A DNA stretch of 40,584 nucleotides from Ruminococcus sp. GTDB taxonomy: Bacteria > Bacillota > Clostridia > Oscillospirales > Ruminococcaceae. Of the stretch, positions 1 through 40,584 are shown one piece after another. The notes beneath the pieces were generated by a model, which was not told where the DNA came from, did no database searches, and was given only the letters and a program-made list of their open reading frames with translations. Made by a program: the position numbers and the translations under genes. Numbering within the stretch: position 1 is the stretch's first letter; every line of letters begins with the position of its first letter. The stretch is taken from contig JAFTQW010000005.1 in assembly GCA_017462565.1 (NCBI GenBank), positions 1 to 40,584 of the forward strand, written 5' to 3'.

Positions 1-156
1 GGTATTTGAAATAATTAATACTGGGTTTCCAAAGGGTGATTCCCCACAGTGTGGGGAAATGTCACGAAGTGACAAAGGGGACGGGCGACCGTTGGGAGGA
101 ATAACCCTTTGGCAGGGGTACGGGGACAGAGTCCCCGCTTAAGTTGTTGGCATTGG
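1..156 (-). repeat. R1: dispersed stem-loop element (partial, cut by window edge)
   Basis: This is the inverted orientation of the dispersed element family. It begins inside the variable hairpin (ggtatttgaaataatt) and continues with the TTTCCAAAGGG stem, the CCCCACAGTGTGGGG stem, the TGTCACGAAGTGACA stem, CCCTTTGG, and the CGGGGAC/GTCCCCG stem. It ends in cttaagttgttggcattg, the class-A terminal repeat also seen in R5, R9 and R11. The left end lies outside the window. I see no coding frame. Confidence 0.8.
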
Positions 157-234
157 TTGCCTAAAATATCCTCAATTGCTTTAAGCGAAAGATGTACAAA
201 CATCTCTGCATACATTTTAAAGAGGTGATAACGC

Positions 235-480
235 ATGATTGAGGGAACGATTAAAGAGACAGAGACCGACAGTGAAAAGATATACGAGTACACAACAATA
301 TGCAAGTCCGGAACTCGTGCCAATGTAAAGATTATCAGACCAGTTTTAGATGATGAAGAATATGTTCGCCGTCGAAGAGAAGCGGAGCAGGAGCTGATCC
401 GGTTTGCGCAGGGCGTTATCGCCGACGGGCATGACTGGAAAGAACTTGTGCGATTGAGAGAGACCAAGCCCCTTATTTAA
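235..480 (+). CDS. hypothetical protein, 81 aa
   Basis: I do not recognise the family. The start ATG is preceded by a good ribosome binding site (agaggtgat), which is the main reason to believe the gene. The product is 81 residues, hydrophilic and charged. It has a Glu/Arg-rich helix at about residues 38-60 (EEYVRRRREAEQELIRFAQG) and no signal peptide or membrane segment. Its stop overlaps the stop of the convergent SOD gene by a few bases. It follows directly after repeat R1. Small proteins of this composition occur in phage and plasmid contexts, but nothing here proves that origin. Confidence 0.55.
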   Translation: MIEGTIKETETDSEKIYEYTTICKSGTRANVKIIRPVLDDEEYVRRRREAEQELIRFAQGVIADGHDWKELVRLRETKPLI

Positions 481-931
481 TAATACCACAGGCGATTTTC
501 TCGCCTGAATTTCCTGAGGGCTGCGTGTGGTAATCGTCCGGAGCAGCGTGTATAATAACAGGATATCCTTTCACCTGCGTCGGCTGAAAACGATTTGTAT
601 AAAAGGCGGTCCATGCATATCCGTTATTGCTGAATAATGCAGGAAGATCGCCGGTATGAAAAGGGTGTTCCTCATTGAAAAGGTTCAGGTGAGAGCCTGC
701 ATTTGCAAAGGGATCATCTGTATTTCCGCTGCATTCCGTCCCATTATGAATGTGCATGGCGAATACTCTTTTATCCGAGGGAAGATTGAAAATTTCAGCG
801 ACTGCCAATGAGCCGTTACAGGCTTTAAAAAATGAAACTGTTCCGTGTATCTCCGGATATTTCGGCGAACCGGAAATGACTGCAATACGGCAGGGACGCT
901 GTAAAAGAAGTTTTGGATTTACTGTGAACAT
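473..931 (-). CDS. Cu/Zn-type superoxide dismutase family protein
   Basis: The 152-residue protein matches the Cu/Zn SOD fold. Copper-type ligands are visible as H60 and H62 (the HIH pair), H81 (GSHLN) and H128 (VIIHAAPDD). Zinc-type ligands are H81, H89, H92 and D95 (EEHPFHTGDLP). C67 and C148 (ACG) are placed for the family disulfide. The conserved active-site Arg just before the second Cys is Lys here (K145, in GEKIACG), which should change superoxide steering but need not abolish activity. There is no signal peptide, so it is probably cytoplasmic, unlike most bacterial SodC enzymes. The start has GGAGGT at 937-942. It is a single gene, convergent with the 81-aa gene. Confidence 0.82.
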   Translation of the reverse strand: MFTVNPKLLLQRPCRIAVISGSPKYPEIHGTVSFFKACNGSLAVAEIFNLPSDKRVFAMHIHNGTECSGNTDDPFANAGSHLNLFNEEHPFHTGDLPALFSNNGYAWTAFYTNRFQPTQVKGYPVIIHAAPDDYHTQPSGNSGEKIACGIIK

Positions 932-1099
932 ATATTGACCTCCATACTACTATTTAGAAACTGTATTCATAAGATGTGCACATTATCTTGTGAAGACAGG
1001 TTCTTATACTATTACATATATGTGTAACGTAAAAAGCGTGTTACTGTTTTTTAAAGGAACAGATAAATTTTTTCGCAGGGCGGCGTTTGCATTAAGTTT

Positions 1100-1148
1100 T
1101 GGAAAATAACAAAAAACAACCGTCGGAGCTTGATTTGCTTCGACTGTT
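1100..1148 (-). terminator. hairpin with U-rich tail on the minus strand (possible terminator)
   Basis: An imperfect stem (cgtcggagc / gcttcgactg) is followed, read on the minus strand, by ttgttttttgtt. It has terminator form, but no minus-strand gene is visible upstream of it (1150-1300 has no supported frame), so it may be a leftover of a lost gene. Confidence 0.3.
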
Positions 1149-1304
1149 TCGTGTATATACAACAAAAAACAACTATATTCTTTGTAATTATAAACAAACT
1201 TTCGGTAAATGTATTGTAATTTGGATAAATATGTGTTATTATTGTAACTAAGAGGTATCTTAATAATCAAATATGCAGTCGAATTGTGGAGTTTTACAAT
1301 GAAA

Positions 1305-1407
1305 TTTAAGGAAGCACTGATTAAATCCAGTGTGCAAGATGACGGAAAATATGCAAGCAAAGTGCGTGCCGAGCCGTCAGGCGTGATTTAATCAGTGATT
1401 CCTTAAA
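1305..1407. repeat. 103-bp miniature inverted-repeat element
   Basis: The ends form a near-perfect inverted repeat: left arm 1305-1327 (tttaaggaagcactgattaa...) and right arm 1385-1407, matching at 22 of 23 positions. The interior contains a second stem (gacgg ... ccgtc) and no coding frame. It has MITE architecture and lies directly before the Spo0A-like remnant. Its arms do not match those of R1-R16. Confidence 0.75.
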
Positions 1408-1411
1408 ATAA

Positions 1412-1723
1412 AACTTTAGGGATAGCTTCCGGAATTGTCAGCCGAACTATTATTTAGCTGACGTACTTGCAATACGTCAGCCGTGGGGGATTCAGGCGGT
1501 CACAAAATATCTCTATCCTGAACCTGCCAAATTATACAATGTAATATGGTCAGAAATCGAACGCAGCATCCGATACGGCATAAATACTGCGTGGAACAGG
1601 GAAAAATCCGGTATGCACAAAATTTTCGGGTTTCGTCCCGCTTTATGTGAACTGATCGTCTATATCGCCGATACTACAATGCAGAAATTTCCGGACTATA
1701 TAAAAATATGTTTAAATGTTTAA
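1412..1723 (+). pseudogene. Spo0A C-terminal-domain remnant
   Basis: A frame open from 1412 to the TAA at 1721-1723 has no ATG, GTG or TTG start and no ribosome binding site. Its translation contains IQAVTKYLYPEPAKLYN, then IERSIRYGINTAWNRE, IFGF and ELIVYIADTTM. These align with the DNA-binding domain of Spo0A (VTKxLYPxIAKKFNTT, RVERAIRHAIEVAW, LFGY, NSEFIAMVAD). The N-terminal receiver domain is absent, and the first turn of the effector domain is degraded at the junction with the 1305-1407 miniature element. Family assignment is good. Calling it a pseudogene rests on the missing start and receiver. Confidence 0.6.
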
Positions 1724-1860
1724 GCCGGTAAATAAAATTTATGCTTGATATATGTTTCGGAAAGGAGGAATATTGCATATTCAAGCCGTTTTTCAGCATT
1801 GTATATATACATCGTGAGAACTTTGTTCTAAATTTATTTTATATGAAAGGATGATTTATT

Positions 1861-2490
1861 ATGAAAAAATTCAGGAAAATTTTATCCGCAGTTTCTGCCG
1901 CTGTGCTTTGCGCTCTGCCTTTGATTAACTGTGCGGCTGTTAATGCAGCTTCAGAATCTGAAAAAATTAATACTTACAGAGTATACGTTGATGTAAAAGA
2001 AAATTCAGGCGTATGCAAATGTATAGTGTCATCATTATATGATGGCGATAATATGCGTTTTCAAGAAACGAAAATAGGGGATCTTGGCGGTGAAGTAAGC
2101 AACACATCAGTTGGAAATCAGTATGTTGAGTGTTATTATACAGCTTCCGGCAATCTGGCTCAGGCCGGAACCCTTTTTACCATGAAATATATTTCTAAAA
2201 ATACCTATGAGGAAAATGAAAAGGATTTTAAAATTTATTCTGAAAATTCTAATGGAGTAAAATTAAGTTCTGATTTAATCAGCCGGACAGCAGTTTTAGT
2301 TGGCGATGCTGATGGAGACGGTCGTGTATTTTTGAATGATGTTGTTTGTATAGAACAATTCATTGGTAATCCAGAGAATTATCCTCTTACAAATGTCAGA
2401 GCGGCTGATGTAAATAACGACGGCGTTATTACAGATGAAGACGCATTGCTTATTCAAAAATATAATATAAATTTAATTAAACATTTTTAA
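1861..2490 (+). CDS. secreted dockerin protein, tandem paralogue 1
   Basis: 209 residues. A Sec signal peptide covers about 1-30 (MKKFRKILSA..., cleavage near NAA-SE). A mature domain of about 115 residues (31-145) is predicted to be beta-rich and ends in a GTLFTMKY segment that resembles cohesin or carbohydrate-binding beta-sandwiches. A type I dockerin covers 148-209, with two calcium loops (GDADGDGRVFLND at 148-160; ADVNNDGVITDED at 182-194) followed by helices. The dockerin should dock the protein onto a cohesin on a scaffoldin or the cell surface. The RBS is gaaagga. It is first of four tandem homologues with near-identical signal peptides. The function of the middle domain is unknown. 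Confidence 0.8.
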   Translation: MKKFRKILSAVSAAVLCALPLINCAAVNAASESEKINTYRVYVDVKENSGVCKCIVSSLYDGDNMRFQETKIGDLGGEVSNTSVGNQYVECYYTASGNLAQAGTLFTMKYISKNTYEENEKDFKIYSENSNGVKLSSDLISRTAVLVGDADGDGRVFLNDVVCIEQFIGNPENYPLTNVRAADVNNDGVITDEDALLIQKYNINLIKHF

Positions 2491-2511
2491 AATTAGAAAG
2501 GACGTATTATT

Positions 2512-3162
2512 ATGAAAAAATTCAAGAAAATTTTATCCGCAGTTTCTGCCGCTGTGCTTTGCGCTATGCCTATGATCAATGGCGCTGCCGCTAATGCGGC
2601 TTCTGATGAAGAAAGCTATAAAAAAACCTTTGTAGTATATCATATCGTTGATAATCCCCAGATTGCATATTTTGACTTTACAATCGGTTATAATTCCTGC
2701 TTAACGGCAGAACCAAGTATGAAAACTGCTCTTTGCGGTACTAATAGCTTTAATTCGATTCATTACAATATAAGCCGTCAAATTAAGACAACTTACAGCG
2801 GAAGCGCTTTTGGTACAACGGGTACGGCGGCTACTACTAAATTCCTTGGAGATTTATCTGTATCAATCGATGATATTTATGACCTCATATCATGTGATAA
2901 TGTAGCTATAAAAAATGCAAACGGAAAAAGTATGTCAAAAACAGCGTTAGACAATCGAATATATCTTTTGGGCGACGTAAATGGTGATGATTGTGTTGAG
3001 ATTGCCGACGCTACACTTATTTTACAACATCTTATAAATCCAACTGGTTATCCTCTCCGAGATAATGGAATAGCAGCCGATGTTAATCTTGATGGTGTTA
3101 TAAATGAAGATGATGCGTTGTTGATTCAGCAATATGACGCCGGTGTGATCAAGCATTTCTGA
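2512..3162 (+). CDS. secreted dockerin protein, tandem paralogue 2
   Basis: 216 residues, 21 bp downstream of paralogue 1. The signal peptide (MKKFKKILSAVSAAVLCAMP..., to about residue 30) is almost identical to that of its neighbours. The mature domain (about 31-150) is divergent and Ser/Thr/Gly-rich. The C-terminal dockerin has two calcium loops (GDVNGDDCVEIAD and ADVNLDGVINEDD) and ends in the shared VIKHF-type tail. It is presumably co-transcribed with the other three. No catalytic motif is seen. The middle region could be a binding or structural module exported to the cellulosome or cell wall. RBS gaaagga is 10 bases before the ATG. Confidence 0.8.
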   Translation: MKKFKKILSAVSAAVLCAMPMINGAAANAASDEESYKKTFVVYHIVDNPQIAYFDFTIGYNSCLTAEPSMKTALCGTNSFNSIHYNISRQIKTTYSGSAFGTTGTAATTKFLGDLSVSIDDIYDLISCDNVAIKNANGKSMSKTALDNRIYLLGDVNGDDCVEIADATLILQHLINPTGYPLRDNGIAADVNLDGVINEDDALLIQQYDAGVIKHF

Positions 3163-3197
3163 GATTAGTTTTTGCTGAATTTGAAAGGATGATTACT

Positions 3198-3824
3198 GTG
3201 AAAAAATTTAAAAAGATCTTATCCGCAGTTTCTGCCGCTGTACTTTGCGCGATGCCATTAGCGAATGGTATGGCCGCTAATGCTGCCGGAATCACAAAGA
3301 CGTATAGAGTTTATTTTGATGTTCCGGCTAACTCCGGCGTTGCTTCAGCGAATTACAGCATGACATATTCTAAACATATGAGCGAAGCATTTTATGATGT
3401 TGGAAATCTCGGCGGAAGCGTTAGCAGCGGAGGCAATGGTCAAGGAGTTAATAATATATGCGGTTGTTATTATACAGCCAATGAAGCGCTTGTAAACCCG
3501 GGAACTCTTTTCACAATGAAATTTTATGGCGATATGAGCTTTGAAGAAGCTGTGATTAAATATGAACTTACTGCCAAATATTCAAATGGAGCAGAAATGT
3601 CCTCTAATCCTATTACTATGGATGTAGTATTGGTTGGAGACGCTGACGGGGATGGCAGTATAACTATTGATGATGCAGTGAGCATTATAATATATGCTGC
3701 TAATCCGTCAGGCTATCCGTTAAGCAATCTTCGTGCAGCAGACGCTAACGGAGACGGCGTTGTTACGGAAGAAGATGCAACAATGGTACAGCAGTATCTT
3801 GCTCAAATTATTAATCATTTCTGA
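3198..3824 (+). CDS. secreted dockerin protein, tandem paralogue 3 (GTG start)
   Basis: 208 residues from the GTG at 3198. An in-frame ATG at 3189 overlaps the ribosome binding site, and aligning the four paralogues places the start at the GTG, where the sequence becomes (V/M)KKFKKILSAVSA. The signal peptide runs to about residue 30. The mature domain (to about 145) is close to paralogue 1, sharing the YRVYFDVPANSGV, GDLGG/GNLGG, CYYTA and PGTLFTMKF segments. The dockerin has loops GDADGDGSITIDD and ADANGDGVVTEED. It probably belongs to the same transcript as its neighbours (35 bp gap). Function beyond dockerin-mediated attachment is unknown. Confidence 0.8.
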   Translation: MKKFKKILSAVSAAVLCAMPLANGMAANAAGITKTYRVYFDVPANSGVASANYSMTYSKHMSEAFYDVGNLGGSVSSGGNGQGVNNICGCYYTANEALVNPGTLFTMKFYGDMSFEEAVIKYELTAKYSNGAEMSSNPITMDVVLVGDADGDGSITIDDAVSIIIYAANPSGYPLSNLRAADANGDGVVTEEDATMVQQYLAQIINHF

Positions 3825-3838
3825 AAGAAGGTTTTATT

Positions 3839-4489
3839 ATGAAAAAATTCAAGAAAATTTTATCCGCAGTTTCTGCCGGAGTTCTTTGCGCCCTGCCAAT
3901 GATGAATGGAGCTGCCGCTAATGCTGTCAGACCCGGACAATATGATACTTATATGGTATTCTGTGATGTTGAGGCGAATTCAGGAGTTCAGTATTGCAGT
4001 ATGATAGTGGTTCATAATGGAGAAGATGGGGCTCAGGCTATGCACGGCAATCTTGGTAACGGTGATATGCAAACTTATATAACAAATAGGGTTGACGGAA
4101 AAGTATCTTATGCAACAATGTATGATGCTAACGGCGCTCTGGCAGCGAAAGGAACGGTATTTAAGGTTAAAGTGGTAACTGAACCAAAAGAGCCTGAGGA
4201 AGAAATACCATTTGAAGTAGATGAACCATCTGCTTTTGATGTGAACTATACTTTTTTGGGTAAAGGTGTTGCAACCACGGAGATAGTAATGTTAGGCGAT
4301 GTAAATGGCGATAAATGCGTTAATATATTAGATGCAGTTTTAATCCAACAGCATCTTGCAAATTCAACAAATTATCCGTTGAATAAGAAAGCTTTTCGTG
4401 CCGCTGATGTAAATTACGACGGCGTTGTTAATAATGAAGACGCTCTTCTGATTCAAAAATATGAAGCAGGCTCTATAAGTAATTTTTAA
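3839..4489 (+). CDS. secreted dockerin protein, tandem paralogue 4
   Basis: 216 residues, 14 bp after paralogue 3. The signal peptide again begins MKKFKKILSAVSAGVLCALP. The mature domain includes a YMVFCDVEANSGV segment related to paralogues 1 and 3, then an acidic, proline-rich linker (EPKEPEEEIPFEVDEP, about residues 117-132). The dockerin has two calcium loops (GDVNGDKCVNILD and ADVNYDGVVNNED). It is the last gene of the tandem set. The following 100 bp hold a weak CAGCC/GGCTG stem but no clear terminator. Confidence 0.8.
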   Translation: MKKFKKILSAVSAGVLCALPMMNGAAANAVRPGQYDTYMVFCDVEANSGVQYCSMIVVHNGEDGAQAMHGNLGNGDMQTYITNRVDGKVSYATMYDANGALAAKGTVFKVKVVTEPKEPEEEIPFEVDEPSAFDVNYTFLGKGVATTEIVMLGDVNGDKCVNILDAVLIQQHLANSTNYPLNKKAFRAADVNYDGVVNNEDALLIQKYEAGSISNF

Positions 4490-4597
4490 GTGATTGCCTA
4501 AAAATCAGCCAATGTAATATGTTGTTAGATCGGCTGGGTTTGAATTATAAGTATCAGGGCGTGTTCACAATATTTTTGCATATATCTTTAATGTTCG

Positions 4598-5023
4598 TAT
4601 GAATTAGCTCACGTTGAAATGATTTCGGCAATTCTTTATCAGCTTACAAAAGATCTTACCATAGATGAGATAAAAGCAAGCGGTTTTGACACATATTTTG
4701 TCGATCATACTACGGGAATTTATCCGATAGCTGCATCAGGAGCGCCTTTTACAGCGGCTTATTTTCAGTCTAAGGGAGATATTATAACGGATCTCCACGA
4801 GAATATGGCGGCTGAACAAAAGGCAAGAACAACCTATGATAACATACTTCGTCTTGCGGACGATCCGGATGTAAGAGATCCCATTAAGTTCCTGAGACAG
4901 AGGGAGATCGTTCACTATCAGCGATTCGGCGAAGCTCTCCGCATAACGCAGGATAACCTGAATGCACGAAATTTCTATGCCTGCAATCCGGTATTTGATA
5001 AAAACTGCGGCAGGAGAAAATAA
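4598..5023 (+). pseudogene. cotJC: 5'-truncated manganese catalase / spore coat CotJC
   Basis: The open frame begins in-frame at YELAHVEM (4598) after a TAA stop at 4589-4591. The first possible ATG (4619) has no ribosome binding site and would skip metal-ligand residues. The sequence then follows CotJC closely: LYQLTKD, GAPFTAAYFQSKGD, ENMAAEQKARTTY and REIVHYQRFGEAL. Di-manganese ligands of the ELAHxEM, AAE and REIVH motifs remain. The N-terminal third with the first Glu ligand is gone. It is therefore a decayed catalase or coat gene rather than a short functional one. The breakpoint is near 4597. Confidence 0.75.
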
Positions 5024-5039
5024 GTTTTAAGGCATAAGA

Positions 5040-5065
5040 AAGGAGCTGTTTGTCAGCTCCTTTTT
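5040..5065 (+). terminator. intrinsic terminator after cotJC remnant
   Basis: A perfect aggagct / agctcct stem with a gtttgtc loop is followed by TTTTT. Read on the minus strand the hairpin also lies just beyond the stop of the DUF3789-like gene, so it could work in both directions. Confidence 0.85.
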
Positions 5066-5067
5066 GA

Positions 5068-5166
5068 TTATGAATCAGAATCTGCGGTTTTGGCGGCTGT
5101 GCAGAGACATATGGAAAATACTCCGATAGTGCCGCCGAATATTGCTCCTAAAATGAAACCTGCCAT
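5068..5166 (-). CDS. DUF3789-like membrane microprotein, 32 aa
   Basis: A minus-strand frame of 32 residues begins MAGFILGAIFGGTIGVFSIC and continues LCTAAKTADSDS. A GGAG ribosome binding site sits 9-10 bases before the ATG. It has one hydrophobic, glycine-rich membrane segment (residues 3-22), an LC pair and a short acidic tail. The pattern, GGTxGV followed by CLC and AA, is that of the DUF3789 family of tiny proteins common in Clostridia and their mobile elements. Function is unknown. The match is from memory of the family pattern and could be tested by HMM search. Confidence 0.65.
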   Translation of the reverse strand: MAGFILGAIFGGTIGVFSICLCTAAKTADSDS

Positions 5167-5238
5167 TAAAATTTGTCTCCTTTTTATATTGGTGAGATAA
5201 TTATATTATGGACAGATAAATTTGATTTAAACTGCAAT

Positions 5239-6030
5239 TTATTTTTTCTCAAGAATTGCATATGCCGCATAGTGCAGTATGTCAAATTCATCAGGTGCAA
5301 TTTCATCCAGAAGAGCCTTATGTTCACATTCCCATTTGTGAAGTTCTTCTTCCGAAAGTGAAGCGCCGACGCCCCGGCACGCTTTCATTCTGCCATGCCA
5401 GCTTTCTTTCGTGAAATGGACTTTCAAATCATATTCTTCGTGTTTAATCAGCGTAAAATATTCGTTTGCTTCATCAGGAATCCATATAGGCTTACGCATT
5501 TCGCCTGCGCCTGACCAATCCGGATTGTATTTCAGAACCAGTTTTTCACTTTCTCCGGCAATATTATCCTCAAACGGAAGCCACGCCATATATAGAATCA
5601 GCAGCTTTCCGTCCGGCTTGAGCATTCTTGCAAGATTGGGGATAACCTTTTTGTGGTCAAAGTACCAGAAACACTGGCAAGCCGTAATAACATCGAATGA
5701 ATTGTCGGGATAACTGATATCTTCGGCAGAAGTTGTGTAAAATTCGATGTTCATATCCGATTGTTTTGCAAGAAGCTTTGCCTGTTCGATCTGATTTGCC
5801 GATATATCCGTACCTGTCCACTCTGCGCCGTATCTGTACATATTTCTGGGAATCACTCCGGTTCCCGTGCCGATATCAAGCGCTCTCTGACCGTTGACAC
5901 ATAGTCCCTGATCTATAATTTTGCCGTAGAATATACGGGGATAAATATCACGGAATTTTGCGTAATCAGCGGAAGTTCGTCCCCAGTCGAAAGCTTTTCC
6001 GCCGTCGATTCGTGAATCTATGATATCCAT
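5239..6030 (-). CDS. class I SAM-dependent methyltransferase
   Basis: 263 residues. The Rossmann glycine loop ALDIGTGTGVIP (50-61), the acidic ribose-binding D75 (TGTDIS), the SAEDI segment (101-105) and FDVITACQCFWYFD (112-125) give a UbiE/SAM_MT family methyltransferase. No substrate can be inferred. It is last in the minus-strand redox cluster, 15 bp after the thioredoxin stop, with RBS aaagga. It is probably co-transcribed with fprA-ftrB-trx, though a functional link is not evident. Confidence 0.85.
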   Translation of the reverse strand: MDIIDSRIDGGKAFDWGRTSADYAKFRDIYPRIFYGKIIDQGLCVNGQRALDIGTGTGVIPRNMYRYGAEWTGTDISANQIEQAKLLAKQSDMNIEFYTTSAEDISYPDNSFDVITACQCFWYFDHKKVIPNLARMLKPDGKLLILYMAWLPFEDNIAGESEKLVLKYNPDWSGAGEMRKPIWIPDEANEYFTLIKHEEYDLKVHFTKESWHGRMKACRGVGASLSEEELHKWECEHKALLDEIAPDEFDILHYAAYAILEKK

Positions 6031-6045
6031 TTTAACATAGTTCCT

Positions 6046-6360
6046 TTATTTCAGCATTTCAAGAATCTGCTCTTTTGGACGAACTCCAACGGACTGAGCT
6101 GTGATAGCTCCGTCTTTGACTACAACGAGGAGCGGAATGCTTTCAACTCTGAAAGCGGCGGCAAGTTCCGGCTGTTCGTCAACGTTTACTTTGCAAACCT
6201 TTATCCTGCCGTCATACTCGTCTGCGATTTCTTCGATAACGGGAGCGAGCATCATGCAAGGTCCGCACCAGCTTGCCCAGAAATCGAGCAGAATAGGCAT
6301 TCCCTTATAATTGCGGACTTCCTCGTCAAAGTTTTCCTTTGTGATAATTATTTCGTTCAT
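6046..6360 (-). CDS. trxA: thioredoxin
   Basis: 104 residues from the ATG at 6360, which has GGAGG properly spaced; a longer in-frame extension lacks support and would overlap the FTR gene. It has the active-site WCGPC at 31-35 in FWASWCGPCMML, the cis-Pro loop in VESIPLLVV, and a standard thioredoxin length. It lies directly downstream of a ferredoxin:thioredoxin reductase catalytic subunit, which implies reduction by ferredoxin-derived electrons rather than only by NADPH-TrxR. That link is inferred from gene order. Confidence 0.93.
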   Translation of the reverse strand: MNEIIITKENFDEEVRNYKGMPILLDFWASWCGPCMMLAPVIEEIADEYDGRIKVCKVNVDEQPELAAAFRVESIPLLVVVKDGAITAQSVGVRPKEQILEMLK

Positions 6361-6364
6361 TCGA

Positions 6365-6568
6365 TCAATCCTCCAGACTTTTATAATAAAGCATACAATG
6401 ACAGAATCCCTCAAATTCCGGATCTTCTATCTGCTCACGGAATTCTTTGCACATACATTTATTTTCGGGAGTTCTTGGAATGCGGCACGGACAGTAGCCG
6501 TCTTTCTTTTTAAGTCCGTCCTTGATTTTGGCAACAAGCTCCTTATCGGGATTAAGAGTAACTTTCAT
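6365..6568 (-). CDS. ferredoxin:thioredoxin reductase catalytic subunit-like protein
   Basis: 67 residues with the FTR-beta cysteine signature: CPC at 26-28, CMC at 38-40 and CHC at 56-58 (GYCPCRIPRTPENKCMC ... GFCHC). In the family these bind a [4Fe-4S] cluster next to a redox-active disulfide that passes electrons from ferredoxin to thioredoxin. The protein is shorter than plant FTR-beta (about 115 aa), which is usual for anaerobe versions that work without the variable alpha subunit. It ends 4 bp before the thioredoxin start and begins 6 bp after fprA, which supports a functional Fd-FTR-Trx chain. RBS is gaaagg. Confidence 0.88.
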   Translation of the reverse strand: MKVTLNPDKELVAKIKDGLKKKDGYCPCRIPRTPENKCMCKEFREQIEDPEFEGFCHCMLYYKSLED

Positions 6569-6574
6569 TTAATT

Positions 6575-7744
6575 TCAGCCTTTCATAAGCTCGTCTGCCA
6601 TAGCTTCGATCTGTGCGATGTTTTCAGCTTTAACGCCTGCTTTTATCGAAACTGTGGTATCGAGCCATGTAATATTTTTTGATTTTTCAAACATAGCCTT
6701 CATGGTCTTTCCGGCTGTAATTGCCCAGCTTCCGTTTTCAATAAGACCAATAGTGCGGTTCTGGTAGTTTCTTTCAGTAAGATCCTGAATAAAATGCTTC
6801 ATGAATGGGAAAATATCTGCATTATAAGTTGTTGTTGCAAGAACAAGCTTGCCGTAGCGGAAAGCGTCCTCAACAGCTTCAGCCATATCCTCACGGGCAA
6901 GGTCGCAGAAAACAACCTTTGGACAGCCTTTTTCGATAAGCTTGTCTTTAAGAAGCTCGGCAGCTTTTTTGGTGTTTCCGTAAACGGATGTATAGGCTAT
7001 CATAACGCCCTCGGATTCAACGCCGTAGCTTGACCATGTATTGTAAAGTCCGAGATAATATTCAAGATTTTCGCTGAGAACAGGGCCGTGAAGAGGGCAG
7101 ATAGTCTGAATATCAAGTGCTGAAGCCTTTTTGAGAACTGCCTGAACCTGCACTCCGTATTTTCCTACGATTCCGAAATAGTAGCGGCGAGCCTCGCAAG
7201 CCCAGTCTTCGTCAGCGTCGAGAGCGCCGAATTTTCCGAATGCGTCAGCCGAGAAAAGAACCTTTTCAGCGCTGTCGTAAGTGAACATGACCTCCGGCCA
7301 GTGTACCATAGGCGCGAAAACGAAGGTCAGCTCATGTCTGCCGAGAGAAAGAGTATCGCCGTCTTTTACCTCAAGCTTTTTATCAGCGATAAGCGAATCA
7401 ATGTCCTCGAAATATGCGCTCATCATAGCAAATGTCTTTGCGTTTCCGACTATAACGGTTTCGGGATAAGCTTTTATAAAATTGAGAATATTTGCGGAAT
7501 GATCTGGTTCCATATGCTGAACTATGAGATAATCGGGCTTTCTTTCCCCAAGAGCATTGCTGATATTTTCAAGCCACTGATCTGTGAAGTTTCCGTCAAC
7601 TGTATCGAAAACGGCAATTTTTTCATCAAGGATTATATATGAGTTGTAAGCCATTCCGTTCGGAACATCATACTGTCCCTCGAAAAGGTCGATCTCGTGG
7701 TCGTTAACGCCGATATAATAAATTTCATTAGCTATTTTATTCAT
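6575..7744 (-). CDS. FprA family A-type flavoprotein (O2/NO reductase)
   Basis: 389 residues in two domains. The N-terminal metallo-beta-lactamase-like di-iron domain has H77-x-E79-x-D81-H82, H148, D167 and H219. The C-terminal flavodoxin domain begins near residue 250 (IAYTSVYGNTKKAAE, FMN phosphate loop). These enzymes reduce O2 to water, and often NO to N2O, with electrons from rubredoxin or related donors, protecting anaerobes in the cytoplasm. It is first gene of a four-gene minus-strand operon with an FTR subunit, thioredoxin and methyltransferase. RBS gaggt. An extended -10 promoter lies at 7791-7796. Confidence 0.93.
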   Translation of the reverse strand: MNKIANEIYYIGVNDHEIDLFEGQYDVPNGMAYNSYIILDEKIAVFDTVDGNFTDQWLENISNALGERKPDYLIVQHMEPDHSANILNFIKAYPETVIVGNAKTFAMMSAYFEDIDSLIADKKLEVKDGDTLSLGRHELTFVFAPMVHWPEVMFTYDSAEKVLFSADAFGKFGALDADEDWACEARRYYFGIVGKYGVQVQAVLKKASALDIQTICPLHGPVLSENLEYYLGLYNTWSSYGVESEGVMIAYTSVYGNTKKAAELLKDKLIEKGCPKVVFCDLAREDMAEAVEDAFRYGKLVLATTTYNADIFPFMKHFIQDLTERNYQNRTIGLIENGSWAITAGKTMKAMFEKSKNITWLDTTVSIKAGVKAENIAQIEAMADELMKG

Positions 7745-7790
7745 GGAATTTTACCTCGCATTTTTATTTTTTGCAGAACTCTGCAAATTA

Positions 7791-7819
7791 ATTATACCAT
7801 ATTATTACATTAAATAAAA
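7791..7819 (-). promoter_or_regulatory. extended -10 promoter for fprA operon
   Basis: On the minus strand the sequence TGgTATAAT (TATAAT at 7791-7796) is a consensus extended -10, about 45 bp before the fprA start. The -35 region (TTTTAT at 17 bp spacing) is weak, as is common with a TGn motif. Confidence 0.55.
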
Positions 7820-7910
7820 GTGATATTTGCAACAAATTGTATTTTTTTCGGGAATTGTAAAAATTACGTTTTTTGCCTATTTTACGTTGAGGGGAGCGGC
7901 AGGGGAGTGA

Positions 7911-8152
7911 TGATGTCAGCTTAAGGGGACTCTGTCCCCTTAAACCCCTGCCAAAGGGGTATCCGCCTAACCGGCGCCCGTCCTCTCTGTCGGCAAGCCG
8001 ACATCTCCCCACACTGTGGGGAGTCACCCTTTGGAAACCCAGTATTAATTATTTCAAATACCGTTGGTATTTGAAATAATTATGGCTATCGCCAAAGATT
8101 GAATACTTTTTGACAAAAGTTCAAGGTGCAAAATCTCTTAAGTTGAAGTTAT
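7911..8152 (+). repeat. R2: dispersed stem-loop element (long form)
   Basis: The order of parts is: AAGGGGAC/GTCCCCTT stem, CTGCCAAAGGGG arm, an inserted module with TGTCGGCAAGCCGACA and CCCCACACTGTGGGG stems, CCCTTTGG arm, variable hairpin (ttatttcaaatacc / ggtatttgaaataa) and small hairpin TGGCTATCGCCA. The ends (gatgtcagcttaag ... cttaagttga) are a degraded class-A terminal repeat. It lies 3' to R3 in inverted orientation. No coding capacity. Confidence 0.85.
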
Positions 8153-8201
8153 ACTGTTTGCTTATACAAACAATATTTAAGTTTACTGCGGTTAACAAAC
8201 G

Positions 8202-8230
8202 TTGATTTTTAAACGAAAATGAGTTACAAT
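8202..8230 (+). promoter_or_regulatory. candidate promoter for rnhA-nifS-nifU
   Basis: TTGATT at 8202-8207 and TACAAT at 8225-8230 are separated by 17 bp. It sits in the AT-rich spacer between R2 and R3. The -10 lies inside an inverted repeat (GTTACAATA at 8223-8231 with TATTGTAAC at 8251-8259), which could be an operator or a leader hairpin. If used, R3 would be part of the 5' leader of rnhA. Confidence 0.5.
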
Positions 8231-8280
8231 AGATAATGAAATATTTTCTATATTGTAACAGAATATTTTCTGTATTTTAA

Positions 8281-8524
8281 GTGGGACTTGTTTCTCTTTG
8301 CTTTCTGTCAAAAGCGTAGCTTCCCCATGGACTGCGTCCAATTATTACAAATGCCCATGTGGGTATTTGTAATAATTTAATTGTGGGTTTCCAAAGGGTG
8401 ACTCCCCACAGTGTGGGGAGATGTCGGCTTGCCGACAGAGGGGACGGGCGCCGGTTAGGCGGATACCCCTTTGGCAGAGGGTTTAAGGGAGACAGCGTCT
8501 CCCTTAATAAAGGAGATGATTCCC
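8281..8524 (-). repeat. R3: dispersed stem-loop element (long form), abutting rnhA start
   Basis: In inverted orientation the element holds: small hairpin TGGACTGCGTCCA, variable hairpin (ttattacaaatgccc / gggtatttgtaataa), the CCAAAGGG stem with the TGTCGGCTTGCCGACA and CCCCACAGTGTGGGG module, CCCTTTGG, and the AAGGGAGAC/GTCTCCCTT stem. The outer ends are only loosely complementary (gtgggacttgtttctctttg against ...aaaggagatgattccc). If they are real, the rnhA ribosome binding site and first three codons are element sequence. Confidence 0.75.
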
Positions 8525-8968
8525 GTTAAAACAGTTGAAATTTTTACCGACGGCGCTTGCAGCGGAAATCCCGGTCCGGGCGGCTACGGAGTCGTACTTC
8601 GTTACGGCGAAAACGAAAAGGAATTGTCCGGCGGCGACAGCAACACTACAAACAACCGCATGGAGCTGCTTGGAGTTATAGTGGCTCTTTCCGCTTTGAA
8701 AGAACCCTGCAAGGTCGTTCTCACTACCGACAGCAAATACGTTGTGGACAGTGTTACAAAAGGCTGGGTTTACGGCTGGAAGAAAAAAGGCTGGATAAAA
8801 TCTGATAAAAAGCCTGCGCTCAATGTTGATCTGTGGGAACAGCTTCTCCCGCTTCTTGAAAAGCATGAGGTCGATTTTAATTGGGTAAAGGGTCATGCAG
8901 GACATCCCGAAAACGAACGCTGCGACCGTCTTGCTGTCGAACAGCGTGATATATATGCTCTAAAATAA
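8516..8968 (+). CDS. rnhA: ribonuclease HI
   Basis: 150 residues. It has the RNase HI fold with catalytic D12 ([11 protein letters not shown]), E50 (NNRMELLG), D72 (TTDSKYV) and D137 (ERCDRLA), plus the HAGH loop. It degrades RNA in RNA-DNA hybrids. The start is awkward: the ATG at 8516 immediately follows AAAGGAG with no spacer, and relatives begin at the codon corresponding to GTT 8525 ([10 protein letters not shown] in the family). The codons ATG-ATT-CCC appear to have been supplied by repeat R3. It is followed 15 bp later by nifS, so it is probably co-transcribed. Confidence 0.93.
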
Positions 8969-8983
8969 AGGAGGATTTTTATA

Positions 8984-10174
8984 ATGGAAAAAAGATTTAT
9001 ATATGCCGACAATGCCGCTACAACTGCGGTTTCTGAAGAAGTTCTCAACGCTATGCTTCCCCATTTCAGAACAGCATACGGAAACGCATCAAGCATTTAC
9101 AAGCTCGGACGTGACGCTCAGCGTGACGTTGAAGAGGCAAGAGATAAGGTCGCAAAGGCTATCGGCGCAGAGCCTAAGGAGATCTTCTTCACAAGCTGCG
9201 GTTCGGAATCCGATAACTGGGCAATAAAGGGCATCGCCGAGACAATGGCTAAAAAGGGCAAGAAGCACATCGTTACTTCCGTTTTCGAGCACCATGCCGT
9301 TCTTCATACCTGCGAATACCTTGCAAAGCACGGTTTTGAGATAACTTATGTTCCGGTAAGCGACAAGGGACTTGTTGATCCCGAGGATGTGAAAAACGCT
9401 ATCCGTGAGGATACCGCTCTTGTTACCATAATGTACGCCAATAACGAGATAGGTACTATTCAGCCTATTGAGGAAATAGCAGCAGTATGCCATGAGAAAA
9501 ACGTTATTTTCCATACGGACGCAGTTCAGGCAGTCGGTCATGTTGAGATAGACGTTAAAAAACAGGGTATAGATATGCTGTCCCTCTCAGGACATAAAAT
9601 CCATGCTCAGAAAGGCATCGGCGTTCTTTATGTAAGAAAGGGAATCACTCTTCCGAATCTTATTCACGGCGGCGCTCAGGAGCGCAATAAACGTGCAGGA
9701 ACGGAAAATGTTCCGGCTATCGTCGGTTTAGGAGTGGCAATAGAGGCTGCAACAAGAAATATTTCCGAAAAGGCAGCAGTTATCATTCCAAGAAGAAACC
9801 GCCTTATCGACGGCATTCTCCAGCTTCCCTATACACGTCTTAACGGAGACCGGGAAAAGCGTCTGCCGGGCAACATTAATATTTCTATAGAGGGAATCGA
9901 GGGCGAATCCCTGCTTTTGATGCTCGATCAGTACGGTATCTGCGCTTCATCAGGTTCTGCCTGCACCTCCGGTTCGCTCGATCCTTCTCACGTTCTGCTC
10001 TCGATCGGACTGAAGCACGAGGTCGCTCACGGTTCGCTCAGACTTTCCATTGAAGACGATGTCACCGACGAGGACGTTGACTATATCCTTGAGGTTGTTC
10101 CAAAGGTCGTTGAAAGACTGCGCTCAATGTCTCCTGTCTGGGAAAAAATGATGAACGGCGAAGAAGTAAAATAA
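8984..10174 (+). CDS. nifS: cysteine desulfurase (NifS/IscS type)
   Basis: 396 residues. This is a PLP enzyme that removes sulfur from cysteine to give alanine and a persulfide for Fe-S cluster assembly. Visible residues are H104 (FEHHAV), D179 (HTDAVQ), the PLP lysine K205 ([11 protein letters not shown]), and C327 in [11 protein letters not shown] on the mobile loop. The ADNAATT start is typical. RBS aaaggagg. It lies between rnhA and nifU in a short operon. The pairing with the scaffold gene supports a house-keeping Fe-S supply role, important in an anaerobe with FTR and hydrogenase clusters. Confidence 0.95.
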
Positions 10175-10204
10175 TTCAATTATATATAAAGGAGAAATAA
10201 AATT

Positions 10205-10621
10205 ATGATGTACAGTGAAAAGGTTCTCGACCATTTTTCAAATCCGAGAAATGTAGGCGAGATCGAAAATGCAGACGGCGTCGGCGAGATCGGCAACGCT
10301 AAGTGCGGCGATATTATGAAGATGTACCTGAAAATCGACAACGGTATCATCACAGACGCTAAGTTTAAAACATTCGGCTGCGGTGCGGCAATCGCTACGT
10401 CTTCCATGGCTACGGAGCTTATCAAAGGAAAGTCTATCGACGACGCCCTCAAGCTCACAAACGATGCTGTTGTAGAGGCTCTTGACGGACTTCCGGCAGT
10501 GAAGATACATTGTTCAGTTCTCGCAGAACAGGCTGTAAGATCGGCTCTTTCCGACTATTATACAAAGCAGGGTATCGATCCGCTCCCGATCGTGGGCGAA
10601 ATCAAAGAACCCGAAGAATAA
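10205..10621 (+). CDS. nifU: NifU/IscU-type Fe-S cluster scaffold protein
   Basis: 138 residues, matching the N-terminal scaffold domain alone. Three cluster cysteines are C34 (NAKCGD, with D36), C59 (FGCGAAIA) and C103 (IHCSVLAEQA). The N-terminal MYSEKVLDHFSNPRNVG is diagnostic. A second ATG codon follows the first, so either may be used; RBS is aaaggag. It is 30 bp after nifS, its functional partner that loads sulfur onto these cysteines. The short acidic tail (EIKEPEE) is ordinary. R4 follows closely. Confidence 0.95.
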   Translation: MMYSEKVLDHFSNPRNVGEIENADGVGEIGNAKCGDIMKMYLKIDNGIITDAKFKTFGCGAAIATSSMATELIKGKSIDDALKLTNDAVVEALDGLPAVKIHCSVLAEQAVRSALSDYYTKQGIDPLPIVGEIKEPEE

Positions 10622-10633
10622 GCCGCCTTTTAC

Positions 10634-10900
10634 ACTTAATGGCTTTTTTAAGGGGAGACGCTGTCTCCCCTTTGAACCCCTCTGCCAAAGGGTTATTCCT
10701 CCCAACGGTCGCCCGTCCCCTTTGTCACTTCGTGACATTTCCCCACACTGTGGGGAATCACCCTTTGGAAACCCGGTATTAATAAAAATAAAACCCCATA
10801 AAGGGGTTTTTATTTTTATTAGGGCGAATGCCCAAAAAGGACAGATGCTCTTTGACAGAAAGCAATGGGAAAACAATGACTCCTTAAAAAGCCATAAGTA
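10634..10900 (+). repeat. R4: dispersed stem-loop element (long form, unique terminal repeat)
   Basis: The order is: left end acttaatggcttttttaagg; AGGGGAGAC/GTCTCCCCT stem; CCAAAGGG with the TGTCACTTCGTGACA and CCCCACACTGTGGGG module; CCCTTTGG; a long variable hairpin (taataaaaataaaacccc / ggggtttttatttttatta); small hairpin GGGCGAATGCCC; right end ctccttaaaaagccataagt, complementary to the left end. It lies downstream of nifU and probably also terminates its transcript. Confidence 0.85.
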
Positions 10901-10915
10901 TGAAAAGCATTATTC

Positions 10916-11101
10916 TTGAATTTATATATGTGGTTTTGTGTCCACAATATCTTGTTTAAGGGACTGTTGCTCTATTGGGCGCAGCCCTAATTAATAATGC
11001 CCCATTATGGGGCATTATTAATTAATACCGGGATTCTCAAGGGGTGATCACCCCTTGAGCAGGGGGATTGGGGGACGGCGTCCCCCATATATAAGTTTCA
11101 G
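10916..11101 (-). repeat. R16: dispersed stem-loop element (short form)
   Basis: The ends ttgaatttatatatg and catatataagtttca are complementary. Inside, in inverted orientation, are GGGCGCAGCCC, the variable hairpin (aattaataatgcccc / ggggcattattaatt), a TCAAGGGGTGATCACCCCTTGA stem and a GGGGGAC/GTCCCCC stem. It is directly downstream of the LRR gene that ends at 11114. Confidence 0.75.
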
Positions 11102-11113
11102 AAAAAATGTTTT

Positions 11114-12484
11114 TTACTTTGATTTCTTTTTATCATCTTCTGGGGAGTCGTCTAAGATCTTAACGTAATTATCTTCGGCTTCTTTTTCAAGAGCTTCTTT
11201 CTGCGCTTTTTTTGCGGCGGCAGTGGCGCTTTTTCGGTTTCTTGCCATAAGAACGACAGCGAAAATTATCACGACGATTATAAGTCCGGCAGCTATGATG
11301 ACAAATGCGATTCTTTTCAGGCTTTTATCGGAAGCCGTATGCTCGATATTATCGTTTTTGGCGTATTTTTCTGCGGCAGAACCGGACGAAACGTTCATTT
11401 TGAATCCGCTTAAACTCAGAGTATTTCCCTCTTCGTCTGAAATTTTACCGAAAGCGTCCTCGCCGATAGTTTCAACCGTTTTCGGTACGCTTACCTGCAT
11501 AAGATTTTCGCAGTCGTAAAATGCGTTTGCTCCGATAGATTTAAGCCCGTCCTGAAAAATAGTTTTATTCAGCGATGTACAGTTCATGAATGCGCTGTCT
11601 CCTATTGATTGGAGCGACAGGGGAAATTCTACCGTTTCAAGAGAAATGTTATTTATAAATGCGCAGGTTCCTATTGAAGAAAGTCCCTCGGTGAAGTCCA
11701 GTTTTTTCAATGAAATGCAGTCACGGAAGCAGTTGTCTCCTATCGTCTGAACTGAACCGGGAACAAAAACGTTTTCTATTCCGTAGCAGAGCGAAAAAGC
11801 TCCGCCGCCGATAGTCTCAACGGAATCTGCAATGTAAACGTCTCCGGATACATCGTTTGCGGCACGGTATATCTCTTTTTTATTTCTGTCATACAGAATT
11901 TTTTCATCGACAACGAATCCGCTGCATCCCTCGGCGTCGATATTGGTGAGGGGAGTGCAGTTGAACGCCATATCGCCAAGCTCGGTAAGAGAATCGGGAA
12001 GCTCGATATCCGTCAGACGGGAGCAGACTGCAAAGGCGGAATCGCCTATTTTTGTAACGGTATCGGGAAGTTCGATATCCGTAAGATACGAGCAGCCTAA
12101 AAATGCCTGATCCGGTATTTCCGTTACCGAGGATGGAATAGTAACTTTTTGAAGCGATGTGCAGTATGTGAATGCTCCCGAACCGATCTTTTTTACGGAC
12201 TGTGGGATATTTAATTCAGTTATTCCGGCGCAGTTGCTGAAAGCGCCTTCGGATATTTCAACGATAGGAATGCCGTTTACTATTCCGGGAATAGAGGTTA
12301 TAATGGTTGCGGTGCATCTTTTAATAGTATATCCGCCGTCTACGGTATCATATATAAACGAACCGTCGCTTAAAACTTCTTCCGCCGTTTCAGGATCGGC
12401 AGACGCTGAAAGAGCCGTCGCCGTACACACCGCAAGCAATGCTGCGGCAGATACGGAAAGAATTTTTTTGAATTTATTCTTCAT
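11114..12484 (-). CDS. membrane-anchored LRR (BspA-like) surface protein
   Basis: 456 residues. The signal peptide is about 1-30 (MKNKFKKILSVSAAALLAVC, cleavage near ASA-DPE). A run of about eleven LRR_5 / BspA-type repeats follows, each with the pattern LTxIELPDSVTxIGDSAFxxC, covering about residues 55-355. A single transmembrane helix is near 385-408 (AFVIIAAGLIIVVIIFAVVLM). The basic then acidic cytoplasmic tail is about 45 residues. Such proteins bind host, substrate or other cells. The start codon lies inside the end of the upstream LRR gene (11 bp overlap), so translation is probably coupled. No RBS is needed beyond the upstream gene's tail. Confidence 0.88.
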   Translation of the reverse strand: MKNKFKKILSVSAAALLAVCTATALSASADPETAEEVLSDGSFIYDTVDGGYTIKRCTATIITSIPGIVNGIPIVEISEGAFSNCAGITELNIPQSVKKIGSGAFTYCTSLQKVTIPSSVTEIPDQAFLGCSYLTDIELPDTVTKIGDSAFAVCSRLTDIELPDSLTELGDMAFNCTPLTNIDAEGCSGFVVDEKILYDRNKKEIYRAANDVSGDVYIADSVETIGGGAFSLCYGIENVFVPGSVQTIGDNCFRDCISLKKLDFTEGLSSIGTCAFINNISLETVEFPLSLQSIGDSAFMNCTSLNKTIFQDGLKSIGANAFYDCENLMQVSVPKTVETIGEDAFGKISDEEGNTLSLSGFKMNVSSGSAAEKYAKNDNIEHTASDKSLKRIAFVIIAAGLIIVVIIFAVVLMARNRKSATAAAKKAQKEALEKEAEDNYVKILDDSPEDDKKKSK

Positions 12485-14756
12485 CTTTTTTATCCTCTTT
12501 TTGTTTATTTTCAGGTTTTTCAGATTTCTTCTTTTTTGCTTTTGAAACGATAAGCTTTGTTATGAATGCTGCAATAAACGCTGCAATAACTCCTGCGCCG
12601 CCGAATAAGATTCCCTTATGAATATTAAGTCCGAGGAAAAGGACGGTATTGCTTACAATGGGGATATTTTTCTTTTCCGCATAATCATAAGCCATGCTGT
12701 CCTTATCGGCATATATCTTAAAGCCCTCGATGAGCACATCGTGCGGTTCGCTTTCGTCGTCCGTGCCGGTAATTTCCGAATCGATATTATCCAAATCAGC
12801 GTTTTCATTGTAGCATTCGCCGAAAGCTCCTTCGCCGATATATTCAAGCTTATCGTAGAAGCGCAGACTTGTTAAAGCTTTGCAGCCGTAGAAGGCGTCG
12901 GCTCCTATTTGTTTAAGATTTTTTGAGAGCTTTGCTTTTTTAAGCTTTTCACATCCCTCAAAAGCATAGTCCCTTAAAATCTCGACTCCCGAAATATCTG
13001 CCGATTCAAGATATTTACAGTGATAAAAAGCAGACGGACCGATCTCTTTTACGCTTTTCGGAGCTTTATATTTTTTATCCTTTTTTGCCTGCGGATAGAG
13101 GACTATCGCAGTTTTATCCTTGTTGAAAAGAACTCCGTTTTCGGATGAATATATTCCGTCGCCGGAGGTTACCGTTACTGATTCAAGAGATGTGCAGTTA
13201 AGGAAAGGCTCTTCATCTTCTCCGCCGAACGAGGTGCAGTTTCCCGAGATAGTGAGATTTTTAACGGAGCTGCATTCTTTAAATAATTCCGTGCCGATAG
13301 TAACAGCTTCCGGCATTTCCACCGTTTCAAGGGAAGTGCAGCCGTAGAAGATCTGATTGCCGATAGTAGTCGCACCTCCGGTATTCAGACTTTTAAGGAG
13401 AGTACAGCTGTCGAAAGCATTGCTTCTTATTTCGGTAAGACTTTGCGGCAGCTCGATTTTTTTCAGATTGATACAGTTGTAAAATGCCATTTCACGTATC
13501 AGAGTGATCGTTTCCGGAAGAATTATCTCTTCAGATGTGCAGTATTGGAATGCTGCCGGATAAACGGCTGTAACCGTTAATCCCTCGATCTCGGAGGGAA
13601 CGTTGAGAACGGTATCAGCGGAAAGGCAGGCTGTTATCACGGCTTCTCCGTTTACAACGGCATATTCGTAATCTCCGAAGGTTCTTTTTTCAAGGGATTG
13701 CTGTTCGGTTATCTGTTCATCCTGTTCGGGAACTCTGAATTCAAAGCTGTTTTCGTAATCGTATTCGCTGTCTGTATCGGTTGCATACGTCTGAGCGGCA
13801 GAACCGTAGCTTCCTACGATTATAAAGCTGCTGTCCGGTTTTTGTTCATTGTTTTCGTCAATATAGTAACCGAATGCGCTGTATCCTATTTCTGAGACGG
13901 AATCGGGAACAACGATTTTTGAAAGTCCGGTATCTATAAAAGCTGCCTGTCCGATTATTCCAAGATTATCCGGAAGAGTTATTTCACTAAGCTTCTTGCA
14001 GCGGCTGAAAGCTGCTCCGGCTATCTCATAAAGCGAATCGGGAAGCAGAACGCTGCTGAGCGCTGAACAGTCCGTAAAAGCGTATAAACCGATAGAAGAT
14101 ACGGCGGTTTTGCTTAAATCGGCAGAGGTAAGCTTTGAATTGCTTCCCAGCGCAAAATATGATATCTCCTTTAAGGTTGAAGGAAACGTTATTTCGCTGA
14201 GCTGTGTGTTGTAAATTGAAGCCTCTCCTAAAACAGAAACTCCCTCGGGAATGGAATAGCTGTTTCCCGTTTTTTTCTGTGGATAGCAGACCAGCTTTGA
14301 TTTATCCTTTGTGAAAAGGACTCCGTCCACCGCAATATAATTTTCATTGGAAGAATCGACGATAATTTCTTTAAGGCTGTCGCAGAACGAAAACGGATTG
14401 TCTGACGAAATATATTCAATGGAAGCAGGCAGCGTTATTGTTTCATAGGGTTTGCCGATATCGCTTCCGAAAGCAAGCTTGCCAAGCTCTGTAACGGCGA
14501 TGCCGTCGATAGTATCGGGAATTACGAGATTTTTTTCTTCGCTTGAACAGTCCTCAATACAGGCAGTGTTATCGTGAGTGAGAGAATAGGAAAATTCTCC
14601 GGAAACGATGATTTCTGATTCCTCTTCGCCGGAAGCTTCATCCGCTGCGGAGGTTTCTTCCTCGCCCTCGGCAAAAGCGCTGTAGACCGGTGAGACCGCT
14701 GAAACGCTTATAAGCAGACTTAATATAAAGGCTGCAACTTTTTTATGCTTGAACAT
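12474..14756 (-). CDS. large membrane-anchored LRR (BspA-like) surface protein
   Basis: 760 residues from the ATG at 14756 (RBS gaggt, 8 bp spacing); a longer frame upstream would run into the promoter. The signal peptide is MFKHKKVAAFILSLLISVSA to about residue 30. An acidic stretch (EGEEETSAADEASGEEE) follows, then two blocks of BspA-type leucine-rich repeats separated by a Glu/Gln-rich linker (PEQDEQITEQQSLEKR). Near the C-terminus are a membrane helix (ILFGGAGVIAAFIAAFITKLIV) and a Lys/Glu tail. Domain plan and tail match its downstream neighbour, so the pair probably arose by duplication and serves at the cell surface. The ligand is unknown. Confidence 0.88.
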   Translation of the reverse strand: MFKHKKVAAFILSLLISVSAVSPVYSAFAEGEEETSAADEASGEEESEIIVSGEFSYSLTHDNTACIEDCSSEEKNLVIPDTIDGIAVTELGKLAFGSDIGKPYETITLPASIEYISSDNPFSFCDSLKEIIVDSSNENYIAVDGVLFTKDKSKLVCYPQKKTGNSYSIPEGVSVLGEASIYNTQLSEITFPSTLKEISYFALGSNSKLTSADLSKTAVSSIGLYAFTDCSALSSVLLPDSLYEIAGAAFSRCKKLSEITLPDNLGIIGQAAFIDTGLSKIVVPDSVSEIGYSAFGYYIDENNEQKPDSSFIIVGSYGSAAQTYATDTDSEYDYENSFEFRVPEQDEQITEQQSLEKRTFGDYEYAVVNGEAVITACLSADTVLNVPSEIEGLTVTAVYPAAFQYCTSEEIILPETITLIREMAFYNCINLKKIELPQSLTEIRSNAFDSCTLLKSLNTGGATTIGNQIFYGCTSLETVEMPEAVTIGTELFKECSSVKNLTISGNCTSFGGEDEEPFLNCTSLESVTVTSGDGIYSSENGVLFNKDKTAIVLYPQAKKDKKYKAPKSVKEIGPSAFYHCKYLESADISGVEILRDYAFEGCEKLKKAKLSKNLKQIGADAFYGCKALTSLRFYDKLEYIGEGAFGECYNENADLDNIDSEITGTDDESEPHDVLIEGFKIYADKDSMAYDYAEKKNIPIVSNTVLFLGLNIHKGILFGGAGVIAAFIAAFITKLIVSKAKKKKSEKPENKQKEDKKDEE

Positions 14757-14798
14757 TTTTTGTACCTCGTTTATTTTAAAATAGAATATCACCACCAT

Positions 14799-14827
14799 AT
14801 TATATCATAATTGCTTTTTATTTGCAA
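14799..14827 (-). promoter_or_regulatory. sigma-A-type promoter for the LRR gene pair
   Basis: On the minus strand TTGCAA (14822-14827) and TATAAT (14799-14804) are separated by exactly 17 bp, about 43 bp before the ATG at 14756. Confidence 0.75.
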
Positions 14828-15112
14828 TGAATTTCACATAGTTTATAAAAACTTTTCAGATTTTACGCATAAAAAGTTCTTTTTCGGAGAAAATATTTTC
14901 ATTGGGTATTATACTCGTCTCTACTCCGGAGCGTATTCACATAAAATGTGCAGCCGTTGATTCTGACGGAATTGTCCGTTTGCATACGCTTCGCTGTGCT
15001 CACTGGTTTTGCGGACAGCGTGGAATTATGTCTTATGTTAAATTTGACGTAAGGGTGAGCTTTAATTCCGTTTTTTCGCTCCACGCTGTCCTTTGCAGGG
15101 CTTTGCCCCAAT
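14828..15112. other. intergenic segment without supported gene
   Basis: An AT-rich stretch is followed by about 220 bp of more GC-rich DNA. Frames are open on both strands here, but none has a ribosome binding site. The segment contains an 11-bp perfect inverted repeat (GGACAGCGTGG at 15013-15023 with CCACGCTGTCC at 15081-15091). It could be an eroded member of a repeat family. I recognise no gene. Confidence 0.5.
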
Positions 15113-15303
15113 CAATGTCAACAACTTAAGCGGGGGACGCTGTCCCCCGTACCCCCAGCCAAAGGGTTATTCAACCCTTTGGAAACCCAGTATTAATTAT
15201 TTCAAATACCATTGGTATTTGAAATAATTATGGCTGTCGCCAAAGATTGAATACTTTTTTGCAGGAGTTCAAGGTACAAAATCTCTTAAGTTGTTAGCAT
15301 TGT
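15113..15303 (+). repeat. R5: dispersed stem-loop element (short form, class-A ends)
   Basis: This is the cleanest class-A copy. Left end caatgtcaacaacttaag; GGGGGAC/GTCCCCC stem; CCAAAGGGTTATTCAACCC then TTTGG; variable hairpin (attatttcaaatacca / tggtatttgaaataat); small hairpin TGGCTGTCGCCA; right end cttaagttgttagcattg, complementary to the left end. R6 follows immediately. Confidence 0.88.
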
Positions 15304-15440
15304 TGCCCCGACCCCATCAGGGACGCTGTCCCTGAACCCTGCCAAAGGGGAGTACCCGCCTAACAGGCGCCCGTCCCCTCTGTCGGCAAGCCGACATCTC
15401 CCCACACTGTGGGGAGTCACCCTTTGGAATCCCATTATTA
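15304..15440 (+). repeat. R6: dispersed stem-loop element, partial (long-form core)
   Basis: Directly after R5 the core parts recur: CAGGGAC/GTCCCTG stem, CTGCCAAAGGGG, the GCCTAACAGGC, TGTCGGCAAGCCGACA and CCCCACACTGTGGGG stems, then CCCTTTGGAATCCC. No variable hairpin or right end follows, so it is a truncated copy. It stands in tandem with R5 upstream of the spoVAD repeats. Confidence 0.8.
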
Positions 15441-15444
15441 TAAA

Positions 15445-15517
15445 TAACCCACGAGCGGATGTGTTCTGAAACCTTTTTTCGGAAGTAACTTCGTGACTGG
15501 GTGCAGCGTCACGCTGC
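15445..15517 (+). repeat. 73-nt direct repeat, copy 1, upstream of spoVAD
   Basis: The unit begins taacccacgagcggatgtgt and ends in a GCAGCG-TCA-CGCTGC hairpin. Copy 2 at 15553-15624 differs only by one deleted g and one C/T change. It has no coding frame shared with spoVAD. Confidence 0.9.
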
Positions 15518-15552
15518 TATAATGGTATTTATAAAAAATCTTTTGAAAATAG

Positions 15553-15624
15553 TAACCCACGAGCGATGTGTTCTGAAATCTTTTTTCGGAAGTAACTTCG
15601 TGACTGGGTGCAGCGTCACGCTGC
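15553..15624 (+). repeat. 72-nt direct repeat, copy 2, forming the spoVAD leader
   Basis: This is a near-identical second copy of the 15445-15517 unit. Its hairpin ends 12 bp before the spoVAD start, and the RBS (cggaggtg) follows it directly. The 35-bp spacer between copies contains TATAAT at 15518-15523, which could be a -10 element. Confidence 0.9.
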
Positions 15625-15636
15625 CGGAGGTGTTTT

Positions 15637-16656
15637 ATGGCAAAATATATTGAAGCCGGAATTTTTCAGCTTGAAAAATCACCAAAAATAGAAAGCTTTG
15701 CCGCTGTTGCAGGCAAAAAAGAGGGCGAAGGTCCTCTTGGCGAATACTTCGACGAAGTTATCGAAGACAGTCACTTCGGAAGACAAACATGGGAACAGGC
15801 GGAAAGCAGTTTTCAGCTTGAAGCGGTCAGTCTTGCAATAAAAAAAGCAGGACTTGTTAAAGAAGATGTCGATGCGATCTTCTCCGGCGATCTAATTAAT
15901 CAATGTATCGGTTCAACCTACGGTCTGCGTGAACTCGAGATCCCTTATCTGGGAATTTACGGCGCTTGCTCGACTATGGCGGAGGGACTTCTTATCGCTT
16001 CTCTCCTCGTGGACGGAGGTTCTGTAAACAGGGCAGCCGCCGTTACTTCCTCTCACTTTTCAACGGCGGAAAGACAATTCCGTTTTCCTCTTTCATACGG
16101 CGGACAGCGTACTCCTACATCGCAATGGACCTGCACTGCTTCCGGAGCTGTTCTGCTCTCTAAAAATATCGGCGGAGCTGAAATAATCGGTGGATGTATC
16201 GGAAAAATTACGGACATGGGCGTTACCGATATCAATAATATGGGAAGCGCAATGGCTCCGGCGGCGGCAGGTACGATAAAAAGATATCTTGACGCAACTA
16301 AAACCGTCCCCTCCGATTACGATTATATTATAACAGGCGACCTCGGAATCACGGGAAGCAAGCTCCTTGTGGATTTTCTGCTGAAACAGGGCGTAGATAT
16401 TTCCGTTCAGCACCGTGACTGCGGTGAAATGATTTTTGATGCGGAAACTCAGGACACTCACTGCGGCGGTTCAGGCTGCGGATGCAGTGCAAGCGTTCTC
16501 TGCGGCTATTTTCTTCCCATGCTTGAAAACGGACAGACTAAAAATATTCTTTTTGCCGCAACAGGCGCTTTGATGTCGCCCATGTCGCTCCAGCAGGGCG
16601 AATCTATTCCAACCATATCTCATCTTGTTCATATTAGAAAGGCGGAAAAATTATGA
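15637..16656 (+). CDS. spoVAD: stage V sporulation protein AD
   Basis: 339 residues with a thiolase-like fold (beta-ketoacyl synthase relatives). The diagnostic SpoVAD regions are present: DSHFGRQTWEQAE, FSGDLINQCIGSTYGLR, YLGIYGACSTMAEGL, SSHFSTAERQFRFPL and QRTPTSQWTCTASGA. SpoVAD binds dipicolinic acid and works with the SpoVA membrane proteins to load Ca-DPA into the forespore. RBS ggaggtg. It overlaps spoVAE by 4 bp. The usual upstream partner spoVAC is not here; instead there are repeats R5, R6 and two 73-nt direct repeats. Confidence 0.95.
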   Translation: MAKYIEAGIFQLEKSPKIESFAAVAGKKEGEGPLGEYFDEVIEDSHFGRQTWEQAESSFQLEAVSLAIKKAGLVKEDVDAIFSGDLINQCIGSTYGLRELEIPYLGIYGACSTMAEGLLIASLLVDGGSVNRAAAVTSSHFSTAERQFRFPLSYGGQRTPTSQWTCTASGAVLLSKNIGGAEIIGGCIGKITDMGVTDINNMGSAMAPAAAGTIKRYLDATKTVPSDYDYIITGDLGITGSKLLVDFLLKQGVDISVQHRDCGEMIFDAETQDTHCGGSGCGCSASVLCGYFLPMLENGQTKNILFAATGALMSPMSLQQGESIPTISHLVHIRKAEKL

Positions 16657-17015
16657 TCGTTGATATTATAAAAGCATTTCTGATCGGCGGAGTTATCTGC
16701 GGTATCGGACAGCTTTTTATTGATTACACTAAACTGACTCCGGCGAGAATTCTTACCGGATATGTCGTTGCAGGAGTTCTTATTTCTGCCGTCGGACTGT
16801 ATAAGCCCCTTGTAGATTTTGCAGGAGCAGGAGCTACCGTTCCGCTGACAGGCTTTGGGCATACTCTCGCAGAAGGCATAAGACGTGCAATTAAAGAGGA
16901 CGGCTTTGTCGGAATTTTTACCGGCGGCATGACTGCCGCTTCCGGAGGTATCACCGCTGCGCTCCTTTTCGGACTTATCGCTTCGGCTGTTTTTAAGCAA
17001 AAGGATAAAAAATAA
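16653..17015 (+). CDS. spoVAE: stage V sporulation protein AE (SpoVAEb type)
   Basis: 120 residues, four hydrophobic helices, no signal peptide. It opens MIVDIIKAFLIGGVICGIGQ and contains LTPARILTGYVVAGVLISAVGLY, GATVPLTGFGHTLAEG and GIFTGGMTAASGGI, all typical of the SpoVAC/SpoVAEb family of forespore inner-membrane proteins. The ATG overlaps the spoVAD stop (ATGA), so the two are translationally coupled. Because SpoVAC and SpoVAEb are paralogues, this protein might do duty for both, but its position after spoVAD favours AEb. Confidence 0.92.
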   Translation: MIVDIIKAFLIGGVICGIGQLFIDYTKLTPARILTGYVVAGVLISAVGLYKPLVDFAGAGATVPLTGFGHTLAEGIRRAIKEDGFVGIFTGGMTAASGGITAALLFGLIASAVFKQKDKK

Positions 17016-17055
17016 AAAATGTTTCACATGAAACAATGAAAGTTCGTTTTTTTAA

Positions 17056-17263
17056 GCAGCAGTATTTGTTATGTTTATCAAGAGGACTTTGATCTTTTAA
17101 TTCCCTGCTGAATGGAGTTATTTTCCTCTGAGCATCTTTCTAAATTATAAAAAATACCCCTTTACGGGGTATTTTTTATAATTTAATTGTGGGTTTCCAA
17201 AGGGATAATATCCCTTTGGCAGGGGTTTAAGGGGACAGCGTCCCCTTTAGAAAATACTGCTCA
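17056..17263 (-). repeat. R7: dispersed stem-loop element, overlapping the 3' end of the Ca2+ ATPase gene
   Basis: The left end gcagcagtatttgttatg is complementary to the right end agaaaatactgctc (core AGCAGTATTT). Inside, in inverted orientation, are the variable hairpin (ttataaaaaatacccc / ggggtattttttataa), TTTCCAAAGGGATAATATCCC with CTTTGG, and the AGGGGAC/GTCCCCT stem. The variable hairpin with its T run also looks like an intrinsic terminator for spoVAD-spoVAE. The right end lies inside the ATPase reading frame. Confidence 0.75.
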
Positions 17264-19865
17264 CGATCGGGACGGCTGCGCTTAGTCCGAGGGCAATAAG
17301 CATTTGTTTCGAGGTAAGCATAACCGTTTCAAAAACTCCCTGAAGCTGGGGAACGGCTACGGCTGCTGCAAGCGCTCCGACAGAAACTCCTACAGCGAGC
17401 AAAAGCTTAACATTGCTGAAAGGATTGATGCGGAAAATCGACTTTTTCTCCGATTTGCATTCAAAAACGTGTATAAGCTGCGACATTACAAGCGTTATAA
17501 GAGCAGCAGTTCTTGCCGCTTCAACCGTTCCGCCCATATTAAGAGTAATCGCAAAAGAAGCAAGCGTTGAAAGGCCGATGAAAATACCTCTGAAAATTAT
17601 TTTTCCCATAAGACCGTCGGAGAAAAATCCCTCTGTAGATTTTCTCGGCGGTCTGTTCATTATATCCTTTTCCGGCGGCTCCATTCCAAGAGCGATAGCC
17701 GGAAGTCCGTCCGTAACGAGATTTACCAGAAGAATCTGAACCGGCAGAAGAATTATCGGCATTCCCATAATGATGCCAAGGAACATCGTTAAAACCTCGC
17801 CAATGTTGCAGGAAAGAAGATAGCGGACAAATTTCCGTATATTTGAATAAACGCATCTGCCCTGTTCAACTGCGTTTACAAGAGTTGCAAGGTTATCATC
17901 GAGCAGAATAACGTCCGCCGCCTGCTTTGTGACGTCCGTTCCGGTAACGCCCATAGCAACTCCCACATCGGCTTCTTTAATGGCGGGAGCGTCGTTTACT
18001 CCGTCGCCTGTCATGGTGACTATTTCACCCCTGCGTTTAAAGCTTCTGACTATTCTTAATTTGTGAATCGGCTCAACTCGTGCAAAAACGGTATATTTGC
18101 CTATTTCACGGTCTAATTCGCTATCGGAAAGCTTATCGAGTTCTTCTCCGGTCATAGCCTTGCCGCCTTTAAGAAGTCCGGCTTTTTTAGCTACGGCAAC
18201 GGCAGTATTTTTGTGGTCTCCGGTTATCATGACCGTTTTGACGGAAGCGTTGGCGCACTTTCGGATAGCGGCTTTTGCCTCTTCTCTCGGAGGATCGATC
18301 ATTCCGGTAAGTCCGAGGAAAATAAGATTTCCCCTTTCAGGATCAAACGTATCGGAAACGCAGAACGCAAGGGCAAGAACTCTTAAAGCCTTATCGGACA
18401 TTTCTATAACTTTAGCGGAGATTTGTCGGCGTATCTCGGAATTCAGCGGCTTTATTTCGCCGTTTTCGTCCAGAAACTGCGAGCATCTGGGCACAATAAC
18501 TTCTTCCGCACCCTTAAAATAAAGACGCTTATCGCTTCTTGTAAGACAATGTACCGCCATAAATCTCGTTTCGCTGTCAAAGGGATACTCCTCCAGTTTT
18601 CGGCAGCGTTCTTCAAGCTCCGGCTTTTTAATTCCGACCTTTGCTGCGGCAACAAGAATAGCAATTTCGGTCGGATCGCCCGTTACCTGCCATTCGCCCT
18701 TGCCGGAAATAGCTCCTCTGCTGCGGCTTCTGGTCTGTTTTGAGGCAGAAATAGAAGCCGTTGAACACATTGCGCCGCATATGAGGGTTTCGGTAAGAGC
18801 CTTTTCATTTCGGGGATTAACGGCAATTCCCTCGCCGCCCTTGGTAACTCCGCCGCTTATACGATATCCCATACCGCTGAAATAATAGCTTTCCCCGACT
18901 GTAGCAAGTTCGGTCACGGTCATTTTATTTTCGGTGATTGTACCTGTTTTATCCGAGCAGATCACCGAAGCGCATCCAAGAGTTTCAACGCTGTGGAGCT
19001 TATTCACAAGAGCTTTTTGTTTCAGCATACGGTTAACGGCAAGCGCAAGAGCTATTGTAACTGTAGCCGGAAGTCCCTCCGGAATGGCGGCAATTGCAAT
19101 AGTGATTCCGGTCATGAGCATATCGAAAACGTTCTCGCCCCTCAGAACTCCTGCGCCAAAAACCGCAGCGCATACCACAAGACATATAATTGCAACGACC
19201 TTTCCAAGCTCTGCAAGACGTTTTTGCAGAGGAGTCATTTCCTTTTCAATGCTGCTGAGCATTTCAGAAATTCTGCCCATCTGAGTTTTCTTGCCCGTTG
19301 CAATAACCTTTGCAAGACAAGTACCCTTTGTTGCAGAAGCTCCGCAATAAATAATATTGGCTTTATTAAGCGAATTATCGGTATCGTTTTTATTTCCGGC
19401 AAGCTTTGCGACAGCCTCAGATTCGCCTGTTAAAATAGATTCGTCGGAAAAAAATCCTGCCGCTTTCAGAACGGCACAGTCCGCCGGAATACGGTCGCCG
19501 GCTTCAAGCTCGATGACGTCGTCGGGAACGAGCCTTGCTGCTTCGATCTCTTTAAGAGTTCCGTCACGGTAGCATTTCGCCGTCGGAGCGGTCATAGATT
19601 TAAGCGCCTCAAGAGTATGCTCCGTACGATACTCCTGAATAAATCCCAGAATCGCATTAAGCAGTACGATAAGTATTATCGTAACGGCGTCCGTGATTTC
19701 TCCGAGCAGAACAGAAACAACAGTCGCCGCAAGAAGTATCATGACCATAACGTCCTTAAACTGTCCGATAAAAATTCCGGCAGCGCTTGTTCTTTTGCTT
19801 TCCTCAAGGACGTTTTCGCCCTCTGTTTTCAGCCTTTCAGCCGCTTCTTTTTCAGTAAGTCCCAT
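17247..19865 (-). CDS. calcium-translocating P-type ATPase (P2A)
   Basis: 872 residues from the ATG at 19865 (RBS gaaagga). Domain order follows SERCA-type pumps: N-terminal GLTEKEAAERL, M1-M2, actuator domain with TGES at 147-150, M4 with PEGLP at 262-266, phosphorylated D305 in CSDKTGT, nucleotide domain, hinge MTGDGVNDAPAIKEADVG, and M5-M10 including NLVTDGLPAIALGMEPPE on M6. It exports Ca2+ from the cytoplasm. The C-terminus ends at VSSIF, and its last codons and the TAA stop come from repeat R7, so the natural tail may be about ten residues shorter than in relatives. It is a single gene. Confidence 0.93.
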   Translation of the reverse strand: MGLTEKEAAERLKTEGENVLEESKRTSAAGIFIGQFKDVMVMILLAATVVSVLLGEITDAVTIILIVLLNAILGFIQEYRTEHTLEALKSMTAPTAKCYRDGTLKEIEAARLVPDDVIELEAGDRIPADCAVLKAAGFFSDESILTGESEAVAKLAGNKNDTDNSLNKANIIYCGASATKGTCLAKVIATGKKTQMGRISEMLSSIEKEMTPLQKRLAELGKVVAIICLVVCAAVFGAGVLRGENVFDMLMTGITIAIAAIPEGLPATVTIALALAVNRMLKQKALVNKLHSVETLGCASVICSDKTGTITENKMTVTELATVGESYYFSGMGYRISGGVTKGGEGIAVNPRNEKALTETLICGAMCSTASISASKQTRSRSRGAISGKGEWQVTGDPTEIAILVAAAKVGIKKPELEERCRKLEEYPFDSETRFMAVHCLTRSDKRLYFKGAEEVIVPRCSQFLDENGEIKPLNSEIRRQISAKVIEMSDKALRVLALAFCVSDTFDPERGNLIFLGLTGMIDPPREEAKAAIRKCANASVKTVMITGDHKNTAVAVAKKAGLLKGGKAMTGEELDKLSDSELDREIGKYTVFARVEPIHKLRIVRSFKRRGEIVTMTGDGVNDAPAIKEADVGVAMGVTGTDVTKQAADVILLDDNLATLVNAVEQGRCVYSNIRKFVRYLLSCNIGEVLTMFLGIIMGMPIILLPVQILLVNLVTDGLPAIALGMEPPEKDIMNRPPRKSTEGFFSDGLMGKIIFRGIFIGLSTLASFAITLNMGGTVEAARTAALITLVMSQLIHVFECKSEKKSIFRINPFSNVKLLLAVGVSVGALAAAVAVPQLQGVFETVMLTSKQMLIALGLSAAVPIVSSIF

Positions 19866-19931
19866 AATCTCAATCCTTTCAAAGGAAGTTTTGTCCTTAA
19901 AGAATATGCGAAAATAAGACAAGATATTCAC

Positions 19932-19968
19932 AAAAAATCTGCCGACAGCTTTTTAGCTATCGGCAGAT
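19932..19968 (-). terminator. intrinsic terminator after the dockerin pair
   Basis: A 14-bp stem (atctgccgacagct / agctatcggcagat) with a short loop is followed on the minus strand by TTTTTT. It ends the dockerin transcript and separates it from the ATPase gene. The stem is nearly the same as the terminator after the GH5 gene (21421-21455). Confidence 0.88.
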
Positions 19969-20011
19969 GAATTATGTTTTATTCAATATTTAATTCTTAT
20001 AATTATAATAG

Positions 20012-20392
20012 TTAATCATCTTTACTCATTTGGTCGATTACATCCTGAGCTTCTTTTAGTATATCTGACTCTGTTTTAGAAGAGTTTAAAGTATATTGAC
20101 GAAGAATCAGTGCTGCATCAACGCCGTCAACAAAGCCATTGCCATCCACATCTCCGTATTTAGCAATTGTATCACTGTATGGAATATCAGCAGGATCCAC
20201 ATATGCAATCATTAATGTATAGTATCGAAGCGTGATAGCAGCGTCAGTAGCATCAATACGTCCGTCAGCGTTTACATCACCAACCTGAATTTCAGTGAGG
20301 GATGTATCGTTTCCTGTTTCAGCAAATGCTGTCATAGGAGCAGCCGTAAGTCCAAGTGCCAATGCTGATAAAAAAGCTGTTAATTTTTTCAT
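20012..20392 (-). CDS. small secreted dockerin-only protein
   Basis: 126 residues. The signal peptide is about 1-24 (MKKLTAFLSALALGLTAAPM, cleavage after AFA). The mature part is almost entirely a dockerin: calcium loops GDVNADGRIDATD (about 38-50) and GDVDGNGFVDGVD (about 81-93) with the AAITLRYYT and AALILRQYT helices, separated by a longer than usual spacer (about 30 residues). A charged tail ends MSKDD. With no attached enzyme or binding domain, it may act as a free plug or competitor for a cohesin, or it may bind by its tail. It is 16 bp after the larger dockerin gene. RBS aggaggt. Confidence 0.82.
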   Translation of the reverse strand: MKKLTAFLSALALGLTAAPMTAFAETGNDTSLTEIQVGDVNADGRIDATDAAITLRYYTLMIAYVDPADIPYSDTIAKYGDVDGNGFVDGVDAALILRQYTLNSSKTESDILKEAQDVIDQMSKDD

Positions 20393-20408
20393 AATATTTA
20401 CCTCCTAA

Positions 20409-21248
20409 TTAATCATTATATATTTCATAAATATCTATCTTGCCTATGTTTCCGTTATACTCTATGCCAGATATTATTGTCGTATAATATTTAAGAAGCA
20501 AATCAGCATCCGCTTGTGAAATAAAACCATCTTTATTAACATCAGCAGCATATGCACTTCTTAAGTCTGGAATTTCATTTGTAAAATTTCCATTAATATT
20601 TTCGATCTTAATATCTCCGCCATTTAAATCGCACGCCCTTAACACACGTGTCGCATCAATACCGTCAACTACTCCATTTCCATTAATATCTCCTACAAGA
20701 TATTCATTAGATTCAAGAATTTCAGGAGTATTAATTCCACCCGTTCCATTGGCAGGATTATATATCGTTATATGATGTTCAGCATCAGTAATCATACAAG
20801 GTGCATTTGGTATATTATAAAATACAACATTTCCTGTTGAATTAAAAACATTATTTACATCAGTTCTTTCAACATAAAATCCCACAAAATGTCCATTATA
20901 ATTTTTAGCTGTTGCATTCATTGTTGCAAATGCAAGTTCATGATCATTGATATTTACCAATGAACCTGCGTAGGGGTTGCCAAATGTTACATAGTCATCT
21001 CCTTCATTTGATGTTGTAAATTTAAAACCTTCTCCAAGCTCTACATGGAATCCACTTGTTGTAAAATCCGGCATATTTTCAATCACAACATCTGCTCTAA
21101 TATCGCCGTCACTTTCAATTGTGAAATCAAGATACATTTTTGGCACACTATTCGTTGCCTGAGCCGCAGATGAATTTATCATAGGAACAGCGGTCATTGT
21201 CATTGCAGCTGCAAGTCCTGCTACGATTGTCTTTTTAAACTTCTTCAT
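20409..21248 (-). CDS. secreted dockerin protein with cohesin-like N-terminal domain
   Basis: 279 residues from ATG 21248 (RBS aaggag; an in-frame GTG upstream overlaps the RBS). The signal peptide is about 1-30 (MKKFKKTIVAGLAAAMTMTA). The mature domain of about 150 residues (PKMYLDFTIESDGDIRADVV ... HITIYNP) is predicted to be a beta-sandwich and resembles cohesin-type or structural modules. The dockerin follows: GDINGNGVVDGID and, after an unusual 30-residue insertion, ADVNKDGFISQAD with LLLKYYT. It probably shares a transcript with the dockerin-only gene. A consensus promoter lies at 21321-21349. Function is unknown. Confidence 0.8.
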   Translation of the reverse strand: MKKFKKTIVAGLAAAMTMTAVPMINSSAAQATNSVPKMYLDFTIESDGDIRADVVIENMPDFTTSGFHVELGEGFKFTTSNEGDDYVTFGNPYAGSLVNINDHELAFATMNATAKNYNGHFVGFYVERTDVNNVFNSTGNVVFYNIPNAPCMITDAEHHITIYNPANGTGGINTPEILESNEYLVGDINGNGVVDGIDATRVLRACDLNGGDIKIENINGNFTNEIPDLRSAYAADVNKDGFISQADADLLLKYYTTIISGIEYNGNIGKIDIYEIYND

Positions 21249-21320
21249 GTTAATCACTCCTTAATTTAAATCATCCTTTATGATATAATATGCATAAATT
21301 GTATATTTTATCACACTTAT

Positions 21321-21349
21321 ATTATAACATATCCCTCACAAAATGTCAA
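21321..21349 (-). promoter_or_regulatory. consensus sigma-A promoter for dockerin pair
   Basis: On the minus strand TTGACA (21344-21349), a 17-bp spacer and TATAAT (21321-21326). Both hexamers match consensus perfectly. It lies about 75 bp before the ATG at 21248. Confidence 0.85.
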
Positions 21350-21420
21350 GCATATGTTCTATTTTTCTTTTTGAATTACCGCCAATTCTTTTAAAATATA
21401 TTTGTCGATTCTGCATAAAT

Positions 21421-21455
21421 AAAAACTCTGCCGACAGCAATAAAGCTATCGGCAG
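21421..21455 (-). terminator. intrinsic terminator after the GH5 gene
   Basis: The stem ctgccgacagc / gctatcggcag is followed on the minus strand by a TTTTT tract. The stem sequence almost duplicates the terminator at 19932-19968, suggesting a shared origin. Confidence 0.85.
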
Positions 21456-21461
21456 TACATA

Positions 21462-23264
21462 TTATTTTATAACCCTGTCTACACCCTCGATAGTGAATTC
21501 AATTTTTAAACTCTCTTTAGGCATATTTATCTCGATGTTAGGAGCTTCAGTGTTGTAGATGTTTACAATTTCGATGTAAAGATTTCCGTCGTTGTCCTCA
21601 GTTATGATAGGATTGCCTATCGCAGTTACAACATCATCGCAGTAAACAGCTACATCTGAAATTTTCAGAGCGTTTGTATACGGAACGTCCGTGCTTACAA
21701 ACAGCATATTGAGTCCGTCAGAATCGGACGAGAAATCGTATCCCGAAACTCCGACAGAGTATCTTCCGTCCTCTTTTATTTCAGCGTCAGTGAACGAAGC
21801 TCCGGTGTCGATGATATCGTCCTCACCGTCTCCGTCCTGATCCTCGCCCCACTTAATGAGAGTGTTGAACCATTTTGTTTCTGCGCCGTAATTTGAATCG
21901 CCGTAAGCGTTTCTGAAAGTATACACCTTTGTCTGGATACCGAAATAAGCGTTGATCGCATTTTTCGACTCTGCCGTTTCACCGCTTACCGACGTTCCTC
22001 TTCCGGCCTGCGGATTTTTTTCACTAACGGCATTCACGATTGCCGAAATGATTTCAGGCTGAGTCTGAGTTGCATCGTTTCTGTCGAAAAGACCGAAACC
22101 GTATTGTCCATTATAGCCATTGTCCCAATAAACCGGAGTAATTCCGTTTGCAGCGGCTGTTCCGGCGAGGAAGCCGTTGTAGTAAACTCTGTTTTCGGCT
22201 ATCTGATTGGGAATTCCGGCATTTGCAAGAGTTTTGTCGATGCATCCGTATTCACCGATAACAACCGGAACGCCTTTATCAACAAACTGCGTTTTCAGCT
22301 TATTCATCTGCTCTTCGATGTGGTCCTCTTCACCCCAGGTAGCTTTATTTCTTGGATTAGCCTTATTTACATCAATGATCTCCTGTCCTTTATCGCCCCA
22401 AAGGAAAGTTTTCTTGCTTTCCTCGCCGCAGTAATCCCACGGATCGTAGCAGTGAACTGAAAGGATGATCCTGTTTTCGCCGGAGGTATTATTATCGTTC
22501 GGAAGTTCGAAGCCGTAGTCGCCGCAGGTGAAATTTATATCGGTATTCCATCCGGGAACCATAAGCCAGCGGTGCGTATTTTCCGAACCTGTTCCACGAA
22601 CGGTATCGACAAAAATCTGATTATAAGCGTTGATATTATCGTAATATTCCGGAACCGGATCATGATATTCTCCGTCGAACTCTTCGTTCATGCTTTCAAA
22701 AATAAGGTGTTCGTCGTAATCGGCAAATTTCTCGGCGATCTGAGTCCAGAGAGCCTGATATTTTTCCTTTATGTAATCCTGATCTTCACCGTTGCAAAGA
22801 AACCAGCCTCCCGTAACGGTATTATAGCCGTCGCCGTGAACGTTTATGATAACGTTAAGATTCTGATTATAGCAATACTGAACGACCTCTTCAACACGAT
22901 CGAGCCAAGCCTCATCGACCTTATAGCCGTTGCTGTCGTCGATTTTGCTGAGATACGATACAGGAATCCGAACCGTTTTGAAGCCGGCAGCCGCAACAGC
23001 ATCAATCATTTCCTGTGAAGCGGCAGGGTTTCCCCATACAGTTTCATTCGGTGTTCCGCCGGAATTGGCTTCGAGGGTGTTGCCATAGTTCCAGCCGGCG
23101 CCAAGCTCTTCCGCAATGCTGTCGATAGAGATAGTCGGGCTTACCTCTTTTGTTTTTTCTGCCGAGCCGCTTTCAGAGCTGTTTTTGGACGAACAACCGC
23201 TGAATACTGCGGCGGACATTGCAGCGCCGCACATAACCGCTGCAATTTTTTTGTAGATACTCAT
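21462..23264 (-). CDS. lipoprotein endoglucanase, glycoside hydrolase family 5
   Basis: 600 residues. A lipoprotein signal ends in FSGC with C24, so the enzyme should be tethered to the outer face of the membrane. A Ser/Glu linker leads to the GH5 TIM barrel (about 45-415): GAGWNYGNTLEA, TVRIPVSY (R99), NVHGDG, acid/base E194 (SMNEEF), H271-x-Y273, nucleophile E338 (VVIGEYG) and W380. It hydrolyses beta-1,4-glucan or related glycans. The last 170 or so residues form a separate acidic domain with a DQDGDGEDD calcium-like loop, perhaps a carbohydrate-binding module that I cannot assign. There is no dockerin, unlike its neighbours. RBS ggagga. Own promoter and terminator. Confidence 0.92.
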   Translation of the reverse strand: MSIYKKIAAVMCGAAMSAAVFSGCSSKNSSESGSAEKTKEVSPTISIDSIAEELGAGWNYGNTLEANSGGTPNETVWGNPAASQEMIDAVAAAGFKTVRIPVSYLSKIDDSNGYKVDEAWLDRVEEVVQYCYNQNLNVIINVHGDGYNTVTGGWFLCNGEDQDYIKEKYQALWTQIAEKFADYDEHLIFESMNEEFDGEYHDPVPEYYDNINAYNQIFVDTVRGTGSENTHRWLMVPGWNTDINFTCGDYGFELPNDNNTSGENRIILSVHCYDPWDYCGEESKKTFLWGDKGQEIIDVNKANPRNKATWGEEDHIEEQMNKLKTQFVDKGVPVVIGEYGCIDKTLANAGIPNQIAENRVYYNGFLAGTAAANGITPVYWDNGYNGQYGFGLFDRNDATQTQPEIISAIVNAVSEKNPQAGRGTSVSGETAESKNAINAYFGIQTKVYTFRNAYGDSNYGAETKWFNTLIKWGEDQDGDGEDDIIDTGASFTDAEIKEDGRYSVGVSGYDFSSDSDGLNMLFVSTDVPYTNALKISDVAVYCDDVVTAIGNPIITEDNDGNLYIEIVNIYNTEAPNIEINMPKESLKIEFTIEGVDRVIK

Positions 23265-23323
23265 TTGTTTTCCTCCTGGTGAAAATTTTTGTGTATAATG
23301 CCTATAATATAAATTGCACTATC

Positions 23324-23352
23324 ATTATATCATATACGTTAAAAAATTTCAA
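23324..23352 (-). promoter_or_regulatory. sigma-A-type promoter for the GH5 gene
   Basis: On the minus strand TTGAAA (23347-23352), a 17-bp spacer and TATAAT (23324-23329), about 60 bp before the start codon. A second TATAAT-like box lies closer to the gene (about 23303). Confidence 0.8.
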
Positions 23353-23369
23353 GAGGAAATGCGAATTAA

Positions 23370-23670
23370 GACAGGCAACAACATTTACTTTTTTGTTATG
23401 TTTATCAAGTGAACCAGTGCTAACAACTTAGCAGGGGACTCTGTCCCCCGTACCCCCTGCCAAAGGGGAGTACATCCCCTTTGGAATCCCGATATTAATT
23501 ATTTTCATTACCTCGTAAAGAGGTAATGAAAATAATTAGGGCAGAATGCCCATAGAATAGACGTCCCTTTGAAAAGGGTTCGAGGAACAGAATTTCCTAA
23601 GTTGTTGGCATTGTCAAGGGGACAGAGTCCCCTTTATAACTAACAGGAAAAGTAAATGCCGTCGTCTCAG
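23370..23670 (+). repeat. R8: composite dispersed element (class-A copy nested in a class-B shell)
   Basis: The outer ends caggcaacaacatttactttt and aaaagtaaatgccgtcgtct are complementary (class B, as in R14). Inside, 23417-23613 has class-A ends (gctaacaacttag / ctaagttgttggcattg) around GGGGACTCTGTCCCC, CCAAAGGGGAGTACATCCCC plus TTTGG, a variable hairpin (attattttcattacctc / gaggtaatgaaaataat) and GGGCAGAATGCCC. A further AAGGGGACAGAGTCCCCTT stem lies between the inner and outer right ends. The right end meets the mazF stop codon. Confidence 0.82.
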
Positions 23671-24014
23671 ATGCTCAGTCCGAAACTGATAGAAAGCGCT
23701 GTATTCACCTTATTCATAGACCTGAGATCGAGTTCTCCCATTTTATCCTTCAATCGTTTTTTGTCAATAGTCCGTATTTGTTCAAGAAGGACGATACTGT
23801 CCTTTGCAAGTCCGCACTTGTCTGCCTGAACCTCAATATGAGTCGGCAGGTGAGTTTTGTCACGCTGGCTTGTTATTGCAGCAGCTATGACTGTCGGACT
23901 GTGCTTGTTTCCAACGTCGTTCTGAACGATAAGTACTGGTCTGATACCGCCTTGCTCTGAGCCGACTACCGGACTCAGATCGGCATAATAAATTTCTCCT
24001 CTTTTTACTGACAT
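23667..24014 (-). CDS. MazF/NdoA (EndoA)-type endoribonuclease toxin
   Basis: 115 residues, very close in pattern to Bacillus NdoA: VKRGEIYYADLSPVVGSEQGG, RPVLIVQND, SPTVIAAAITSQ, LPTHIEV, DSIVLLEQIRTIDKKRL. Catalytic R25 and T48 are present. These toxins cut single-stranded mRNA at short motifs and are held inactive by a MazE/NdoAI antitoxin. No antitoxin frame precedes it here; instead a 100-bp inverted repeat (24020-24119) covers the ribosome binding site gggag. The stop codon touches the end of R8. The start ATG at 24014 fits the family. Confidence 0.93.
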   Translation of the reverse strand: MSVKRGEIYYADLSPVVGSEQGGIRPVLIVQNDVGNKHSPTVIAAAITSQRDKTHLPTHIEVQADKCGLAKDSIVLLEQIRTIDKKRLKDKMGELDLRSMNKVNTALSISFGLSI

Positions 24015-24019
24015 AATGT

Positions 24020-24119
24020 TAATCTCCCGAATTTATAATAAATGCTTGCTGTCAATATTATTGCCCCTTGGGGCTGAAATTATACAACTGCAATTTATTA
24101 TATGCATTTCGGGAGATTA
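24020..24119. repeat. 100-bp inverted repeat covering the mazF ribosome binding site
   Basis: TAATCTCCCGAA (24020-24031) and TTCGGGAGATTA (24108-24119) are perfect complements, and pairing continues imperfectly inward (ataataaa...gc). A GCCCC-TT-GGGGC hairpin lies in the middle. On the mazF transcript the first arm contains the gggag RBS. It could be a regulatory hairpin, an operator pair or another miniature element. Confidence 0.7.
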
Positions 24120-24125
24120 GTGTTT

Positions 24126-24512
24126 TTATGATTTATCTGTGATTTTACGTTTTATAAATATCACTGCGCAGATTATGGCAGAGCCTGCGGCATAGCAGAT
24201 CAGATCAACAGGCGAAAAGCTTGTGCCGATGAGCGTACGGAAAAATTTTATGCCGCCAAGACCAAGAAGATTAACGATGTTTATTTTCTGTAAAAATTCG
24301 ATGATAAATGCAAATATCATAACTCCGGCAGCTGTGATATAACCGTTGAGACGTCCGCCTGCAATCGCCTGTACAAAACAGTAAACTACCCAGACTACGA
24401 TAACGTCTCCAAGGTAATTTCGGATAAATCCGCCGTGAATAAACAACGCTATAAGAACTTCGGTCAGAGTGAGAAGCAGAAATCCGCATATATACGGTAT
24501 GCGTTTTTTCAT
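24126..24512 (-). CDS. DUF2809 family membrane protein
   Basis: 128 residues, four predicted membrane helices. The pattern LTEVLIALFIHGGFIRNYLGDVIVVWVVYCF, then FIIEFLQKINIVNLLGL and SPVDLICYAAG, is that of DUF2809 proteins. Their function is not established. The start overlaps the hydF stop by 4 bp, so it is translated from the hydF message. The link to hydrogenase maturation is positional only. The C-terminus is basic (FIKRKITDKS). Confidence 0.8.
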   Translation of the reverse strand: MKKRIPYICGFLLLTLTEVLIALFIHGGFIRNYLGDVIVVWVVYCFVQAIAGGRLNGYITAAGVMIFAFIIEFLQKINIVNLLGLGGIKFFRTLIGTSFSPVDLICYAAGSAIICAVIFIKRKITDKS

Positions 24513-25708
24513 TTTATTTTCCCCGCAAGATCCGGAAAAATCTCAAGGCTTCGTTTCAGGATTCCGTTCATATATGCAAGTGCGATTCCGTAATTGGTGA
24601 AAGGAACTTTCTGATCTTCGGCAGTTTTCCTGCGGTAAGCTACCTCACGTTCATTCAGCATACAGCCTCCGCAGTGAATAACGAGACTATAGGGCGAGAG
24701 ATCCTCCGGAAATTCACGTCCTGATGTAAGACGGATATCGAGATTTTTTCCCGTCGTTTTTTTCAGAAGAGCCGGAAGCTTCACGCTTCCGATATCTCCG
24801 CACTGTCTGTGATGAGTACATCCCTCCGAAATAAGAACGCTGTCGCCGTCTTTCAGCATGGGAATCGCCGCTGCTCCGGCAACTGCCGTTTCGAGGAATC
24901 CCTTGTATCTCGCCATAAGGATAGAGAATGAGGTCAGGGGGATATCTTCCGGCACTATTTTGCTGACCATAGCGAATGCCTGACTGTCGGTTATTACCAT
25001 TTTCGGCTTGGAGCCGAGCTTTTCAAGAGCTGCCGCAAGCTGAAATTCTTTTGTTACCGCCGCAATAGCTCCTGCATCAAGAATATCACGCAGAGTCTGC
25101 TGCTGGGGAAGAATTATCCGTCCTTTCGGAGCAGCTTCGTCGATAGGGGTAACGAGAACGATAACATCTTCTTCGCTTATCAGGTCTCCGACTATTCTTT
25201 TGCCCGAATTGTCGGTTCTGACGAGTGCGGCGATCTTCTCTTTAAGCTCGTGAATATTCGTTTTATCAGCTGCGCTTACGGATATCTCGTTCTCGCTGCC
25301 GACGGATTTATTCAGGATATCCGACTTATTATAGGCAATTATATACGGGATATCTTTCTCCTTGAAAAGGCGGACAAGCTGGTTTTCCGTTTCGGTCATA
25401 CCGACAGTGGAGTCTATAACAAGAACGGCAATATCGGTTTTGTTCAGAATTTGTTTCGTCTTTTTTACACGCAGCTCACCGAGAGCGCCCTCGTCGTCAA
25501 ATCCGGGAGTATCTATGATAACTACCGCTCCGAGAGGAAGAAGCTCCATTGCCTTTGTAACAGGATCGGTCGTTGTTCCTTTAACATCGGAAACAACGGA
25601 AAGCTCCTGTCCCGTAACAGCGTTTACTACGCTGGATTTTCCTGCGTTTCTTCGTCCGAAAAAGCCGATATGAACTCTTTCGCCGGAAGGGGTATCGTTA
25701 AGGCTCAT
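24509..25708 (-). CDS. hydF: [FeFe]-hydrogenase H-cluster maturation GTPase HydF
   Basis: 399 residues. The N-terminal GTPase domain has a P-loop at 18-26 (GRRNAGKSS), switch GTTTDP (44-49), DTPG (66-69) and NKSD (127-130). A dimerisation domain follows. The C-terminal cluster domain has C297-x-H299 and H345-C346-x-x-C349, the residues that bind the [4Fe-4S] cluster carrying the 2Fe precursor. HydF assembles the diiron subcluster made by HydE and HydG and delivers it to HydA. HydA, HydE and HydG are not in the window. RBS ggaggt. Repeat R9 lies directly upstream, so its promoter position is unclear. Confidence 0.95.
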   Translation of the reverse strand: MSLNDTPSGERVHIGFFGRRNAGKSSVVNAVTGQELSVVSDVKGTTTDPVTKAMELLPLGAVVIIDTPGFDDEGALGELRVKKTKQILNKTDIAVLVIDSTVGMTETENQLVRLFKEKDIPYIIAYNKSDILNKSVGSENEISVSAADKTNIHELKEKIAALVRTDNSGKRIVGDLISEEDVIVLVTPIDEAAPKGRIILPQQQTLRDILDAGAIAAVTKEFQLAAALEKLGSKPKMVITDSQAFAMVSKIVPEDIPLTSFSILMARYKGFLETAVAGAAAIPMLKDGDSVLISEGCTHHRQCGDIGSVKLPALLKKTTGKNLDIRLTSGREFPEDLSPYSLVIHCGGCMLNEREVAYRRKTAEDQKVPFTNYGIALAYMNGILKRSLEIFPDLAGKIK

Positions 25709-25730
25709 AATAAATTACCTCCAAAAAATT

Positions 25731-25885
25731 CAATGTCAACTACTTAAGCTGGGAACTCTGTCCCCCGCACCCTTTGCCAAAGGGTTATTCAAACCTTTGG
25801 AAACCCAGTATTATGGCTATCGCCAATGATAGGATATCCTTTTACAGAAGTTCAAAGTAAAAAATCTCTTAAGTTGTTGGCATTG
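25731..25885 (+). repeat. R9: dispersed stem-loop element lacking the variable hairpin
   Basis: Class-A ends (caatgtcaactacttaag / cttaagttgttggcattg) enclose a degraded GGGAAC/GTCCCC stem, CCAAAGGGTTATTCAAACC then TTTGG, and TGGCTATCGCCA. The variable hairpin that normally stands between CCCAGTATTA and TGGC is absent with a clean junction. It lies between hydF and the terminator of the dehydrogenase gene. Confidence 0.85.
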
Positions 25886-25895
25886 TCAAAAGAAT

Positions 25896-25923
25896 AAGAA
25901 CCTGCCGGCATGGACAGGTTCTT
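25896..25923 (-). terminator. intrinsic terminator after the dehydrogenase gene
   Basis: The aagaacctg / caggttctt stem is followed on the minus strand by attctttt. It lies 10 bp beyond the stop codon of the dehydrogenase. Confidence 0.8.
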
Positions 25924-25933
25924 TGAAATTGTT

Positions 25934-26884
25934 TTAGAATGAGATCTGGTCAAGAACGGTTCTGAGAGCTGCCGCACTTTTCTGGAGCTTTTCAACTTCA
26001 GCGTCAGTAAGCTTAGGGCATACCTCTTTTTCAATACCGTTGCTTCCGAGTACTGCCGGAAGACTGAGGCAGACATTGTCGATTCCGTATTTATCTTCTA
26101 TAAGATAGGAAACTGTAATGATGTTGTTAGCGTCACGAAGAATAGAGTCGCAGATCTTGTTTACAGACATTGCGATAGCATAGAAGGTTGCGCCCTTTCT
26201 TTTGATAACTTCAGAGCCGGCTTTGCGGACTTCGTCAATGATCTCATCCTCGTTGATATTAACGTGATCCTGATCCTGACAATATTCTTCCATAGGAATA
26301 CCGGCAATATTCGTGAGCGACCACGGAATAAACGAAGAATCTCCATGCTCGCCGAAAACATAAGCGTGGATGCTGTTCGGGCTGAGTCCCACATGATCGG
26401 CAATGCTTGAACGCAGACGTGACGTATCAAGAGCCGTACCCGAACCGATTACCTGCTTAGGCGAAAGGTCTGTACACTGTAAAATTGTATATGTTAAAAC
26501 GTCGACAGGATTGCTTACAACAACGTAAACTGCGTCCGGAGCGTATTTTGCGATCTGCGGCATAACTTCCTTGATGATGTTTACGTTAGCCTGAGCAAGG
26601 TCGAGTCTTGTCTGACCCGGTTTTCTTGCAAGACCGAGAGTAACGACAACGATATCAGAATCCTTTGCGTCCTCGTATGTACCGTCGCAGATCTCGACGT
26701 TATGACCGAAGGAAACGCCCTGACGAATATCCATAGCTTCGCCCTTAGCCTTAGCCTTGTTGATGTCAACGAGAACTACGTCGGAGCAGGTTCCTGCAAC
26801 TGCAAAAGTATATGCGATAGTAGCGCCTACGTTTCCGGCGCCGAGTATAGTAATTTTGCTTCCGTTTTTAGCTTTATCACTCAT
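25934..26884 (-). CDS. L-lactate/malate dehydrogenase family protein (possible malate specificity)
   Basis: 316 residues. NAD-binding GAGNVG (15-20) and D40 for the ribose of NAD. Catalytic residues are R93, D153, R156 and H180 (GEHGDS). Overall it would be annotated L-lactate dehydrogenase. However the substrate-specificity loop reads GLARKPGQTR: the residue before KPG, Gln102 in classical LDH numbering, is Arg87 here, as in malate dehydrogenases. T233 keeps the LDH-like state at the other well-known position. So either oxaloacetate or pyruvate could be the substrate. RBS ggaggc. A leader hairpin (TCAGGAG / CTCCTGA, 26911-26929) lies between promoter and start. Confidence 0.9.
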   Translation of the reverse strand: MSDKAKNGSKITILGAGNVGATIAYTFAVAGTCSDVVLVDINKAKAKGEAMDIRQGVSFGHNVEICDGTYEDAKDSDIVVVTLGLARKPGQTRLDLAQANVNIIKEVMPQIAKYAPDAVYVVVSNPVDVLTYTILQCTDLSPKQVIGSGTALDTSRLRSSIADHVGLSPNSIHAYVFGEHGDSSFIPWSLTNIAGIPMEEYCQDQDHVNINEDEIIDEVRKAGSEVIKRKGATFYAIAMSVNKICDSILRDANNIITVSYLIEDKYGIDNVCLSLPAVLGSNGIEKEVCPKLTDAEVEKLQKSAAALRTVLDQISF

Positions 26885-26944
26885 TAATAATAGCCTCCGT
26901 AATCAAATTTGTCAGGAGCGATTCTCCTGATCGCTTTATACTAT

Positions 26945-26972
26945 ATTATAGCATATACTTAAAAAATATCAA
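26945..26972 (-). promoter_or_regulatory. sigma-A-type promoter for the dehydrogenase gene
   Basis: On the minus strand TTGATA (26967-26972), a 16-bp spacer and TATAAT (26945-26950), about 60 bp before the start, with a hairpin (26911-26929) in the leader. Confidence 0.7.
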
Positions 26973-27095
26973 GTCATTCAGAGAAACTCGCCGAAAAATC
27001 GGTAATTCGTACAAAACGCACGAGTTTTTAACAAAATTTTTTCTACATTCATTGAGGAAAAAACTGATTTTTATACTCGATAATAATTTATCAAA

Positions 27096-27149
27096 TGAAT
27101 AATATGCGAATATTGGTGAATATTTAAGAGAAAAATGAATATTTATTCA
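27096..27149 (+). promoter_or_regulatory. tandem ArgR/AhrC-type ARG boxes upstream of argG
   Basis: TGAATATTTATTCA at 27136-27149 is a perfect TGAAT-4(A/T)-ATTCA palindrome, the known ARG box form. Two further half-sites, TGAATATTTAAGAG (27117-27130) and TGAATAATATGCGA (27096-27109), stand 19 and 21 bp upstream, so all three face the same side of the helix. The set lies just upstream of the argG -35 box. Confidence 0.75.
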
Positions 27150-27156
27150 ATAAGTC

Positions 27157-27184
27157 TTGACATTGGAAATAATCGGTGTATAAT
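27157..27184 (+). promoter_or_regulatory. argG promoter
   Basis: TTGACA (27157-27162), a 16-bp spacer and TATAAT (27179-27184). A perfect ATGTTAT-T-ATAACAT palindrome (27183-27197) overlaps the start site region and may be a second operator. Confidence 0.88.
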
Positions 27185-27238
27185 GTTATTATAACATTTT
27201 AATGCTGAGATGCATTTGAATTCAGGAGGTTTATTTTT

Positions 27239-28468
27239 ATGGCTAAGGAAATAAAAAAGGTTGTTCTTGCTTATTCGGGCGGACTTGATACATCTATTAT
27301 CATCCCGTGGCTTAAAGAAAATTATAATAACTGCGAAGTAATCGCTGTTTCCGGCGACGTTGGTCAGGGAACAGAGCTTGACGGTCTGGAGGAAAAGGCT
27401 ATCAAGACAGGCGCTTCCAAGCTTTACATTGAGGATCTTAAGGAAGAATTCATTCAGGATTACGTTTACCCCACTGTTCAGGCAGGCGCTATTTATGAAA
27501 ACAGATATATGCTCGGTACTTCTTTCGCTCGTCCGATCATCGCTAAGAGAATCGCTGAGATCGCTATCAAAGAGGGCGCAGACGCTATCTGTCACGGCTG
27601 TACAGGCAAGGGCAACGATCAGGTTCGTTTCGAGCTTGCTATCAAGGCTTTTGCTCCGGATATGACTATCATCGCTCCTTGGAGAGAATGGGATCTTAAG
27701 TCCCGTGATCAGGAGATCGACTACGCTGAGGCTCATAATATTCCTCTTAAAATAAACAGAGAAACAAACTATTCTAAGGATAAGAATATCTGGCACCTCT
27801 CACACGAGGGTCTTGATCTTGAAAATCCTGCAAACGAGCCGCAGTATGAGAAGCCGGGCTTCCTTGAAATGGGCGTTTCTCCTATTGACGCTCCCGACAA
27901 GCCGACATATATCACTATCCACTTTGAAAAGGGTATTCCTACAAAGCTCGACGGCAAGGAACTTAACGGAGTTGAAATGGTTTCCGCTCTTAACAAGCTC
28001 GGCGGCGAAAATGGAATTGGTCTTGCAGATCTCGTTGAAAACCGTCTCGTTGGTATGAAGTCCAGAGGCGTTTACGAGACTCCCGGCGGCGCAATCCTTT
28101 ATCACGCTCACGAGGTTCTCGAAACTATCTGCATCGACAAGGAAACTGCAAGAATCAAGCAGTACCTCGGAATCAAGTTTGCCGATATCGTTTACAACGG
28201 TCAGTGGTATACTCCTCTCCGTGAGGCTATGAGCGCTTTCGTTACCGAAACTCAGAAAACTGTTACAGGCGATGTTAAGCTCAAGCTCTATAAGGGCAAT
28301 ATCATCAATGCAGGCGTAACTTCTCCTTATACTCTCTATGATGAGGAAGTTGCTACTTTCGATGAGGACGAGGTTTACAATCAGAAGGACGCTGAAGGCT
28401 TTATCAACCTCTTCGGTCTCCCGATCCACGTTAAGGCTAAGCTCGATCAGAAGCGCAACAATAAGTAA
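27239..28468 (+). CDS. argG: argininosuccinate synthase
   Basis: 409 residues. It joins citrulline and aspartate with ATP. The N-terminal ATP pyrophosphatase loop AYSGGLDTS (10-18), [20 protein letters not shown] (citrulline/aspartate binding) and APWREW motifs are clear. RBS aggaggt. It is the first gene of the arginine cluster and the one with the visible ArgR boxes and strong promoter. It is followed by a GC-rich hairpin at 28485-28514, then R10 and argH. Confidence 0.97.
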
Positions 28469-28484
28469 TTTCAATCAATATTTT

Positions 28485-28514
28485 CAGGCAGGGGAGGCGA
28501 AATTCTCCTGCCTG
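28485..28514 (+). terminator. hairpin after argG (possible terminator/attenuator)
   Basis: CAGGCAGGGGAG pairs with CTCCTGCCTG. It is followed by ttatagttt, so the T tract is poor. It could give partial termination between argG and argH. Confidence 0.55.
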
Positions 28515-28529
28515 TTATAGTTTAATTGT

Positions 28530-28793
28530 GTTGTTAAGATAAATCAGAATTTACTTTAGCTTTCTGCACAGCCTATTGAGGGAAACCCTTTTGAAAAAGG
28601 GGTCCTCTAACCGAGGCGTGTCCCCTCTGTCCCTTCGGGACATCTCCCCACACTGTGGGGAGTCACCCTCAAACTCCCTTCCTAAAACTAAAAGTCTTTG
28701 GAAAGGGGTCTGGGGAAGAACCTTTCCTCAGAAAGGTTTTCCCCAGTATGGTTACACAGAAAACTGTAATAAATTCCGATTTATCTTAATAAC
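28530..28793 (+). repeat. R10: 264-bp terminal-inverted-repeat element between argG and argH
   Basis: The ends are a 24-bp inverted repeat with 22 matches (gttgttaagataaatcagaa... at 28530-28553, complement at 28770-28793). This end class occurs nowhere else in the window. The interior holds the shared module (TGTCCCTTCGGGACA and CCCCACACTGTGGGG stems) followed by GGGGAAGAACCTTTCC / GGAAAGG...CCCC-type stems in place of the usual core. No open frame fits. Confidence 0.85.
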
Positions 28794-28816
28794 ACTAAAA
28801 CGATAGGAGAAAAATT

Positions 28817-30205
28817 ATGGCAGATATGATGTGGGCGGGAAGATTTTCAAAGCAGGTTGACGATACCGTTAATGCTTTTAACTCTTCTATCGCCTTTGAC
28901 GGACGTATGTACCGTCACGATATACAGGGCAGTATCGCTCATGCGACCATGCTTGGCGACTGCGGAATAATCACAAAAGAGGACAGCCTTGAAATAATCG
29001 GCGGTCTTAAAGAAATTCTTGCGGATATTGATTCCGGCAAGCTGGAGCTTGATCCGTCCGCTGAGGATATTCATATGTTTATCGAGGCTGAACTTACAAA
29101 GCGTCTCGGCGATGTTGGAAAAAGACTTCACACAGCTCGTTCGAGAAACGATCAGGTCGCTGTTGACCTCAGACTATATCTCCGTGACGAGATCGTTGAG
29201 ATATCAAAGCTCACCGCCGAACTCGCTTGGACTCTCATAAAAATGGCAAAAGAGCATACCGAAACGATAATGCCCGGTTACACTCATCTTCAGAGAGCGC
29301 AGCCGATAACCTTTGCTCATCATCTTATGGCTTACGTCTGGATGCTGCTGCGTGACCTCGAAAGACTTCAGGATACCGCTAAGCGTATGAATTACAGTCC
29401 TCTCGGCTGCGGCGCTCTTGCAGGTACTACCTATAAAACAAACCGTAAACAGACGGCAGAGCTGCTCGGATTTACTGCTCCTATGGCAAACAGCCTTGAC
29501 GGAGTTTCCGACCGTGATTACTGCGTTGAACTCAACTGCGCTCTGTCGCTGCTCATGACGCATCTCTCACGTTTTTCCGAGGAAATAATAATGTGGTGCA
29601 GCTGGGAATTCAAGTTCGTTGAGCTGGATGACGCTTTCGCAACAGGCTCTTCTATTATGCCGCAGAAAAAGAATCCCGATGTTACCGAGCTTATCCGTGG
29701 TAAGACAGGCAGAGTAAACGGCGATCTGCTCACTCTTCTCACCATGATGAAGGGTATTCCGCTTGCTTACAATAAGGATATGCAGGAGGATAAGGAGGCT
29801 ATTTTCGACGCTGTTGACAACGTTAAGCTCTGCGTGAAAACGTTTACTCCTATGCTTGCAACAATGCGTGTTCTTAAAGATAATATGAGAAACGCTGCTG
29901 CCCGTGGATTTATCAACGCTACGGACTGCGCCGATTATCTCGTTAAAAAGGGTATGCCTTTCCGTGACGCTTATAAGATCACCGGAACTCTCGTTGCGGA
30001 ATGTATCGGCAAGGGACTTACTCTTGAAACGCTCCCTCTTGAGGAATATAAGAAAATGACCGATATTTTCGATAACGACGTTTACGAGGCTATAAGCCTT
30101 GATACCTGCGTTAAGGAGCGTAAGTCCGAGGGCGGTCCTTCTCCGGACGCTGTTAAGGAGCAGATAGCTCTTGCGGAAAAGGCTCTTGAAGCATTTACGG
30201 TATGA
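28817..30205 (+). CDS. argH: argininosuccinate lyase
   Basis: 462 residues. It splits argininosuccinate into arginine and fumarate. Diagnostic motifs are MWAGRFSKQVDDTVNAFNSSI, HTARSRNDQVA, PGYTHLQRAQP and the fumarase/aspartase superfamily signature GSSIMPQKKNPD with the catalytic Ser. RBS ataggag. It directly follows R10. A small membrane-protein gene starts 1 bp after its stop. Confidence 0.97.
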   Translation: MADMMWAGRFSKQVDDTVNAFNSSIAFDGRMYRHDIQGSIAHATMLGDCGIITKEDSLEIIGGLKEILADIDSGKLELDPSAEDIHMFIEAELTKRLGDVGKRLHTARSRNDQVAVDLRLYLRDEIVEISKLTAELAWTLIKMAKEHTETIMPGYTHLQRAQPITFAHHLMAYVWMLLRDLERLQDTAKRMNYSPLGCGALAGTTYKTNRKQTAELLGFTAPMANSLDGVSDRDYCVELNCALSLLMTHLSRFSEEIIMWCSWEFKFVELDDAFATGSSIMPQKKNPDVTELIRGKTGRVNGDLLTLLTMMKGIPLAYNKDMQEDKEAIFDAVDNVKLCVKTFTPMLATMRVLKDNMRNAAARGFINATDCADYLVKKGMPFRDAYKITGTLVAECIGKGLTLETLPLEEYKKMTDIFDNDVYEAISLDTCVKERKSEGGPSPDAVKEQIALAEKALEAFTV

Positions 30206-30206
30206 T

Positions 30207-30473
30207 ATGAAGAAAAAAGATCTCGTTTTTACTATCGGTCTGTGCATTTTTATGGGCGTTCTATGGGTAGTTGGAATGCTCGTTATGGGATTGTGGATTC
30301 CGGTTCGTCCGAAAACTTATATATGGTGGTTTGTCTTTATCGTTGTCGTTACGCTCGTTATCAGCGTGTGGCACTCCATGAAAGAGGACGAATCCGACCT
30401 TAACGATCCGAAACGCCTTAAATATCAGCGCAAGACTAATAAAAGAAAATATAAAAAGAAGAAGAGAAAATAA
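30207..30473 (+). CDS. small basic membrane protein, unknown
   Basis: 88 residues from the ATG at 30207, one base after the argH stop, so it is probably translated by coupling; no separate RBS is clear. It has two membrane helices (about 8-28 and 37-56, IGLCIFMGVLWVVGMLVMGLW and WWFVFIVVVTLVISVW) and a strongly basic C-terminal tail (KYQRKTNKRKYKKKKRK). I do not recognise the family. The tail could bind RNA, DNA or acidic lipids. Its position in the arginine cluster does not prove a role in it. Confidence 0.7.
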   Translation: MKKKDLVFTIGLCIFMGVLWVVGMLVMGLWIPVRPKTYIWWFVFIVVVTLVISVWHSMKEDESDLNDPKRLKYQRKTNKRKYKKKKRK

Positions 30474-30486
30474 CCTGCCTGCATGA

Positions 30487-30675
30487 GCAATGTTGTCAAT
30501 TCAAGGGGACGCTGTCCCCTTAAACCCCTGCCAAAGGGTTATTCAACCCTTTGGAAACCCGGTATTAATTATTTCAAATACCAAGGGTATTTGAAATAAT
30601 TATGGCTGTCGCCAAAGATCGAATACTATTTGGCAAAAATTCAAGGTGCAGAGTCTCTTAAGTTGACAGCATTGC
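30487..30675 (+). repeat. R11: dispersed stem-loop element (short form, class-A ends)
   Basis: Ends gcaatgttgtcaatt and aagttgacagcattgc are complementary. Inside: AAGGGGAC/GTCCCCTT, CCAAAGGGTTATTCAACCC then TTTGG, variable hairpin (attatttcaaatacc / ggtatttgaaataat), TGGCTGTCGCCA. It is very close to R5. With R12 it fills the whole 466-bp gap between the small membrane-protein gene and argC. Confidence 0.88.
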
Positions 30676-30701
30676 CTGCAAGTGATTGTTATTATTCTAT
30701 C

Positions 30702-30924
30702 AAAATAATATTTGCCTTTTGTCCGGATTATAAGGGAATACTGTTTCTCTATTCGCTGTAAAAGAGAGTATTTACTCTTAGGATATCATCCTAAATATTT
30801 CAAATACCCCTTGTGGGTATTTGAAATATTTAATTGTGGGTTTCCAAAGGGTGGATTCACCCTTTGGCAGGGGGTTAAGGGGACAGCGTCCCCTTATAAA
30901 TCCAGATGAAAGTAAATTTTCTCC
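30702..30924 (-). repeat. R12: dispersed stem-loop element (short form)
   Basis: Inverted orientation relative to R11. The small hairpin is TAGGATATCATCCTA, the variable hairpin aatatttcaaatacccc / gggtatttgaaatatt, then CCAAAGGGTGGATTCACCC with TTTGG and AAGGGGAC/GTCCCCTT. Ends (aatatttgccttttgtccgg and ccagatgaaagtaaatttt) are roughly complementary, class-B-like. The right end is 15 bp before the argC start. Confidence 0.78.
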
Positions 30925-30939
30925 CGAAAGGATAAAAAT

Positions 30940-31887
30940 ATGTCAGTTAAAGTATATATAGACGGTCAGGAAGGTACTACCGGACTTAAAATCCTTGAGC
31001 GTTTCAAGGATAGAAACGATATTGAGCTGCTCCGTATCAGCGAGGATAAGCGTAAGGATTCCGCTGAGAGGGCAAGACTTATAAATATGTCGGATTACAC
31101 TTTTCTCTGTCTTCCGGATGACGCTGCAAGAGAAGCGGTTTCGTTCGTGGACAACGATAAAGTCAGGATAATCGACGCTTCTACGGCTCACAGAACCAAC
31201 CCCGACTGGGCTTACGGTTTTCCGGAGCTTTCTCCTCAGCACAGAGAAAAAATCAGAACTTCTAACAGAGTTGCCGTTCCCGGCTGCTATGCGAGCGGAT
31301 TCGCTTCAATCGTTTATCCGCTGGTGAAAAATAACGTCATTCCCGATGATTTTCCCGTTTTTGCCTATGCGACTTCCGGTTACAGCGGCGCAGGAAAAAA
31401 AGCTATTGCCGTTTATGAGGGAAGCGATAAGCCGGAAGAATTCAACAGTCCCAGACAGTACGCTCTCTCGCAGCAGCATAAGCATCTTCCGGAGATGAAA
31501 GCCGTTTCCGGACTGAAATTCACTCCGATGTTCAATCCTATGGTCTGCGATTATTTCAGCGGAATGGTCGTAAGCGTTCCGATTCAGACGAGAATGCTCG
31601 GTTCTTCCGTTACGGCTGAGTCGGTTCACGATATGTACGCAAAGCACTATGACGGAGCAAAAATGGTCGAGGTTATGCCGCTTATGCCCGCAGACGAGCA
31701 GAAGAGCTTTTTCCTTGCTTCAAATACGCTCAGCGGACAGAATAAAATGCAGGTTTTCGTTTTCGGAAACGACGAACAGATTCTCCTTTGCTCACGTCTT
31801 GATAATCTCGGAAAAGGCGCAAGCGGAGCGGCTGTTCAGTGCCTTAATATTATGATGGGAATAGACGAGACTACGGGTCTTGTATGA
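30940..31887 (+). CDS. argC: N-acetyl-gamma-glutamyl-phosphate reductase (type 2)
   Basis: 315 residues, the short AGPR type 2. It reduces N-acetylglutamyl phosphate to the semialdehyde with NADPH. Visible are the nucleotide-binding IDGQEGTTGLKI (8-19), IDASTAHR, YGFPEL, and the catalytic cysteine in VAVPGCYASGF. RBS gaaagga. It is followed 10 bp later by argJ, so argC-argJ are co-transcribed. Confidence 0.96.
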   Translation: MSVKVYIDGQEGTTGLKILERFKDRNDIELLRISEDKRKDSAERARLINMSDYTFLCLPDDAAREAVSFVDNDKVRIIDASTAHRTNPDWAYGFPELSPQHREKIRTSNRVAVPGCYASGFASIVYPLVKNNVIPDDFPVFAYATSGYSGAGKKAIAVYEGSDKPEEFNSPRQYALSQQHKHLPEMKAVSGLKFTPMFNPMVCDYFSGMVVSVPIQTRMLGSSVTAESVHDMYAKHYDGAKMVEVMPLMPADEQKSFFLASNTLSGQNKMQVFVFGNDEQILLCSRLDNLGKGASGAAVQCLNIMMGIDETTGLV

Positions 31888-31897
31888 GGATAAAATT

Positions 31898-33193
31898 ATG
31901 GAACTTAAAGAAATTAAAGGTTTAAAATTTGTTGACGGCGGAGTCTGCGCCGCTAAAGGTTTCAGGGCAAACGGAATCCAGTGCGGACTTGCTCATAAGC
32001 CGCTTGCTGACACGGATAAAAATTCGGCGGAAAGCAATAACGTTCTTCCTTCTGCAAAAAAGAAAAACGATCTTGCTCTTATCGTCGCTGATAAGGAGTG
32101 TACTGCCGCAGCCGTTTATACGACAAATAAGGTCAAGGGCGCTCCTATCCTTGTGACTAAGGAGCATCTGAAAAACGGCAGGGCTAAGGCTGTTATCGTG
32201 AATTCAGTGAACGCCAACACCTGCAATCCGGACGGCGTTGAGAAAGCCGATAAAATGTGCGCTCTTGCCGCTGCGGAGCTTGGAATCAATGCCGGCGACG
32301 TTATCGTTGCTTCAACGGGAGTTATCGGTCAGATACTTCCTATCGAGCCTATTGCAAACGGTATGAAAGAGCTTGTCGGCGGACTTTCCTATGACGGCAA
32401 TCCCCGTGCTGTTGAAGCTATTATGACTACAGATACCATGCCGAAGGAACTTGCTGTTCAGTTCGAGCTTGGCGGAAAAACCTGCACAATGGGCGGTATG
32501 CTCAAGGGAAGCGGCATGATACATCCGAATATGGCTACTACGCTTACTTTTATCACCACCGACGCCGATATTTCCGCAGAGCTTCTCCAGCGTGCTCTCA
32601 GCGACGTTGTAAAGGTTACTCTTAACCGTGTAAGCGTTGACGGCGATACCTCCACAAACGATATGGTCTGCGTTCTTGCCGCCGGTACTGCCGGAAATAA
32701 GCCTGTCGTTCATGAGGACGAGGACTTCGAGAAGTTTGAAACGGCTCTGTACGGAGTTATGATGAATCTCGCCCGCCTTATGGCTCGTGACGGCGAGGGA
32801 GCTACTAAGCTTATCGAGTGCGTATGCTCCGGAGCAGATACGGAGAAAACCGCTGAAATTGTCGCTAAGTCCGTAATTACATCCAGTCTTTTTAAAGCCG
32901 CTATGTTCGGCGAGGATGCAAACTGGGGCAGAATCCTTTGCGCCGTAGGCTATGCGGACGCTGATTTTGATATCAATATGGTCGATGTTTCGATCGGTTC
33001 GGTAAAGGGAAGCGTCGATGTCTGCAAAAACGGCGCAGGTCTGGAATTCTCCGAGGAAAAGGCAAAGGAGATTCTCGAAGAGGAAGAAATTCTTATCAGC
33101 ATTTCAATCGGAAACGGCTCCGGTTCTGCCGTTGCGTGGGGATGCGACCTCACTTACGATTATGTGAAGATCAACGGCGATTATCGCTCTTAG
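31898..33193 (+). CDS. argJ: bifunctional glutamate N-acetyltransferase / amino-acid acetyltransferase
   Basis: 431 residues from ATG 31898 (RBS gagga). ArgJ recycles acetyl groups from N-acetylornithine to glutamate. The precursor self-cleaves in GMIHPNMA-TTLTF, with nucleophile T214. Other family regions are VNSVNANTCN and DGEGATKLIE. Odd: between GLAHK and LALIVAD there is an extra, polar stretch of about 15 residues (PLADTDKNSAESNNVLPSA) compared with the usual short GLKxxKKDLALI, probably a surface loop near the N-terminus. R13 follows the stop. Confidence 0.96.
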   Translation: MELKEIKGLKFVDGGVCAAKGFRANGIQCGLAHKPLADTDKNSAESNNVLPSAKKKNDLALIVADKECTAAAVYTTNKVKGAPILVTKEHLKNGRAKAVIVNSVNANTCNPDGVEKADKMCALAAAELGINAGDVIVASTGVIGQILPIEPIANGMKELVGGLSYDGNPRAVEAIMTTDTMPKELAVQFELGGKTCTMGGMLKGSGMIHPNMATTLTFITTDADISAELLQRALSDVVKVTLNRVSVDGDTSTNDMVCVLAAGTAGNKPVVHEDEDFEKFETALYGVMMNLARLMARDGEGATKLIECVCSGADTEKTAEIVAKSVITSSLFKAAMFGEDANWGRILCAVGYADADFDINMVDVSIGSVKGSVDVCKNGAGLEFSEEKAKEILEEEEILISISIGNGSGSAVAWGCDLTYDYVKINGDYRS

Positions 33194-33198
33194 GCAAC

Positions 33199-33341
33199 GG
33201 TATTTTCAGGGGGACGCTGTCCCCCTGAAACCCCCTGCCAAAGGGATATCATCCCTTTGGAAACCCGGTATTAATTATTTCTTATACCCGTAAAGGGCAT
33301 AAGAAATAATTAGGGCAGAATGCCCGAAAAGAATAATACCA
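33199..33341 (+). repeat. R13: dispersed stem-loop element (short form, short ends)
   Basis: Ends ggtattttc and gaataatacc are short complements. Inside: CAGGGGGAC/GTCCCCCTG, CCAAAGGGATATCATCCC with TTTGG, variable hairpin (attatttcttataccc / gggcataagaaataat), GGGCAGAATGCCC. It separates argJ from argB. Confidence 0.82.
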
Positions 33342-33442
33342 TAAGCAGGAAGTTAAAGAAAACAAAATCCCCGGCAATGCCTATGAACGATAAACGCTTT
33401 TGCCGGAGTATTGCGGTATATATTTTGAAGGGAAAAATAAAA

Positions 33443-34309
33443 ATGGAAAAAATTTCAAACAGCGGCAAATCGCAGGTTCTTATCGACGCTTTGCCGTATA
33501 TTCAGAAATATAACAATAAAATCCTTGTCATCAAGTACGGCGGCAACGCTATGACCAACAAAGAACTCAAAGACGCTGTTATGACGGATATCGTTCTGCT
33601 TTCGCTCGTTGGAGTTAAGGTCGTTCTCGTTCACGGAGGCGGTCCGGAAATCAACGATATGCTCGGCAGACTCGGTATCGAGAGCAGATTTATAAACGGT
33701 CTGCGCTATACGGACGAGGAAACTGTAAATGTTGTGAAAATGGTTCTCGCAGGAAAGGTGAACAAGGAGCTTGTTCAGCTTCTCGCTCAGCATAAGGGAA
33801 GCGCAGTCGGTCTTTGCGGTATCGACGGCGAGATGCTTACGGCGGAGAAAAAGATGACCGACGACGGTCAGGATCTCGGCTATGTAGGCGAAATAACAAA
33901 GGTCAACACCAAGCCTATTCTCGACGCTCTTGCAAACGGAAATATCCCCGTTATCGCAACCGTTGCCACAGATGCAGAGGGCAACACATATAATGTAAAC
34001 GCAGATACTGCCGCTGCAAGGATAGCCGCCGAGCTTGGGGCTGAAAATCTCATACTTATGACCGATATCGCCGGTCTGCTTCGTGATAAGGACGATCCGA
34101 AAACTCTCATTCCCGAAGTGAACGTAAGCGAAGTTCCGTTTTTGAAAAGACAGGGAATCATCTCCGGCGGAATGATTCCTAAAATCGACTGCTGCGTTGA
34201 AGCCGTAAGAAGAGGCGTGAACAAAACCGTTATCATCGACGGCAGGGTACCTCATTCTATCCTTATCGAAATTCTTTCAAACGAAGGCATAGGTACTCAG
34301 TTTGTATGA
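33443..34309 (+). CDS. argB: acetylglutamate kinase
   Basis: 288 residues from ATG 33443 (RBS gaaggga); longer frames run back into R13. It phosphorylates N-acetylglutamate. Motifs are VIKYGGNAM (Lys for phosphate), LVHGGGPEIN, FINGLRYTDEE and the ADTAAARIAAELGAENLILMTDIAG and GGMIPKI regions. An N-terminal helix (GKSQVLIDALPYIQKYNNK) precedes the core, as in arginine-sensitive hexameric forms; feedback inhibition by arginine is therefore plausible but inferred. Confidence 0.96.
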   Translation: MEKISNSGKSQVLIDALPYIQKYNNKILVIKYGGNAMTNKELKDAVMTDIVLLSLVGVKVVLVHGGGPEINDMLGRLGIESRFINGLRYTDEETVNVVKMVLAGKVNKELVQLLAQHKGSAVGLCGIDGEMLTAEKKMTDDGQDLGYVGEITKVNTKPILDALANGNIPVIATVATDAEGNTYNVNADTAAARIAAELGAENLILMTDIAGLLRDKDDPKTLIPEVNVSEVPFLKRQGIISGGMIPKIDCCVEAVRRGVNKTVIIDGRVPHSILIEILSNEGIGTQFV

Positions 34310-34379
34310 GAATAAATTCCTTATAAGAATATAATTTTACTTATAAACTGAAAATTTACGAAATAAAACTCTCTGGTTA

Positions 34380-34409
34380 TTGATTTTATATAGCATTCAG
34401 CGTTATAAT
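34380..34409 (+). promoter_or_regulatory. candidate argD promoter
   Basis: TTGATT (34380-34385), an 18-bp spacer and TATAAT (34404-34409), about 50 bp before the argD start. An ARG-box half-site (TGAATATC, 34431-34438) lies just downstream. Confidence 0.55.
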
Positions 34410-34460
34410 TATTATATATAATGGAAATCATGAATATCTTGTCCCTGAGGAGGAAAAATT

Positions 34461-35639
34461 ATGGGAAGCAATGAAAAAACAATCGAAAAATTCAACAGCC
34501 ATGTGGCGCAGTCCTACGGGCGTTATCCTCTCGCTATGAAAAAGGGACAGGGCAGACGATGCGTTGACGAAAGCGGTAAGGAATATATTGATCTCGGAAG
34601 CGGAATAGGCGTTAATTCTCTCGGCTTCTGCGATGAAAAATGGGCGGACGCCGTTTGCAGTCAGGTAAGATCGCTTCAGCATAACTCAAATTATTATTAT
34701 ACCGAGGTTCAGGCTGAATTTGCGGAAAAGCTCTGTAATGCAACAGGCTATGCTTCCGTATTTTTCGGAAACAGCGGTGCGGAAGCCAATGAATGCGCTA
34801 TCAAAGCCGCAAGAAAATACAGTTTCGATAAATACGGCAGGGGCAGACATAATATCATTACTCTTGTCAATTCCTTCCACGGCAGAACCATGGCTACTCT
34901 TTCGGCTACAGGTCAGGATGTTTTTCATAATTACTTCTTCCCGTTCCTTGAGGGATTCATTAATGTCAGGGCTAACGATATTGACGATCTCAAAGCTAAA
35001 CTGGATGATACGGTTTGCGCAGTTATGATGGAATACGTTCAGGGCGAGGGCGGAGTGAACGCTCTGGAACAGGAGTTTGTTGACGCTGTTTACAGCCTTT
35101 GCGCTGAAAAGGACGTCCTTGTTATTGCCGATGAGATTCAGACCGGCGTTGGAAGAACGGCAACTCTTCTTGCCGGAGATGTTTTCGGCAAAAAAGCCGA
35201 TATTACGACTCTTGCAAAAGGTATAGCAGGCGGTATTCCTATGGGCGCCTGTCTGTTTTCGGAAAAGTGCAGCGGAGTTCTTACCCCCGGAACACACGGC
35301 TCAACATTCGGCGGAAATCCTATTGCCTGCGCCGGAGGTCTTGCGGTTCTTGAAAGAGTGACAGAAGACGGTTTCCTCGAGGAAGTTGGCAAAAAAGCTG
35401 ATTACATAAGGTCTAAGCTTGAAAAATGCGGCGAGGTTGAAGCTGTAAGCGGTATCGGTCTTATGATTGGCATTTCTCTTAAAACCAAAAAAGCCGCCGA
35501 TGCGGCAAGAGAAGCTTTTGAAAGGGGAGTGCTTGTTCTTACCGCAAAGGAAAAAATAAGACTTCTTCCGCCTCTTAACATATCTTATGAAGAGATCGAC
35601 AGCGGGCTGGATATACTTATCAATATACTGGAGGAATGA
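34461..35639 (+). CDS. argD: acetylornithine aminotransferase
   Basis: 392 residues, class III PLP aminotransferase. It makes N-acetylornithine from the semialdehyde with glutamate. Visible are FGNSGAEANECAIKAAR (phosphate binding), NSFHGRTMATLSATG, D224 in VIADEIQTGVGRT, and PLP lysine K253 in TLAKGIAGG, followed by GSTFGGNPIACAG. RBS gaggagg. It may have its own promoter. A 156-aa gene starts at its stop. Confidence 0.96.
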   Translation: MGSNEKTIEKFNSHVAQSYGRYPLAMKKGQGRRCVDESGKEYIDLGSGIGVNSLGFCDEKWADAVCSQVRSLQHNSNYYYTEVQAEFAEKLCNATGYASVFFGNSGAEANECAIKAARKYSFDKYGRGRHNIITLVNSFHGRTMATLSATGQDVFHNYFFPFLEGFINVRANDIDDLKAKLDDTVCAVMMEYVQGEGGVNALEQEFVDAVYSLCAEKDVLVIADEIQTGVGRTATLLAGDVFGKKADITTLAKGIAGGIPMGACLFSEKCSGVLTPGTHGSTFGGNPIACAGGLAVLERVTEDGFLEEVGKKADYIRSKLEKCGEVEAVSGIGLMIGISLKTKKAADAAREAFERGVLVLTAKEKIRLLPPLNISYEEIDSGLDILINILEE

Positions 35640-35641
35640 GC

Positions 35642-36106
35642 ATGGAGTTATTAGTAGCATCAAAAGGCAGCAAATATATTGTTGAGGACAAAAAGTCCAG
35701 ACTTTTGTATACGGTCAAGAAAAAAGGATTCAGCCCACGCTATATTCTTCTGGATGCAAGCAACTATAACCTTTATACGCTGCTTCAGACAGGCGACGAC
35801 AGAAAACCGGCTTTTACGGTTATTCTTAATGACGATGAATTTCTTAAAATGGAGTGTAAATCGCTCTTCCTCGATCCGACTATCACTGCCGAGGGAAAGG
35901 ATATGAAATTCGTTATCGCAAGCAAGGACAGAAAAAATTTCGATATTATTCTCAATGATATAACGGTCGGTCATATTAAAACAAAAACAGCTGTGTCAGG
36001 AGGTCTGCAATATGATCTCGATATCGAAAACACTGCGTTTGACGACTATATACCGCTTTTTGCCGTTGCGATCGACAGAGCTTTCGGCGAAATGAATAAA
36101 AGCTGA
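35642..36106 (+). CDS. hypothetical protein in the arginine cluster, possible tubby/LURP-one-like fold
   Basis: 154 residues from ATG 35642, which is 8 bases after GGAGG; an ATG at 35636 overlaps the argD stop but is too close to the RBS. There is no signal peptide or membrane helix. The alternating hydrophobic pattern (YIVEDKKSRLLYTVKKKG, YILLDASNYNLYTLLQTG, FDIILNDITVGHIKTK) suggests a beta-barrel. The VxDxxxxxLYxVKxK pattern recalls LURP-one/tubby-like proteins, but I am not sure of that. It sits between argD and argF in the same direction, so it is co-transcribed. Function is unknown. Confidence 0.75.
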   Translation: MELLVASKGSKYIVEDKKSRLLYTVKKKGFSPRYILLDASNYNLYTLLQTGDDRKPAFTVILNDDEFLKMECKSLFLDPTITAEGKDMKFVIASKDRKNFDIILNDITVGHIKTKTAVSGGLQYDLDIENTAFDDYIPLFAVAIDRAFGEMNKS

Positions 36107-36135
36107 TATATCAGATTCAGAAAGGACAAAATATA

Positions 36136-37038
36136 ATGAAACATTTACTTAAAATGCTCGATCTCACTTCTGAGGAAATCATTGATATCCTCAATCTTGC
36201 AGATCAGCTTAAATATGAACTCAAACACGGAATCCCGCATCCACACCTTAAAGGCAAAACCCTCGGAATGATTTTCCAGAAGGCTTCTACACGTACAAGA
36301 GTTTCCTTTGAAACAGGTATGTATCAGCTCGGCGGTTATCCTTTGTTCCTCTCTTCAAACGATCTTCAGATCGGAAGAGGCGAGCCTGTTCAGGATACGG
36401 CAAGAGTTCTTTCACGCTACCTTGACGGAATTATGATCCGTACATTTGAGCAGAAAGAGGTTGAGGATCTTGCCGAATACGGAAGCATTCCGATAATCAA
36501 CGGTCTTACCGACTTCTGTCATCCGTGTCAGGTTCTTGCCGACCTTATGACTATCCGTGAATTCAAGGGCAGTTTCGACGGACTGAAAATGTGTTTTATC
36601 GGCGATGGAAACAATATGGCAAATTCTCTTATTGTCGGCTGCCTTAAAGTAGGTATGGCAGTATCTGTCGCTTGTCCGGACGATTATCAGCCGCCTAAGG
36701 AGATTCTTGATTTTGCTGCTGCTTATGATAATTTCGAGCTGACAAATTCTCCCGTTCAGGCTGCTAAGGATGCGGACGTACTTATTACCGACGTCTGGGC
36801 TTCTATGGGTCAGGAGGGTGAAGCTGAGAAGAGAAAGAAGGCTTTCGCCGGATATCAGATCAACGATGAGCTTATGGCCGTTGCTAAGCCGGACGCTATG
36901 GTTCTTCACTGCCTCCCTGCACACCGTGAAGAGGAAATTACAGAGAAGGTTTTCGAGGCTCACGCCAAGGAGATCTTTGAAGAGGCTGAAAACCGTCTCC
37001 ACGCTCAGAAGGCCGTTATGGTCAAGCTTATGGCGTAA
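36136..37038 (+). CDS. argF: ornithine carbamoyltransferase
   Basis: 300 residues. It makes citrulline from ornithine and carbamoyl phosphate. Carbamoyl-phosphate motif STRTR at 51-55, HPCQ at 129-132, ornithine-binding SMG (DVWASMGQE) and HCLP at 258-261 are all intact. RBS gaaagga. It is last gene of the arginine cluster. A 12-bp palindrome (CTGATATATCAG, 36103-36114) precedes it. R14 follows. Confidence 0.97.
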   Translation: MKHLLKMLDLTSEEIIDILNLADQLKYELKHGIPHPHLKGKTLGMIFQKASTRTRVSFETGMYQLGGYPLFLSSNDLQIGRGEPVQDTARVLSRYLDGIMIRTFEQKEVEDLAEYGSIPIINGLTDFCHPCQVLADLMTIREFKGSFDGLKMCFIGDGNNMANSLIVGCLKVGMAVSVACPDDYQPPKEILDFAAAYDNFELTNSPVQAAKDADVLITDVWASMGQEGEAEKRKKAFAGYQINDELMAVAKPDAMVLHCLPAHREEEITEKVFEAHAKEIFEEAENRLHAQKAVMVKLMA

Positions 37039-37061
37039 AATAAAATGGCAGGAGTACTTGC

Positions 37062-37299
37062 CAGGATAACAACATTTACTTTTTATTGTGTTTATCAAGC
37101 AGACTTTGTTTCCCTGATTCCTTGTAAAAAGAGGTTATTTACATCAGGGCCTCCTGCCCTAATCCTTGAGGATACCCTATATGGGGTATCTTCAAGGATT
37201 AATATCGGGATTCCAAAGGGACTGTACGTCCCTTTGGCAGGGGTAAGGGGACAGAGTCCCCTTAATAATTAACACGAAAAGTAAACGCTGTTGTCCTGA
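37062..37299 (-). repeat. R14: dispersed stem-loop element (short form, class-B ends)
   Basis: Ends caggataacaacatttac and gtaaacgctgttgtcctg are complementary. In inverted orientation: GGGCCTCCTGCCC, variable hairpin (aatccttgaggatacccc against ggggtatcttcaaggatt, one mismatch), CCAAAGGGACTGTACGTCCC with TTTGG, and AAGGGGAC/GTCCCCTT. The ends match those of R8. Confidence 0.86.
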
Positions 37300-37334
37300 C
37301 AGGAAATCCTGCCCTTTCTGTTTGAGGTGATAAA

Positions 37335-37754
37335 ATGGCAAATCTCATTTGGGGTATAATCGGGCTTGGGATAGCTCTGATTGCCGCTGTTTTCCTTGTA
37401 AGGCTTGTGATTCTGAATAAGCGTGGAATCGTGGTTCTGGCGGAGGTTATTGCTGTGAAAGAAAAACAGCACACCGTCAGAAGTTCAAAAACAAGATTTA
37501 AAACTGAGAGGAAAACGGATTCATATATTCATACTATGCGTTATAAAATCGGTGAGGATTTAATGGAGGCTGACGATAGGGCTGAATATATTCAGCCGTT
37601 TGAAATCGGCTCTACTCATCTGATAATATGCGACCCGAAAAATCCGGAGAAATTTGAGTACGAAAGCGATATTAAACGCAATATTATGCTGTTTGCCGTT
37701 ATGGCAGCGGTTGCGGTTTTATTCTCGCTTAAATGGATTTTTGTCAATAAATAA
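37335..37754 (+). CDS. DUF3592-like membrane protein
   Basis: 139 residues. One N-terminal membrane helix (about 4-26), a soluble middle part with beta-strand pattern (VVLAEVIAVKEKQ ... HTMRYKIGEDLMEAD ... LIICDPKNPEKFEYE), and a second helix near 113-134. The order helix, A(R/E)V-strand, (M)RY(K)I strand, DPKNP, helix is that of DUF3592-type proteins. Function is unknown. RBS gaggtgat. It is a single gene with its own terminator at 37761-37791. Confidence 0.7.
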   Translation: MANLIWGIIGLGIALIAAVFLVRLVILNKRGIVVLAEVIAVKEKQHTVRSSKTRFKTERKTDSYIHTMRYKIGEDLMEADDRAEYIQPFEIGSTHLIICDPKNPEKFEYESDIKRNIMLFAVMAAVAVLFSLKWIFVNK

Positions 37755-37760
37755 TAAATG

Positions 37761-37791
37761 GATGCTGCATGAAAATGCGGCGTCTTTTTTT
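37761..37791 (+). terminator. intrinsic terminator
   Basis: GATGCTGCAT pairs with ATGCGGCGTC around a GAAA loop, followed by seven T. Confidence 0.9.
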
Positions 37792-37799
37792 ATGTCATA

Positions 37800-38007
37800 C
37801 TAATCCCCGAAATGTTGATAGATAAAATTGCGAGCAGAAATTTCATCAGGCAAGGAGAGCACCGCAAGACAGGCTGCTCGAACGAGCCGTCCCCTCTGTC
37901 ACTTCGTGACATCTCCCCACACCGTGGGGAGTCACCTGTCGAGGATGCTCGACGCAGCATGGTAGAATTTATGCCGCAAGTTTATCTATTGTTATTTTGG
38001 GGATTAG
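37800..38007 (+). repeat. R15: 208-bp element with 44-bp terminal inverted repeats and TA flanks
   Basis: Ends ctaatccccgaaatgttgat and its imperfect complement (attgttattttggggattag) continue for about 44 bp. TA stands immediately outside both ends (37798-37799, 38008-38009), as with TA-target MITEs of the IS630/mariner type. The interior has the shared module GTCCCCTCTGTCACTTCG/TGACA and CCCCACACCGTGGGG, but not the CCAAAGGG or variable-hairpin parts. Confidence 0.85.
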
Positions 38008-38065
38008 TATCAGAAAAGATGCATAAGTGATGCGGAAATTACATCTATACTTTTTAATTTTGTGA

Positions 38066-38074
38066 TGGTATACT
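38066..38074 (+). promoter_or_regulatory. extended -10 promoter for the 38.1-40.3 kb genes
   Basis: TGgTATACT (TATACT at 38069-38074) is an extended -10. The leader that follows contains TTTTCAG...CTGAAAA and CAGCGTGACGCTG stems before the RBS. Confidence 0.5.
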
Positions 38075-38141
38075 TTAAGCATAATAAAGGCGGCAGGCGT
38101 TTTCAGCGTGACGCTGTCTGAAAATTTGTGGAGGTTTTATT

Positions 38142-38498
38142 ATGAAAAACTTAAAAAAGGTATTTATTTTCAAATCTATCCTATGCGCTATAGGAACTGC
38201 ACTTGGGGTTTTGGTGACTATTTGGGGATTCAACACTTCTGATCATGGTTGTTATTTTGACATTGTAAAATTTGGCGGAGATTTTTATAATTATATTTAC
38301 TCTGCAACAAAATCGGCTGCATACCAGGCAAGCTATGCGGTAGAGGCGCTTAAATACGCTGTTGTAGGCTTAGGATTTTTCATTGTTTTTATTTCTCTGT
38401 TTTTATGGCTGCATTCACTCGAATCATATTTGAGAAATAAAAATATTTTTGAAATGATAAAAGCTGTTCATGAAAATCAGAGTGAAGAGATTGAATAA
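38142..38498 (+). CDS. small membrane protein, unknown
   Basis: 118 residues with two hydrophobic helices (about 9-28 and 70-91: ILCAIGTALGVLVTIWGF and YAVVGLGFFIVFISLFLWL). Between them is a polar, tyrosine-rich segment that would face outside. The C-terminal part is acidic. RBS ggaggt. A lipoprotein gene follows 13 bp later, so they are probably co-transcribed. I do not recognise the family. Confidence 0.75.
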   Translation: MKNLKKVFIFKSILCAIGTALGVLVTIWGFNTSDHGCYFDIVKFGGDFYNYIYSATKSAAYQASYAVEALKYAVVGLGFFIVFISLFLWLHSLESYLRNKNIFEMIKAVHENQSEEIE

Positions 38499-38511
38499 AA
38501 GGAGATTTATT

Positions 38512-39072
38512 ATGAAGAAGAGGTTATTTGCCGTATTTATGGCTTCATTGACAATTTTAAGCTGTGTTGGATGTGGAAGAAATGGCGGCGGCACTACGGA
38601 AACTGCAACAGAAGCTACAACGGAAGCATTAACTGTTGATTACCAGACATTAGGTATAACTCCGGAGAAATTTGTGGACAAATTTAATAAAAGCGGCTCT
38701 TTTACAGTGAGTTTCAGCAGTGATTATACGACTGTAGACATTGGAGAGGGAAAAAGCAGTTTTGAAATAACTAATGTTGTTGGCGGAATGCGCTACAAGG
38801 GAGAATTGGAAAATGAAACTAAAGAAATAATATCAATCGAATGCATTTATGAACCGGAATCAGGAACGGATAAAGATGTTGCGCGAATGGTAGGAACCAG
38901 TTTGTGTACTTTTCCCATAAAATGTATTTTTGACGTATCTGATGATGAGGCTATGAATAAAGCGGTAGCATGGAGTACATTATCAGATACTACTGAATAT
39001 AAAGGCGCAACGGTTAGACTTGGAGAGAAATCTGATGGAACTATAAGGTTAATAATAACAAAAGAGCAGTAA
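38512..39072 (+). CDS. lipoprotein, unknown
   Basis: 186 residues from ATG 38512 (RBS aaaggag). The lipoprotein signal ends in SCVGC (lipid Cys near residue 20). A low-complexity Gly/Thr/Glu linker (NGGGTTETATEATTEA) follows, then a soluble domain of about 145 residues with no motif I recognise. The linker should hold the domain away from the membrane. It is second of a run of four small envelope genes. Base composition is more AT-rich than in the arginine genes. Confidence 0.78.
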   Translation: MKKRLFAVFMASLTILSCVGCGRNGGGTTETATEATTEALTVDYQTLGITPEKFVDKFNKSGSFTVSFSSDYTTVDIGEGKSSFEITNVVGGMRYKGELENETKEIISIECIYEPESGTDKDVARMVGTSLCTFPIKCIFDVSDDEAMNKAVAWSTLSDTTEYKGATVRLGEKSDGTIRLIITKEQ

Positions 39073-39095
39073 ATCATGAAAGGTTGATAAAGATT

Positions 39096-39968
39096 ATGAA
39101 AATAAAAAATTTTATAGTGGGAATGGCGGTTATAGCTGCTTGTACTTTTACGTTAAGCGGATGCGGCGGAGCAAAATCGAGCGAGTCGGAAAAAATGACC
39201 CAGCAGGCAAAATCCGTTAGCAGTATGATTACCGAGCTGCCGGAAGAATATTCAGCGGAAGCAGACGATGCAATTATTGCAGCAAGAACAGCATATGACG
39301 CTTTAAGCGACGAAGAGAAGGATACTGTTGACGATTCGGCTCTGAGCGTTCTTGAACAGGCAAAAAATCAGGAAGATGCTGATGCGATTAATAAGGAAAT
39401 TAATGAAATCACGGTAAAAAATGGAAATTATTACGATTTAAATACTTCAAAAAAGTCCGTTTCAGGCGTTATGGATGAGATTGCCAATTTGTCGCCGGAA
39501 GTGGATAAGCTGATAAATTATGATTCGCTTCTGAAAAAAATAGATGATATTTCAAGCGAATATACAGATACGATATTAGATGCCGATAATGATATAAATG
39601 CTATGAATGATATCATGACAAAGCTTAATAGCATTAATAATAGTTATTCGTCGGCATCAAAGTATGGATATGCTTGTGATATCTATAATGATGTGTCTAA
39701 GTTATCAACTAATCTTTCATCCATAAAAAATAAATTGCTTGCACCTGCTAACGATTTGAAAGATACTTGTCTTTATGGTGAAGATTTTGATATAACTTTA
39801 GCAGTACTTGATATTGTAAAAGAAATTCCGGAAAATTCTACTGAGCATTACGATCCGTATTTGAATGATACAGAATTTGTCGATGATTGCCTCAAGTGGC
39901 AGCAGATCGTTCAGGAAAAAATAGAAGAGAATAAAGCCGAATCAAGCTCAGAACCTGAGACGGATTGA
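39096..39968 (+). CDS. lipoprotein with helical domain, unknown
   Basis: 290 residues from ATG 39096 (RBS gaaagg). The lipobox is LSGC (Cys near 23). The mature protein is acidic and predicted to be mostly helical, with a segment AARTAYDALSDEEKDTVDDSALSVLEQA (about 67-95) of the kind found in small helical repeats of surface proteins (Y-x-A-L-S-D-E-E-K pattern). Later parts are Asn/Ser/Asp-rich helices. There is no enzyme signature. It is probably a surface-exposed binding or spacer protein. Confidence 0.78.
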   Translation: MKIKNFIVGMAVIAACTFTLSGCGGAKSSESEKMTQQAKSVSSMITELPEEYSAEADDAIIAARTAYDALSDEEKDTVDDSALSVLEQAKNQEDADAINKEINEITVKNGNYYDLNTSKKSVSGVMDEIANLSPEVDKLINYDSLLKKIDDISSEYTDTILDADNDINAMNDIMTKLNSINNSYSSASKYGYACDIYNDVSKLSTNLSSIKNKLLAPANDLKDTCLYGEDFDITLAVLDIVKEIPENSTEHYDPYLNDTEFVDDCLKWQQIVQEKIEENKAESSSEPETD

Positions 39969-40024
39969 TTAAGGTGCAAGAAGAATTTCGGTCTTTTTCC
40001 AAAAAATTAAGGGAGTTATAAATC

Positions 40025-40255
40025 ATGAAAAAGAAAATATTAACAATTCTGACAGTAGGAATTATGGCTTTGAGCGCTGCTGCGGCTATGACAGGCTGTG
40101 ACGATTCGTCGGACGGCGGCGGAACTCGCATATGTCAGTTTGACGGATGTACAAGAAAAGCAACAAGCGCAGGAGGAGAGTTTTGTTCATATCATTCAAA
40201 AATGCTGAATGATTATTGGGATGCCGAGAATGCGGCAAAAAATTATAAAAATTAA
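40025..40255 (+). CDS. small lipoprotein with Cys/His zinc-binding-like motif
   Basis: 76 residues. The lipobox is MTGC (Cys near 25), then a DDSSDGGGT linker. The rest contains C-x4-C, then C-x2-H (ICQFDGCTRKATSAGGEFCSYH), spaced like a small treble-clef zinc site, and an acidic, aromatic tail. A zinc-binding fold on the outer face of the membrane is unusual; metal capture or redox sensing are possibilities only. RBS gggag. It is last of the small envelope genes. Confidence 0.75.
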   Translation: MKKKILTILTVGIMALSAAAAMTGCDDSSDGGGTRICQFDGCTRKATSAGGEFCSYHSKMLNDYWDAENAAKNYKN

Positions 40256-40431
40256 AGAGCTTCCTGATACAGGGACAATAACTTAGGAAGAATTTGAAAG
40301 AATGAAAAATGGATAATTGGCATTTAACAGCAAAGGCAGTCGGCATGGCTGCCTTTAGTTGTTGAAATAATATAGTTTTGCAATTATGCAATTGTAACAA
40401 AAAACGACAAATAATATTTATGATTATTTCC

Positions 40432-40460
40432 TTGACAAACCTTAAAAAAGGTGCTATAAT
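40432..40460 (+). promoter_or_regulatory. full-consensus sigma-A promoter
   Basis: TTGACA (40432-40437), a 17-bp spacer and TATAAT (40455-40460), with TG at -15/-14 as well. It is the strongest promoter match in the window, of the kind found before stable RNAs or highly expressed leaders. Confidence 0.9.
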
Positions 40461-40465
40461 AAAAA

Positions 40466-40584
40466 AGCTGTCGGAGAGGGAGTCAAGGGCAAGCGAGGGC
40501 AAACGGGAAGATCTGAACGCAAGGCAAAGACGTTTAACAGAGCCTGGAGCCTGAGGGAGAGAGCTTTGGAAAAAAGTTTTCAAA
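40466..40584 (+). ncRNA. purine-rich transcript start, candidate structured RNA or long leader (cut by window end)
   Basis: About 118 nt downstream of the consensus promoter are available. They are rich in A and G (gggagtcaagggcaagcgag...), contain no start codon with an RBS, and have an AAAGCT ... AGCTTT closing stem (near 40464-40469 and 40561-40567). I could not match it to RNase P RNA, tmRNA, 6S, SRP RNA or a riboswitch that I know. It is either a stable RNA or the leader of a gene beyond the window. Confidence 0.4.

What the first reader, a model, noticed from the sequence alone, without database searches (positions are those of the whole stretch)
1..38007. A dense family of structured intergenic elements (R1-R16)
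About sixteen non-coding copies of 140-300 bp lie in 38 kb, always between genes or at gene ends. They share an ordered chain of stem-loops: outer inverted repeat, GGGGAC/GTCCCC stem, CCAAAGGG/CCCTTTGG stem, long variable hairpin, small variable hairpin. No transposase is present. The density exceeds what ordinary MITEs or REP elements usually show, and the fold, more than the sequence, is what copies share. It could be a mobile RNA or ssDNA substrate, or a widespread post-transcriptional element.
Basis: seen in the sequence. Interest (0 to 1): 0.8.

Follow-up and report, generated by a model that had tools for sequence, protein, structure and literature searches.

The report
Hairpin-chain MITEs of an ISAs1 element
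The repeats look like small passenger transposons that a cut-and-paste jumping gene of the same gut bacterium moves around, and each carries a chain of near-perfect DNA hairpins whose two arms change together, which looks like RNA conservation but probably is not.

Summary
The repeats are real: 14 structured copies in the window, plus 2 sites holding only an inserted sub-module. Exact core anchors number 147 in the 2.63-Mb genome, whose closest named relatives are Ruminococcus flavefaciens-like. They are mobile. A relative (about 92% identical) has empty or altered sites, and elements defined by their termini are flanked by 10-bp duplications (0 of 2000 shuffles in three of four sets). Of 124 copies examined, 29 keep recognisable terminal repeats at both ends. 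One type, CAnGGCAACAGCATTTACTTTTT, is the terminus of a complete ISAs1-family IS in a congener, and of a multicopy ISAs1 IS in this genome, inside which 17 contig ends stop. So "no transposase" holds only for the window. These are MITEs. The hairpins covary strongly (122 two-sided changes against 25 in shuffles), but G-U pairs are almost absent, strand relative to genes is random, loops occur inverted on identical arms, and orthologous copies can differ by a whole matched hairpin. I read this as palindromes rewritten at DNA level (template switching or hairpin replacement), not RNA selection. The chain also sits in other shells, and hairpin H2 with its foot recurs patchily across the order. 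No Rfam match.

The parts
1..155 (-). element cut by the window start, one B-type terminus CTTAAGTTGTTGGCATTG at 138-155; carries an inserted N module
7918..8157 (+). element with H1 (7925-7939), H2 interrupted by an N module, H3, H4, tail (right end approximate); no A or B termini recognised
8314..8509 (-). element with N module in the H2 loop; no A or B termini recognised
10614..10917 (+). element with N module and an outer inverted repeat AAGAATAAGCC.. (approximate ends)
10962..11092 (-). element with variant H2 stem CTCAAGGGG and its own H3
15113..15302 (+). B-type MITE with 18-bp terminal repeats; 10-bp flanks TTGCCCCAAT/TTGCCCCGAC match at 8 of 10
15312..15465 (+). core-only copy (H1, H2 with N module), no H3, followed by two D modules
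17116..17252 (-). element between genes with H1, H2, H3; no A or B termini recognised
23371..23669 (.). remnant of an A-type element into which a B-type element is inserted
23415..23613 (+). B-type MITE inside the A-type remnant; flanks TCAAGTGAAC/TCAAGGGGAC match at 8 of 10
25731..25885 (+). B-type MITE lacking H3; 10-bp flanks match at 7 of 10
30478..30487 (.). left target-site copy CCTGCATGAG (7 of 10 match the right one)
30488..30674 (+). B-like MITE with a diverged left terminus (below the threshold); the site is empty in the orthologous locus of the relative
30675..30684 (.). right target-site copy CCTGCAAGTG
30505..30519 (+). H1 hairpin GGGGACGCTGTCCCC of the 30488 copy
30766..30900 (-). 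chain of a second element upstream of argC; also present in the relative but with different H1-H4 sequences
33203..33338 (+). element between argJ and argB; present with the same H3 (one base different) in the relative
37062..37298 (-). A-type MITE, termini CAGGATAACAACATTTAC / GTAAACGCTGTTGTCCTG; no target duplication seen
28609..28669 (+). N module alone (no hairpin chain)
37797..38010 (.). separate MITE-like repeat with termini ATACTAATCCCC carrying an N module

Best explanation
[quoted passage not shown] the B type (CAATGCCAACAACTTAAG) behaves the same and probably uses a relative of it. The transposase would bind the terminal repeat, cut the element out and paste it in, duplicating 10 bp (sometimes 9). 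Shown: identical termini in A-type MITEs and in ISAs1 insertion sequences, target duplications, empty sites, nesting. Inferred: the transposition chemistry, the enzyme for B, and that copies without recognisable ends are decayed or carry other ends. Between the termini lies a chain of four palindromes (H1-H4). Their paired changes arise at DNA level: one arm is rewritten from the other, or a whole hairpin is swapped (template switching or hairpin replacement), so palindromes stay near-perfect while sequences diverge. This second half is inferred from pattern.
For: (1) A congener (locus L203) holds a complete 1163-bp ISAs1-family IS (transposase 367.6 bits, cut-off 70) with perfect 23-bp termini CACGGCAACAGCATTTACTTTTT and a 9-bp duplication. 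(2) In the window's own genome 17 contig ends stop inside an IS with these termini; the encoded ends match that transposase, N-terminus 87-90% over 30-32 residues (6 ends), C-terminus 71-76% over 40-46 residues (11 ends). (3) 10-bp flank identity: A type, 20 own elements, 0.535 against 0.363 shuffled, 0 of 2000; A type, 19 entries from other loci (one is an own copy again; 12 lack the H2 core), 0.558 against 0.289, 0 of 2000; B type, 14 own entries (two share one end), 0.679 against 0.306, 0 of 2000. (4) Clean empty sites in the relative; 7 of 28 mapped single-element sites lack the core there. (5) B inserted in the H1 hairpin of A with a perfect duplication GTCCCCTTAA (L169). (6) 97.9% of 944 stem cells paired, 122 two-sided changes against 25.3 shuffled, only 6 G-U; H3 in two genomes: 2042 of 2076 pairs Watson-Crick, 7 G-T, 19 A-C, 8 other. 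(7) 5-nt loops inverted on the same arms in 3 arm types; over all H3, ATAAA 20/TTTAT 6, GTAAA 15/TTTAC 2. (8) Of 13 orthologous pairs, 7 have 0-1 change per arm; 6 differ clearly, with matched changes in both arms.
Against: Only 6 own A-type pairs have an exact end. The middle of this genome's IS is not in the contigs read, so an intact transposase is not shown here. The IS of L203 has a 9-bp duplication, most MITEs 10. For B no autonomous IS was found; the 5 B entries from other loci are weak (0.44 against 0.303, 92 of 2000). Of the 20 own A-type elements 4 reach 9-10 of 10 flank matches, 9 have 3 or fewer. In sites with changed H3 the tail is also less similar (72-88%), so conversion by another copy is not excluded, although the one arm tested has no second exact copy in the genome. 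The change counts depend on alignment: ungapped 4-14 per arm, gapped 2-7 substitutions plus gaps.
Confidence: 0.72

Rival explanations
1. A structured RNA element: the hairpin chain is transcribed and conserved by selection on the RNA fold (attenuator, processing or stability element).
For: Very strong covariation; intergenic, also inside the arginine gene cluster.
Against: 6 G-U cells among 944, and in H3 A-C mismatches outnumber G-T, 19 to 7; strand relative to tandem genes random, 35 same and 30 opposite; no excess in convergent gaps (13 of 91 against background 25 of 156); no Rfam match at gathering score; orthologous copies are often absent or altered.
Confidence: 0.12
2. REP-like elements moved by a RAYT/Y1 transposase on single-stranded hairpins.
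For: Hairpin H2 with a conserved foot GGAAWCC and largely genome-specific loops across the order. The close relative G020, which carries the same elements, has two Y1_Tnp matches, one of them with 3 internal stops.
Against: No Y1_Tnp (PF01797) match in 7 of 11 core-carrying genomes, this one included; 3 of 11 have a match over the cut-off. 10-bp duplications and DDE-type termini.
Confidence: 0.06
3. The hairpin core is an independent mobile or selected unit, and the ISAs1 termini are only one of its vehicles.
For: H2 with its foot in 20 of 394 genomes of the order, reversed control 0; no A terminus seen in the 130-150 bases printed on each side of the copies read. The full chain occurs in G104 and G124, where no A terminus was found at up to 2 mismatches; in G124, 2 of 5 copies read have an end resembling the other ISAs1 IS, CACGnAAATCAATTTT.
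Against: No mechanism of core movement found; core boundaries not tested for duplications; the hairpin upstream of H2 differs between genera (G391, G441), so only H2 and its foot are shared.
Confidence: 0.35
4. H3 diversity is ordinary ectopic gene conversion between element copies.
For: Sites with changed H3 also have a more divergent tail; shared arms exist (19 of 81 carry TTATTTCAAATACC).
Against: 48 distinct 14-nt arm ends in 81 hairpins; the arm TGATTCACTCATATCCC has no exact match in the genome but its own two arms; inverted loops on the same arms.
Confidence: 0.3

Closest known systems
ISAs1-family insertion sequences (NCBIfam NF033564)
   Same: A-type termini, duplication of 9-10 bp, transposase family of the proposed partner
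   Different: The elements carry no transposase, only a hairpin chain
MITEs in general (as described in PMC3049150, passages read)
   Same: Terminal repeats, target duplications, strong secondary structure, termini shared with an IS of the host
   Different: Ordered multi-hairpin interior found in several inverted-repeat shells; paired hairpin replacement
Pneumococcal BOX elements (PMC3049150, passages)
   Same: Modular small intergenic repeats with predicted stem-loops and optional inner modules
   Different: No sequence kinship tested; here the interior includes hypervariable palindromes and an IS partner is proposed
Template-switch hairpins (PMC8794818; PMC8604942; passages)
   Same: Both-arm changes without intermediates; loop/spacer inversion
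   Different: Reported there for RNA genes and yeast coding inverted repeats, not for a transposon family
IS1272 stem-loop-replacing transposition (PMC5678879, passages)
   Same: A hairpin is the target and is replaced; a possible analogue for N modules placed inside hairpins
   Different: No IS1272-like enzyme was looked for here

Membership tests
MITE | terminal inverted repeats | tested here: met
   met for 29 of 124 anchor copies at the thresholds used; other copies not assigned
MITE | target-site duplication | tested here: met
   10 bp, 0 of 2000 shuffles in three sets; fourth set of 5 weak, 92 of 2000
MITE | no transposase gene, short | tested here: met
   144-427 bp in the A and B pairs listed, by size
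MITE | insertion polymorphism | tested here: met
   empty sites; 7 of 28 single sites lack the core in the relative
ISAs1-mobilised element | termini identical to an ISAs1-family IS | tested here: met
   A type. For the B type no such IS was found
ISAs1-mobilised element | transposase acts on the termini | not testable with these tools
   needs an assay
REP/RAYT element | Y1 (PF01797) transposase in the genome | tested here: not met
   0 in G000; no match in 7 of 11 genomes, but 2 matches in the close relative G020
Known structured RNA (Rfam 15) | match at gathering score | tested here: not met
   0 in the window; in 30200-33500 only a sub-threshold mir-3938 match, 21.6 bits against 94, E 0.48
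Functional RNA by covariation | G-U intermediates and strand bias | tested here: not met
BOX element | boxA/boxB/boxC sequence homology | not tested
   compared by anatomy only, from passages

The most novel reading that the evidence does not exclude
The hairpin chain is a selfish or selected cargo in its own right that moves between transposon shells (A termini, B termini, in G124 termini like a second ISAs1 lineage), and it renews itself by replacing whole hairpins in one step, producing RNA-like covariation without any RNA function.
Probability: 0.3. Interest if true: 0.75.

Novelty: new variant of a known kind. Interest (0 to 1): 0.5.

Why it matters
It links a dense repeat family of Ruminococcus, without a match in Rfam, to a concrete transposase, and accounts for the 17 contig ends read in this genome. 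It is also a warning and a test bed: paired substitutions in stems are usually taken as proof of a functional RNA, and here a mobile DNA family shows them strongly with almost no G-U pairs, with inverted loops and whole-hairpin changes. Many copies in related genomes would let template switching be measured directly.

Tried and rejected
L156, the first ISAs1 transposase found in the genome, was considered as partner and rejected: its close relatives have termini CACGGAAATCAATTTTC, not the A terminus. L155 (IS5-like fragment) rejected. REP/RAYT set aside because no Y1_Tnp was found in this genome, with the reservation given under the rivals. Terminator function: no enrichment in convergent gaps. 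In-place inversion: 5 of 28 single sites scored 'inverted', but on reading the alignments by eye two are better explained by nested insertion and one by an unrelated core copy; only two (L018 about 18071, L020 about 1316) share arms with an inverted interior, plus an inner flip of the double element at L011 about 8449. Inverted loops: one search lists 5 arm types; I count 3, leaving out one with 3-nt loops and one that is a double element read from both sides. The genus-wide covariance-model search (86 of 125 genomes) is not used as a copy count: only 26 candidates per genome were scored and weak matches may be generic hairpins. Of 99 testable clusters only 39 could be mapped on the relative, because only pieces of it, chosen for their elements, were fetched. 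Paper searches (ISAs1 with MITE; Ruminococcus with repeat terms; non-autonomous hairpin in Clostridiales) listed 6, 0, 1, 0 and 0 papers; I saw listings and abstract starts only, none describing these elements. The library lacks most subscription papers, so absence from print is not claimed. That ISAs1 ends often begin with CAGGG and duplicate 8-10 bp is recalled.
Full report
What is there. The window is the start of contig C8 of a 2.63-Mb genome. An argJ scan of named genomes returned 80 loci, most titled Ruminococcus or Ruminococcus flavefaciens, the closest (L031, 96% protein identity) an R. flavefaciens MAG; the window's own record is not named. Fourteen copies share, in order, H1 (GGGGACnCTGTCCCC), a C-run, H2 (CCAAAGGG..CCCTTTGG) followed by AAACCC or AATCCC, and in 12 of them a long A+T-rich hairpin H3, then a short hairpin H4 and a tail; the copy at the window start is cut before H3 is complete. 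Two further sites hold only an inserted N module.

Genome and wider distribution. Anchor CCCTTTGGAAWCCC: 147 in the genome, reversed control 0. The window is about five times denser than the mean. H2 plus its foot: 4 of 10 genomes reached through the argJ loci, control 0; 20 of 394 genomes and 16 of 168 genera of the order, control 0. Loops are largely uniform within a genome and differ between genomes in the matches listed. In the five other-genus genomes read (G382, G391, G441, G443, G498), another hairpin often lies upstream of H2, but its sequence differs and no A terminus was seen in the bases printed.

Mobility. Against the relative G020 (pieces chosen for their elements; syntenic segments mostly 85-96% identical), 39 of 99 testable clusters could be mapped; among 28 single-element sites 14 have the core in the same orientation, 5 inverted, 7 none, 2 several. 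Alignments show clean insertions, for example the element at 30488-30674 and an A element in L023. Flanks of elements defined only by their termini show 10-bp duplications, 0 of 2000 shuffles in three sets; the fourth set (5 B entries from other loci) is weak, 92 of 2000. Elements nest: B lies in the H1 of A with a perfect duplication in L169. On recount, 29 of 124 anchor copies have A or B termini at both ends, 4 of 12 in the window; the others may be decayed or have other ends, which was not resolved.

The transposase. The A terminus was searched in 125 genomes of the genus: 23 match at up to 2 mismatches, reversed control 0. One of them (G044) has a complete ISAs1-family IS with exactly this terminus. 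In the window's genome, termini with 0-1 mismatch lie about 140 bases from many contig ends; reading 17 such ends shows the two ends of an ISAs1-family gene, 11 from the C-terminal side and 6 from the N-terminal side, so the IS is present in many near-identical copies that broke the assembly. Its middle is not in the contigs read.

What the hairpins say. On 28 copies, 97.9% of stem cells pair, 122 cells changed on both sides against 25.3 in shuffles, none of 500 shuffles reaching it; sliding the partner by one column drops pairing to 57-58%. The 28 copies were chosen by me from those without N insertions and with H3, out of 106 anchors read. G-U cells number 6 of 944. Over all H3 hairpins parsed in two genomes (81 and 35), 7 pairs are G-T, 19 A-C, 8 other, 2042 of 2076 Watson-Crick. 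An RNA under selection tolerates G-U on its own strand and not A-C; the data lean, weakly, the other way. Strand relative to tandem neighbour genes is 35 to 30. Loops occur inverted on the same arms. Of 13 orthologous copies with more than 70% tail identity, 7 have H3 arms with 0-1 change; 6 have 4-14 changes per arm in an ungapped comparison, equal on both arms in 5, and 2-7 substitutions plus gaps when aligned with gaps. This all-or-nothing pattern is what arm-to-arm copying or replacement of a hairpin predicts; template switching is reported to do both arm homogenisation and spacer inversion (PMC8604942, PMC8794818; passages).

Cargo and shell. The chain is not tied to one terminus. B-type ends (CAATGCCAACAACTTAAG) enclose a fairly uniform group. 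In G124, 2 of 5 copies read have an end like CACGnAAATCAATTTTTACTT, resembling the termini of the other ISAs1 IS; in G104 and G124 the chain occurs although no A terminus was found at up to 2 mismatches. Conversely, A termini enclose other hairpins (G063, G042) or A+T-rich DNA without evident hairpins (L228) elsewhere, and 12 of 19 A pairs from other loci lack the H2 core. Coordinates suggest that G049 is the same genome as G020, so they are not independent.

Verdict. An ISAs1-driven MITE family with an unusual, modular hairpin interior. Mobility is well supported, the ISAs1 link for the A group well, for the rest by analogy; the DNA-level explanation of covariation is the best fit but not proven; a role for the chain in transposition is open.

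Noticed in passing
window 8006-8022, 10740-10756, 15399-15415, 28645-28661, 37914-37930: N module (CTCCCAACGGTCGCCCGTCCCC..GTCACTTCGTGAC..TCCCCACACTGTGGGGA), inserted inside H2 or H1 hairpins without clear duplication; orthologs without it exist (L018 about 7410, L013 about 3088). Coordinates are of its last palindrome on the + strand; further copies lie inverted near 48 and 8405.
   Followed up: partly
window 15449-15624: Tandem D modules (CACGAGCGATGTGTT..GGGTGCAGCGTCACGCTGC); elsewhere they alternate with CCCTTTGGAAACCC-like pieces, e.g. L014 about 11477-11760.
   Followed up: no
window 37797-38010: A different MITE-like repeat with 12-bp termini ATACTAATCCCC carrying an N module; a related end occurs in L156 about 1170.
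   Followed up: no
window 28553-28772: The relative has a different sequence of about 500 bp, apparently with an ORF, at this site instead of the N-bearing repeat.
   Followed up: no
window 1861-4489: Four tandem similar ORFs about 650-680 bp apart sharing a repeat that reads like a dockerin/EF-hand motif; the name is recalled, no family search was made.
   Followed up: no
window 28817-37038: Arginine gene cluster (argH-, argC-, argJ-, argB- and argF-like genes) with elements between argH and argC and between argJ and argB.
   Followed up: partly
G000 contigs C8, C19, C28, C32; G020 C11:200-380 kb and 1.27-1.42 Mb: Elements appear to cluster in the same syntenic stretches in both species; the pieces compared were chosen for their elements, so this is untested.
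   Followed up: no
L011:8449-9192: Double element H1-H2-H3-H2'-H1' whose inner part is flipped between the two species.
   Followed up: partly
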